A stretch of 64,000 nucleotides of DNA, taken from positions 1,266,028-1,330,027 of the forward strand of contig NC_087079.1 of NCBI RefSeq assembly GCF_026151205.1, written 5' to 3'. The position numbers and the translations under genes were made by a program. The notes under the pieces are model-generated. The model made no database searches, was not told the origin of the DNA, and was given only the letters and a program-made list of their open reading frames with translations. This stretch comes from Bolinopsis microptera (Eukaryota; Ctenophora; Tentaculata; Lobata; Bolinopsidae). Below, piece after piece: positions 1 through 64,000 of this stretch; positions within the stretch are counted from its first letter, which is position 1, and each line of letters begins with the position of its first letter.

Positions 1-198
1 GCTACTGACCCTGATTCTCAGAGCGAAATCACCACTCATATACAGCACAATTTCAATTAATTAAATGTTTCGCAGATTGGCAATTGATCGGTGTAGTTGG
101 TGTTGTACACACTGCACTGATAACGATATCACGTTGTGCGTGTAATGTAAATATAGTGTGGATAAAATGCGAATATATATTCTAAATAACTGACAAAA

Positions 199-940
199 CA
201 GTTCCTATCTTCACTCCAAACAGTTCCTATCTTCACTCCAAACAGTTCCTATCTTCACTCCAAACTGTTCCCATCTTCACTCCAAACAGTTCCTATCTTC
301 TCTCCAAACAGTTCCTATCTTCACTCCAAACAGTTCCTATCTTCACTCCAAACAGTTCCTATCTTCACTCCAAACAGTTCCTATCTTCTCTCCAAACAGT
401 TCCCATCTTCTCTCCAAACAGTTCCTATCTTCACTCCAAACAGTTCCTATCTTCTCTCCAAATTATAGTTCCTATCTTCACTCCAAACAGTTCCTATCTT
501 CTCTCCAAACAGTTCCTATCTTCACTCCAAACAGTTCCTATCTTCTCTCCAAATTATAGTTCCCATCTTCTCTCCAAACAGTTCCTATCTTCTCTCCAAA
601 TAGTTCCTATCTTCACTCCAAACAGTTCCTATCTTCTCGCCAAACAGTTCCTATCTTCACTCCAAACAGTTCCTATCTTCTCTCCAAATTATAGTTCCCA
701 TCTTCTCTCCAAACAGTTCCTATCTTCACTCCAAAGAGTTCCTATCTTCACTCCAAACAGTTCCTATCTTCTCTCCAAACAGTTCCTATCTTCACTCCAA
801 ACAGTTCCTATCTTCTCTCCAAACAGTTCCTATCTTCTCTCCAAATAGTTCCTATCTTCTCTCCAAATAGTTCCCATCTTCTCTCCAAAGAGTTCCTATC
901 TTCTCTCTTAACAGTTAACATATACTTTCTTCTCTCCAAA
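199..940. repeat. 22-bp minisatellite, about 33 units
   Basis: Head-to-tail array of a unit reading about aaacagttcctatcttcact plus cc. Units differ mostly at one position (cttcact versus cttctct), and a few carry a longer aaattatagtt spacer. The array decays at its right edge near 940. No coding sense is evident. Flanks 1-190 and 940-1100 show no gene. Confidence 0.95.
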
Positions 941-1112
941 CAGTCTTAACCCCTGAAATAAGAGTTAGTTTCAGGTGCTGTGTCCTTAATAAATAGCATT
1001 TAAATTTGTGTAGATTGGAGCCCTAATCGACCTTGTAGCGATAGTAAAGATCAACTTTGTGCGATGAAGTACACTGAAGACAGTAATAAGGATAGTTGCT
1101 TACCTGATCTGT

Positions 1113-2760
1113 CTAAGTGCTGACTGCTGTGTCATCTCACAATGCTCTCTTCCCTCAGTCTCTTTGGAAACAGGTTCTGCTCCCTCCTCTGCTGTGTCAT
1201 CTCACAATGCTCTCTTCCCTCAGTCTCTTTGGAGACAGGTTCTGCTTACCTGATCTGTCTAAGTGCTGACTGCTGTGTCATCTCACAATGCTCTCTTCCC
1301 TCAGTCTCTTTGGAGACAGGTTCTGCTTACCTGATCTGTCTAAGTGCTGACTGCTGTGTCATCTCACAATGCTCTCTTCCCTCAGTCTCTTTGGAAACAG
1401 GTTCTGCTCCCTCCTCTGCTGTGTCATCTCACAATGCTCTCTTCCCTCAGTCTCTTTGGAGACAGGTTCTGCTTACCTGATCTGTCTAAGTGCTGACTGC
1501 TGTGTCATCTCACAATGCTCTCTTCCCTCAGTCTCTTTGGAGACAGGTTCTGCTTACCTGATCTGTCTAAGTGCTGACTGCTGTGTCATCTCACAATGCT
1601 CTCTTCCCTCAGTCTCTTTGGAGACAGGTTCTGCTTACCTGATCTGTCTAAGTGCTGACTGCTGTGTCATCTCACAATGCTCTCTTCCCTCAGTCTCTTT
1701 GGAGACAGGTTCTGCTTACCTGATCTGTCTAAGTGCTGACTGCTGTGTCATCTCACAATGCTCTCTTCCCTCAGTCTCTTTGGAAACAGGTTCTGCTCCC
1801 TCCTCTGCTGTGTCATCTCACAATGCTCTCTTCCCTCAGTCTCTTTGGAGACAGGTTCTGCTTACCTGATCTGTCTAAGTGCTGACTGCTGTGTCATCTC
1901 ACAATGCTCTCTTCCCTCAGTCTCTTTGGAGACAGGTTCTGCTTACCTGATCTGTCTAAGTGCTGACTGCTGTGTCATCTCACAATGCTCTCTTCCCTCA
2001 GTCTCTTTGGAGACAGGTTCTGCTTACCTGATCTGTCTAAGTGCTGACTGCTGTGTCATCTCACAATGCTCTCTTCCCTCAGTCTCTTTGGAGACAGGTT
2101 CTGCTTACCTGATCTGTCTAAGTGCTGACTGCTGTGTCATCTCACAATGCTCTCTTCCCTCAGTCTCTTTGGAGACAGGTTCTGCTTACCTGATCTGTCT
2201 AAGTGCTGACTGCTGTGTCATCTCACAATGCTCTCTTCCCTCAGTCTCTTTGGAGACAGGTTCTGCTTACCTGATCTGTCTAAGTGCTGACTGCTGTGTC
2301 ATCTCACAATGCTCTCTTCCCTCAGTCTCTTTGGAGACAGGTTCTGCTTACCTGATCTGTCTAAGTGCTGACTGCTGTGTCATCTCACAATGCTCTCTTC
2401 CCTCAGTCTCTTTGGAGACAGGTTCTGCTTACCTGATCTGTCTAAGTGCTGACTGCTGTGTCATCTCACAATGCTCTCTTCCCTCAGTCTCTTTGGAGAC
2501 AGGTTCTGCTTACCTGATCTGTCTAAGTGCTGACTGCTGTGTCATCTCACAATGCTCTCTTCCCTCAGTCTCTTTGGAGACAGGTTCTGCTTACCTGATC
2601 TGTCTAAGTGCTGACTGCTGTGTCATCTCACAATGCTTTCTTCCCTCAGGCTCTTTGGAGACAGGTTCTGCGACCTCCTCTAAGTGCTGACTGCTGTGTC
2701 ATCTCACAATGCTCTCTTCCCTCAGTCTCTTTAGAGACAGGTTCTGCCCCCTCCTCTGAG
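1113..2760. repeat. 81-bp minisatellite with 65-bp variants
   Basis: About 20 tandem units, highly homogeneous, with occasional units lacking 16 bp (65 bp; for example near 1170-1235, 1400-1465 and 1790-1855). The 81-bp length keeps one plus-strand frame open, which makes long artificial 27-residue-repeat ORFs; the 65-bp variants break that frame, so a real protein is unlikely. On the minus strand every full unit contains atcag|gtaagc, a near-ideal splice donor. The array lies downstream (minus sense) of the secreted-protein gene at 3070-4658, so it could sit in its 3' region. Confidence 0.95.
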
Positions 2761-3069
2761 GTGTCACCCCGGCCCCTCTTAAAGACTCCTCCGTCCAGAT
2801 ACGTGCTTGTGTATTAGGAAAGTAGGAACTTGTGTCTCTGCTTGGTTCACGAGAAGGGTGAAAAACGTGTTAAATTACTGCTGCTCTATTATATAAGGGG
2901 TTATGTTAAGTGTATCTGTGTTAAGGTTGTTTTTTATTCCCTGCTGAAGGAATCGACACTTTTAATACTATGCCGCCCATGTTAATAATTTTGTATAGTG
3001 TTGACCTGCTAAATCCGTCCCTCCTTCGTTACCTCCTTAACTTTCAGTATTTTAAAATATATATTTTAC

Positions 3070-4658
3070 CTGTAAAATTCTCGTTCTGCTGTGCTGCTAT
3101 CCTGTAATGTGTGTTGAGGGAATCTTCATTGAACTTCATCTTGAAAACCAGACCTGCCTCCCGGAATTCGGGACATAATTCAAGTAATGTTGTGTCGTGG
3201 TCTAGTCTGTTCACTCCATTGAAGTCCATCATCAACCGAGCTTTTCTTCTGTAGATCTTGAGAATCCATGGTTTTTTTTCTTCAACTTCTGGAAGATTAA
3301 GGGTGCCCTGGGTACATCCGTAGTACGTGTAAATACCGTTCCAGAGCCTAAGTTCAAAAAGGTGACAGGGTAATCCCGTTGGGGAACAATAGAAAACTCT
3401 GACGAGGGTGTTAGGATTCTCTGCTGGATTGTACAGTATCTTAACTTCTAACCCTCGCTTTATTTCGACATCTAGAAATTCCCCGAAGGTGATCTCTATC
3501 CATTCTGAAATATTTGTTTTAAAACTGATAAAAACCTGCTCAAATAAATCAACTTTAAGTTCTGAGATACACTGGGGGGAGTCATGACCCCCGGCCCCCC
3601 CCCCCCCCCCCCCCCCTACACTTAACAGATTAGAATTTACCCAATTCATCATAATGTATAATGTATTACCTTATCGGACCTTATTTAGACGGACATTACA
3701 TGAACGGACATAATTGTGAACGGACATTAATATGAACGCTCGAAGGCATTCAAAACCATCAAAAATCCGAATTTTTTTCAATTTTTGACGTTTTTTTAAT
3801 TTCAGCAAATGATTTTTTAATCCATTTTTTATACAGTAAGTAAGAATAGCAGTCATTAAGCAGTAAAAATGTTAAAATATGTGTACATGATCAGTGTCTA
3901 ATATCACATATCATCTTCATTAAATGGGTTTTCGTGCATGAAATAGTCCATGCTTAAACAAGCATCAGTGATTTCTAGCTTTGTGGAAACCTTTTTTATC
4001 AAACTACCCCGGTCCTGCATTTCAGTGTTAACTTTTACAAGCCATTCGGCGTGAAGTGGTTTTATCTTAGACAACTTTAGGTTAACCTTAACATCACGTG
4101 GAGCTTTCCTAGCACTGTTTCATTACCTCCCCTCAGTAATATGAATATAAAAACGTCGGACAATGTCCTTGGCAACACGATTTACCGTTATATCTAGAGG
4201 CTGGAACAAGTTTGTCATGTTGGCGGGGACTAGCTCATGAACTATGTTGTTGAGTGCCATGATTTCGTTGACTTTTTCCGCCAAGTGACCCTTAAAAACA
4301 TCATATACTAGTAGAGTTTTCTGTGCCTCCGGCAGACCAAGGAGAACCTTTCCGTCGTTAACTTACGGCACAATAAAGTTCTCATAGTTAGATAGTTGTC
4401 ATATTCTGGGTAAAAAGTTCGAAATGGAAACATTTTTGAAAAAATTTCAACGGACTTTAACTTGGACGGACATTAATTGAACGGACTTTATTTGAACGGA
4501 CATTAAGATGAACGCTAGGGCCTCCAGCGTTCAAGTAATGTCCGTCCAAATTAGGTCCGATAAGGTATGTCCTTACCATTATCTCCGCCAATCATCAATA
4601 ACACTGCAGCTAGTAGGAGAAGAGGAATAAGGCTTGAAGTCTTCTTCTTCCACATCAT
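3070..4658 (-). CDS. Secreted protein, lineage-specific family, copy 1 (partial model)
   Basis: Two exons on the minus strand: exon 1 at 4577-4658 (donor aatg|gtaagg, phase 1) and exon 2 at 3070-3561 (acceptor tctcag, phase 1). Exon 1 encodes a classic signal peptide: MMWKKK, then a Leu/Ala-rich core LIPLLLLAAVLLMIGG. Exon 2 gives about 164 residues of a domain I do not recognise. Shared landmarks with copy 2 are NISEW, the EIKRGLE block, ILYNPAE, YGCTQGTL or HGCTQGTL, LPEVEE, KPWILKIYRRKARLM, NGVNRL and HDTTL. Exon 2 ends at a donor (acag|gtaaaa) conserved in copy 2, so a final exon should follow but was not found; reading through gives a stop at 3044. Intron 1 is occupied by a pogo-like transposon. 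The protein is probably extracellular; its role is unknown. Confidence 0.75.
3668..4567 (-). mobile_element. Pogo/Tigger-like DNA transposon with decayed transposase
   Basis: About 900 bp bounded by terminal inverted repeats of about 30 bp (left starts ccttatcggacctta, right ends taaggtccgataagg in complementary form, few mismatches) next to TA, as expected for a TA target duplication. The interior on the minus strand reads as the C-terminal half of a DDE transposase: YDVFKGHLAEKV, NNIVHELVPANMTNLFQPLD and VAKDIVRRFY, then a tail ending in HENPFNEDDM and a stop. The FQPLD-type block is characteristic of the pogo/jerky DDE_1 family. The N-terminal half and DNA-binding domain are absent and a stop interrupts the frame near 4120-4130. 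It sits entirely inside the first intron of the secreted-protein gene. Confidence 0.8.
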
Positions 4659-4669
4659 TACTTAGTATA

Positions 4670-5660
4670 TACACTATACAGTATACTATCAGACACGCTA
4701 TAAAGTTAAAAGTAAGCAGAGCTGTTGAAACTCTGGTAAACTTGCTGATACCGCAAATAATCCCAAAATATTTTCCTTTTGTACCAATCAGCAGTTATCA
4801 AAACCCGACATTTATTATTACTTCTAATACCTAGAAAAGTTGCTCAATACAAATCACCTGTTTTAGAATATAAGATGTCTATTTATTTGTACCTCCTCGT
4901 CCTCCTTCTCCTCCTGCTTCTCCCTCCCGTAATCATCGTACTTTAATAATACTTCACGTCCTTATCATGTCTATATTATTCGGTCCTTACTCGTGAAGTG
5001 CAGATAATGGTCTGTTCTCCTACAATTAATCATCTGTTGGTGCCACTAGCTTAATTCTATGGTGCTCAATTCTTCGATTTAGCTAATTATTGCATATTTT
5101 CTAATGCTATGTAGAATGGTTCATGCTTGTAGCGAAACTTATGGTTGCAGTTCATTTGTCCTCTGACTAAAGACAAAATTAGAAGATCATTAGAGACCCT
5201 CACGCGTCAACTTGCTGCACTTTGAAGTTTTAATTGTTACCTTTTGCCATTTACCACAGTAATTTGGCTCGAAATTATTCTCACTATTCCCTCCTAATAA
5301 TGAACTGTTTTCGCTATACTGAAAACTACAAGAAAGGCCAATATGTTAACAAAGTTTGGTGGGTGACTGGTAGATACATAATAAAATGCTCTTTTTGCTC
5401 CCCCCCTCCCCCTCCCCCTCCCCCTCCCCCTCCCGGCTCCCCTCCCAGCTCCCCTCCACCTCCCCCTGTTGGATGCTAACTTTTTTACCACCATGGCGAG
5501 TGTCCTCTAGGGCCCACCAATATAATTAGCAAAATAATTTTAATATCTTCATTAAGGTAGTTTTTAGATTTGATAACTAATCCCTCCTTGGTGACTAATC
5601 CCTCCTTGTTAATTTATCCTTAATCCTCGTCTCGACCTATATACTAGACCTTTTATCCTT
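4670..5660. other. Intergenic, no gene seen
   Basis: Separates the two secreted-protein genes. It holds a C-rich (ccccct)n stretch at 5398-5470 and otherwise AT-rich sequence. The last exon expected for copy 2 might lie here, but I could not identify it. Confidence 0.5.
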
Positions 5661-5669
5661 AAATCGTAC

Positions 5670-7092
5670 CTGTGAAATTGTTATTTCCGTCTTCCGTTCC
5701 ATCCCCTTCATCCTTGTCGTCTTCACTCTCATCTCCTTCATCCTTGTCGTCTTCACTCTCATCCTCTTCATCCTTGTCGTCTTCACTCTCATCTCCTTCA
5801 TCCTTGTCGTCTTCACTTCCATCCCCTTCATCCTTGTCGTCTTCACTCTCATCTCCTTCATCCTTTTCTTCTTCACTCTCATCTCCTTCATCCTTTTCTT
5901 CTTCACTCTCATCTCCTTCATCCTTGTCGTCTTCACTCTCATCTCCTTCATCCTTGTCGTCTTCACTCTCATCCTCTTCATCCTTGTCGTCTTCACTCTC
6001 ATCTCCTTCATCCTTGTCGTCTTCACTCCCATCCCCTTCATCCTTGTCGTCTTCACTCTCATCCCCTTCATCCTTGTCGTCTTCACTCTCATCTTCTTCA
6101 TCCTTGTCGTCTTCACTCCCATCCCCTTCATCCTTGTCGTCTTCACTCTCATCCCCTTCATCCTTGTCGTCTTCACTCCCATCTCCTTCATCCTTGTCGT
6201 CTTCACTCTCATCTCCTTCATCCTTGTCGTCTTCACTCTCATCTCCTTCATCCTTGTCGTCTTCACTCTCATCTCCTTCATCCTTGTCGTCTTCACTCTC
6301 ATCTCCTTCATCCTTGTCGTCTTCACTCTCATCTCCTTCATCCTTGTCGTCTTCACTCTCATCCTCTTCTTCCCCATCGTGCTGTGCTGCTATCCTGTAA
6401 TGTGTCACCACGTTTTGAGAGATTACATCGAACTTCACCTTGGAAATCTGACTTGCTTTCCAGAATTCGGAACAGCTTCCTAATGTTGTGTCGTGCTCTA
6501 GTCTGTTTACTCCATTCAAGTCTATCATCAACCGAGCTTTTCTTCTGTAGATCTTGAGAATCCAAGGTTTGTTTTCTTCAACTTCTGGAAGATCAAGGGT
6601 GCCCTGGGTACATCCGTGATAGAAGTATGAACTGCTACCGAGCTGAAGGTCGAAAAAGTGACAGTTTATTTCTGAGTTACAGAAGTAACATCTGACGACC
6701 TTGTTAGGATCCTCTGCTGGATTGTACAGTATCTTTATTTCTAACCCTCGCTTTATTTCCACATCTAGATATTCCCCGAAGGAAACATCTTTCCACTCTG
6801 AAATATTGATTTTCGTGATGAACCTGTCAAAAATATAGCTCCTCAGCACATTGCTATGTTTTATTCCTTTTATTTATGATAATCCAGGCAATCAAATACG
6901 GAAAATAAATACAGGTTTGAAAAATTTGTGCACAATATTTTCTACGTTACGCTCCTAGATGCTTGGTATTAAGATTAGAAGGTTAATTAATTAGTTGCTA
7001 ATTATATGCTCACCATTATTTGTTGTATAAATGGCCAGTAAGGCTGCAAACACAACTAAGGCGATTCGACAAAAGTTACTTCTCCCCAGCAT
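5670..7092 (-). CDS. Secreted protein, copy 2, with acidic repeat tail (partial model)
   Basis: Same architecture as its neighbour at 3070-4658: exon 1 at 7014-7092 encodes a signal peptide (MLGRSNFCRIALVVFAALLA, then IYTTNNG) and ends in a phase 1 donor g|gtgagc; exon 2 at 5670-6866 starts after taaaag and ends at donor acag|gtacga, also phase 1. The folded domain carries YIFDRF, ISEWK, GEYLDVEIKRGLE, HGCTQGTLDLPEVEE, ILKIYRRKARLM and LEHDTTL. After AAQHDGEEE it runs into about 22 tandem copies of a 10-residue DESEDDKDEG motif before NNNFTG, the position where copy 1 reads NENFTG. The acidic block is therefore an insertion unique to copy 2. Reading through the last donor gives a stop at 5659; a terminal exon is expected but not seen. 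Function unknown; a calcium-binding or mineral-associated role for the acidic tail is only a guess. Confidence 0.75.
5697..6372 (-). repeat. 30-bp coding minisatellite (acidic 10-residue repeat)
   Basis: About 22 copies of a 30-bp unit inside exon 2 of secreted-protein copy 2. The unit length is a multiple of three, so the reading frame is preserved. Variation is mostly conservative (Glu/Asp/Gly changes; two adjacent units have EEEKDEG in place of EDDKDEG). Confidence 0.9.
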
Positions 7093-7099
7093 CTCCTCG

Positions 7100-7540
7100 G
7101 ATCAAGCCAAAGTACTAACAGCGAACTTAACAATATATATAATACAATAAACTGTGCTCCTTGACTTTAATAGCTAGCTTCTAATTAAACTCTGTAGTTG
7201 GGTATTAGTTTGTCTTCATTAAAAAGCCGACCCCACGAAGCACCCCCAAATCCCATGTCATTATCTCCATTCTCATTTTGTTAATTGTTATTTGTTGTAA
7301 AAACAAGTAGACATCTGTACTAGTTCATTAATTTCTACTTCATAATTCGTTCCGGCTCGTCTGTCAACACAGCTGCCTTTAGATTGATATAGGACAGCGG
7401 GTGGACACTTGCAAATAGTTAAGAGACTCTGGGCCAGTGAAATCAACTGAAGTCCGGATGTTTGTCCTGGTGGCATTAAAATAAAGTAGAACTAGACCAT
7501 TAGCATCTAATTCTAGAGCACCTTAGTCTCGGCTGATTAA
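7100..7540. other. Intergenic, upstream of secreted-protein copy 2
   Basis: Presumed 5' flank of the minus-strand secreted-protein gene. An AT-rich stretch (tatatataatac) lies about 40 bp upstream of its start codon. No additional gene is evident. Confidence 0.35.
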
Positions 7541-7547
7541 GATTCAT

Positions 7548-7838
7548 TTGGAATACAATTGCGCTGAGTTTGAAGTTTCAATTGTAAACAAAGTAGATAT
7601 AAAAAAGATGGGGAGATCTCTTTTTTATGTTATCTTATTAATGACGACAATCAACCTTATTACCTCAATCATCCCTAACCTAGTTTATTTTCAGGTGACT
7701 CCAGCCAAGACATTCGACATGTTGAACGAAGATTTCGACTATTATCTTATAGGACTAGTTTTACTGGGCCTTTGCTTCGCCACGATAGTGACTCAAGCTC
7801 TAGCTGAAAATAAAGCTTTGAATAAAAAGTGGAAATAA
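7548..7838 (+). CDS. Possible small two-helix membrane protein
   Basis: An uninterrupted plus-strand frame; the internal Met at 7608 (MGRSLFYV) would give 76 residues. Two hydrophobic segments are visible: FYVILLMTTINLITSIIPNLVYF and, after an acidic linker NEDFDYY, LIGLVLLGLCFATIVTQALA, ending in a basic tail NKKWK. An AATAAA overlaps the stop codon. A good splice acceptor (ttattttcag) sits at 7692, so the first half could be intron and the second half the last exon of a spliced gene. I do not recognise the family. It is the only plus-strand host-gene candidate in the window. Confidence 0.35.
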   Translation: MEYNCAEFEVSIVNKVDIKKMGRSLFYVILLMTTINLITSIIPNLVYFQVTPAKTFDMLNEDFDYYLIGLVLLGLCFATIVTQALAENKALNKKWK

Positions 7839-7849
7839 AGTGGGGTAGT

Positions 7850-9085
7850 TTGTTATTAGCTTTGATCTTTACATTGGTGATTTATTTTATTTGTTACTGA
7901 GCTTGTTGACCGTCGGTCACGTGTATTACCTTATCAGAATACCTTTATCTGGGTATTTGAGTTAAAATGGAAGAAATAGAGCAAGATACTTGGCTAGTAT
8001 TCAGTTTGACTATTACTTTGACTCTAGTAGCTCTATCAGATACACTCACAATGGAGTAACTTTCTTATTTAAGCTATCTATTGCAGTGTTGACTGTGTTT
8101 GATTATTTTATACTGATAAGCTGAAGTAAGTAGATAATTTATATTAACTTATTCGGCCCTGATTCGAACGGATCTTGTTAAACGACAAGCCTTACCGCAC
8201 AATATTTTTATTGGATATGCGACCGGAATTTCCAATCTGTAATTTTGCAGATAAGTAATAATAATATATAATTGAAACCATCCCATTGCCGTCCGAATCG
8301 TTATTCATATATTATAGGCACCAAGGCTGTTCTCATTAGGGCCGATACGAAAGTAGTATTTATTTTATATATGAGGTTAGTAACTTTATTTCTAATGTGG
8401 AAGGTTTTCAGTTTTGAGAATCATAAAATACTCTTGCTTCTTCTTGGTAGTATTAAGTCTAGTCTGAGAGTTGAGACTGCAGTTTAGTAATCCAATGAGG
8501 AATTGGAATAAAAAGTTGCTGATAATTTACGGATATTTTGAGTTGTTTGCTCTGTTTTCATTTGATTTGAATTCTATGATTGTTTAAAAAACAAACTTCT
8601 TCTTTTTCAATTACTTAAATGTCAGTTTCAAAATGGACTAGTCACAACCCTTAAATATAAACAAATAATAAATTGAAAGTAAAAGCTTAATGCCGTCAAA
8701 CAGCGCTCAGACATCGTATCATAATATCATAATAAGCTGCAATGTTTTCGAGCGTCGCAATTCTAAATCTAAGGTTACCATTGACTGCCCATCACATTTA
8801 AAATATACTTATAGACATGATAAGCATTAACGCAAAACTTTTTCATCAAGGTTTGTCCCACGAAAATGGAAAAGCACCGTTCTGAGATCACAGCTTAGAA
8901 CGTAATTTTTCAAAATGGCAAACTGCCGTATAAAACGACTAAATTCATCACTGCAGTCACACATAAAGAAATAAAACTTAAAGTGTTTTAAATACATTGC
9001 ATTATTTAAACCTTGGTGTTTGTGAGCTCATTATAGTTCTATCTTATTTTGGTCGCACATGAGTGTGCAATTAATAAACAATATT
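7850..9085. other. AT-rich intergenic stretch
   Basis: No convincing exon or repeat seen on either strand. It probably includes the 3' untranslated region of the minus-strand ACBP gene at its right edge. Confidence 0.4.
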
Positions 9086-9090
9086 AAACA

Positions 9091-11784
9091 CTACTCGGAC
9101 TCTATTGTTATGAATATATTCTTCACAAGATCACAGTAACCTGTCATCGTTTCCTCTTTTGTCATCCCTGAAATTTTAGGCAATCAAAATCATAATTATA
9201 AAATCGTTCTTATCATGGGCGCGTTTCACATTTCAAAGGTGGCTTTTCTTTTATAAAAGCGTGATTAGCTCTTATATATATTATGAAACTTACCGTTATG
9301 TTTTTAATATTATGAAATTATTATAATATTCTAAATAGAAATCGTGATAATAATAATGTGCTGGTCGCTGGAACCTGTTTTACTCTTCCAGGCGTCCCAC
9401 TGCGACATTCCTTTAAAGTTTGGGTATCTCGGCCGAGCTGAAAGGTAATTCATATATAAATACGTTCAAATAATTATACGATATATCAATTTTTGCCTGA
9501 ACTAAGGGGAGTGGGGACCCTTTCATCTTGAATCAGTGAAAGAATAATCTAGGTAGTGCGCCATCGACAGTGAGCCGCGCGTGCCGACTGTAGGATGGTT
9601 TTTTAGCGCTAATTTCGGCCAGCACAATTTTCTTCAAACAAATAGATATTAAGTATCCTTCCCGACCTCCAATTGCAACAAAAATTGGTAAGCTTACTCA
9701 TAGACTTACAAGGAAAGTGTCCGAAAAATTTAAAGCATATCCAACCATCCGACATTATGTTACAGCTAAAAGCAGCGTATTTTGCCCCATTTTGATCACT
9801 ATATCAACTCCGATATCCACCAAATTTTTCGGACAGTTGTGAAAGCCCTATTGGAAGGTCGTCGCCAATTTCCAGAATGATCTCATTTAAGGAACTGAAG
9901 ATAAATCCGAATAATACGACAAAAATGGTCAAATTTGGACGAATTTGGTCAAATTACGCAACTTTTACAGCTACTTTTGCTCCAAAAGCCGCGCACCATC
10001 AAATATGGCACCTAGGCGAAACTCACTGATCTTTCCAAAAAGGTATAACAAATTTGGTATAATTGTGAAAATTCTCACAGTCTCTAGAAAACAGTGGTAC
10101 AAAAATTTTTAAAATCTGAGCAAGTTTATTTTTATCGTGCACCCCCTAAATAATCACGCTCCCTAAAAAATATCCTGACATGAACCTAACACTAACAGAT
10201 CGTACTCGTAGTTAAACCTGTATTTATATAAACCTGTATCTATCTAAACCTGTATTTATATAAACCTGTATTTATATAAACCTGTATTTATATAAACCTG
10301 TATCTATCTAAACCTGTATTTATATAAACCTGTATTTATATAAACCTGTATTTATATAAACCTGTATTTATATAAACCTGTATTTATATAAACCTGTATT
10401 TATATAAACCTGTATTTATATAAACCTGTATTTATATAAACCTGTATTTATATAAACCTGTATTTATATAAACCTGTATTTATATAAACCTGTATTTATA
10501 TAAACCTGTATTTATATAAACCTGTATTTATATAAACCTGTATTTATATAAACCTGTATTTATATAAACCTGTATTTATATAAACCTGTATTTATATAAA
10601 CCTGTATTTATATAAACCTGTATTTATATAAACCTGTATTTATATAAACCTGTATTTATATAAACCTGTATTTATATAAACCTGTATTTATATAAACCTG
10701 TATTTATATAAACCTGTATTTATATAAACCTGTATTTATATAAACCTGTATTTATATAAACCTGTATTTATATAAACCTGTATTTATATAAACCTGTATT
10801 TATATAAACCTGTATTTATATAAACCTGTATTTATATAAACCTGTATTTATATAAACCTGTATTTATATAAACCTGTATTTATATAAACCTGTATTTATA
10901 TAAACCTGTATTTATATAAACCTGTATTTATATAAACCTGTATTTATATAAACCTGTATTTATATAAACCTGTATTTATATAAACCTGTATTTATATAAA
11001 CCTGTATTTATATAAACCTGTATTTATATAAACCTGTATTTATATAAACCTGTATTTATATAAACCTGTATTTATATAAACCTGTATTTATATAAACCTG
11101 TATTTATATAAACCTGTATTTATATAAACCTGTATTTATATAAACCTGTATTTATATAAACCTGTATTTATATAAACCTGTATTTATATAAACCTGTATT
11201 TATATAAACCTGTATTTATATAAACCTGTATTTATATAAACCTGTATTTATATAAACCTGTATTTATATAAACCTGTATTTATATAAACCTGTATTTATA
11301 TAAACCTGTATTTATATAAACCTGTATTTATATAAACCTGTATTTATATAAACCTGTATTTATATAAACCTGTATTTATATAAACCTGTATTTATATAAA
11401 CCTGTATTTATATAAACCTGTATTTATATAAACCTGTATTTATATAAACCTGTATTTATATAAACCTGTATTTATATAAACCTGTATTTATATAAACCTG
11501 TATTTATATAAACCTGTATTTATATAAACCTGTATTTATATAAACCTGTATTTATATAAACCTGTATTTATATAAACCTGTATTTATATAAACCTGTATT
11601 TATATAAACCTGTATTTATATAAACCTGTATTTATATAAACCTGTATTTATATAAACCTGTATTGCAGTCGCCTACTTTGGACTGCTTGAAGAGAGCGTA
11701 CAGTTCTAGTAGGTCCCTCATACTTATCTTGGTTCGCACGGGTTCCCCCGCGTTCTCTATACTCTTACAAGCTGCTTCAAACTC
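9091..11784 (-). CDS. Acyl-CoA-binding protein (ACBP/DBI-like), 5' exon missing
   Basis: Three phase-compatible exons: 11658-11784, 9375-9437 and 9091-9167 (stop TAG at 9091-9093). Together they encode about 89 residues of an ACB domain: EFEAACKSIENAG, LLELYALFKQSKVGDCNT, RPRYPNFKGMSQWDAWKSK, GMTKEETMTGYCDLVKNI. The YxxxKQxxxGD and KxxxWDAW blocks are the family signature and bind long-chain acyl-CoA esters, buffering and delivering them in the cytosol. The protein ends soon after the domain, so it resembles the small DBI type rather than ankyrin- or membrane-anchored ACBD proteins. The first exon, with the start codon and phase 0 donor, should lie in 11790-12880 but could not be chosen. Intron 1 is filled by a 16-bp repeat array that starts at the splice donor itself. 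Confidence 0.88.
9440..10210. other. Intron of the ACBP gene, unclassified sequence
   Basis: Left part of the ACBP intron, outside the 16-bp array. Contains mixed, non-coding sequence that may include decayed repeats (ccgatatccaccaaatttttcgg and similar), with no recognisable element boundaries. Confidence 0.4.
10213..11663 (-). repeat. 16-bp minisatellite, about 90 units, carrying the splice donor
   Basis: Unit aaacctgtatttatat on the plus strand; minus-strand sense atacag|gtttatataa. More than 80 consecutive units are identical; only a few at the left edge have tatctatc. The first minus-strand unit is the real exon-intron junction of the ACBP gene: the last 7 exon bases (aatacag) plus 9 intron bases form the repeat, so each unit offers a copy of the donor. 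Confidence 0.97.
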
Positions 11785-11789
11785 CTGGT

Positions 11790-12325
11790 AACGTGATATA
11801 GCTCGGTGTTATTGTTTGAATGACACATTAAAACAGCAGTGATGGAGAGTCGGTGTCAGATGACAGCAATCTGATAGGAGAATCGCTATCTGTTTTAAGA
11901 AACAATACAAGAAGTCTTGTAGGATATGAGTATAATCTTTAATCTGGGGGCCTGACCTTGACTAGAGCTGCGGTGTCTGTCATTATTAAAGCTGAACTGT
12001 ACTGGCGGGTATCTCCACTTCAAATTGAATGTAATCAGAGACGCAACGGAACAAACACAGTAACGGTCAGTAAACTCAAAGTTTGGCTTGTGGAGAAAAG
12101 CCACCGCTATTGTTCTACTAGTACGAAGACTCGACCAATCAAGCATTTACAGGGTGTAGGAGCGATACAATAGCGGACACAATGCTATACAGATACCACG
12201 GGGGTAAAGTCACAATCAGAGCACGTGCACTGCCTCCGCTACAATAACCGTATTAGTTATTACTTTGGCTTGATCGTGCTGTATAGACCGCAGTGCGGTG
12301 TGTGGAGTAATGGTGTGATTTATAT

Positions 12326-12397
<72 letters not shown>

Positions 12398-12880
12398 ACA
12401 GTGCTGCAGTTACTGTTATAACAGGGTCCATGACTGCCCGAGGGTAGGTCTGGATACAGAAGAGGACTTACACTTACAGGATGCAAATAAGTTTTAACGA
12501 AGAGAAATTATATAAGGTGAAAGCAGGTCTGTACTTTACTCCTTTAAACAAATTCGTAAACAAAGAATTTTGTTGGAATCTTTGATTGTTACACAGTCTT
12601 AACGTCTTGTTCACAAAACAATCCAAAGAGAAATGAAATGCGTGTAATATTTGCTAAAACTTGTTAAAATGTTGAACAATTTTATGGCAATAATCTTTTG
12701 TTTAGTAAGGAACACTGTCACCCATGTAATAAATTAACCGTAGCATCGCATTTTGTGAATTCAAATACAATAGATAAACAAACATGCAATGGCTATGGTA
12801 TCAAATTATCACATAAAGTCAAAAGTTTTAAGATGGTCTAATTAATTCTTTGACGATCAGTGCAAATGTGGAGGGTCGGC
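11790..12880. other. Gap between ACBP exon and ISCU; contains (TC)n
   Basis: Expected to hold the ACBP first exon and promoter and the ISCU 3' end. A pure CT dinucleotide microsatellite runs 12331-12394. No exon could be assigned with confidence. Confidence 0.5.
12331..12394. repeat. (CT)n microsatellite
   Basis: Uninterrupted ct dinucleotides for about 64 bp. The long frames seen across it are simple-repeat artefacts. Confidence 0.98.
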
Positions 12881-12890
12881 TCTCAATATC

Positions 12891-14705
12891 TCATTCTTTG
12901 GTATTCTTAGTCCTGTAGTCTGCGATAGCTGCTTTGATTGCGTCCTCTGCTAGCACTGAAACATGGGGACACGTTAGAAATTTGTTGATGACGGAATTTG
13001 AATTCTTAACAGTTTTTGAAGACATAGAGATTTAATTAATTTATTAATTAGGACTAACGAGAATATAGTGGCCATCAATATGGGGGGCTCATCGCCCCCC
13101 CCCCCCCCCCCTCATTTTAAGCATAGTTATTGTGTAGAAAATACACTTGCGAGCAGCTGTGTCCAAGCCCAAACAAGTAATGAATCTTAAAATACTGTAT
13201 CAATTCTGTGTATTTAATCGGATTTTACTGGAAATGAGCTAAGCGACCGCGCAGCAGAATGCGCGTTCGTTAAGTTGCCTTCTACGTTAGACTATCCAGC
13301 TTATATTGATTTGTAGACCGCGCGTGCCGCTGGAATTTTAAGTTTGGTCGTCGGCCAAGCATGGTTCCCATGATCTTATACTTCATAAACATGTACAGCA
13401 CGTACACTTTAACCATCATAATATGAAGTCAAATCGAGGGTCCCGGCTTAAAAGGTTTTGGTGTATGTCCCCTTAAACGCGATTGCGACAAACATTGCTA
13501 TGGTAACTGCGAAAACATTTTGTTCCGTAGTAAGATGTTTTATGGATTTTTCCACAAAGAATCACAAATAACCGGATAGAACTTACTAGAACAATGTAGC
13601 TTAACAGGGGGCAAGCACAGTTCCTTGGCAATGTCTGTGTTTTTAATCTTGGAAGCGTCGTCCACCTAGTAAAAACATGATGTTATCTCAAGTCTCCAAA
13701 CAAGTCATCAGAAGATGAAGTTTGTAAAGTGTAAACAGAATATGCCAATAAATATTCGACTACCAAGACAATCAATCTAACTTAAAACTACGTACATGTT
13801 TTCCTTTGACCCATTCTGTAGCCAGTGAGCTTGAAGCGATGGCAGAACCACATCCAAAGGTTTTAAACTTCGCGTCAATTATCCTTCCATCATCATCTAC
13901 TTTCAGCTGAGAAAACAAAAATCGTAGGAACCAAAACTTTCCAGATGCCGAAAGAATATAAACATAAACGTTCATTTCTAATGATATTAAAGAATTCTAT
14001 AACAAGAGCACTTATGCACCAATTAAGTTAATTTCAGATCTAGGGATTTGCTCTGCTCTGTAACATTACCTGGAGCTTCATGACGTCACCGCAGGCGGGG
14101 GCTCCAACTAAACCAGTCCCCACACCACCCTCACTCTTCTTGAAGGATCCCACATTCCTGGGGATAACATTCATTACATTTCAAAGAAACGCAATAAAAG
14201 TATGATTCTATCTTTGATTTAAAGACTTAATATCTTTTGTGGTATGCTTTAATGTCGAAGTTGGTAATAAATGTTAGAATCTGTACTTGATATCATTAGC
14301 CTAATATTAGATAAGAAATTTCATAACACCTACCAACTTCAAATAGGTTTACTACATGTTTAAATACTTCTACAGACTTATGAAGTTGATGATGGCACAA
14401 ACGATTTCATATAATCTGATGTATGTAGAATTTAGAAATTAACCAAATTGAAGATAATATTACACAGAAATTCTATTCCTGACCTTATCCCAACCCCATA
14501 CGTTCGCGTTGGGTGAATAAAATGTGGATAAATTAGAACCAAATACTGCAAATACAGAGCCCTATAATACATGTATGTATACCTGGGATTCTAATAATAC
14601 ATACCTGGGATTCTCGTAGTGATCAATAACATTGGCGTGATAGCTTACAGTCTGCTGAACCAGCTGACAAGTTGGCCGGAGCACGGTCTGTGTAAGTCTT
14701 AACAT
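12891..14705 (-). CDS. ISCU: Iron-sulfur cluster assembly scaffold ISCU, complete
   Basis: Five exons, minus strand: 14605-14705, 14070-14157, 13796-13906, 13587-13665 and 12891-12955 (stop TGA at 12891-12893). All splice sites are GT-AG and phases join exactly, giving 147 residues. ISCU is the mitochondrial scaffold on which NFS1, frataxin and ferredoxin build [2Fe-2S] clusters. The three cluster cysteines are present: Cys56 in GAPACGD, Cys82 in TFGCGSA and Cys125 in LHCSM, plus Asp58; the chaperone-binding LPPVK lies at 118-122. Residues 1-20 or so ([20 protein letters not shown]) look like a mitochondrial presequence. Met127 after CysSer matches the residue whose Ile substitution bypasses frataxin in yeast Isu1, so this is the frataxin-dependent form; that codon is split by the last intron. 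A 22-23 bp duplication repeats the exon 1 donor in intron 1. Confidence 0.97.
13094..13113. repeat. Poly-C run in ISCU intron
   Basis: About 18 consecutive C. One of many C or G homopolymers in the window (also near 3597, 20828, 25472, 29996, 37850, 44551, 60448 and 63789). Confidence 0.9.
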
Positions 14706-15329
14706 CCTAACTACAAATATAGAACAGTGAGACAGGATTAGAAACTAAGTTCCGAGAGTCACTGGAAATCATTTAAAACTAATTCAATCTACAAAAGTAA
14801 GGAAAGTGGCATTTCTGAGCTGGTAGCGGCAAAATGGCATTGCAGTTGCGCCGATAATGGCGTCATATTAGCAAAATATTGAAGTTGCACGTTAGCTCGA
14901 AATGTCAATAATGAGACATGATCAGAAAGAGTCTGTGTTAGTATTAACATCCTAGTTCTTACTTCCAAAAACTACATAATAACAAAGAGACTGGATTAGA
15001 AATTGAGTTTCTAAGAAACTCTCTGTAGAAAAGTAGAAAGGAAAAGAAATGCAGGATCAAAAATTCAATCACGCACATAAAATTAGCTCACTTTATAACT
15101 CCTCAATAATCGATTATTTTTATGTACATAACATTTTCATGATAAGTTTATAACCGCTGCGGTTTGGAAAGCAATAAATACATAAATAACCACACTGAAG
15201 TTGAACAATTAAAAAAATATCAAAAAATCAAAACTTTCTAACAAAAGGGCCAGCAATAATAAATATCGTATTAAAATTTAAACTCAATAATAAAAACTAC
15301 AAGATTTCTCAAAACAATCACTTGCACCC

Positions 15330-17000
15330 TCACATTTGTTCTTCCAGAACTTTGCCCGAATGTAAGATTATAGCACACTTAGGGAGCTCAGATTTGAGAT
15401 AATCCAGTAAATCAGGCAACTCAGATTCAAAAGGTATATCCAACATTCCTTTACAATCCGAAATATCGAGATGTTTGAGTGATTTAAGTTCTGCTAGCTG
15501 ACGGATACCGTGCTGTGTGATACTAGTCTTTGATAGGTTTAGTGCCTGGAGAGAATATCTAGTCAGTAGAAATTAAAGCAAAGATGAAAGTACAGCAATT
15601 AATGGATTATACGAGCTAGTGCGACTACTATTTAAAGTAATAATTAATAGTTAATAAAAAGTAACCTTTAATGAACCGCTGTCTGCTGAACCATGTAAAT
15701 GAGGCAGTGCACTGTCATCAACATACCGGCACTGGGCAAACGAGGCTGTCTGGATATAGGCCAGGTTCTTTATGTATCTAAAACCTGATAATACATCAAT
15801 TTAAACTAACTGTCATACAAACTTAACTGAAACTTGACTGTTATCTCATTATACTAACTAAGAATCAAATGTTAATAAACAAGAAGACTAATTCAACACA
15901 TATATCTATAATAAGTTCAAGAAGTACTGTGCAGTGACTGTGCAGTGTGTACTGTACGAAAGCTTATACAACTGAGACAGTATAACGTACATTGTACAAC
16001 TGTGTAATAATATAATTGTGCAGGTGTATCTAGGAAACTGGCATATTAACAAGACGTGATATCATAACAACCGGTTTTAATTAGTGACAAGTATTTAAGT
16101 AGACTGTAGTTAATAGTTAATAGTTAATAGTTAATAGTATTTATGTTTACAGTATGCAGTATGCACTGAAGGGGTATCCTAGGAAGTTTCTTGAACTTTT
16201 AACAGGTACCCCTCCTCATTTAACCCTCAGTCAAGTTTCCTATCATTCGGCTGAGTCGACCGAGGAGATCGCATAGGTTCAATGGATCCTTGAAGCTACT
16301 CCCTAGACTAGGTGACACTGGGTGCTAGTAATTAAGGTATGATAAGTATGTGTTTAAAGTAATTACCAGTAGAAGAAACCTCAGTGTTGTCAGCCTGAAT
16401 GTGAGTCAGTCTGAAGTCACTGGAGAAGTTATCTTGAGGAAAGTCCCAGAATGAAGATATCCACTTATTACTACCAGACATCTTCACTTTTCCCTTGTTC
16501 CTGCAAAAGTCCAGTAAATGTGTTTGGTTACTGGTTAGAGGTGGTTGAAGAATGTTTTACATTATATTTGGCAGAGTCAGCTTGTTTTTGTGGAATGCAG
16601 ATTCCCTCCTAATCATAGTGTACATTGTACACTATGTATACAATGTATACACATGTATATTGTATAACCATATTGTCATGAAAGTGATCAAATGATGTGT
16701 AAAACTAATGTACAACATACAGCAATATCCATTCTGCAGCAGGTTTATCAGCTCCCATGTATTTCATCCTCTGTTCATCTATCCTATTATTTTTCCATCT
16801 TCTTGCGTAACCTAACATATTACTGATAACAATATAATCGTTGTGATTTCTGAAATAAGAAGCAATTGAATCTGCCTTTCCTTGAAAATATCTATAAAAT
16901 CAAAGTAAGACGATCATGTTTGAAATTACCTATTATGTTCCTGCAGCCAGTTTTCTTGAAATCTGATCTCATGAGTTGTCGGGTGCAGAGAGTATTCATT
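15330..17000 (-). CDS. DMAC2/ATP5S-family leucine-rich-repeat protein, 5' exon missing
   Basis: Five phase-compatible exons: 16930-17000, 16721-16849, 16367-16500, 15666-15784 and 15330-15545 (stop TGA at 15330-15332), about 222 residues. Landmarks: NWLQEHN, NMLGYARRWK, MGADKPAAEWILL, SFWDFPQDNF, QADNTEVSSTGF, QTASFAQCRYVDDSALPHL, LNLSKTSITQHGI and LAELKSLKHLDISDC. The AAEWIL block and the cysteine-bearing LRRs (FAQCRYVDD then LNLS then LDISDC) match DMAC2 (ATP5SL) and DMAC2L (ATP5S), mitochondrial proteins; DMAC2 helps assemble the distal membrane arm of complex I. The C-terminal LPKC resembles DMAC2 more than DMAC2L. An N-terminal exon with start codon and targeting peptide is still missing and should lie in 17010-17800. 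Confidence 0.82.
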
Positions 17001-17009
17001 CTAATCTGA

Positions 17010-17800
17010 GCTGGGGAGATAACAGAGTTTAGATAAAATATAGATAATGAAACTGCTCAACAGTATTATTATTATAAATATGGTCACATTGTAGTTAAAG
17101 TTATGCTCAATGTATGGATTTAGTCCCGTTGGTGTAAGTAGCCATGGCAACGGATGCTAAAATGTTTAACTGCAAGGTGATTAGACAAGACTCATATCAA
17201 GTATGCATGGGGCCATGGGGTTTCTCCATTACTTTGGGATATGGAAATTTAAACAGTGCTGCACATACTAAGCTATACCCTATGGGTGGAAGATTATTAC
17301 TTAGGTGCTAAAGGGATGATATCTAGTTCCTCTCAATTCAAACGCTGCGATGAAAGACAAAATGTTCAAACAATCACTGAAAAACAATTCTTTTAAAATA
17401 ATATAACAAATTAGTAAACACATATTTAGTCTTAAAAATAAACGAAAATCTGAAGCAATCAAATAATCAAAAAAACAGTACTAGATAATATTATAATGCA
17501 CAATGTTCAACACTCACTAAAAAATATTTCTTTAACATAATGTAACAAACTAACAAACCCATATCAATTAGTCAATGTTCAAAAAATTACCAAAATACAA
17601 TTCTGTAACCTAATTTCAAATTCAAAAATTCATATTCCATAACCAAACCACAAAATAATAACTAATTTCAACTACACCGGGAATCATAAAAAATACTGCA
17701 TAATATGCTATTATAGACATGTAGTATAATAAGATAAATATGTGATTATAGACATAATATATGCTAAATATGTGATTATAGACATAACATATGCTAAATA
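17010..17800. other. Gap between DMAC2-like gene and DXO-like gene
   Basis: AT-rich. Should contain the first exon of the DMAC2-like gene, not identified. A short tandem atatgctaaatatgtgattatagac repeat (about three copies) lies at 17735-17815, directly at the 3' end of the DXO-like gene. Confidence 0.4.
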
Positions 17801-17805
17801 TGTGA

Positions 17806-19110
17806 TTATAGACAGTATCTCTCGGTAACTATTTTCTTTAACTCTGGGTGCTCATCTTTTTCCAGTCGGATATTTCCATCTCCTGAGTAAATCAAGGTGT
17901 ACATTGCTCCTTCATCTCCACTCATCTCCTCTTTTAGCCACACTTCTTCTTTATTTCGCACTGAATCTTTGTTTACCTTTTCTTTTAACCACGAAAGGAA
18001 TGTATCCAAAAATACAAGTACCTCAGGAGCAGACCAGTAATCTTTGCCTAGTTCTGCCAATTCGTTCATTGTGAATTTCCTAATCCCAATCAATTGTCCA
18101 TCTTCACAACGAAATCCACAATAGACAGCTTCAATGCCAACTAATGCACAATGTATCCATAAACTTAACGCCTTAGATCTAGAAAAGTTTTCTTTCGACT
18201 GGGGAAACATTGTTTTTGTCTCTACCATGTTTTCCTGACTATCTATTGGCCCATCTGGTTCTTGGCAACTTAATCTCGTAGCAGTTATAATTTTGTGGTC
18301 CCCAAGGGTTAATAGCTTGTTACTTTTTGCCCATTTAAGATTCTTATCCTCTCCGTTGTATTGAGGGTTCCCACCCCCCTCACTTCTTAACACATCCTCG
18401 AACTTTTTACCATACTTTGATAACTCCCAATGCATCTTTGTATCATCAGAGTAATCAAAGTCAGGTATAATATAACTAATTTCTTCTGAATTCTTTTCTC
18501 CTTGTACTGGAAGAATTTTCGGATTATCCAGAAATCTCCAGTAGTCATAATTTGGCGGTGCATCTAAACCATACTTCCAGTATCTTTGACTGTCATCAAC
18601 AATCTTCTCGATAAACATTTTTCCTTTGTAGCAAAAAACTGCATACTCCCACTCACCAGTACGGCCTAAAGTTGCAGTAGAAGCAATATCTCGTAAAGCA
18701 CAACTTACCATGAAAATGTCGACTTGTTTCAAGTCGAACTGTTCTCTCATTGCCCACGTGAGAACCTTTCCAATGGAGAAAATTTCAGGAATAAATTCTG
18801 GCATTTCTTTTGGAGGAAGTTCAACTTCAAAGTCAAACAAATGATCATTGGTTACATCAAGGATATACTTTTTGTGATTATCTACCCATCTCTCTAATTT
18901 CAAGCTTAATGGAAGTGATATACGAGGATATACAAAAGGAATCTGACACGATTTAGGCATGGGATGACCAGATGCTGATGACCATGTCTCTATCTCAACA
19001 GGATATTCGTAATTATGCCTCCCAACTTCCTCCACTGAGAATCCCTTTAAATTTCTCCACTGCTGATACTCCTCCCGCTTTTTGACAGGGAACACTTCAG
19101 TGGTTGCCAT
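17806..19110 (-). CDS. DXO/Rai1-like decapping exoribonuclease, single exon, altered active site
   Basis: A 434-residue intronless frame. It matches the DXO/Rai1 fold along its length: KVLTWAMREQFD and VDIFMVSC (117-137), GEWEYAVFCYKGKMFIEK (152-169), WELSKYGKKFEDVL (228-241), NMVETKT (294-300), ALSLWIHCALVGIEAVYCGFR (314-334) and VLVFLDTFLSWLKE (364-377). DXO removes incomplete, unmethylated or NAD caps and degrades the RNA 5' to 3'. Of the metal-binding motifs recalled for the family, GKKFE (Glu238) and ETK (Glu297, Lys299) are intact, but the E-x-D motif appears to read TRLSC (278-282), and the Gln usually found in WxQ is His320. It may therefore be inactive or altered in activity. Every flanking host gene is split, so lack of introns could reflect retroposition; no poly(A) tail or flanking repeat was seen. 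Confidence 0.85.
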   Translation of the reverse strand: MATTEVFPVKKREEYQQWRNLKGFSVEEVGRHNYEYPVEIETWSSASGHPMPKSCQIPFVYPRISLPLSLKLERWVDNHKKYILDVTNDHLFDFEVELPPKEMPEFIPEIFSIGKVLTWAMREQFDLKQVDIFMVSCALRDIASTATLGRTGEWEYAVFCYKGKMFIEKIVDDSQRYWKYGLDAPPNYDYWRFLDNPKILPVQGEKNSEEISYIIPDFDYSDDTKMHWELSKYGKKFEDVLRSEGGGNPQYNGEDKNLKWAKSNKLLTLGDHKIITATRLSCQEPDGPIDSQENMVETKTMFPQSKENFSRSKALSLWIHCALVGIEAVYCGFRCEDGQLIGIRKFTMNELAELGKDYWSAPEVLVFLDTFLSWLKEKVNKDSVRNKEEVWLKEEMSGDEGAMYTLIYSGDGNIRLEKDEHPELKKIVTERYCL

Positions 19111-19114
19111 GACT

Positions 19115-20640
19115 ACAATCAGTCAAACACATCTCCTGAATGAAGGAACATTTAATTATAAGATAGAACGCTTTTAAATACACTATACAGTTCTTCATAG
19201 TTCACCAATATATACTCCAAGAAGCTATCTATTTTCAAATTTATCAATTTCAATACTTGAATTTTTGGAATCCAATATAAAGCTTTTTAGATGCTGTTAT
19301 CAATTATGATTGCTGATAAAGTAAAGTAAGTACTATGGAAAGAAGTATTTTACTGGAGCAGTAATTTAAAAATTTTTTTGTCTTATTTGTCTTATTAATA
19401 AGTAATATAAGCGTAATAGGCAAAGTATTCGCACTGATAAACCACAATGGCTACTTAGATACAGACAACAAAATACCATGATGTTTTACGCTAAAATCAA
19501 AATGACGAATATTCTGCAAATTTGATACACTAATCAACCAAGTTGCTGACATAGCATACTGTTTAAATACACTCAACACCATTATTAATCTAGCAGCTGG
19601 TAAGAATTCCGTGGGAACAACTTGCGCCGCAAGGTTTGTTCCCACGGAATTCTTACCAGCTGCTAGATTATAAACGTCATTTAAGATCAATATACTAAGA
19701 TTGATATTTTATTGGTTCTTCTATCCAATTATTATTGCAAGTAAAACTTTTGTTAGCCGGTCCCGCCTCCTGGTCTTAATCCCGGTCCCTGCACTTTTTC
19801 CAGTCCCAGTCGAGCTTTGCATGAGTTTGTAGTTAATGAAACTATGGTGTGATAGCAGCAATAAATCATAAATACTAAAAATCAATCACAATAACATAAC
19901 ACATATAAATATCATTTTTAAATTCACGATCTACGTTGATGATAATAATAAAATAGATAATGGTAATATATCTATGTAATAAATTGATCATTATTGTTTC
20001 CTTTTCTCTTCTTTTAAACCTTGTTTCCTTCTCAAGCCTTTAAACTTAATAAAAAAAGCTTACACTTAGATGTTTCTAGGAATGAAATTTAAAAATATCG
20101 GCTTTGGTTGAAAAATAATTGAAGTATATAATTAACAAACGTCAAAACCATGCTCTGCCTATAAAACCCAACAAACAAAAAATGTACACTGAACATATTG
20201 ATTATTATAGATCGCGCACACGATTTAATCGTATTCATACTAGGTACATAAATTAATAATTGATCATGATTAATATTACGTAATTGAAATTAATCACAAT
20301 TTTGAAATTATATATTTTCTGTCATATTATATTAGGTTACATTGCATTGTATAATGTATAATATAATATATATCATAAAATTATTTGTTAATCAAAAACT
20401 AAAATACTTTGTGAAATTTAAAGATAAAACTGTAGCATAAACTTTTGTAACGTATGTAAATTCGCATAAAATAAAATTATAACTTACAGTAAAATAAATT
20501 ATTATGTTAAGATGAGATTGGTCAAAACATCATTGGCACAGGGTGAGCCAAAATAACAGAATCCACTAGAGATTAACATTAATTGATTATATAATACAGT
20601 CTGAAGTGTAAACTATCACGTGCCCACGTAACTATCACGT
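19115..20640. other. Intergenic, AT-rich, with one long hairpin
   Basis: No gene seen. Contains the perfect inverted repeat at 19586-19670 and otherwise AT-rich sequence between the DXO-like gene and the 3' end of the potassium channel. Confidence 0.5.
19586..19670. repeat. Perfect 35-bp hairpin
   Basis: Left arm 19586-19620 (taatctagcagctggtaaga and on to gggaacaa) is the exact reverse complement of 19636-19670. The loop cttgcgccgcaaggt is itself a near-palindrome, so almost the whole 85 bp folds. Looks like a small foldback element; it lies in intergenic DNA. Confidence 0.95.
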
Positions 20641-20645
20641 GACTA

Positions 20646-23371
20646 TCACGTGGCAACTCTCTGACCCTCATTAAAGACGTCCTCGTCCTCGTTATCATTA
20701 GGGTCGAACTGGACAGCCTCCATCTCTGCGTCTACAGGCTCCTCTGGTAAACGAGTCATTCCAACCTCCACAAGCAGTGAACTCTGTAGAATACAATGTT
20801 TAACTGGGGGGCGCGGTCGACACTAGGGGGGGGGGGGGCACTGATCAGAACAGGGGGTGTAAAGGGTATAGTAACTGGATACTGTCAGTTCACATAAGGT
20901 TCACATTAACAACTCTCTACTTACATTAAGAGAGACATGGCAGCAGAGTCCAAATACAGTAGAGCTGTACCTCTCCACTGTGCGGTGTAACTGGAGGGAG
21001 ACACATCTTGTAGTTATTAAACAAGGTTAGATATTAACTTTAGTAGTTCATCAGTTGATGATAGATTTATTAAACTTAACATCAAATGATGAAGTAGTTC
21101 GCTGTTTATTAGTATCATGATTGAAATACTGATAGTTGGATAATATCCGGTTAGAAGAGACAAGGACAAATGAAACAGGGAGTTAGGAATGTAGGCAAAT
21201 TTTCGGCGTCAACGCCATCTTATTATTATTACAACGCCATCAACAAATTATTTGTTATATAGTAGTGTTGAAAGTTTTAATACTTAAAACTTACCTGGAA
21301 GGGGGCCGGGGGTCACCAATATATTTATAATATATAAACCAAATCCTTATAATTAGTAATCATGGTCAACATATGTAAATTTATATTTTCAAAATTCAAT
21401 CGCCTAATCCTCCTAGAGATTTCATTGGAACATTTAGTATAGAGTATAGAGTTTAAGGCCTTTAAACAGAGAAAGCCTCACTGGCTCAGCTAATTTACCT
21501 TCAAGAAGGAGCTCTTCCAAGAGAGTACGATCATTCCAATCAATATGTGAACAAGTGTAACAAAGACAATAAAGTAGAATGCGTGTCCAGAGTGTGCGTT
21601 GTCGGGGACGTGATCTGAATTTATAAATATTAATCAAGAAATAAATAATCATTTTAACTAGATTCATTAATAATTCTAAGTAGATTCATTGATAATCATT
21701 CCCATCATCCCATCCTGGCCATGGATTAATCCCAGCATACACTTAGCTTTGCAGAGTGTTTTTTGATATTAGTTTCAGGTTGAGAATTGAGGTCCTTGAA
21801 AATGTCCTCCTACATTTCTACAGAGTGATAAGATGTAACCTGAATATGTTTTACATAACACTGATCGTACCTCCAAATCCAATGGTAGTGAAAGTGGCAA
21901 ATGTGTACCACAAAGAATTCCCAAAGTCAGTTTTATCAGTGAAGCAGTACACAGCGGTAAAGAACATAATCGCAATAAATAGGAGTCCAAATAACACTGC
22001 ATTGAGAATCTGAAACATATTTCATAGTAGAATCTTCGATATTTCATAGATAGATCTACTCTAAGAAAACATTGTAAGTGTCGCTAAGATCCGGGGTATC
22101 TTGGCCGGCCTAAATATGTAAAGTTTTTCAATTAATCTTTTATATTTTGAAACATTGTAAAAGTTGATTGATTTAAAAGTTCTTAACGCTTTCCATTATC
22201 TTACCAGGAAAGCTTTTCTAATGTCACTGGTGCAAGTTTCAATCAGACTTTTAGTGATAGTTAGCCCGTGTCTTGCGTAAAGCATCACCTGTAGTGATAA
22301 TATAGTAAATGGGGGCTGTGGATGGCTGTAATATATATTATATAGTGGATACAGCGAACAAATACTGCTTCAAAAACAATGAGATCTCAGCTTTAAAGTA
22401 ACTCATTACGTGGGGTTTCCCCATAGATTTATCTTTTACCTAATCTGAATTTAATTTCTTGCTCAAGATTGGACACAATTTATCAAAAGTTGAAAATTCT
22501 CAGGAACACTGACCATCATGTAGTAGAGAGGGATGCAAGTCAGAGCGAACAGTATTGCCATTCCCTTGCCAACATGTGTGGTTGGTATTGAGTCGCCATA
22601 CCCTGATATATTACGACATAAAATATAAAGATTAAGCAGGTTGGTTATAGTAAGCCTAGGCCATACAGAAGATCATAGCATGCTGATAATTCAATGAATC
22701 ATTCATGGTGATGTTAAAAAGGGCCCAAGTCAGTATCCAAACATTTGTTTCAGATCAATACGTTATTAAATTTAGGTGTTACCTATAGTAGTGATGGTAG
22801 CAAAGGCGAACATCATAGATTTTGTGTAAGTCCAGGAAAACACTGAAAAGATAATAATTTTACGGTTAAAAGGGGTTAGTTCTTACAACGGGGTTAGTTC
22901 TTACAACGAAAGTATCCCCTCCCCCCTCCCTCCCCCTCATCTAGCCCCACACTTCTCCTCGTACCTTCATCCTCGTCATGAGGGGTTGCATTGTCACGGT
23001 TCTTAAAGAACTCGATTGCCTCCAAACTCTCACAAGCACTTGAGTTGAAACGAGCAGTTAGTTTCTGGATAGCTTTGCTCGAACTTGAAGTCATTTTCTG
23101 CAGCTGAAGAGAGGGGATATAATAACACAATGAATATATTTGTAAATAACTCAATATAAAAGCAGAAGACCTTGTTTACTTATAAAGATCAGTAAATATT
23201 GTAATAGAACTAATAACAACTAACCCGAGCTAAAGAGAGATTATGTCCTTTACTCTCATGCGGTAGCTCTATTGCAGTGAACATGAACGCCCCCAGCATC
23301 ATGTAGAACACAAGTATACTGAAGCTAACCAATAAGGTCACTATCTGACCACTTATTCTACAGCACGCCAT
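20646..23371 (-). CDS. Two-pore-domain (K2P) potassium channel subunit, complete
   Basis: Nine exons, minus strand: 23225-23371, 22965-23097, 22783-22842, 22514-22602, 22205-22288, 21871-22009, 21499-21614, 20925-20990 and 20646-20783 (stop TGA). Phases join throughout, giving 323 residues. Topology is M1 (about 9-33), a long extracellular cap with candidate N-glycosylation sites NSS and NAT, pore 1 with selectivity filter TTIGYGD (111-117), M2 (ILFALTCIPLYYMM), M3 (AVLFGLLFIAIMFFTAVY), pore 2 TTIGFGD (212-218) and M4 (FYFIVFVTLVHILIGMIVL). Two such subunits form one background potassium pore that sets resting membrane potential. The C-terminal tail is short and acidic (NDNEDEDVFNEG). Both filter motifs are split by introns just at the GYGD and GFGD. 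The subfamily cannot be assigned from this alone. Confidence 0.96.
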
Positions 23372-23379
23372 CTAGTGTT

Positions 23380-24590
23380 AGTATGTATATATTACTATCT
23401 AAGAATGACAGAATTGATTATGGCTTATATATGGATATATAATGGGATTATCAAGATAATAATATGATACAGGAAAATATTTACAATTTCATCATGGTAT
23501 AGTTGTCATATTATATTAAAGCATTCTTGATTGATCATTGTTTAATATAATACTTATATAATGTATAATATTCTAATATGTACAATCAAGTACTTGTTTC
23601 ATTGACTGCTGACATAGTTATAGAAAGAACATAATGCTTTTGGACACAAAAGGAAACACACAACGTAAGGCTTGAAATCTCATAAAACTACATCATTAGA
23701 GCCTGTAAAAACATTTAACTTTAAGATAAGCACTCTTAATCTCTATCTCTCAATCTAGTAAAATTCTTAATTCATGTATAATCATCATAGTTAATTTTGT
23801 TTCATTTAACTCCGCACGGAAAATTATAGTATAGTATGAAACAAACTAAACACTTAAATATATAGTAAAGCTGATAAGCAGTGACTAGAACTACTTATCA
23901 ATCAAAAATGCACTAATCCGTCTTAAAACTGCTGTGTCCCATTACTGTAAATTGATAACGCTAAGAAATCTCGTTAAAGTAGTGACGATAACACTAAAAT
24001 AATAAGTAAAACAAAATTTTTTAAGTAAAACAAAATTTAAATTTTATTGCCATATTACAATGAATTATAATATCATAATAAACACAGTTAAACTTGAACA
24101 TCCGATAATAAACTCATGAAAATTAGATATGCTCATGAAAATTAGATTATGCTATGTAAAATACGCTTTTTACTATATACTACTCAAAAATTCATCTCAA
24201 TCATAAATTTCTATCAGCACGGTGCTAGTCACTCATTATAATGACGGCGCCGAGCCTAAACTAAAGAATTCAAAATTAAATAAAAATTCTAAAGCAGAAG
24301 TGTGAAAGTTATTCTAAAAATATTTCATTAACTGACTTGTATTCTAAATGTTTAAATTTCATAGATCGATAGTCCATAATGCCTTGTTTCACGGTGTAGC
24401 CCTGCCGCACACGAGTGCGCGGCTTCGTCATTCGTGGCTTTCGCCACAAACCACTTCGTGCAATGACAGGGGGTTACAACGAGATCCAAATAATTTCACG
24501 TTGGCATGGCATAACAAAATTTTTGTTGCGCATGTTCTGAGATCAGGAATGAGACAGTACTGGACTAAAAACGGCTGGCAAAAGCAAAAA
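23380..24590. other. Upstream flank of K2P gene, AT-rich
   Basis: No exon detected. Presumed promoter region of the minus-strand channel gene. A short GC-rich hairpin with cgcacacgagtgcgcgg lies at about 24408, similar to one near 37366. Confidence 0.4.
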
Positions 24591-24597
24591 GGAACCA

Positions 24598-24880
24598 GTT
24601 GCCTATAAGAGCTTTACTAGTACCCGAAATACCGCTTCTAAAGCACCGCCCCAAGCCTGATATCAACTGGAGCACAATTGCAAACGTAAAATTGTTTAAG
24701 GATTTTCACAATAAAAAAAAGAAGGAAGCAACTCACGGTATCACTCTCATAAGAGACATGTTTCATCATTTACCGGAGTTGCAACCAAATATACACAATA
24801 AGGTTTGGTACTTTATCCGTACCTCCCCTTTCATAGAAATAATAGCAAAAATATACTAGTAGAGGCTCTTACGGGCAAAT
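24598..24880. mobile_element. MITE-like element with imperfect inverted ends
   Basis: Left end gcctataagagctttactag (from about 24601) and right end ctagtagaggctcttacggg (to about 24877) are reverse complements with a few mismatches. A related end, gcccgtaagagcttttacta, occurs at about 32898. The interior short frames show no recognisable protein. Confidence 0.45.
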
Positions 24881-25437
24881 AAGGCACTCTTCTGATGGAG
24901 CCCCTAGGCTCCTGGGATGATTGTTTTATGGACTAGTAATTAGTGCCGCATCGATAGCCGATCTCAGATGACACTATGGAGGCTGTATGGCCATGTGCTG
25001 ACGGTTATTTGCTTTTTCCCGCGCACCTTGCTAAATCACAAAGTAAACGCTCGAATTTGATTTCAAAATATTCACACAACTTCTAGATACCTACTTGACA
25101 ATATTACGTAGCCAGATTTACCTCTGTTGCTTATCTCTTGGTGTTATGACCATTCAAAGTTTCAGATTATCACGTGACACATTATGTCACAGTAAATGCG
25201 CGCAAGAAAAACTTTCACACATATTTTTGATTCGGCGCAAGCGCGTTCCGCACAATTACTACAAAAAGACCAGGAATTTTCCGACGAGTTACACTACGTC
25301 ATTTAATAGACATTTATTATTATGTGTGATACGAATGGTAACGAAACTTGTATCATAAGAAACAATGATTTAAAAAACAAGCTGCTATGATAAATGTTGC
25401 TATAAATCAGTAAGAACTACCTCGATGTAAGCATATT

Positions 25438-25532
25438 AGGGGTCGTTCACATAATACGGAATCACCGAGAGGGGGGGGGGGGGGGTTAAATTAAACGTTG
25501 TTCAGGACGTGATTACGTAATATGTCAACGAT
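25438..25532. mobile_element. Short MITE around a poly-G run
   Basis: Left ggggtcgttcacataatacg and right tacgtaatatgtcaacgatcc are imperfect inverted repeats, about 95 bp apart, with a central poly-G tract. Related ends (aatatgtgaacgatc) occur near 37305, 51045 and 63590, so this is a small dispersed family. Confidence 0.6.
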
Positions 25533-26460
25533 CCTGTAAGAACATTACATTGGCTGTTACATTCCATACATTGAGTTTTACGGGGCTAAATTTGAACTTT
25601 AACAAGTTCTCTGTTTTAGTGTTCTGCTCTGGTGTTAGTTGGCATAACAAATACACCATTCGCAGCTTTAAATGTGACTGATCAGTGACGGGGAAGATGT
25701 AATTGTAAAATAGCATTTAGTCCGCTGCATTTCCCTAACAGTCTAACACCCAATTTGGATCTTATGTCATGGTCAGTGTAATGAATTCCAACGAATCTTT
25801 AGACTAATACCCACCAGGTTCTGAAAATAGCACTTTCAACTGCTTTTAAAATAAGCTATTTCTAATTTTCGATCTGACTGTAACTTCGTCGATTAGGCGA
25901 GGTTTTACAAGATAAAAAACTTTCATATGCCCCGTTTTAAACATCAAACTGTATTTTAATGTAATCAACGCCACAATGTAATAAAAACTATTTGTTTGAT
26001 CAAAACTAAAAATGTCATAGCTGAAATCGATGGATCAGTTTGATAAAAGTTGAAACTAGTATAACGTGCTTCAAACCCCGGGTTGACACTTGGCCGGAAA
26101 TCTCTGTTTGACATCTAGAGTTCTAAAGCTTACACACAAGAATTCTAGCAAACGTAATGTATTAAGAGAATACAACGTTAAAGAATTAAATTACTAAGAA
26201 TACAAAAGTAATTTCCACAATCATTGATATAAACAAGATGGATGTTGACGTCTTATTTCGCTGAAGGTACTTTTGTAGAGTATAGCTGTGAAGTAGGCTT
26301 AATTCTTATATCTTTCCCTAGACCGTCCTCCAATCTGAAGTTATACAATTGTTATGCAATCTGAATTCTGAAGTTGTAGCAATTCGACTCCTAAACACCT
26401 TTCCTTTCTGTCAATATTTGAACAGCAGGATAATTCTGTGATTAATAATAGTATGAAACC

Positions 26461-26525
26461 CTCAGAATTGTAACCACAAGTCTAGATTTATGAAAAGAAT
26501 TTAGACTTGTGGTTACAATTCTGAG
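26461..26525. repeat. Perfect 24-bp hairpin
   Basis: Arm ctcagaattgtaaccacaag plus tcta (26461-26484) is the exact reverse complement of 26502-26525; loop of 17 bp is AT-rich. Confidence 0.95.
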
Positions 26526-27089
26526 TCTCTATCTGTCCTCTGAAGCATGTCGGTACCACGTGCCCCCACAAATTATGTTTTAGACCCGAGGGCCACCCTT
26601 ATATATTAAGGGCTTTGGAACCGGTTTATTGAATACAATATGATATACAAATAAACTGCAATCGTAAAATTTATGTCGATACTAACTGAAATAATATAAT
26701 CTGTAGTTAAAATAATAATACTGTCACCTAATTAAGATATATGATATAATTTATAAATAATAAAATAAATATCTCTTTTATTTCCACACTAATTCTTACA
26801 TCAAGCTTTAATTCACACACAAAAACTTTAAATTTTATCAGATTACAAATGTCCTAATATATGCGTCTCTTATCTTTAGCTAAGAAGTTAGGGGTGCAGC
26901 CGTTGTACTTCAATTAAAATAATTGATCACGCCGGATCACGATGTTATTTTATCAAAATCAGCTAGCCGTTTAGAATTGATTGCTGAGCTCTGTGCAGGC
27001 TGTACGTGGTACTGTGAAGTGGATGTGTGTCTGAAGTGAGCAGTGACAATCCTTGCGAGTGGTTGTTATTATGATGCGCAGAGATCAAG

Positions 27090-27720
27090 TTGATGGTCAA
27101 GAAAGCTAGAAGCACACTGTCATGGGTGTTTAGTGTCTTCAAACTCGTGATAGGACCGTAATGACTACCCTATATATAAGTCTTTGGTCAGAAGCCTACT
27201 AGAGTACTGTTGTCCGCTGTGGGACCCTGTTAAGGTGACTGAGATCCAGCTTTTGGAGGGGGTCCAGCGAACATTCACCGATCGTATATAATGCGGCCTG
27301 GAAAATATGAACTACTGGGAGAGGCTTTCACATCTAAAGCTAATGTCACTGCAGCGCAGAAGGGAACGGTACACTATTCTGATGATGTGGAAGATCCTTC
27401 ACAATGTTGTCCCCAATTGCAGCAATATAAGGTTCACAAAAACATCCAGACATGGTACCCGAGCAATCATCCCTTCCCTGTCTAGGTCGAGTTCCTCGAG
27501 CAACCAGACACTCTATGACAGCTCATTTGCTGTAAGAGGACCAAAACTGTGGAACAAAGTGCCTGATAATATTAAAGCTGAAGCTACGTTTGAGTCGTTT
27601 AAAGTTAGTTTGTCCAAGTTTATTGCTTTGATACCGGACAACCCTCCGACTTCCGGTTATAGCTGCAGCTGGTCTAATTCCCTGGTAGACTACTTGCCAT
27701 CGAGGTGGTCAGAAATCTGA
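27090..27720 (+). mobile_element. Non-LTR retrotransposon, 3' end of reverse transcriptase ORF (decayed)
   Basis: Translation in shifting frames gives ARSTLSWVFSVFKTRDRTV, LYKSLVRSLLEYCCPLWDP, IQLLEGVQRTFTDRI, then a stop at about 27289, then YWERLSHLKLMSLQRRRERY, ILMMWKILHNVVPN, YDSSFAVRGPKLWNKVPDNI and a terminal stop at 27718-27720. This is the canonical C-terminal region of CR1/L2-type LINE reverse transcriptases (LExCxPxWxP and the LWNxLP motif). At least one frameshift and one stop show it is dead. It is 5' truncated, as usual for LINE insertions. Confidence 0.85.
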
Positions 27721-27729
27721 TGACCCTTC

Positions 27730-29660
27730 CTGCTACGAGGATAAACACAACCAAAGTAACAAAAGTTAGTATGATATGTGATTGTGCGTGTTGTGCTGAT
27801 AAGGCTTTGATTGAGCGATGTTACAGTTTTTGAAAATAAACATATTGCATGTGCACATAAAAACATTTGATAAACATTAGCACACTACAGTAATGTGTAC
27901 CTTTTTTCGCTCTTGTGAGTGGGTGCAGATCATATTTCATTTTTGGAAGTCTCCTAAGTGAGAGTCTCCTACAATCAAATATTAGCATATCGCATTAGGC
28001 ACTGGATGATATCAGAGTTGAAGTATTAAATCAGATTTCAGAGCGTACAGATTACAGGGTGTTCAAAAATATTGCAAGGATGTACTTTTGAATAACTCTT
28101 TTTCCACTAGGATTGCAGACTAGGATCAGCTACTACAAAAGTAAACTGCAGTTAAGACAAATGACTTGATTTTGTGAAAAGTTATTGGTAGTTCTAAGGT
28201 TTAATGGCTAATTTTGAGTTATATTTTTCTCGAAGAAATATGGGCAATTTATTCCTTTGTCCTATAATATGGCACACCAAACCATAACGTTTTCCTTGGA
28301 ATTTACTTTGGAAAAACCTGCATGCGCAGTGAGCTAGTAAATTGACGAAGATTGAAGTTAAAATTGTGAAACAGTACCAAGGATTAATTAGGTAAATCAC
28401 CCAAATTTGCCTCGGTAGCTAGGGCACTGATTGTGGTTACTATGGGGCCATGGCAACGTGTTATCGAGTTACAAGACCTTGATTTTAGAATTAAATCCCA
28501 CCAAACTTGCATAATATCGAAGATCCCCTGTACTTTAAAGTAATGCTTACGACGTTTGTGAAATCATTCTTAATGGTGAATAATGGAATTATCAAATAAA
28601 TGAAATGGAAAATGGTCTCAAAAAGTCGAAAAATGTGACTAAAATTGTTGTAGACTAAAAATTTGCAAAATTTGTGACTTAAATTATGGTAACCAAATTT
28701 ATTGTGAACCAAATTTATTGGCCCTAAGGTAATACGAGCAGAAGGCTCAGTCTGCTCAATAATAAAAAATACTGACAATAAATCATTGCTTCAAAGTTGG
28801 TTGTAATTGTGGAAAGCTTGAAGGTACACAATTAAGAATAACTAATTTTTACTAACCAGGTTACACTGTTACAGGTAAGACTGTCAGTTTGTTGCAGAGG
28901 TACCTGGTACATTAATCAGCCACAGTCATAGTACATGAACTAAAGCATCTGGCTCTGGTGTTCATCGCACTTGTCCACCGACCACTGTAGATTATAGCCC
29001 CGCTTCAAATCATCTCCTAAACAGTTTAAAGCTAAAGCAGTTTAAACGAAGAGTAGCGCAATATATTTTTATCAAGAATAGACCACATTAAAATCAATAA
29101 ATCTTGGGCTGCAACTTCAAATTGCCACCTCAATCAAAATGAGCACTTGATTCCTACGTGGATAAGAACAATATCCTTTGAGGAGCTATAAAATAATGAC
29201 ATTATACATCTTACAATATCATACATTTAAAACACTGCGTGGGGAAGTTAAACATAACTTTCGAGATACAAATCGAAAAGTTCAAACATCCAGACAAGAT
29301 ATATTACTTACTATTAAGTATCTGTGCTCCCAAAAATCTTAACAACCCTCTAACACCAGGCTAGTAGCCAGCTGTTACGGTAATAGCCCAGCCCTCTAAC
29401 ACCCCTCTAATAGCCATAACACCACCAGTAGTTATCAGGTATAATCCACGATTCTGCCTTCACTGATTATCAGCCAGTGTCCACAATTATTTAATAAAGG
29501 ATAACACTACACAGTGTAACTGTATATATATGATATTGATATTATATTTATGATAAATACAATGTATAATTAATACATTGTTTAAATTTAAACATAAAAT
29601 CGAGGGTTTAGCTGACAACTACATTTCCCTGGTATCATAAGCCACAATTATTTTTTTACA
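27730..29660. other. Intergenic, unclassified
   Basis: No host gene or clear element end. Mixed AT-rich sequence; short frames at 28194-28400 and 28491-28778 (minus) have no recognisable similarity. Confidence 0.4.
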
Positions 29661-29679
29661 TCACACCAGTTATCCCCAA

Positions 29680-29910
29680 TCGATGAAGATCATTTTCCAG
29701 ATGTCTTGAAAAACTACAGACCAGTGTCAAACCTTGGGAAAACTAATTAAAAGAGAAGGCTACAGGAGCAATGAGCATGTAATGATAACCTCAATTGTCC
29801 TGGACAATATGCTTACAAAAGAGATCATATTTCACTTGTTATTAAGATAGTGTTAATCATATCTTCATAGCAGCTGATGAAAATATGAACATATTTCTGT
29901 TCTTCAGATT
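29680..29910 (+). mobile_element. Non-LTR retrotransposon fragment, N-terminal part of RT
   Basis: Plus-strand pieces read DVLKNYRPVSNLGK, then NCPGQYAYKRDHIS and AADENMNIF in shifted frames, matching the start of LINE reverse transcriptases (KNYRPVSNLP and the GQxAYRxxHST region). Too short and broken to be active. Confidence 0.7.
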
Positions 29911-29989
29911 AAGTCAAAACCTTCGTCAACCAACCGAGAAATTGTTTCTTGAGGACAAAGAACTGGATGTTTAAATAGGTACCGCGACA

Positions 29990-30490
29990 ATTGACCCCCC
30001 CCCCCCCCCCCCCCCGACAATTGACCCCCTGACAATTGACTTCCCGACAATTGACCCCCTATGTAGTTACAATGGGGTCAATTGTCTCGAAATCTAGGGT
30101 TTAGTACGACAATTCACCCCCCGACAATTCACCCCCCAACAATTGACCGCCCGACAATTCACCCCCCGACAAGTGACCCCCTGACAATTGACCCCCATGT
30201 AATTACACTGGGATCAATTGATCGGGTCAGGGTCAGGGTCAGGGTCAGGGTCAGGGTCAGGGTCAGGGTCAGGGTCAGGGTCAGGGTCAGGGTCAGGGTC
30301 AGGGTCAGGGTCAGGGGCAGGGTCAGGGTCAGGGTCAGGGTCAGGGTCAGGGTCAGGGTCAGGGTCAGGGTTAGGGTTAATTGTATTATATTATATTGTC
30401 GGGGGGCCAATTGTCGGGGGTCAATTGTCGGGGGGATAATTGTTGGTGGGGGGGGGGGGGGGTCAATTGTCGTGGGTTAATTGTTGCCCA
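29990..30490. repeat. Foldback element enclosing a TCAGGG telomere-like array
   Basis: Left side carries repeated cgacaattgacccccc-type motifs (29985-30200), right side the complementary gggtcaattgtcggggg motifs (30395-30485), so the two flanks can pair. Between them, 30221-30378 is about 26 copies of tcaggg ending in two ttaggg copies. TTAGGG is the standard animal telomere hexamer, so this looks like a degenerated interstitial telomeric repeat or a telomere-like minisatellite captured in a foldback element. Poly-C and poly-G tracts lie at each end. Confidence 0.8.
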
Positions 30491-30701
30491 CCCGTTTAAA
30501 TACTATCTGCAGCTAATGTAGTACATGATTCTAAAACTAATATAAATAATTCTAAAACTCAAATTAAAGTCTTTTGGTCTAATATAGTACTGCTCAATGG
30601 GATGGTGTGGAAATCGCTCATAAAACATTAGTAATGTTTGTGCCTACTATTAAAAGCCAGGGAGTGTTTTAGACGAGATTTGTAGTGAAATCAACAAGAA
30701 A

Positions 30702-31442
30702 ATGTACGAGGAAACTCAATCTTGCAATTTAATAAACAAGAGATCAGTAACGAAAGAGAAACCATGCGAATGGTTAAAAACTGTCTGTTGTATATTGGAC
30801 CAGTTCAGTATCACCTGGCTATGGAAGGCGATACCTCTTGCAGAAGAAATTGACAAGTTGAAAAGTGAGAAGATTTCAGATCAGAGTATTATCATCGATC
30901 TTCAGAATAAGGCTATTGAAAAAAGCAACAAACAGCTCAAATCAATGCAGAATACCGTGCAAACGGAGATGAAAAGCTACTTTTCAGTCGTTAGAAAAAG
31001 CATCAATGCTGCTTGCGCCCCGAAGAAGATCCACGCTGCAATTAAAAAAGTAGAAAACCAGATTGAGTGAAGCAAGAACGCAATCATTTATGGTCTATCA
31101 GAATCAGAGAACGAGCAACTGCTGAGTAAAGTTGAGGAGGTTCTGAATGAAATTAGTGAGAAGCCTTTAGTCAGGGACTGCTGCTGTATTGGAGCTCCGA
31201 AAGAAAATGTATCCAGACCAGTAAAGTTCACATTGAGCAGTTCTGACCATGCAACACCAGTGATCAGAAACACCAGTACACTACGCTCAAAGGAGGGGAA
31301 CAGCTCAGTTTACATCTGCCCTGATAGGACTGCCACGGAACGAAAAGCTTATAAAAAGCTTGTAGAAGAACTGAGACTAAAACGAACTACAGAGCCTGAC
31401 AAGTTTCATAGTATTAGGAACAATAAGATAGTCAGCTTGTAG
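30702..31442 (+). mobile_element. LINE ORF1-like protein remnant, one internal stop
   Basis: Frame begins MYEETQSCNLIN, runs through a predicted coiled coil (EEIDKLKSEKISDQSIIIDLQ and KSNKQLKSMQ, up to VENQIE), reaches a TGA at about 31068, then continues in the same frame with NAIIYGLSESENEQL, CCIGAPKENVSRPVKF, VYICPDRTATERKAYKKL and ends at 31442. Coiled coil followed by an NxIIxGL ... RPVKV ... PDxTxxER domain is the usual ORF1 of CR1/L2-type non-LTR retrotransposons, an RNA-binding chaperone. The single stop makes it a pseudogene unless polymorphic. Confidence 0.75.
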
Positions 31443-31552
31443 AGAGTATAACTAGAGGCGAGACTGGCTAAAATTATTATTCCTACTTATCTAAATTAAA
31501 ACATTATTGTTGATTTTGATCTTGAAGGGACCATAATTTTTGAGGCCATTAC

Positions 31553-31990
31553 TTGCCGATGATGTCAATGTTTATTTCAGGATTACCACTTTTGGAACTC
31601 AATAAATGTATCCTTGTATCCTTGTATCCTTGTATCCTTGTATCCTATCAGGTCCAGTTACTACAAAATGCCGTAGCCAAAGCTGTTGATAGGCAATATA
31701 AACATTACCATCTTGAGGATGAACTGATTAATCTTTACTGGTTGGATAATGGATATAGAGAAGAGGATTGAATTCAAAATCTTACTGTAAAATCTCACAA
31801 ATCCATACTAGGATTGGCTCCAACTTATCTGCAAGATATGTTCGGATTTATGTTTAGTGTGGGTAGCCTCTCTGTAGTAGCTTCTAAGATGTACAATCAA
31901 TTTGCTAATTCTTTGAAATCGTTAAAGCTCTTCTAAAAACTTTGTCGAAAAACTATTCAAGTCATATTTGGTGAAAGACCTTCAATTTAA
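31553..31990 (+). mobile_element. LINE RT C-terminal fragment
   Basis: Reads VQLLQNAVAKAVDRQY, LINLYWLDNGYREED, then after a frameshift SHKSILGLAPTYLQDM, the LQNxAAR ... LHWLPV ... GLAPxYLxDL region near the end of LINE reverse transcriptases. A short tatccttg repeat lies at 31615-31650. Probably a relic of the same or a related family as the fragments at 27.1 and 29.7 kb. Confidence 0.7.
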
Positions 31991-31999
31991 AAAATATAA

Positions 32000-34900
32000 C
32001 CTCATTGAATATTTTGAAATGGCCACAACCCATTTAAATATTTTAGTTTCTCTTATTCCGTCACATCTTACTATACATTTCTAACAGAGTAATCGTAAAG
32101 TATCAATTAAACCAATTCAGTATCAACAAACTACGATAAACTATGTAGAAGATAAGAGGTATGTCACAAATAGAGCCGACTCTAGAGGAAAAAGCATATG
32201 ATAAAAACGATAGGAAATAATATGAATGGGTACTCCACATCAAAAAGAATACATTTAAACATAGTTAGTAATCAAATTACACATCAAAAAGATAACCAAA
32301 TAGGGTGAAAAGGAGTTTCGAAATGCGACAATAATACTGAAAAACAACCTAGGTATTCTTGTGACAATATGACAGTATTTGCTTTAGCGCTCGATTTTCA
32401 TATCACGGTGAAAATTTTCGAAAATATGCGCGGCGCACCTACAATTTTGGTTTTATTAAAAATAAATTTTTTGGTCAACATTATATTTAATATATTTAAA
32501 TTAGTTGTTATTACAAGATATATAACTAAAAATTTCCAAAATATAGCATATAAGTACCAAAAATAAATTGCGCGCAAAAAAGTCAAAATTTTTACCACTT
32601 TTTTGGATTTTTACTCCCAAAAAAATAAAGGGATTTTTCAAATTTTTATATCATCTTGTGCGGCTGTGTTTTAGCTATCTCCATGCAAGTTTTGCCGATA
32701 TGCCAATAAAATTAACTTGTTCAAAATATCAAAAAACATGGTTTTTTGGCCTATTTTTGGCCCAAAAATCGGTTTTTTGCAATTTTACCCCCAAAAAGTC
32801 AGTCTAATCATCTTGAAACCACTTTAAATCGATTCTACGGTCAAAAATACGTCTAGTAAGGTGTATCTGGGGTCACTGGCGTATCGTGCAGACAATGCCC
32901 GTAAGAGCTTTTACTATACACCTATCTTTAAAAAATCAACATCTGATATAAAACATTCGATCAACCAAAGTTAAAACAATTTTCCTGTTAATAATTTAAC
33001 GGCACTCATAGGAAAGAAAAATTTTTTTTAGGAAAGAAAAATTTTTATTTACCACAAAACAATTAATACATAATGTTATATTCATAAATAAATTCAAATT
33101 TCAATTTCAAACACATATACAGTACGCCGCGCACACAGCCACAATTTAAAATTGTTCAGAAATTCGTAGGTCAGCTGTAGGCGCCGCGCACATGATCTAT
33201 TTAATTGTTATCTTATAATACATGTCAATACATATTTTACAATTACATGTCACATTTCTTAATTTCAAGAGCCAAAATTTCAGAAGCAAAATAATTTAAA
33301 AGATATTTCTGTCGTTCACGCAGTACAGGCCGTGAACACTGCGACCTAATTAATATAATAATGGAGAGATTCCAAAAAACCGCGCGCTCGTTATTTGTGA
33401 TTAAATTGAGTGCGCGCCACTGTCAACCGCAGTACCGCTCAAGCATGAAGTACTAAGCGGTACGCAGTTTTGCGTGAGTCGTAGATATTTGTAGCACACG
33501 TTTCATTCAACTAATCCATTATGTGACATGTAATTATATTAAAGCAAAAAGAATATTAATTTTAGTAATAATTGACGTAAACATATGTGTTTAAATAACA
33601 TCTATAATCTAGCGAGTTACTAATACCATTTGTTTGTATTATTGATTATATATGTTTACACTAGCCTATATTATGATGGAGATATACATTGCATTATATA
33701 ATTGCTCCAATATTCAACACTGCTAAACAACAAATACCTACTCGCCCATCGATGAAGCAGTCGCCAAAACAAAGCTCAAAGTTAATATATCCTCGTACTT
33801 CGTTTTGGAAACTGTAGAATTCCAATAAATAATTAGTGTTTCAATTGTGTATTCGATGGGCAAGCACTCGCCACTCGAGGCCGAGACAAACGGCACCAGC
33901 TCCGCCCTGCAACCATGAAGTAATGTAAGCAGTAAGGCGGGGCGGTGGTGTGCGCCGTTTATACGGCCCACAGCACGAGACATTTTGAGCTCCAAGACTT
34001 AAGACTATAAAAGTCCCGAATTAAACATAGCGACTTACCATCGTCAGCCGTCAAAAATTTAGAATTTGTATATTATAAACTCTACACCTGCTATCAGTAT
34101 AACATGTAATTTAGTTTGTTATTGGCTAAATTTTCAACTCGATTAAGCGATGCAGACGGATGAACTAGGCTTCTCCTCCGTCAAAAACACAATGAGAGGG
34201 GGTTGTGGAAGGACACGAACACTATTCGTTAACTCGTACCCCGGGTACCCCCTAGAACCGTGTCCCATCAGAGAGAGCCCATCACCCGTCAGATCGAAAA
34301 CAGTGTTTTAGTTTTGATATATGCTGTACCAATTACAATAAATGGTAAGTCAAGGCTGACGTTGGTAGCAAAATATAAAGTGACACGTCACAACAAAATA
34401 ACCACTACACACTACACACTATATATACGCTATAACTATTGTACACAGTACACAGTATAACTTAAATATAAAATATAAACAAGTTACAAGAGACAAAAGA
34501 GTTTACAGAAGAGTTTTACATCGGCTCAGCACCGCCAGGACATTGGCTATACACGTGGGTCAATTAATTTGATTTGGTATGGCTCGACCGGGAAAGTGGT
34601 CGAAATTAGTGCTCTTAATGAGTCATCACTGTCGTCTGAATATTAGAGCGGGAACTTCCCAAGTTTCGGCCGACAACGCGCACAGCATCGGCGCGCAATG
34701 CTATGCGCGTGCCCATATTACTGTGTCATTCGGCGGTTGCGCTCAGCGTAACTGGGAATGAGTTGTATGTTGTTTACCTAAATTCAAGCATGGTATTCAT
34801 AGATAAGCTTGTCAGTCAGTAAGTGCTTAAGTGGAATAACGGGCAAATGAATATCACTTCATAATCAGAATTCAGTGAAATTTCTGTCACACCACTCAGT

Positions 34901-35095
34901 TCCATACCGGTTTTGAGCTCTTAGAAGTGACTGTTTAAGTAAATTCTTGACAGATCCGCATGTGGAGGTGAAATTTAACGGGCCAACTTTACGGAATTCG
35001 TTCCACAAGAGGTCATACTAGGTATAAGTCCAAATGCTGTGTCAGCAACCGTTTTTGTTACTTTCTTTTCTTCTTGACTCCTCACACCATGAACT
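32000..35095. other. Intergenic, unclassified, no gene seen
   Basis: AT-rich, with homopolymer-like (cccaaaaa)-type stretches near 32580-32800. A short inverted repeat (accgctcaagcatg ... taagcggt) lies at 33430-33465. A GC-richer plus-strand patch at 34560-34760 has a 60-residue frame without recognisable similarity. Confidence 0.4.
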
Positions 35096-35102
35096 GATAC
35101 CA

Positions 35103-36430
35103 CTATGCTTTTAAGCATATCTTGGTCCTGATGTAGTTGATAACATCTGTGTAGCTCTCCTTTCTCTTCTTTGATATCAATCTAGCAAGACGTTTGTGAA
35201 ATCTGTCACATTCTGGACTCTGGTGCTGTAGTCCCTGCTGTAGAAAACACTAGAGGAATGAAAGACGCTCTTTCAGTGTTGATGACTCGTGAGTTATACT
35301 TAGTTTTTTTTCTTCCTCATTTCTCTTGTACAACTTGTCCAGGGGAACATTAAGGTTTGATGGTGCATTTGGGTGTGTTATTCTTACATCCATGAAAGTC
35401 CTGGCATTCCTGCCATATAATCCAGTTGCAACAATATCTAGCCTTGCTCCGCTGTCAGTACTACTGACAGTGGCGTAACGTTGCCTGTTGGCGCCCCCCT
35501 GCCGAAAAGGCGCCCCCCTGTTGGCGCCCCCTCCCCTTTTGGTGCCCCTCCCTAAAATTGAACAAATTAGGTGATTTTAGAAGATACGCCGGTAAAAATC
35601 TCTAAAAAAGTGTGTATCTAGAGCAAAACGCGCAGTTTTGCTAGTACTTTAGTTAAGTTTTCGAAATTGTCCCACATTCAAACGACGATTTGGTGCCCCC
35701 CTAAGACGGCGCCCCCCTGCACAGCGGGGTCAGCAGGGCCCTTCGTTACGCTACTAGTCAGTAGTAGTTCCTTTGGGATGAAGTTCTGGAGACGTTGGTA
35801 AGAGAGCTGGCTCAGTATAAACGTTTCTACATTTAGCCTCACGTAGTAGATCTGCTTCGGTTTCTACAAGCACTGTATGTCTAAAGGAAACATACCCTCC
35901 TTTTTTACAAGAAAGGGCATGATCGACGGAGTTTCTTTCTCCACACGCACAGTGTTTAGCAATATCTTGTATAGGCCAGCCATATCGCAAACATATACCA
36001 TCTCTAAAGTCCTTCTTGTTCAAGCAGTAACCATAAGACTGCATTGGGAGGGCTGACAGCCAGGATGAACTGCCTTTTTGTGTAGCCAGTGAAAACGATC
36101 TTTTCTTTGCTGGAGAACTTATTGCGTTTTCTATTCTGAGTCTCTCTGCTGCAAAATCTTTTTCTTTTTCAGCTTTCAGTGCTGCTTTGGTGTTTGCAAT
36201 AGCTGTGAGGTCAAGTTTGCCTAGATCATGATCTTGGTTATAGATAAGATTAGGCAGAGGTTTTGTGATTTTCTGTGACGCCTCATATTCTCTGTCTGCT
36301 GTAAGAACAGGATTTTGAATTCCTAAGCCACCGTGTCTAAGAGGTAGTGCGACCTTGTCTCTCTCTAGGTCTGTTACTGGGCGATTGAATATAGAAGGAA
36401 GAAGTATTGTTCTAATTGCTTCTTTTCACA
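35103..36430 (-). mobile_element. Retroelement polyprotein C-terminus, interrupted by a MITE
   Basis: Minus-strand reading: TILLPSIFNRPVTDLERDK, LPLRHGGLGIQNP, then a Lys/Ala-rich linker, YGYCLNKKDFRDGICLRYGW, CACGERNSVDHALSCKKGGY and FRHTVLVETEADLL, up to PELHPKGTTTD. After an insertion at about 35465-35755 it resumes as SGARLDIVATGLYGRNARTF, MDVRITHPNAPSN and CDRFHKRLARLISKKR, ending at TAG 35103-35105. The LRHGGLGI, RYGW, CACG/HALSCKKGG and DVRxTHP blocks are typical of the 3' portion of invertebrate retrotransposon RT ORFs. Frameshifts in the last 250 bp show decay. Confidence 0.8.
35465..35755. mobile_element. MITE inserted in the retroelement ORF
   Basis: Splits the retroelement frame. 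Ends agtggcgtaacg and cgttacgctact are inverted repeats with one mismatch; the host motif tactgac appears on both sides. The interior is rich in ggcgccccc motifs in both flanks. Ends resemble the CAGTGGCGTA termini of some hAT-derived MITEs, but the target duplication is not clean enough to assign a superfamily. Confidence 0.65.
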
Positions 36431-36786
36431 ATAAATCAGCTTTCTTTTTAATACATAATATATAATATAATACACATCAAAAAGTTAAGTGTCTAGTATT
36501 TGTGTTTGTTATTATTTGTTATTATTATTAATAATATTATCTTTTCTACATACCAGCTTTATTAATTGTTAAGACGACCAAATGTATTTAATTAAATGAT
36601 CCATGTTGTAAGTATAAATTACGAAATTGTTAAAGAAAGAAAATACCAATCCTGGGTGCCAAATTAAAATAACGAATGTTGTTAAAATGATGCGTTGCTC
36701 CTTTATCAAAAGCTTGTCTGCAGTTAGTTGTGCACTTTCTGGGGAATCAAGCAACAACTAATCATTAATCATGCAGACATATTATT

Positions 36787-38180
36787 CACATAGCCATGTG
36801 TCTACGCGTACTGCGTGACGCGCTTGTTTCACAATTCGGTCGCGCGCTACTGCTTGGTTGACGATGTCAACCCATCGAGATCGTCGCTCTGCGAAGCAGA
36901 GCAACGATCGACGATGCGAAGCAAGAATGCTAGTTCGCGCGGCGCGTCGAAGCGGCGAAGTCCTCCAAGCTACTGCAAGCGAGAGGGCTCTGGTTAGAGC
37001 AAGACATATTATTATAATTATGTTTTGATAATAATAATTTGACCATTGTTAATGGTCTGGCCCGGTGCGCGCTACATTTCGAGAAGAAAGCGGCGCGCGC
37101 TACTTCGAAGAAATTTAGACGAGTAACATCCGTCAAGACACAAATTAAATACATTTTAGGGAGATAATATTAATGTTATAAAATTACAAGTTTGAATCGT
37201 ATTGGGATCTTTCATATATCATTTTCTGTTAGTGTAATTTCTACACAAAAGCTGTTTAAATTGGCCGACAATTGGTTACCGTAATATAATAATATGTGAA
37301 CGATCTGAATTGATATATTTATTATACTGCAAACCCCTATTTACCTTGTCATACGTTGTATGACCCGCCGCGCACTTGTGCGCGGCTCCCCTGTAACGTC
37401 GAAACTCTACATGACAGGGGTATAGTGAAGCGACCGTGGGGGTCACCATTCACATAGCCATGTGTATACGCGTACTGCGTGACGCGCTTGTTTCACAACG
37501 GCGGTCGCGCGCTACTGCAAGCGAGAGGGCTCTGGTTAGAGCAAGGGTCACCACGTGATACAAGGTATAGGTTATAAACCTACAATTACATTTCGTTAAG
37601 TGTAAAAAGCGGCGCGCGCTACTTCTAAGAAATTAATACTATGTAGACGAGTATGGAGTAACATCATATCATATCCCTCACATTTATAATCTACCTAGAC
37701 GGGCGCCGAGTTGGGCTTACTGGGCCGTGCTCAGCTTGTCATTCCGCCGAATCTCTATTTATGAACATAATAGCCTGGGCCGGGGTCCCCAGGTAAATGG
37801 TCATACTCATATTTCGTGATCGAGACAGTTTTCGCCAATATCTCGCCGCGGGGGGGGGGGGGGGGGGGGAGCAATTTAACGTTATGTCATGCATGGAGGA
37901 TAAAACATTGTTTCACGTCTTGACCCCCATTGTCGTTTCACTAAGTGTCGTTCGCGTTTGATTATTGGTATCGTGGCGAAAGCCAGTACGATACAGCCGC
38001 ACACTCGTGCGCTGCAGGTCTACAAGTACAACGTATTATTATATGATCGACAAGCAGTATGCAGTAGACTGTAAAGTGATTTTTCACATAGCCATGTGTA
38101 ACTGTATACGCGTACTGCGTGACGCGCTAACCAGAGCCCTCTGCAAGCGAGAGGGTTCTGGTTAGAGCAAAAGTGATTTA
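36787..38180. repeat. GC-rich mosaic with three copies of a palindromic module
   Basis: The module cacatagccatgtg ... tacgcgtactgcgtgacgcgc ... gcaagcgagagggctctggttagagcaa occurs at 36787-37010 (with a 110-bp insertion), 37450-37546 and 38086-38170. In the third copy ctaaccagagccctct and agagggttctggttag face each other as a hairpin. A second module, gcggcgcgcgctacttc, occurs at 37090 and 37609. Strikingly CpG-rich for this AT-rich region. No protein seen. Confidence 0.75.
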
Positions 38181-38360
38181 GCACGGTCGGTTTACGGTTG
38201 TCGTGGGACGTGACTGCTTCTTTTCAATTTCAAATTGAAAGCCTATTTGGCCCCAAGTAAGCAAGGCATTGACTTACCTGGGGACCTCAGGCTATCAGTA
38301 TCATGTTCATAAACAGGACAGATTAGGCGGAATGACAGGCTGAGCGCGGCCCAGTAAGGC
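37710..38360. repeat. Inverted repeat pair, about 90-bp arms
   Basis: Arm 37715-37800 (cttactgggccgtgctcagc ... ccccaggtaaatgg) matches the reverse complement of 38265-38357 with scattered differences. The arms enclose the third copy of the palindromic GC-rich module, suggesting a foldback transposon. Confidence 0.7.
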
Positions 38361-38410
38361 ATTGACATACGTTGCATGCCACTTAAGTGGCCTGCAACGT
38401 ATGTCAATGT
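38357..38410. repeat. Near-perfect 54-bp palindrome
   Basis: cattgacatacgttgcatgc is mirrored by gcctgcaacgtatgtcaatg around the centre gccacttaagtggc, with one mismatch. It abuts the 38265-38357 inverted arm. Confidence 0.92.
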
Positions 38411-38449
38411 GCATGCACTTTTTGGGATACGCAACATGTATCAAGCAAG

Positions 38450-39820
38450 GCATATATTACCCAGGAAACCTTACCGTTAGGGGCCTAACTTCGGAAGTAA
38501 AAGAGATAGAAACGTAAGGTTTTCAACAAAATGTCCGTCTCGTAAAACTAAAGTAGGCTCCCCAGGAGCCAAATTCAAAACAATGTAGATTTTGAATTAT
38601 CGCGAAAAGTTTGATTTTGGGCTAAATAAAAGATCGCAGCTTTTAAACTTTGCGAAGTAATGTCGTTGTCATGACTCCAGATTGCAATTCACGCGAGCGA
38701 TCATGCTGATGCAGTGAACGTTACGTCACGCGCGCTGACACACGTGCCATCGAAAAACAACCACCTCTAGTACCACGGCCAGCCGGTAAGCTTTTCTGGG
38801 TAAAGTTAAACTCTGTACTGAGTACTCATCATTATAAAAACAATAATAAACAACATTTTATAAAAGGAAAAAATATTGTAAATTGTAAATGCAAACCACT
38901 CAGCTAATGACCCCAAATTAATTGATTCTTAACCTATGACCTAACCTCAAAATTGGATAGAGTGAACCGTCACCAGGCAGTAGTGTCTCCTTTTTCCGAA
39001 CAAAAAGAAGTGATATTGATATCAATTTAAATCACCGTTACTGCACGTACCCAAACGCAAAATGATACCGAGAATGAAATCGGTCTGTCGCTTATCTCAT
39101 TCATCCAATTCCACGGCCTGCAAATTGTAACGCATCGATAGTGCCGAATAGTAATACTGCCTCCAATCCAATATCAAATATCATCAATTGAGGATGATCA
39201 TGAATGGGAAAATTTACGGTCCACTCTGCCCAATTTTGGGTTTTAGTAAAAATGTCATCTCTTTACAAATATGGTTAATGTCACTGTCCTATAATTCACA
39301 AGGTCAAAATGTAAAACTGAGAAATATATCGAACAAGGAGGTAATTTCAACGATTTGGAAATTTTACCTTTTAAAATATTTCCGTGTGTTTTAGTAAGCA
39401 TATCTCTCGATCACTGACTGAATAATGAATATGCCACTCTATACTCATTTAAATTGGTATTACATCCATATACATATTACATATGTATGTCATTTAACTG
39501 TCGTGGGAAAGCAGTGCTTGCCGGCACTGTGATTTCAAGTACAGTCTCAGATCACTCGTATAAGTTTAAAGTTAACTACTGATAAATTATCTGACCATCT
39601 TAATAATAATCAATATCAGGAGCTTTGTCGTCTTTTAAGCAACTTTTCAGTGTCTATCATCATCTCCCTTTCGGGGAAGTAAGTGGTTTCGGTTTCTCAA
39701 CTTCTGAACGACAAGGATTGTAGTAGTCCTGAATTAGGTTAAAGTTAAACTATCAATTCTAACTCTAAGTTATGTGACAGAAATATGCAAAAGTCAGTAC
39801 CCATACGTTGGGGCTTATAA
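38450..39820. repeat. Unclassified; includes an inverted relative of 48.8-49.2 kb
   Basis: 38940-39130 resembles one arm of the 49 kb palindrome (atagagtgaaccgtcacc..., accgagaatgaaatcggt). 39310-39470 resembles the reverse complement of 48810-48960 (gaacaaggaggtaatttcaa against ttgaaatcacctcc). Both sites thus carry the same element family. No host gene. Confidence 0.6.
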
Positions 39821-39824
39821 CATA

Positions 39825-40405
39825 TATATCCACCAGCGTGCGCTTTTTCGCATAGCGGGCTCTCACCAGCCCGCTGTCAAAAGGCCCGATATCTCTACAG
39901 CCCGCTCATGATATAGCCCGCTAACAAGTGACATTTAATTTGACCAGTAGCAATATAGCCCGGAGTTCTCTAAAATATTTTCAGTTTCTGTATCGTCTCC
40001 ATGTGAAATTCCTTATTACACTGACTATATAATACATTTTATTTTTGTGTCCGGTAGGGCTGCTCATGCAGCTCGTGAGCAGATGACATGATACTTTGAT
40101 TTATATCAAAGTTATTATAACACACTACATAATACACATCAGCACTATAATCCCCCTATATTATTGATATTCATCGTCACTGACATTACATTCATTATTG
40201 ATATTCCCACGGCCCAGGAATGCAGTGCATCTCCAGCCCCTATATACGACACAGCCCTTTATGATTGGCTTACATTGAACACGTGACGTGTTACCATGGT
40301 TACAACAATTAGTGGCGACCTTTTCTAGAGTTAACTTTTATACAAGCTCCATTGTTTATTTATAAAATTATATATTAACTGTAATACGCCCGCTGGTGGA
40401 TATAA
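39825..40405. mobile_element. Foldback element with 13-14 bp inverted ends
   Basis: Begins tatatccaccagcg and ends cgctggtggatata. The left end carries repeated agcccgct motifs. Immediately to its right lies the multi-hairpin structure at 40411-40573. Confidence 0.55.
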
Positions 40406-40410
40406 TCCAC

Positions 40411-40573
40411 ATCACCTCGACCCGCGGGCGTAAAAATCGTATAGCACTCGGGCCCGATGGGCCCTCCGTGCTATACGAAAATATGTCCTCCTCGGGCTAG
40501 CGCCCTCGGGGACATATGAAATATTGCACGCGCGTGCGCGTGCAATATTTTGTTCCGCCCGCGAGTCTCCGGT
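40411..40573. repeat. Cloverleaf-like structure: outer stem plus three hairpins
   Basis: Outer stem cgcgggcg (40423-40430) pairs with cgcccgcg (40556-40563), and atcacc/ggtgat extends it. Inside are three consecutive hairpins: cgtatagcac/gtgctatacg (40438-40477, GGGCCC tip), atatgtcc/ggacatat (40481-40517) and aaatattgcacgcgc with its complement (40519-40550). No coding capacity. Confidence 0.85.
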
Positions 40574-40710
40574 GATATGTATATATATACAGCATAATGT
40601 GATGTCGATGATATCTCCATCTCCTAAAATTTGATATCAGAAGCAAATTAAGTACCATAGTATCACCAGTTTTACTAAAAATGTAAACTTCTATCGTCTA
40701 TTTAGCTTAC

Positions 40711-43700
40711 CAGTTTCCAGCAAATCATTTCAACCCAAGCTTTTCGATCTTCTGGTGTGGCGGCCTGGATGTAGTATATTCTTTTTCGGACTGTAATCCT
40801 GTCAGATACGCAGTTATTATCAGAGAAAATTGTTAACTGCTAAACACCATTTAAATAGAAAACTGCTTCTTACATAGGATTAGGAGATTGATTCTCCGAA
40901 ACACACAATTCAGATATCTGAATTGTCGCGCGGAAAACAAAATCAGAAATTCTGCACTTCACATTTTTTAGTGTTGAGCAATAAACCGAGTTATCAGTTA
41001 TGTTGCTAGAAAGTTCGAAATAAGATGATTTAATTTCTGAAATGTTATGGAAAAAATTGCTTAAATCAGCTGATACGCATATAATTGGGGTTTACCATTT
41101 ACTGTATAAATGATAACGTACTAACTACTAATAAACTAATTGTTCGGATTATTTTGATTAATGAATCGGGTCTGTCCAAATCAAGAAATTGCAATTTTAT
41201 CCCATACCAAGACAAGGTATTAATGTTTGTAACAGAAACTAAAAACTCCTAAATCAGCGGTATCTGCTCACGTGAACCCGTTGCTAAAAGAATCGTCCTC
41301 GTTACAATCCAGAGCTTTAGATAGGTCAATAACACCCCGAGGGTTGGTGGCCTCGTTGGAAACATAGTACCGTAACCAGTGCTTCTGTATCACAAACCAC
41401 CTGCTCTTCCAGTTCTGACAATATTATTATAACCATAACCTGAGACTAACTAAGCATTATATCGTCCTGTTCTGACAATATTATTATAACGATAACCTGA
41501 GACTAACTAAGCATTATATCGTCCTGTTCTGACAATATTATTATAACGATAGTCGATAACCTGAGACTAACTAAGTATTGTATCTTCCTGTTCTGACATA
41601 AGTTGCAGGAGTATTCCTGGTTTAATCTAACAAATGAAAAGTAATGCATACAAAATACCTAAGGATGAGTTCTTGTAGTTTTACCTTGACGTTATCTCCA
41701 CGTTTAGTTAGGTACCCTGACTTTTTCCTTATCTCAAAGTCAGGGTCACTTGTTCTGAGTTGACCGGTGGGGGAGTGAATGTCGACCGGGCGAGCTCCGG
41801 TCTCAATGTGCTCTTCGATCTGCATGTAAGTTTCTGTAGAAAAAGGAAATATCAGATATGTGATCGGTCAAGTTTTATATAACCTGGCAGCTGTTTAAAT
41901 TGAATAATCTATGACAAAGTTCAGACTAGCTAAGTTGTGAAGCGTCGGAACACGGAAGCTCATATGTCTCGACTGCTAAATGAACACATATACTATCGTT
42001 TACCAACCATAACTCTTATATCCATAACATTAAGCATTGAGATTCGCCAAAAATGAACAAATTTCACAAACCAACAATCACAAACGATCATGATAAGTAA
42101 AAATCTACAAAAAAATGTTACTATTTTAACAAACAGATTGGAATGAAAACCGTAAAAAAGTTTTTTCTACAAATATGTGTGGCGCTAGATTATCTCTAAC
42201 CTATAACGACTCTTCGGTGAATATTAAAGTCATTTCACAAGTTTTGCACCAAGACATTAATAGCGTCCCACTCTGACTACTGACCAATCACAGCGCTCCA
42301 TTCTGACTACTGACCAATCACAGCGCTCCACTCTGACTACTGACCAATCACAGCGCTCTACTCTGACTACTGACCAATCACAGCGCTCTACTCTGACTAC
42401 TGACCAATCACAGCACTCCACTCTGACTACTGACCAATCACAGCACTCCACTCTGACTACTGACCAATCACAGCACTCCACTCTGACTACTGACCAATCA
42501 CAGCACTCCACTCTGACTACTGACCAATCACAGCACTCCACTCTGACTACTGACCAATCACAGCACTCCACTCTGACTACTGACCAATCACAGCACTCCA
42601 CTCTGACTACTGACCAATCACAGCGCTCCACTCTGACTACTGACCAATCACAGCGCTCCACTCTGACTACTGACCAATCACAGCGCTCCACTCTGACTAC
42701 TGACCAATCACAGCGCTCTACTCTGACTACTGACCAATCACAGCGCTCCATTCTGACTACTGACAAATCACAGCGCTCCATTCTGACTACTGACCAATCA
42801 CAGCGCTCCACTCTGACTACTGACCAATCACAGCGCTCCACTCTGACTACTGACCAATCACAGCGCTCCACTCTGACTACTGACCAATCACAGCGCTCCA
42901 CTCTGACTACTGACCAATCACAGCGCTCCACTTTGACTACTGACCAATCACAGCGCTCCACTCTGACTACTGACCAATCACAGCGCTCTACTCTGACTAC
43001 TGACCAATCACAGCGCTCCTCTCTGACTACTGACCAATCACAGCGCTCCACTCTGACTACTGACCAATCACAGCGCTCCACTCTGACTACTGACCAATCA
43101 CAGCGCTCCACTCTGACTACTGACCAATCACAGCGCTCCACTCTGACTACTGACCAATCACAGCGCTCCATTCTGACTACTGACCAATCACAGCGCTCCA
43201 CTCTGACTACTGACAAATCACAGCGCTCCACTCTGACTACTGACCAATCACAGCGCTCCACCCTGACTACTGACCAATCACAGCGCTCCACTCTGACTAC
43301 TGACCAATCACAGCGCTCCACTCTGACTACTGACCAATCACAGCGCTCCACTCTGACTACTGACAAATCACAGCGCTCCTCTCTGACTACTTACCCTTGT
43401 CGTCAGTGTGCACCTCCCGTGGGTAGGGGTAGCGCAGTTCCACTTGATAACCTCCGGAAGTGCTCGCTAAGTCTGCAGTTCCTGTTAAGTAATTTATTAA
43501 CTTGCTGCTAGTTATTAGTTTTAAATGAGCTGAAACTGTTGTAATTTGCAAAGAGGAAGAGCACCTCTGTGTAACTGTAATCTCTGTGTATCTGTAATAC
43601 CTGTGTAATCTCTGTAATCTCTGTGTTTAAATTGTAACCTTACTTACCGATAGCGGGAATGTTTTCGAAATGTTCCAGAAGTTTCCTTAAATTGTCGAAC

Positions 43701-45030
43701 TTATGTTTTCCGAATAGGTAGCCGTCCCCCTGCCATAACACGGGGAAATGTTTTACATCCTCGGGATACCTGATTTAAATATTCGATCAGCCATGTCGAT
43801 TTATGATCAATTATTTGAATGACCGATAGATCTTACTGTTGCCGGGAGCTGATGTGAGTGGTCCTAAATTAAACAAAATGAGTGCAATCTGATTGTTAAA
43901 TCATGTCATCACGTGTTAAAGCAACGCTGGAATTAATTAACTACAATAATAAACAAACTTGACAGAAACAGTTAAGTCGTCAGGTCCTCCTCTACTGTAG
44001 GTCCTCATCAGGTAGCTCCCAACCTTGTCAGTTCCCAGTAGGATGTGCTCTGCTGCGTGACGGTTCAGATTAGGGTGATACCATCTGGGGAGGAGAATTT
44101 TGTGAAAGTGAAAGTGAAAGTAATGGTGAAACTTAACAACAGAACAAAGGTGACAGATTCATGATGACTTAAAAACATAGGAGGTATATGCAGTTTATCT
44201 AATTAGATTTTGGTCTTGAGCATTGCGTACTTAACAGTTAACACTTAACATGAATCAATAGCAAACATCGATCAACAGCTATTAGTTAATTAGTATTACT
44301 ATTAGTATTAACGAACTACGTAGTAATTATCTTTGGGTGACTGTGTGAGTAGGTTACGTATAATTTTACTTTTAGTAGGTGTCCGGCTCTTAGTCTTACT
44401 AATGATCGCTCGCCTTAAAACTATCACGTGACTTTGGTTTTATGGTTTTCGAATTCGTGTTTAACTAGCTAGTCACGCGACCAAAACAGTTTTTGCCCAT
44501 ACACCATAGGCATAACTCTGAAGGGAAGCATTTCTACCCTACGTCATGTGGGGGGGGGGGGGGGGGGGGGGTGTGATTAGGAATCAGCGTCCACAAATAT
44601 ACCGACTCATATTACTTTCATTCCCTCAGGGCCTTTTCACAAGAATTTTCATAAAATTGAGGCGAGCGATTTATTGGGAGCGGTCCAATAATATAGCTTA
44701 GTGGTGTACGCAATACGCATAGAGGTTCAGGTTTAAAATGGCCAAAAAAAGTGAAGTGCAATGTGAACCAAAGGCAAAACGATGGAAGCTGGAGAAGTGG
44801 TTTACCCGTTTACAGTTCATCGAATCCTCTGAATGTGGTTAGGGCTTCAGGATAGGGCTCCAGCTGGCCGTCCTGAAGTCCGAACCCTGAACTAACCTGA
44901 CTCGGAGGAGTTCCAACTCTAAAGCAGGATAGGGCTCCAGTTGGCCGTCCCCGAACCCTGAACTACTGGAACTGGAGGCAGTCTCCACTGAGAAAGTGAA
45001 ATTGTTTGTTCCCCCTCCCAACCTTGACAT
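40711..45030 (-). CDS. DAPP1/Bam32-like SH2-PH adaptor (last exon missing)
   Basis: Seven phase-compatible exons: 44897-45030, 43959-44084, 43837-43863, 43648-43769, 41685-41833, 41272-41414 and 40711-40798, giving 263 residues. The SH2 domain (46-136) has WYHPNLNRHAAEHIL, GSYLMRTY with the phosphotyrosine-binding Arg72, YPEDVKHFPV and LLEHFENIPAI. A linker with TYMQIEEHIETG follows; its Tyr139 aligns with the tyrosine phosphorylated in human DAPP1. The PH domain (about 173-263) has KKSGYLTKRGDNVKNWKSRWF, the basic phosphoinositide pocket, and ends EDRKAWVEMICWKL. DAPP1 is recruited to PI(3,4,5)P3/PI(3,4)P2 membranes downstream of tyrosine kinases. The exon after WKL (donor gtaagc) was not found. 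Introns carry a 30-bp CCAAT minisatellite and a duplicated acceptor. Confidence 0.92.
41412..41600 (-). repeat. 56-62 bp tandem repeat starting at a splice acceptor
   Basis: Three to four copies of gttctgacaatattattata ... gactaactaagcattatat. The first begins with the first three bases of the DAPP1 exon at 41272-41414, so each copy reproduces the acceptor aatattgtcag|aac in minus sense. Confidence 0.9.
42265..43395. repeat. 30-bp minisatellite, about 37 units, each with a CCAAT box
   Basis: Unit ctctgactactgaccaatca plus cagcgctcca. Variation is limited to a few positions (agcgctcca/agcactcca/agcgctcta). Lies in the DAPP1 intron between the last SH2 exon and the linker exon. Because 30 is divisible by three, long spurious frames span it on both strands. 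Every unit contains gaccaatca, a close match to the NF-Y motif; three or so units have acaaatca instead. Confidence 0.97.
44551..44572. repeat. Poly-G run in DAPP1 intron 1
   Basis: About 22 consecutive G in the first DAPP1 intron. Confidence 0.9.
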
Positions 45031-45489
45031 AATCTCTGAGTCTCAGAATCTGACTTGTTTTCCTCTTTTCGGCACTCTTCCAAATAATAACTGCTCAACT
45101 TGTATCCACCTTATATAAGAGGTCTGAACTATTTTCAGACACTGTTCAAGATCTCATACCAATACTCGTTTCTCTGGCTACGTATCAGTTATCACTGACA
45201 ACTTTCTTTACCAATCTACATCAGTCCTATCTAATTGAACTTAATATTGAGCTGATTTGACAAAAATCATTTACATTGGTTAAGTTAAGATTTAGATCTC
45301 ATAAAATACATAGATAAGGATCAATTCACAATACAGATGTTTATTGTTCACGGAATAGTTTCGTGTACGCGAGTATTGGAAACATAATATCCTTACTCTG
45401 ATTTCTGGTTTAAAAATTAGATCAGTAATCCAAGAATTAAAAAACGTAAATCAGGCTGAGAAACAATAAATATCACATTTTACACTTAA

Positions 45490-45570
45490 ACACGTGGGCT
45501 ACACGTGTGCTACACGTGTGCTACACGTGTGCTACACGTGTGCTACACGTGTGCTACTGCTACACGTGGG
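45490..45570. repeat. 12-bp tandem repeat of a CACGTG palindrome
   Basis: Six to seven copies of ctacacgtgtgc. Each has the E-box palindrome acacgtgt. It lies about 460 bp upstream of the DAPP1 start codon (minus sense), so it may fall in that gene's promoter region. Confidence 0.85.
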
Positions 45571-45699
45571 CTACCTAATATTGTTCAGTTCCCAACTCAG
45601 AGCAGGATAGTAAGCTACAGAACAAATGGAACTGGTGGAATTTGTTCTACTGAGACTCTTCAGAGACTGCGCCCAGTCATTTTCACTGACTAACTTGAA

Positions 45700-48600
45700 C
45701 AGTTTGGACATTTTCACTGGAATTGAGAAAAAGCGGGGTATTTAAACATGCTGATAAAAATAAGAATTTATGTCAAAAGAATTGATCCAATGTAACATAT
45801 ATAACGACTATAATTGTTTCCTAAACAAATACAAGAATGACAGTCTGAAAACAAATAAATGATAAATGAATTCTAACATTTATTACACGCTTCGATAATA
45901 AAATAGACAAAAAAAAGATACATCGAAGTGAGACTTAGTATGGAAATTTATCTAAATTATACATCAAATTATATCATCAACTGGAATGTCAATGTTAGTG
46001 AAGCAATTATTTTTATTTTGTTAATTATTTTAACTTTACTTTGCTGTGCAGAAAATACATTTTCAAAGCGTGTAAAATCGTGTATAATGTAGCCATGTTT
46101 CATATTCAAGACAATATGTAACATTGCAGATGGTATACTGTAACTACTCATTCGAGGATTCTGTCGCCAAAATGTGAAACTTTCGACTTTCGAGGCCACA
46201 CCCAATCAATATCGAATTACTTATACTAGCAGATGCTAGAAACTACATTTTAACATATTGTAATAGGTCATTAAATTTGGAATATGATCTGAAAGAATGA
46301 CGCAAAACGAATTTAAAATGATGAAGTTATCAAGAAATTGTTTATCTCGTTCACAAAATTGATGGGTAATCATGTGATAGCGTACACTGTCACTTATACG
46401 GTATCGATATTTGATATAGCCCCCCACCCCCTGTAGTTTATGTGAATTTTAACCAAATTAAGGTTTAATCTGTGAAAAAACGTATGGTATCGGATGTTTT
46501 AGATAAAGTTGATCTATAAGCTAGACTGTAGATGACTATATAGGAAGCTTGATTCCGACCGAAGGGAGCATTACACAGTAAACGTTACAAAATGTATGAA
46601 ATCATGTTTTCTCATTTCTGTCCCATTTTCAAATATATGATATTTCCTGAACAGAAATTTCACCGATTTGACGACATTTTGTCCAACGTGAGTCGTGACC
46701 AATAGGTCAGTTGATTGATGTGGAGCCATGAGGTTGAGGTCCCGGACAAAATCGAAATCTGAGATAAGTTCGGGTACAACGCGAATGCAGATACCAAACT
46801 TTAAATTGCTATATACAGACTTTTCCCAAGGGACCCTATTATTATAGATCAAAGTTACCTAGAATATCTGATGCCACAAATCTTTGCACCCAGTGACCCA
46901 GTCGAATGCTAAAAGTCAACAAGACAGAGAAACGAGAAATTGTAAGATGAGAAATACAAGACGGGAACTTAAGTTAGTTATTAAGTTACTCTAGGTCTGG
47001 ATTAAGTTACAAAACCAAAAGAGTTCAGTGCACAGGTGTGCCACATGACAACGTTACTAGTTACTACGTTAGTAAATTATACAGTTGCTTAGAATCTAAA
47101 TGTCTTATCTAAGCCTTAGATAAGAAATTTAATTTATTACTGTACACTTTTATTTAGTCAGAATTGGCCCACAATCTACTCAAAATCCTTCTCCGAGTAG
47201 AACAACGTACAATGTACTGTGACGTACAATGTATACACTAGACAATGTAAACATTGTCTACATACACTAGACAATGTAACGTATTGAAAATATCACTCCA
47301 GTAACATATTAATAACACAAATTAATCACACAAACTAATGACACAAACTAATATTACAAACTAATAACACAACTAATAACATAATTGAAAGAGAATTACA
47401 CAAACAATAAACATTTAACATAACATTTCAACATTGTTAGAAAACATTAATACAATGAATATTACATTATGATAATCACAGTGCTGGCAAGCACGAGCGG
47501 TGTCTTTATTGGGGGTATACTATGTACCCCCTTTACTATTGTACCCCCTTTACTATTATAACTCCTTTACACCCCCTTTGGTACACGTTGGAAGGCCGCC
47601 GCCTCCGGCAGGAGTTTTTCAGGCATTAAGACTCATCGGAAGTCGTTCAGCAGATTTATTTTTAGTTCAAAACATTCTAATTTGATGTCAAAGATGACAG
47701 AAATAAGAAATAGTTATGTTGAGATTTTGAAGAAATTTGCATAAAATTCGCGCCAGCACTGTTATACGAAATTCGGTAAAAAACCCGAAATCGCCATATT
47801 CAGGTGCCTTAAAAACCATGTTAAAATTGAGTTAGAGATCTGAAATTTTTCAGGGCGTCTAGACGTTGACCAAATCGACTGCAAAAAAAGTTTCAAGTTT
47901 CAAGAGCATCGGGAAATGGGTTTTCTAGAACCCCTGTTTTACGACAGATTGTCGTGATATATACATACATACATATATATATACATATATTCAGGGATAG
48001 ACGCTTTGCCAGTCAATTATAGGCTATATTTAGGTGTCCGTAGATTCAGAAGCTTTAAAGATACAGCCATTTCGGACCACAGGTCTTGAAGATAATTGTT
48101 TAGACTTTAGTTTACATTATGTTAAAAAGTAATTCAACGTCATCATCACCACTTGATGACGTCATCAAGTTAACCATTTTTAAAACTTGATTTTTCACAA
48201 AGTAATCATTTTTAAAATCAATTTTACGCCATTAAGGAGTAATTTTATTCAAAATTTGAGTGCATATTGAAGTTAGATAATTGTTTAAGCATTCTGAAAA
48301 TCTACCGGAAAGTTTTTCTAGCTTGCTCCTTCATAAAGATATTCGCTATTGAAGTTAGTGCTTTTTTAAAGAATAATTTTATAAAAACGCTAATTTTACG
48401 TTCTAGTATTCTCTGGTGTTGCACCATCCCTTGGGTTGTGGAGCTCAATTTTGCTTCCTAAAGGTCTAAATTGTGTCATAGGCTAGTTTTAAAGTTGAAA
48501 GTCGAAAAGTTGCACACGTGGGGCCACGCCCAAATTGATAAAAAATTGCTAAAATCACTGAATATTGCTGTTTTCACCAATTTCCGTCAACTTTGGAGTG

Positions 48601-48800
48601 CCGTTGTGATTACAGTTCTTCTTGAAATACTTTGAAACTTTTCATGCTTATCAAACTATATATAAAACACCATCATGCAAAAATTTACGGTGATTCAATA
48701 TTGGATGCGCACGCAACTTCCGCTCAAGGTTTGCACGTGCGAAAGGTTAAAATTTTGCTCATTCGTGATTTTGAACAAATTCTGCTCTCCCACGACAGTT
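45700..48800. other. Intergenic, AT-rich, no gene seen
   Basis: Short hairpins such as tagacaatgtaaacattgtcta near 47250-47271. A run of gtaccccctttactatt repeats lies at 47520-47580. Short frames on both strands lack recognisable similarity. Confidence 0.4.
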
Positions 48801-49017
48801 CAATGTCATTATATATGAATTTAATGCCAACTTGAATGAGTATAAAGTGGCATATTCAGTCAGTGATCGACCGATATGCTTACCTAAACACAAGGAAATG
48901 TTTTTAAAGGAAAAATTTCGAAATCGTTGAAATCACCTCCCTATTAATATTAATGAAGTTATGAGTTTACATTTCGGCTTTGTAAAGTACCCTGACATTA
49001 TAATCAAAAAGAGATGA

Positions 49018-49378
49018 TATTTGACCAAAACCCATAATCATGGGTAGAGTGGACCGCTGCCAGTGTCTCTCTTTCCCAAACAAAAGGCAATGATATCAAT
49101 TTGAATGACCGTTATCAAATGCAAAATTATACCGAGAATGAAATCGGTCGCTCGCTTTTCCCATTCATTTACAATTGAAATAGATTACATGTTATAAATC
49201 GAAACTTATTACAATTCGTAAGCCATGAATGAGTGGGAAAAGCGAGCGACCAATTTCATTCTCGGTATAATTTTGCATTTGATAACGGTCATTCAAATTG
49301 ATATCATTGCCTTTTGTTTGGGAAAGAGAGACACTGGCAGCGGTCCACTCTACCCATGATTATGGGTTTTGGTCAAAT
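49018..49378. repeat. Large near-perfect palindrome, about 150-bp arms
   Basis: Arm 49018-49169 (ttgaccaaaacccataatca ... gcgagcgacc region ... cccattcat) is mirrored by 49225-49378 with only a handful of mismatches, separated by about 55 bp. A diverged single-arm copy occurs at 38940-39130. Likely a foldback or MITE in head-to-head arrangement. Confidence 0.93.
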
Positions 49379-49420
49379 TGATAATGTACATTATGATAAA
49401 TCAATGATATTAGCACAATT

Positions 49421-49510
49421 ATCTGTTTTCCTTTTACAGGACGAATACGATTATTAACAGTTATTGTGCAACAATAGCTGTTAATAATCGTCCTGTGAAA
49501 GGAAACAGAT
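49421..49510. repeat. 90-bp hairpin
   Basis: atctgttttccttttacagg ... and ... cctgtgaaaggaaacagat are inverted with few mismatches, with a second inner pairing attattaacag/ctgttaataat. It directly follows the larger palindrome. Confidence 0.88.
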
Positions 49511-49737
49511 AAAACAAAACATTATGCTAGTAAAACATTAGGGATAAAAGTACACCCTAAGCCCTAAGGCCTAACGTATAGTAAATATCTGGATTAAAAG
49601 GAGATGGATGACCCAATGCTACAGCTTCACCTGCATGATTAGGTCATCCATAACACTGCAGTGTTATCAACAATTCTACTGTGCCCCAAACACTCGCCGA
49701 TTAATTATTTTATCGTTTTTACTAAATTAATATTAGG

Positions 49738-49923
49738 ACGAAGATTACAAGACAGAAGATTACACGACAGAAGTTTACAAGACAGAAGATTACAAGACAG
49801 AAGATTACAAGACAGAAGATTACAAGACAGAAGATTACAAGACAGAAGATTACAAGACAGAAGATTACAAGACAGAAGTTTACAAGACAGAAGATTACAA
49901 GACAGAAGATTACAAGACAGCAC
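49738..49923. repeat. 15-bp minisatellite, about 12 units
   Basis: Unit gacagaagattacaa. The length is divisible by three, so frames stay open on both strands without meaning. Confidence 0.95.
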
Positions 49924-50232
49924 GGAGGATCACGCAAATCGAACATAACACCACTAACAACAGAGAAAACTAGCAATTCACTTCCTACTGTGTACTGACT
50001 GTGTGTACTCTGCAGCACAGAACAATTGAGTGTGAACGCTATGTCACATTGTACACTTTTATAATAATAGTGCACAATCACAATGTGACAGAACTGACAG
50101 AAAAAGTTGTATTTTCATTTCTGTATTCATAATCATATTAGGACGCAGTGAAACTATCGGACTACGATGTATGACTAGGGGGACTTGCCACCAATGGCAA
50201 CATCAAAATATATTGACTCCTAAGGGGCCATC

Positions 50233-51300
50233 TATAGGACGTCCGGCAAATAGGGAGGGGGTGGTTTTGGAATTTTGGACAAGTCCGGACAGGGGGAGGG
50301 GGGGGGGGTGGTTTCTGAAAATCCGGACGTCCGGAAATTTTGGCAAAATTAACGGAAAAGTCCCATTTTGATTTATTTCAACTCTTTGGATTTTATTTCA
50401 ACTCTTTGAATTTTATTTCAACTCTTTGAATTTTATTAACAATGAATTTGAGTTGATTTTATTTGTACTAGCTGGAGTAGCTGAAAGTAGCTGGAAATCC
50501 GGACGTCCGGGGGAGGGGGTACCGGTAGGGGTGGTTTTGAAAATTCGGACACACCCGGTCAGGGGGCCGGGAGGGGGGTGGTGTTCTGAAAATCTGCGAT
50601 TTTGGTGGACGTACTAAGTAGATGGCCACTTCACACTTACATCCGTTACAAATTGAATTGGGATCTTTACGTTTGGTGGTTTGGGTTACACGTCAAGGAT
50701 AATGTATATTATATTATACTTATCGATTGGTGAACGGCCGTTTGCGTTTTAATAAATACGCAGCCTAGAATCTATTATATACACAGGGGTGCCATAGTGC
50801 AAAGAAACTGCTGCTAACTGCTGCTGACTACTGTTAACTGCTGCTAACTGCTAGCAGACTTTAACTTGGACGGACCTTAAATGAACGGGCTTTAACAGGA
50901 TGTTTAAGATGCACGTCAGGGCCTCCAGCACGGCGTTCAATTAATGTCCGTCCAAATAAGGTCCGCGATAACTATAAGGTAGCTATTGTGTTAAAATTAC
51001 ACTTGCGCGTAATCATTTGGAAACCCCCCTCCCCCTCGGCTGATTACGTAATATGTGAAGTGTGAACAACCCCTGGCCCTATAGAAGCTTCTGGAACGTC
51101 CACAGCCCAAAATACAATACCCCAAATGTGCATTTTTGCACTTTAGTGCTATCTACTTAGGACGTCCGGCAAATAGGGAGGGGGTGGTTTTGGAATTTCG
51201 GACAAGTCCGGACAGGGGGAGGGGGGTGGTTTCTGAAAATCCAGACGTCTGGAAATTTTGGCAGAATTAACGAAAAAGTTCCATTTATTTCGACTCTTTG
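50233..51300. repeat. Dispersed GGACGTCC repeat, three copies
   Basis: Copies at 50233-50365, 50490-50600 and 51157-51290 share ggacgtccggcaaataggga, tggttttggaattt, gacaagtccggac, a g-rich tract and ggtggtttctgaaaatcc. The palindromic ggacgtcc occurs at both ends of a copy, as in a short foldback element. Between copies lies tttcaactctttgaatttta, three tandem times, at 50375-50436. Confidence 0.8.
50860..50995. mobile_element. Deleted relative of the pogo-like element
   Basis: ctttaacttggacggacctt ... gggcctccagcacggcgttcaattaatgtccgtccaaataaggtccg matches the right end of the 3668-4567 element (4449-4560). It is internally deleted and ends ctataaggta. Shows that the family is multi-copy in this genome. 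Confidence 0.75.
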
Positions 51301-51315
51301 ACGTGACACTAAATA

Positions 51316-51504
51316 CTCTGTAAGTTTGGATCCCTGTATTTTGAACGAGAAGTCGATTCCCAGAGCAGCTCATGTTTGAGAGCCGAGACACAACTCGCAT
51401 ATTCTCCTACTTCCTTTTTATACTTCATGTCGCCAGCAAAAACAATTACCAGCAAGCCTAAATCGTCCATCATTTTTGGACGCTGATTCTGAATCACTCC
51501 CTGA
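51316..51504 (-). CDS. Orphan coding exon, unidentified
   Basis: About 62 open codons preceded by an excellent splice acceptor with a long pyrimidine tract (tctttctctactcag) and ending at a possible donor aga|gtattt. The translation includes RPKMMDDLGLLVIVFAGDMK and YKKEVGEYASCVSALKHELL, which looks like a folded globular protein rather than repeat noise. I do not recognise the family and found no partner exons. It could belong to a gene extending toward 45 kb or be transposon-derived. Confidence 0.45.
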
Positions 51505-51517
51505 GTAGAGAAAGACC

Positions 51518-51838
51518 AGAGACCACCGGTTTCCTTCTCATGAGAACAGTAGTGTACTACTAGTTCTCTTCAAAACAGTAGACCACCGGTTTCCTTCTCA
51601 TGAGAACAGTAGTGTACTACCAGTTTTCTTCAAAACAGTAGACCACCGGTTTCCTTCTCATGAGAACAGTAGTGTACTACCAGTTTTCTTCAAAACAGTA
51701 GACCACCGGTTTCCTTCTCATGAGAACAGTAGTGTACTACCAGTTTTCTTCAAAACAGTAGACCACCGGTTTCCTTCTCATGAGAACAGTAGTGTACTAC
51801 CAGTTTTCTTCAAAACAGTAGACCACCGGTTTCCTTCT
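51518..51838. repeat. 60-bp minisatellite, five to six units
   Basis: Unit gaccaccggtttccttctca ... gtgtactaccag ... cttcaaaacagta, nearly identical copies. Lies just upstream (minus sense) of the orphan exon, within 15 bp of its acceptor tract. Confidence 0.95.
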
Positions 51839-51849
51839 CCTCATCACGA

Positions 51850-52740
51850 ATTTGATGGTCGGAGAGTATTTAATCATTTGTTGCGGAAGAAGTAATTAGA
51901 AGTACAATTGAAATTCCAAAATCACAGCTAAAACTAATGAACCTGCTAATTTATTCATATCTTACAACTTTTCCTTTTAATAACAAACAAGGGTTTTAAT
52001 TGAAACGTCAAATATAAAAGCTTTAACAACCTGAAAAAAAGAAGCTAGGATTAACCGTGGTGACTGGATATGTTTTTAACTTTTGATCATAAGTCAGTCT
52101 TGGGTTGTTTTAAGTAATGTTTGCGAGAAATACAAGCGCCACCCATGTTTAATTTGTAAATTAATTCGTTACCTGGACAATGATTAGCTTAAATTGAATG
52201 TCAGAGTCAGATTGTGCAGAAACCACGGTTAATAAAAATTTGTCAATTGTCAGGAGATTTTTGGCAAAAGTTAGATCGGCAACCATCTACAAAATAAACT
52301 TAAATAACAACATATCATTTGTAAAGGTTAAACGATTAAATCATTGTATAAAATTTAAAAGGGTAAAATTTAACATAAATTGGAGTTAATTTGAATATTT
52401 ATTTTGTTAGTCTCTAACGAATATAGTTCTCCAAAATTGATAACCATTTTCACCATCAAAGACAGGAAGACAACTACTGTTGTTCTGTAGTGAACATTTA
52501 ATATAATTTCTAGATGGCATGGCAGGGTCTTCCATTATGCCCTTAAATTCAATCGGTCCATACATTGGCAAAATCAAGCTGGATAAATATAAATGCTACA
52601 CTGATTACAGAAAAACGCGGACACATTCATAAATTAGTATTTTCCATGCATGAAGTCCAGAGTCCTTTAAACTTCTCAAAACACAAAGTTGATAACGTGG
52701 CTGCATGTTTGTCTCCTCCTGGTTGAAGAAGGAGGAGTGT
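51850..52740. other. 3' flank of the serine-proline-rich protein gene
   Basis: No other gene seen. A minus-strand AATAAA at 52398-52403 could be the polyadenylation signal of the gene ending at 52745. Confidence 0.35.
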
Positions 52741-52744
52741 CCCC

Positions 52745-53852
52745 CTAGCCGGAGGTGGCCCGGTTAGCAGAGGTTGTCACCTGCCTCCTGGGTACTCGTT
52801 TTCTGACTGGTGATAAACCATAAACCTGCTTCAATCTCAGACTAACTCTCCGGGCAATGTCACTCCTTCTTCTGGGTCTAACCTTTGGTTCTTCCTCCTC
52901 TACTTTGGTAGCCGTACCGTTGCCACTGTCATTGTCGTCCAGGCAGGATTTCTTGGAGGGGCTCTCTGGCTCGATATCAGCTGCCCGTTTTAACCCTGTG
53001 CCAGGGGACTTTTCGAAAGTAACGTTCTGACTTGGGGAGGCCCCCGCAGCTAAGGGCGAGGGAGCTGCAACTCGGAGACCCTTAATACCTTTCCTACAAG
53101 GTGATATAAGCTTGCTCGGGGAGGGAGACATCCTCTTGAACCTTGCACTAACTCGTGGACCTCGTTTGGTAGGAGATCTAACTATGTAAGAGGCCCGGGA
53201 TCGCGGCTCGAACTTTTGTGAGTACCGTGGTTTAGTCTCCGTGCTGTACGTGTCATTACGAACAGAGCTTCTGGAGGAGATGCTGAAGTCGTCAAACAGG
53301 CGTTTTCTGGACATGTCTATCTCGGACATTGCCATTCGGTCTTGTAGCATGAGACTAGTTTCATGTAGTGACCTGATCAGCTCGTGTGTCGCCTGAAACA
53401 ATTTAATTTGTCAGTCCCAGATCTAAACAGAAAACATGAACGCATTATTAATCTGATTCATTAGCCATAATTTATTTACACCTGTGGTAAATCCTAAACT
53501 TATACGACCATTATCTATTGGACTACATGGTTTACTCAATAAATAGAACCTTGCATATGGAAGAATGCCAACTCTATTTTAACATTTGCTCGTGCCAAAA
53601 CAAGAGAAGCATTGTTTTCAATCATAATAATGGGAACACTATGTATCAAAAGACGGACCTGAGTGTCACTCCTGATGCTGGTATCGTTGAATGCTTGCAC
53701 TCTATTTGACCTCCGTCTACTATACTGGGGTTGAGCCGGCTCCACGTAGTTCATTATACTGTTGTTCAAATCACGGAGAGTTCGTGATATTGGAGGGGAG
53801 AAGGGCGCCGCAGAGGAGTGTCTGTTAGACTTTCGCCTATCTGCTAGATTCT
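52745..53852 (-). CDS. Basic serine-proline-rich, probably nuclear protein (5' exon missing)
   Basis: Two exons with matching phase: 53659-53852 (acceptor ttttcag, donor cag|gtccgt) and 52745-53392 (acceptor gtttcag, stop TAG at 52745-52747), about 280 residues. The first part reads ENLADRRKSNRHSSAAPFSP, then a helix-prone ATHELIRSLHETSLMLQDRM. The rest is basic and low-complexity with cyclin-dependent-kinase type sites (SPTK, SPSK twice, SPVRK) and Arg/Lys clusters (RPRRRSD, RKRVPRR) typical of nuclear localisation. Likely a chromatin or cell-cycle protein, but I do not recognise the family. A first exon with phase 1 donor is missing upstream. Confidence 0.75.
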
Positions 53853-54139
53853 CTGAAAAAGTAATCTTCAAAGAACTGAATTCATATTATAGTATGATCT
53901 TTAGTTACTAAAGACCTTTGTTTAGTTTTATTTGTAATTTTATTGGAGTGATCTTGTGATACAGTAGAATCAATTCTTCCCGGCATGTAATTCAAACCGT
54001 TCATCTGAAATGACGCGCCGAATGCGCGCGTATGTGAATTGCTGAACAATCGTAATTTAGAAGCTAAAAACTCTCAGCGCCCGTCGTAACCGTTGTTATA
54101 AAATGCAGCGGCAGAAGGACTTTCGACAAATCTGTTCCA

Positions 54140-54770
54140 AATAAAAAGTTCGAAAATCGAGTGTTTTAGTGAATAACTTAGAATATATTTTTGATTTTCT
54201 CCAGATCTGACAAATAGATTTTCTTTAAACTTTCCAGATAGTTACATGGCTATATGACGGATAATGTGTGAGAGTTTGGGAGAATTTTTATATGTTAAAC
54301 TTGAGATATGACTTCAAACACAAGAAAATATCTCCAAATTAGCGCTTTCTAGCGGAATGCAGGCACATATTTCAAGATCCTACTGATAAATTTTCTTTAA
54401 ACTTTCCAGATAGTTGTATGACTATAAGACGAATGATCTGTGCGATTTTGGGCAACCTTATATGTGCCAAACCTGAGATATGACTTCAAACACAAGAAAA
54501 TATCTCCAAATTGGCGGTTTCTAGCGGAATGCAGGCACATATTTCGAGATCCTACTGATACATTTTCTTTAAACTTTCCAGATAGTTGTATGGCTATGAG
54601 ACGGATAATCTGTGTGATTTTGGGCGAATTTCTATGTGCCGAACTTGAGATATGACTTCAAACACAAGAAAATATCTCCGAATTGGCGGTTTTTAGCGGA
54701 ACAAAGGCATATATTTGGAGATTTAAATGATAGAATTTTTTAAAACTTTCCAGATAGTTACATGGCTATA
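54140..54770. repeat. 172-bp satellite, direct orientation, about 3.5 units
   Basis: Units start near 54238, 54409, 54580 and 54753, sharing gatatgacttcaaacacaag, aaaatatctccaaattggcg, ctagcggaatgcaggcacat and tttaaactttccagatagtt. Left arm of a giant inverted arrangement with 56487-57600. Confidence 0.93.
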
Positions 54771-54772
54771 GG

Positions 54773-56490
54773 AGGAGGAGGAGGAGGAGGAAGACTGAGG
54801 AGGAGGAGGAGGTGTAGGAGGAGGAGGACTCAGAAGGAGGAAGAGGATGAGAACACAGGAGGAAGAGGAGGATGAGGATGAGGAAGACTGAGGAGGAGGA
54901 CTGAGGAGGACTGAGGAGGGAGGAGGAAGAGGAGTAGGACTGAGGAGGACTGAGGAGGAGGATTGATGAGAAGGAGGGGAGAGAGAAGGAGGAGAACTGG
55001 AAGAGGAGGACTGAGGAGGGGAAGGAGGAGGAAGAGGAGGACTGAAGAAGAGGAGGAGGACGAGGAGAATGAGGAGGACTGAGGAGGAGGAGGAGGAGGA
55101 GGAGGAGGAGGAGGACTGACGAGGAGGACTGATGAGGAGGAGAAGGACTGACGATGAGGAGGAGGACTGAGGAGGAGGAGGAGGAAGAGGAGGAGGAGGA
55201 GAAGGAAGACTGAGGAGGACTGACGAGGAGGAAGAAGAGAAGGAGGAGGAGGAGGACTGATGAGGAGGAGGAGAAGGATTGACGAGGAGGAGGAGGACTG
55301 AGGAGGAGGAGGATGATGACTGAGGAGGAGGAAGACTTTGAAAATACACATGATCCCCCTTTCCAGATAGTTGTATGGCTATGAGACAGATAATCAAGAG
55401 GAAGAGGAGCATGAGGATGAGGAGGACTGAAGAGGAGAATGAGGAGGAAGAGGACTGAGAAGGAGGACTGAGGAGGAGGAAGACTGATGAGGAATAGGAC
55501 AGAGGATGAGGAGAAAGACTTAGGAGGAGTACTGATGAGGAGGAGAAGGAGATGGAGGACTGAGGAGGAGAAGGAGGAAGAGGAGGAGGACTGAGGACTG
55601 AGGACTGAGGTGGAGGAGGAGGAGGAGGAGGAGGAGGAGGAGGAGGAATAGGACAGAGGATGAGGAGAAAGACTTAGGAGGAGTACTGATGAGGAGGAGA
55701 AGGAGGAGGAGGACTGAGGAGGAGAAGGAGGAAGAGGAGGAGGACTGAGGACTGAGGTGGAGGAGGAAGAGGAGGAGGAGGAGGAGGAGGAGGATGAGGA
55801 GGAGGAGGATAATGACTGATGAGGAGGAGGCGTACTGAGGAGGAGGAGGATGATGACTGAGGAGGAGGAGGACTGAGGAGGAGGAGGAGGAGGACTGAGG
55901 AAGACTGAGGAGGAGGAGGAAGTGTAGGAGAAGGTAGACTCAGAAGGAGGAGGAGGACTGAAGAGGACGAGGAAGTGGAGGAGGTGGAGGAGGAATAGGA
56001 CTCAGGAGGGTGTGGACTCAGGAGGAGGAGGAATCAGGAGGACTCAGATGGAGGAGGACTCAGGAGGACTCAGGAGGAAGACTCAGAAGGAGGGGGAGGA
56101 TGAGGACACAGGAGGAGGAGAAGGAAGAGGAGGAGGAGGAGAAGGAGGACTGAGGAGGAGGAGAAAGAGAAGGAGGAAGACTGATGAGGAGGAGAAGAAG
56201 GACTGACGAGGAGGAGGAGGACCGAGGAGGAGGAGGAGGATGATGACTGAGGAGGAGGAAGACTGAGGAGGAGGACTGAGAAGGAGGAGGAAGAGGAGGA
56301 GGAGGAGGACTGAAGAGGAGGGCTATTAGACAGATAATCAAGAGGAAGAGGAGGATGAGGAGGACTGAAGAGGAGAATGAGGAGGAGGAGGAGGAGGAGG
56401 AGTAGGACTGAGGAGGAGAAGGAAGAGGAAGACTGAGGAGGAGAAGGAGGAGGAGGACTGAGGAGGAGAAGGATGAAGAGGAATGGAGGA
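54773..56490. repeat. Polypurine GGA/GAGGA array, about 1.7 kb
   Basis: Almost uninterrupted plus-strand purines in imperfect aggagg, gaagga and gactgagg units. Two relics of the flanking satellite (gatagttgtatggctatgag at 55368 and gctattagacagataatcaa at 56322) lie inside, so the array seems to have grown within a satellite unit. Long Ser/Pro-rich frames across it are simple-repeat artefacts. Confidence 0.95.
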
Positions 56491-57600
56491 CTGTTATAGC
56501 CATACAAATATCTGGAAAGTTTAAAGAAAATGTATCAGCATAGGATCTCGAAATATGTGTCTGCGTTCCACTAAAACGCGCTAATTTGAGATATTTTCTT
56601 GTGTTTGAAGTCATATCTCAGGTTTGGCAAATAGAAATTCGCCCAAAATCACACAGAATATTCGTCTCATAGCTATACAACTATCTGGAAAGTTTAAAGA
56701 AAATTTATCAGTAGGATCTCGAAATATGTGCCTGCGTTCCGCTAGAAACCGCCATTTTGAGATATTTTCTTGTGTTTGAAGTCATATCTCAAGTTTTGTA
56801 CATAGAAATTCACCCAAACTTGCTCAGATTATCCATCACATAGCCATACAACTATCTGGAAAGTTTAAAGAAAATTTATCAGTAGGATCTCAAAATAATC
56901 GACTTTTGTCAAATATCGTTCCGAAACCGCCAATTTGAGATGTTTTCATGAGTTTGAAGTCATATCTCAAGTTTGGCACATAGAAATTCGCCCAAACTTG
57001 CTCAGATTATCTGTCTCATAGCCATACAACTATCTGGAAAATTTAAAGAAAATTTATCAGTAGGATCTCGAAATATGTGCCTGCGTTCCGCTAGAACGCG
57101 CCAATTTGAGATATTTTCTTGTGTTTGAAGTCATATCTCAGGTTTGGCACATAGAAATTCGCCCAAAATCGCACAGAATATCCGTCTTATAGCCATACAA
57201 CTATCTGGAAAGTTTAAAGAAAATTTATCAGTAGGATTTCGAAATATGTGCCTGCGTTCCGCTAGAACGCGCCAATTTGAGATATTTTCTTGTGTTTGAA
57301 GTCATATCTCAGGTTTGGCACATAGAAATTCGCCCAAAATCGCACAGAATATCCGTCTCACAGCCATACAACTATCTGGAAAGTTTAAAGAAAATTTATC
57401 AGTAGGTTCTCGAAATATGTGCCTGCGTTCCGCTACAAACCGCCATTTTGAGATATTTTCTTGTGTTTGAAGTCATATATCAGGTTTGGCACATAGAAAT
57501 TCGCACAAAATCGCACAGAATATCCGTCTCATAGCCATACAACTATCTGGAAAGTTTAAAGAAAATTTATCAGTAGGATCTCAAGATAATCGACTTTCGT
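56487..57600. repeat. 172-bp satellite, inverted orientation, about 6.5 units
   Basis: Reverse complement of the satellite at 54140-54770: units share atagccatacaactatctgg, cctgcgttccgctagaa, gagatattttcttgtg and gaagtcatatctcaggtttg. The outer ends of both arms carry a similar gactttcg(a/t)caaat motif (54119 and 57591). Confidence 0.93.
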
Positions 57601-57609
57601 CAAATATTG

Positions 57610-58550
57610 TTCCGCGGAACAAATGGAACAGAAAGTCCAACTCTGCAGCGGATGCATTCGCGTAATTGAAGAAGATTGTCGAGACTCAGTCGAGTCTTGA
57701 TTTATAAAGATAACGGCTACTATATTAAGCATACTAAATACGTCGCGTTGCCAACAGTTATTTTGCAATTCACTGGACAACTGCCTCTGAGAAACGACTC
57801 TGAGAAACGACATAACTTCATCCGCCAACTCTCTACTTCTCTATCGGAGGATTTGTACAATTTACCTGCTTCACGGATGTAATGGGCTGATAATTAATTT
57901 GGTGTGCGCAACCCCAATTGTATCATTTCGTATGAGAGCAACTAGTGGCTGACCTGCATATATCTCAACTGTGGATCCGATGCAGATACAGAAACGATAA
58001 AACTCAGATGCTTCTGTGCCGTGGTTGGTCGGATCGGTTACACGTGACTTAATCATTGATTGCTAGGGATGGACCACGAATCATAATTATATCCAGTTGT
58101 GATGATTCTTTGAATCTGTTGCTATAATGTGCTACCCTTGTACTCAGCACCTCACTCTTTCAATAAACATATTGCAACATACATGATCTATTTTATCTAA
58201 AGTTTTCCTCTGTTAAGTAGACCAGTGCTTTATGTTTTAGTTTGTCTATTGCACATCTCAGGTTTACACTCTTTAGATTTGCAGGATCAAAATGTAGTAA
58301 AACACGAGGGACAAGGAAGTGTTTCTGGGTTCTAAAATCTAGTTAAATCGTACAATTGTAAGTAAGGAACAGTCATCAAAATGATTGAATAACAATATTA
58401 TTCCTAGGTTATTTTAAAGATCTCGTTCAGAAAATGGAACAGGAGTTACAAAAGTAACTCCACAGGTCCCAGATATGCTTCACCTCCCCATTATGAGTGT
58501 CCCAAAAGTATGAAATTCAGGAGCAGGATAAGGTATAAGTCGTGGTGCGT
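57610..58550. other. Intergenic, no gene called
   Basis: A minus-strand frame at 57900-58056 (NHGTEASEFYRFCICIGSTV) ends near a possible donor gcag|gtcagc but shows no recognisable family. AATAAA at about 58162 (plus) has no matching gene. Confidence 0.35.
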
Positions 58551-58557
58551 CACCTCC

Positions 58558-60003
58558 GTGCACCCTGACTACCACACTTCACCCTGACTACCACACTTCA
58601 CCCTGACTAACACACTTCACCCTGACTACCACACTTCACCCTGTCAACCACACTTCACCCTGACTACCACACTTCACCCTGACTACCACACTTCACCCTG
58701 ACTACCACACTTCACCCTGTCAACCACACTTTACCCTGACTACCACACTTCACCCTGACTACCACACTTCACCCTGACTACCACACTTCACCTTGACTAC
58801 CACACTTCACCCTGACTACCACACTTCACCCTGACTACCACACTTCATCTTGACTACCACACTTCACCCTGACTACCACACTTCACCCTGACTACCACAC
58901 TTCACCCTGTCAACCACACTTTACCCTGACTACCACACTTCACCCTGACTACCACACTTTACCCTGTCTACCACACTTCACCCTGACTACCACACTTCAC
59001 CCTGACTACCACACTTCACCCTGACTACCACACTTCACCCTGACTACCACACTTCACCCTGTCTACCACACTTCACCCTGACTACCACACTTCACCCTGT
59101 CTACCACACTTCATCTTGACTACCACACTTCACCCTGACTACCACACTTCACCCTGACTACCACACTTCACCCTGACTACCACACTTCACCCTGACTACC
59201 ACACTTCACCCTGACTACCACACTTCACCCTGACTACCACACTTCACCCTGACTACCACACTTCACCCTGTCTACCACACTTCACCCTGACTACCACACT
59301 TCACCCTGATTACCACACTTCACCCTGACTACCACACCTCACCCTGGCTACCACACTTCACCCTGACTACCACACTTCACCCTGACTACCACACTTCACC
59401 CTGTCTACCACACTTCATCTTGACTACCACACTTCACCCTGACTACCACACTTCACCCTGACTACCACACTTTACCCTGACTACCACACTTCACCCTGAC
59501 TACCACACTTCACCCTGACTACCACACTTCACCTTGACTACCACACTTCACCCTGACTACCACACTTCACCCTGACTACCACACTTCATCTTGACTACCA
59601 CACTTCACCCTGACTACCACACTTCACCCTGACTACCACACTTCACCCTGTCAACCACACTTTACCCTGACTACCACACTTCACCCTGACTACCACACTT
59701 TACCCTGTCTACCACACTTCACCCTGACTACCACACTTCACCCTGACTACCACACTTCACCCTGACTACCACACTTCACCCTGTCTACCACACTTCACCC
59801 TGACTACCACACTTCACCCTGACTACCACACTTCACCCTGTCAACCACACTTCACCCTGACTACCACACTTCACCCTGACTACCACACTTCACCCTGACT
59901 ACCACACTTCACCTTGACTACCACACTTCACCCTGACTACCACACTTCACCCTGACTACCACACTTCACCCTGACTACCACACTTCATCTTGACTACCAC
60001 ACT
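58558..60003. repeat. 19-bp minisatellite, about 76 units
   Basis: Unit ccctgactaccacacttca with recurrent variants (cctgtcaac, cttgactac, ctttaccctg, cttcatcttg). The variants recur in the same order in segments such as 58740-58990 and 59470-59760, so larger blocks were duplicated as higher-order units. Confidence 0.96.
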
Positions 60004-60009
60004 TATGCT

Positions 60010-61180
60010 ATGCAATCAAACTAGGTTTAAAAATCCAATCCAGAGATTGCTTTTTAATTCCCATTGTGTTCTCAACTCTGAAGAATAAATTAATTGCATC
60101 TATTTGTTTTCAAGACCAGACAAATTTGGCAAAAGTCTGGGTTTCTGGATAGCTAATAGATGTTAGTGTATACTGCACTAGGAGATGACTTTATTAAATC
60201 AACTGTGCTCATTAATTTCGCCAGTATATCCCAAATGTGCAATTCTCTTGCTCAGTTCACTTTACCGCTCTGATTGATAATGCAGTAAAATATAAAAACT
60301 GCGATAAAGCATTTAGCATTCACTGTATTTTCTTTCAATATTTCACTGCCACACTTAGTGCGTGAGGGTGGGGGCGGGGGTTCACTACACTTTTTGACAC
60401 TAAACTTTTTCCATTTTTTATGTATTGTGTAAAAAAGCGTAAAGAACCCCCCCCCCCCCCCCCCTCAGTGCGTGCGTTAACAAAATACTTGGATTTCTAA
60501 CGCCTTGATAGTATATTAAGAATATTAGTAATTTTCAATTAAAAATAAACAGGAACACGGAGAAATGAAAAAAATCAATTTACATATAATATAAATTATT
60601 GATGCTTTAGTGTAGACTAATTTTATTTTCAAATCTAGGGTGAACGATTCATCATAATATTTATTGATATTGCAATTGTTTGAACATATGATTATCATTA
60701 TATAAATTTATGTAACATATCCTATTAACATATCCTATTAACATATCCTATCGCGGGTTTATTACTACTAAAATAAAAATAAAGTCAAGTTTCTAATATC
60801 TTCGGTTGTACTTAAGTCTTAAAGTTTAGATTTGTTAAATTTAAATATATATAAACTGTGTATTACTCAGCCCCGCTCAGACATAAATTGATATATCGAT
60901 TATCAATATGAGCAGGATATGCTCTAATATTTCATTTCATATTTGTAAGTTCTAGCTGATGATTACATGATTGAAAGAGATGGTCTAACAATTTGTACCT
61001 TCAATACTTTCATCTCATTTCATATAATACACTTTCTGTTTCTCCACTATTGGTTGCGAGGAGTAATTTATAGTTTACGTGATTATTGGCTTTGAAAGGT
61101 CACTGGATCACGTGATAGGCTATTGAGTTAGAACTTTGCACTGTGCTTTATGCTTGTTTAAGTAGTATGATAGTGTTAAT
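60010..61180. other. Intergenic, AT-rich
   Basis: No gene seen. Contains a poly-C run at 60448-60464 and three copies of aacatatcctatt at 60714-60751. Confidence 0.45.
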
Positions 61181-61194
61181 AAACTACTAACAAT

Positions 61195-61700
61195 AGTGTG
61201 AGGTTAGAGCGTGAGGTTAGAGCGCGAGGTTAGAGTGTGAGGTTAGAGCGTGAAGTTAGAGTGTGGGGTTAGAGCGTGAGGTTAGAGTGTGGGGTTAGAG
61301 CGTGAGGTTGGAGTGTGAGGTTAGAGCGTGAGGTTAGAGCGTGAAGTTAGAGTGTGGGGTTAGAGCGTGAGGTTAGAGTGTGGGGTTAGAGCGTGAGGTT
61401 GGAGTGTGAGGTTAGAGCGTGAGGTTAGAGCGTGAGGTTAGAGTGTGGGGTTAGAGCGTGAGGTTAGAGCGTGAGGTTAGAGTCTGGGGTTAGAGCGTGA
61501 GGTTAGAGCGTGAGGTTAGAGTGTGAGGTTAAAGCATGAGGTTGGAGTGTGAGGTTAGAGTGTGAGGTTAGAGCGTGAGGTTAGAGTGTGGGGTTAGAGC
61601 GTGAGATTAGAGCGTGAGGTTGGAGTGTGAGGTTAGAGTGTGAGGTTAGAGCGTGAGGTTAGAGTGTGGGGTTAGAGCGTGAGGTTAGAGCGTGAGGTAA
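61195..61700. repeat. 13-bp minisatellite, about 39 units
   Basis: Unit gtgaggttagagc with variants gtggggttagag, gtgaagttagag and gtgaggttggag that recur in repeated order, again suggesting block duplication. Confidence 0.95.
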
Positions 61701-61709
61701 GAATGTGAG

Positions 61710-64000
61710 AAAAAATTTCAGTAATATACATTTTTATAGGTAATTGTAAAATATTTTTTATTCCTGAGAGATGCCAGTCCCATTTATTGTGGTACTTACA
61801 CTACCATCTCTCTAGCCCCTTACTGTTGATAAAGAGCGTGCCGTCTAGCTGGGGTCTAAAAGCTTACCAGCTATAATAATATAACTGAATAGTTTCAGCG
61901 TTCACTAAATCAATGCTATTAATATCATAAATAAACTCCATCAGATTTAAACGTTGCGCAATTAGCTGATGGACTTCACTCAGAACCAGCCTGAACACGA
62001 AAATTCCTACATTTGGACTTTTAACGCTTATAACTACACAGCCTTTTGACTTTTGAGGTACGATTTCGCAGTTTTACACGCATGACGCATGTAGAATGTA
62101 GATTGTAGAATAACGTGGACAACTTATGTGCAATATGTTAGCTTTATTTCACGAGCTGCTGATTCATGCGGTAATAAGTATCGATTATGGAATACTTTAG
62201 TAATATTATTCCATATGGGTCGCAGACTTGTATAAATTATAAATAATTATTATTTCAGGGCATCAGAGATTTTTAAATTTCTCGGACAGAGCCCCATTTT
62301 TAGTAGTGAGCCTAGATGGGACGTTCGAAACGGAACACAGTTTCTACTACCCCGCTACTTTGCTACAAAGATACTGCATAAAATATAACTAATTTATTAG
62401 AAACAAAATTGTCTTCATGATGTCTTAAAATGTAACCACATTCCAACCAAAAATGCTACAACTTATTTCTAATTAATGCTTTTCATGCTAAGTTACAACA
62501 AAGTTACAACAAAGTCTTCGTGTTATAATACATTCCGGTTCTACTCAGTGGCGGAGGTATTATAGTGTTATATAACACTAATTAACCAAAGTGAACCATA
62601 ATTGGGTCCGTATTATATGGCATGAAGGGGGTGGTTCGTAGCTCATCAAGCTGTTCAGCTATACACATTTGTAAAAGCTTCTTTGTTGACAAAAGCCTTT
62701 GTGATGCAAAGGGAAATGTTACAACTAATTCAGAATTTCCAGGTTCTCTGAAGACCTTTTTACTTACTTTTTACTTACTGTGATTATCTTTCTGGTTAGT
62801 TGCTTCATGCACACGTCAATTTCCAGTTGAGTTTATATTTGTAATTAAATATTATTTTATATAAATTATTAAATAAAAGTTCTAAACAAAGGATAGCTTA
62901 AAACAACGCCCAGGTCTAATCTTTCCCATCAAAGCTATATTACGGAGATAGAAGAGATCAAAAATATTATTAATAAATAATGTTATTATTATATATTATT
63001 ATTATATAAATTATATTATTATAAAATAAATTTATAGATTTGGTTGCAATTATATATTAGTGTGCTATGTTATAAGTAAAGTTGTTTTGGGATGTTTCTG
63101 TGCTGGTTGTAAGAGTTTGTACACTATACAGAGTATACACGATGGTATAGCATTAGAACTACTAGCCGAAGGATTCTGACGATGTAATGCTAATATTCAA
63201 CTATTTAACTATTTAACTAAGGAACGGTTTTGAAAGGCACGGCAGGGGGTCAGAAACAGTTTACCTTTTAAATGATTCCAGTGGATCGCTCAAATATTCA
63301 AAATACCGTGCTGCATCCTTCATTTGCGACCAGACAATTTTGACAGGTAACTAGTTTGGTTTTTGTCAATTTTACTGCTAAAATTTTCAAGGTGCACTTT
63401 CGGTTGTAGGTAGAGTTTTACAAAATGAAGCTTAATTTTGTCAGAAACTATTAAAGTGGAAAAAATACACACTTTATGCGGTACACCCTGTATATTCCAT
63501 TTTGTGGTTTCCGTAAAATCCAGAAGCGCCTGTCACTATGTCTCAAATGGCTAAAATGGTAAAACCATGAAATGTTAGGTTTTCGAAATAATATGTGAAC
63601 GATCCCCATTTCCCCGGCCCTAACCCAATATTTAACCTAAACTGAAACAACTGATTAACGTTATCCTGTTCCAGCACCTAATTATTGGCTGCGAAGATGT
63701 CAGACCCAAGAACGTGGTAATTGGGCCCGTGCTTTGTACTCCGATGCTTTATACCCCAAGCCCCAGGGCCTCGTGCCCAGTGACTGGAGGGGGGGCGGGG
63801 GGGGGGGGGGGGGGGGGGCGGGGACAACCCCATCAATTCTCATTAGATTAAAAATTGAGGAATAAATGGGCAAAATGTTGGTTTGCACATATTTTAAATA
63901 AGTTAGTAAGCTTGAAGCACGCTCCTATCTATTCCAGCAAGGCTCATTAATCATTATCCACATTATAACTTACTTGTAGTGCACTACTAAGCTACTACTA
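61710..64000. other. AT-rich intergenic DNA to the end of the window
   Basis: No gene seen on either strand. A poly-G/GC tract runs 63789-63823, and a MITE-like end (aatatgtgaacgatcccc) lies at about 63590. Dense AT-rich sequence, including tattattata strings, at 62930-63050. Confidence 0.45.

Follow-up and report, generated by a model that had tools for sequence, protein, structure and literature searches.

The 64-kb window, by which we mean the whole stretch of Bolinopsis microptera DNA analyzed, carries the ACBP, ISCU and DAPP1 genes, in which tandem repeats lie at or beside exon-intron boundaries. The features of the ACBP locus are as follows:

9375..9437, minus strand: ACBP exon B (Pfam ACBP and PDB alignment)
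9438..11657, minus strand: ACBP intron, lengthened by the array (gene-model coordinates and array units)
9550..10148, no strand assigned: insertion in the ACBP intron, absent from the paralog (paralog comparison)
10213..11664, minus strand: 16-bp array of 91 units, with CAG|GT in each (TRF)
11658..11784, minus strand: ACBP exon A (joined to exon B in a gapless PDB alignment; Pfam ACBP)

The ACBP exons contain the Pfam ACBP domain (5.4e-17), and a PDB sequence alignment runs without gap across the donor junction, the exon bases there encoding conserved residues. The array was described by TRF as 16 bp x 90.8 (10213-11664), in agreement with the roughly 90 donor copies claimed by a sequence-only reading of this DNA. 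ATACAG|GT is kept in all 91 in-register units, and unit 1 holds seven exonic bases, which are the end of exon A (11658-11664). The acceptor of the intron lies outside the repeats. Among ACBP donors 1-5, which were tried in turn, donor 1 alone gave a stop-free frame. Since the 91 donors are near-identical, a positional rule of splice choice has to be assumed. The last ACBP exon was sought within the 64-kb window and not found, suggesting that the gene may be incomplete here. A 24-mer of the ACBP unit, searched genome-wide with at most one mismatch, gave 37 + 88 matches (control, 0 + 0), roughly what two ACBP arrays alone would yield, and among the matches listed every one sits in those two arrays. 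A reading of the unit as a dispersed repeat was discarded on the basis of these matches.

The second array belongs to a recent inverted paralogous block and has 38 units, against 91 in the window copy, both sizes being assembly-dependent. The ACBP intron measures 2,220 bp in the window and 759 bp in the paralog, and the 53 additional units of 16 bp account for 848 bp of this difference. The flanks of the two arrays have diverged and their internal variants differ. The paralogs differ at 29/2,806 noncoding sites and at 4/487 coding sites, all four synonymous, with no difference in exon B; the coding sequence has thus been conserved. The differences in unit number and intron length indicate that arrays of this kind do alter intron length, as had been suggested from the sequence, where such events seemed to lengthen existing introns by multiplying splice sites.

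In ISCU, a much shorter repeat lies at the end of exon 1:

14575..14592, minus strand: second copy of the 22-bp unit, carrying another donor-like site (repeat test)
14593..14614, minus strand: first copy of the 22-bp unit, 10 of its bases exonic, at the ISCU exon 1 end and donor (repeat test and ISCU PDB alignment)

The ISCU exons are supported by Pfam NifU_N (3.5e-44), and the PDB sequence alignment crosses the exon 1 junction without a gap. The donor is at 14605 and the 22-bp unit is present in two copies, the copy number originally described, with donor 2 located 22 bp downstream. A splice signal is present in both copies, and the acceptor of the intron is not within repeats.

Three repeated regions were analyzed in DAPP1:

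41272..41414, minus strand: PH-domain exon, acceptor at the high edge (Pfam PH, PDB alignment and gene finder without masking)
41408..41598, minus strand: 57-bp array, the acceptor recurring at -57 and -114 and in part at -178 (TRF)
42268..43394, minus strand: 30-bp array from donor +1 of exon 4, unit without exonic base (TRF)
43395-43481: exon 4
44848..44894, minus strand: intronic copy of an exon 1 segment, with no recognizable second donor (reading of the sequence and ungapped test)
44925..44965, minus strand: exon 1 segment copied into intron 1 (reading of the sequence)

Pfam found SH2 (1.4e-15) and PH (1.3e-16) domains in the DAPP1 exons. The acceptor at 41414, also recovered by a gene finder run without repeat masking, is crossed by a gap-free PDB sequence alignment and by a 57-bp unit that includes about 7-10 exonic bases. 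This unit is present in three copies and a partial one, confirming the three to four copies first counted, and the four acceptor copies have unequal scores. The exon 1 copy starts at about intron +3, and the ungapped repeat test detected nothing spanning the exon 1 donor at 44897. The array of DAPP1 intron 4, the fifth of the repeats considered (30 bp x 38), begins at donor +1; in a comparison limited to part of the genome, its unit was found at its own locus only. Neither the exon 1 copy nor the intron 4 array therefore has a unit that spans the boundary.

The sequence-only reading had described four junction-spanning duplications, each copy keeping a usable splice signal. Three of the four hold (ACBP, ISCU and the DAPP1 acceptor), with signals in 91/91, two and four copies, respectively, those of the DAPP1 acceptor scoring unequally. 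The fourth, a duplication of DAPP1 exon 1 with part of intron 1, was not borne out, as exon sequence was copied into the intron and a second donor is not recognizable there.

The frequency of such repeats at junctions was compared with that at other positions. None of 300 positions in shuffled sequence passed the repeat threshold, indicating that the repeats are real. Among the curated junctions of the window 3/32 are spanned, compared to 0.46 expected from an array-birth null (P=0.01); this null is post hoc and was built on the repeat finder's table, from which ISCU is absent. The junction share is above this null but below the 36% obtained when 1,500 intronic positions were drawn at random from these genes and put through the junction test; when the two introns with big arrays were excluded, that figure fell to 5%. 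In 200 kb of unselected sequence 5/190 predicted junctions were spanned (2/76 in the better gene models), against 63/700 random and 29/700 intronic positions (4-9%). The predicted junctions came from a home-made gene finder that merged neighboring genes and did not recover the junctions of ACBP, of ISCU exon 1 and of the DAPP1 acceptor. When run without repeat masking it placed exons in an 81-bp array, which held 33 of the 40/284 junction hits, and this run was excluded from the counts. An array beside a Rai1-like exon (17735-17814) was also left uncounted; by reading, the frame ends within its first unit. That such events are more frequent at junctions than at other positions is not supported by the present counts, and enrichment of arrays at splice junctions is not established.

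Similar arrays are present at other likely genes. Genome-wide, the donor motif CAGGTAAGT gave 420 doublet pairs and AAGGTAAGT gave 389, compared to 1, 6, 37, 1, 228 and 126 for six control 9-mers. For CAGGTAAGT 15 arrays were counted up to C10:1.5 Mb, against 2 and 6 for the pair of controls with countable arrays in that span. The reversed-motif control, used alone, suggested a huge excess (1 pair against 420) and was abandoned after local calibration and the addition of further control motifs. These counts, together with the 3/32 spanned junctions of the window, speak for splice donors as preferred seeds of arrays, in which case donor sequence, splicing or transcription would make tandem duplication more frequent there and introns would grow from their own splice sites. 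On the other hand, local calibration with all permutations leads one to expect some 15 arrays for a 9-mer in the whole genome, compared to an extrapolated total of about 21, and the donor motifs themselves occur at about double the frequency of the reversed control. The genome-wide excess ranges from 1.4-fold to several-fold according to the control. Moreover, the unselected junctions were not above random positions, and in just 4 of 20 donor-motif arrays fetched from elsewhere in the genome does the unit include the last bases of what is probably a coding exon. We consider seeding by donors unlikely. We are similarly doubtful that active donors turn into arrays at several times the rate of other sequences, and that some introns contain dozens of equivalent donors with the first alone in use.

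We favor, with a probability of about 0.7, the view that each array is an ordinary minisatellite begun by a unit that by chance straddled an exon-intron border, its slippage being tolerated at the exon edge as the outermost junction yields the right mRNA. A short tandem duplication would have copied exon bases (7-10 in the window) plus adjoining intron bases. Because the new copy lies within the intron, the mRNA would be unchanged and the mutation presumably near neutral, provided that splicing stays with the outermost site, as we infer, be it the first of the donors or the last of the acceptors. Slippage or unequal exchange would later shift copy number and hence intron length. The minisatellite reading is favored by arrays in register with exon ends whose bases code for conserved residues, by the 24-mer matches, by the paralogs with their different unit numbers and intron lengths and purely synonymous coding changes, by the stop-free frame of donor 1 alone among those tried, by the unselected junctions, spanned no more than random positions, and by the lancelet cases, which are reported without disturbance of splicing (PMC3902484, PMC3087553). 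Against it stand the excess of donor-motif arrays over those of the countable control 9-mers, the post hoc P value for the window, the positional rule needed to choose among the ACBP donors, the possibly incomplete ACBP gene and the assembly-dependent array sizes.

The arrays could instead have been retained for function, their AG|GT copies providing splice sites, dual-specific or used stepwise, for help in array removal or for the tuning of expression. CAG|GT in every ACBP unit agrees with this, as does the reported enrichment of dual-specific AGGT sites in human tandem-repeat genes (PMC10809524), but a homogeneous array retains its motif without selection, copy number is 91 in one ACBP paralog and 38 in the other, and a clear pyrimidine tract is not seen by eye in the copies within the intron; we judge such retention improbable. 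An array born in the intron could have reached the edge of the exon later, or its likeness to the exon end could be coincidental; in favor of this is the array of DAPP1 intron 4, which halts at donor +1 without an exonic base. However, 7 (ACBP), 10 (ISCU) and 22-27 (four other loci) exonic bases in register are too long for repeated chance, and the ACBP and ISCU exon bases are translated and align to relatives, making this origin very improbable. Assembly of long runs of identical units is difficult, and copy numbers might reflect collapsed or inflated repeats; yet the ACBP array is present at two loci whose flanks have diverged and whose internal variants are not the same, and the ISCU and DAPP1 acceptor repeats are short enough for direct reading. 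Assembly error appears extremely improbable.

In the ACBP intron, the choice among splice sites can be studied in a natural experiment, with 91 near-identical donors, of which donor 1 alone among the five tried gives the frame, and with 38 copies in the paralog. The similar arrays at other likely genes would offer a countable test of tandem duplication at splice sites as a driver of intron growth and gain. If the overlap reflects chance and tolerance only, these loci are a warning against inferring mechanism from striking single cases.

This type of structure is already described in lancelets, and ACBP, ISCU and the DAPP1 acceptor are further cases. Lancelet "mirage" minisatellites are described in Adh3, the globins BflGb6 and BflGb9, TnC and PGBD5, with splicing reported as normal (PMC3087553, PMC3902484). 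As in those accounts, the unit extends across the border of exon and intron, be it a donor or an acceptor, many copies carry AG/GT and copy number is unstable. The length instability of the ACBP arrays was seen between paralogs, not alleles, and unlike the mirages the present cases are known from genomic sequence alone; the window array has 91 units, compared to 3 and 6 in lancelet globin haplotypes (PMC3087553). In intron gain via tandem genomic duplication of AGGT (reviewed in PMC3443670; PMC4974935) the duplicated segment likewise includes AG|GT, whereas the lengthening of existing introns is what is shown here. Human segmental duplications, as reported, contain internal tandem repeats at exon-intron boundaries with 27 intron modifications, novel introns and alternative transcripts (PMC2812944). 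Boundary repeat variation between recent paralogs is common to both; the human cases include novel introns and transcripts, whereas ours are read from the genome only. AGGT arrays are also shared with the dual-specific splice sites described for genes including UBC, where the array delimits coding monomers (PMC10809524), whereas the units found here are intronic and contain stops.

Tandem repeats spanning splice junctions were characterized in the window (C8:1266028-1330027; genome of 264.65 Mb, 232 contigs), whose genes look animal-like, and the ACBP unit and two donor motifs were searched genome-wide. Gene names that go beyond the Pfam and PDB matches are those we presume to apply. The exons flanking the largest array (a slash marks the junction throughout) are:

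11658-11784, minus strand: ACBP exon A, 3' end GGCGACTGCAATACAG
9375-9437: ACBP exon B

The intron after exon A starts as GTTTATATAAATACAG/GTTTATATAAATACAG..., and counting confirmed the donor array of about 90 copies proposed by the sequence-only reading: the array comprises 91 units of 16 bp in register, with the last 7 bases of exon A forming part of the first. One sequence accounts for 86 of the 91 and five carry substitutions, ATACAG/GT being kept in every unit. The frame continues from exon A into exon B (Pfam ACBP, 5.4e-17), and the alignment with a PDB chain is gapless across the junction (KVGDCNT/ARPRYPNFKG against KVGNCNT/PKPSFFDFEG). Since the exon-end bases encode conserved residues, the exon end would most simply be the source of the array and the array its copy. 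Only donor 1, among donors 1-5 tried, gave a stop-free frame. The last ACBP exon was sought within the window and not found.

With one mismatch allowed at most, a 24-mer of the ACBP unit matched the genome 37 times in forward and 88 times in reverse orientation (control count 0), and the matches listed all fall within the window array or its paralog. The latter lies in an inverted block within C8:122000-131900 (L009), which aligns to window positions ~6380-14992 with 96.8-97.6% identity including gaps. The two blocks, each with ACBP and ISCU, are separated by about 1.15 Mb and represent a recent segmental duplication in inverted orientation. The paralog has 38 units at the same exon end and an ACBP intron of 759 bp, as against 2,220 bp in the window; 848 bp of the difference comes from 53 additional units in the window copy, so that the suggested lengthening of introns holds for the ACBP array, and about 600 bp more from an insertion at 9550-10148. 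A short sequence at ~9546-9601, adjoining the edge of this insertion, which the paralog lacks, has at least 38 other scored copies across many contigs and is perhaps a mobile-element end. Over 11658-14992, with 58 gapped columns excluded, the two copies differ at 29 of 2,806 aligned noncoding sites and 4 of 487 coding sites. The four coding differences are synonymous and all within exon A, exon B (63 bp) is identical, and if coding sites had changed as fast as noncoding ones, zero amino-acid changes would have a probability of about 0.015. The exons thus seem to be under constraint, and the array changed in size over a period leaving about 1% substitutions between the paralogs.

The two-copy duplication reported at the ISCU exon 1 donor was also found. 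The exon ends AGAATCCCAG/GTATGT, and AGAATCCCAG/GTATAC is repeated 22 bp downstream, the unit taking in 10 exonic bases; with weights learned by a custom gene finder the donors scored 9.3 bits (first) and 4.6 bits (second). Comparison with solved ISCU chains (PDB) left HYENPR/NVGS intact across the junction. In the DAPP1-like gene (SH2 and PH domains by Pfam), the PH-exon acceptor at 41414, ATTGTCAG/AACTGG, has copies at -57 and -114 and a partial one at -178, matching the three to four copies claimed; the exon copy scored 4.4 and the others 4.7, 4.7 and 2.1, respectively, and the PH alignment has no break at VK/NWKSRWF. The duplication described for DAPP1 exon 1 stood only in part: by reading, segment 44925-44965 is repeated in intron 1 (44848-44894), the two copies differing in length by about 6 bases, but the intronic one begins near +3 and no second donor is recognisable at its end. 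A fifth array, missing from the original list, occupies DAPP1 intron 4 (42268-43394, 30 bp x 38). It begins at donor +1 of exon 4 and shares no exonic bases; its first donor scored 10.2 bits, while 34 inner copies scored 6.3 and another 3 scored 2.9.

Such arrays probably arose when a founding duplication took in a junction by chance and placed a surplus junction inside the intron, which would be harmless provided that the outermost site is used in splicing; slippage or unequal exchange would then have changed the copy number. The strongest donor is also the outermost one in ISCU and in DAPP1 intron 4. The ACBP donors are nearly alike and the inner DAPP1 acceptor copies score slightly above the exon copy, so at these two sites we infer that splice choice is made by position.

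Two donor consensus 9-mers, CAGGTAAGT and AAGGTAAGT, were searched genome-wide as doublets (gap 2-32), and flanks were taken for 20 distinct arrays among the matches listed, which cover part of the genome. Four of these arrays have a unit that takes in 22-27 bases from the end of an exon-like open frame (the first four loci below).

Donor-motif arrays outside the window
L041: WD40, MABP1/WDR62-type (Pfam 7.5e-5, under the model's cut-off)
L048: Ig-like, LAR (E 0.34, weak homology)
L038: importin-7, collinear across all 36 residues (E 1.3, weak homology)
L050: signal-peptide-like start, no match
L044: 37-bp array, every copy acceptor-like, then an open frame; a possible acceptor mirage (unit spanning an exon-intron boundary), judged from the open frame alone
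L036, L037: arrays beginning at or near a likely donor

For the remaining 13 of the 20, no exon could be recognised or the sequence taken did not extend to the array edge. Two C8 loci, L045 and L046, share sequence ahead of GTAAGTAACAG; an 11-bp unit is repeated nearly 50 times at one and is present in two copies at the other.

The window holds further repeats. An 81-bp array (27 codons) at 1124-2747 led the gene finder astray when run without repeat masking, which also took a 30-bp array at 5700-6363 as an open frame; by reading, the latter would encode an acidic repeat. Another 30-bp array (17735-17814) belongs in part to a Rai1/DXO-like gene (Pfam Rai1, 7.2e-24), whose stop codon it includes by reading, and an AGG-rich array at 54214-57582 lies between related 171-172-bp repeats in opposite orientation.

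An excess of arrays at junctions was assessed by counting a junction as spanned when a local repeat (score 14) covered 6 or more bases to either side of it. Across 200 kb of C1, unselected for arrays, 5 of 190 predicted junctions were spanned. Six better gene models accounted for 76 junctions, of which 2 were spanned (one of the two weakly, score 14.5; Pfam test on one model only). The comparison was with 63 random, 29 intronic and 29 exonic positions, and 47 intronic ones lying 30-60 bases from the end of an intron, each out of 700. In the window, 2 of 72 predicted junctions were spanned, a set without the ACBP, ISCU exon 1 and DAPP1 acceptor junctions, which the gene finder missed; the comparison positions gave, per 700, 138 (random), 123 (intronic), 85 (intronic, at 30-60 bases from an end) and 89 (exonic). 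Curated junctions of four window genes were spanned in 3 of 32 cases. Of random intronic positions in these genes 36% were spanned, a share that fell to 5% once the two introns with big arrays were left out (n=1,500 each). An array-birth null gave 0.46 expected versus 3 (P=0.01, post hoc).

Doublets of CAGGTAAGT numbered 420 pairs genome-wide and those of AAGGTAAGT 389; counted as far as C10:1.5 Mb, the former made up 15 arrays, including two paralogous ones, and the latter 5 arrays as far as C3:9.8 Mb. Among control 9-mers, the two reversed motifs gave 1 and 6 pairs and four others 37, 1, 228 and 126. The 37 pairs formed 4 arrays, of which 2 lie before C10:1.5 Mb, and the 228 pairs formed 6 arrays over that same span. 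There are 2,462 occurrences of the donor motif versus 1,212 of its reverse. All 5,040 permutations of CAGGTAAGT yielded 58 array-by-9-mer cases at 24 array loci in the C1 sample, which scale genome-wide to about 15 arrays per 9-mer (13 from the window) versus an extrapolated figure of about 21 for arrays of the donor motif; the corresponding values for AAGGTAAGT were about 17 (30 from the window) versus about 22. The four tests of excess agree incompletely. No large excess of arrays at junctions was demonstrated, and a modest one is possible.

A literature search, not by species and thin on subscription journals, returned no paper describing such repeats in the genes treated above. Duplication of AGGT as a route of intron gain is reviewed in PMC3443670, dual-specific AGGT splice sites are treated in PMC10809524, and human repeats at exon-intron boundaries were compared between recent paralogs in PMC2812944. 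For the lancelet minisatellites with AG/GT in many copies, PMC3902484 says that the Adh and TnC mirages yield no aberrant mRNAs and that the PGBD5 repeats leave splicing undisturbed.
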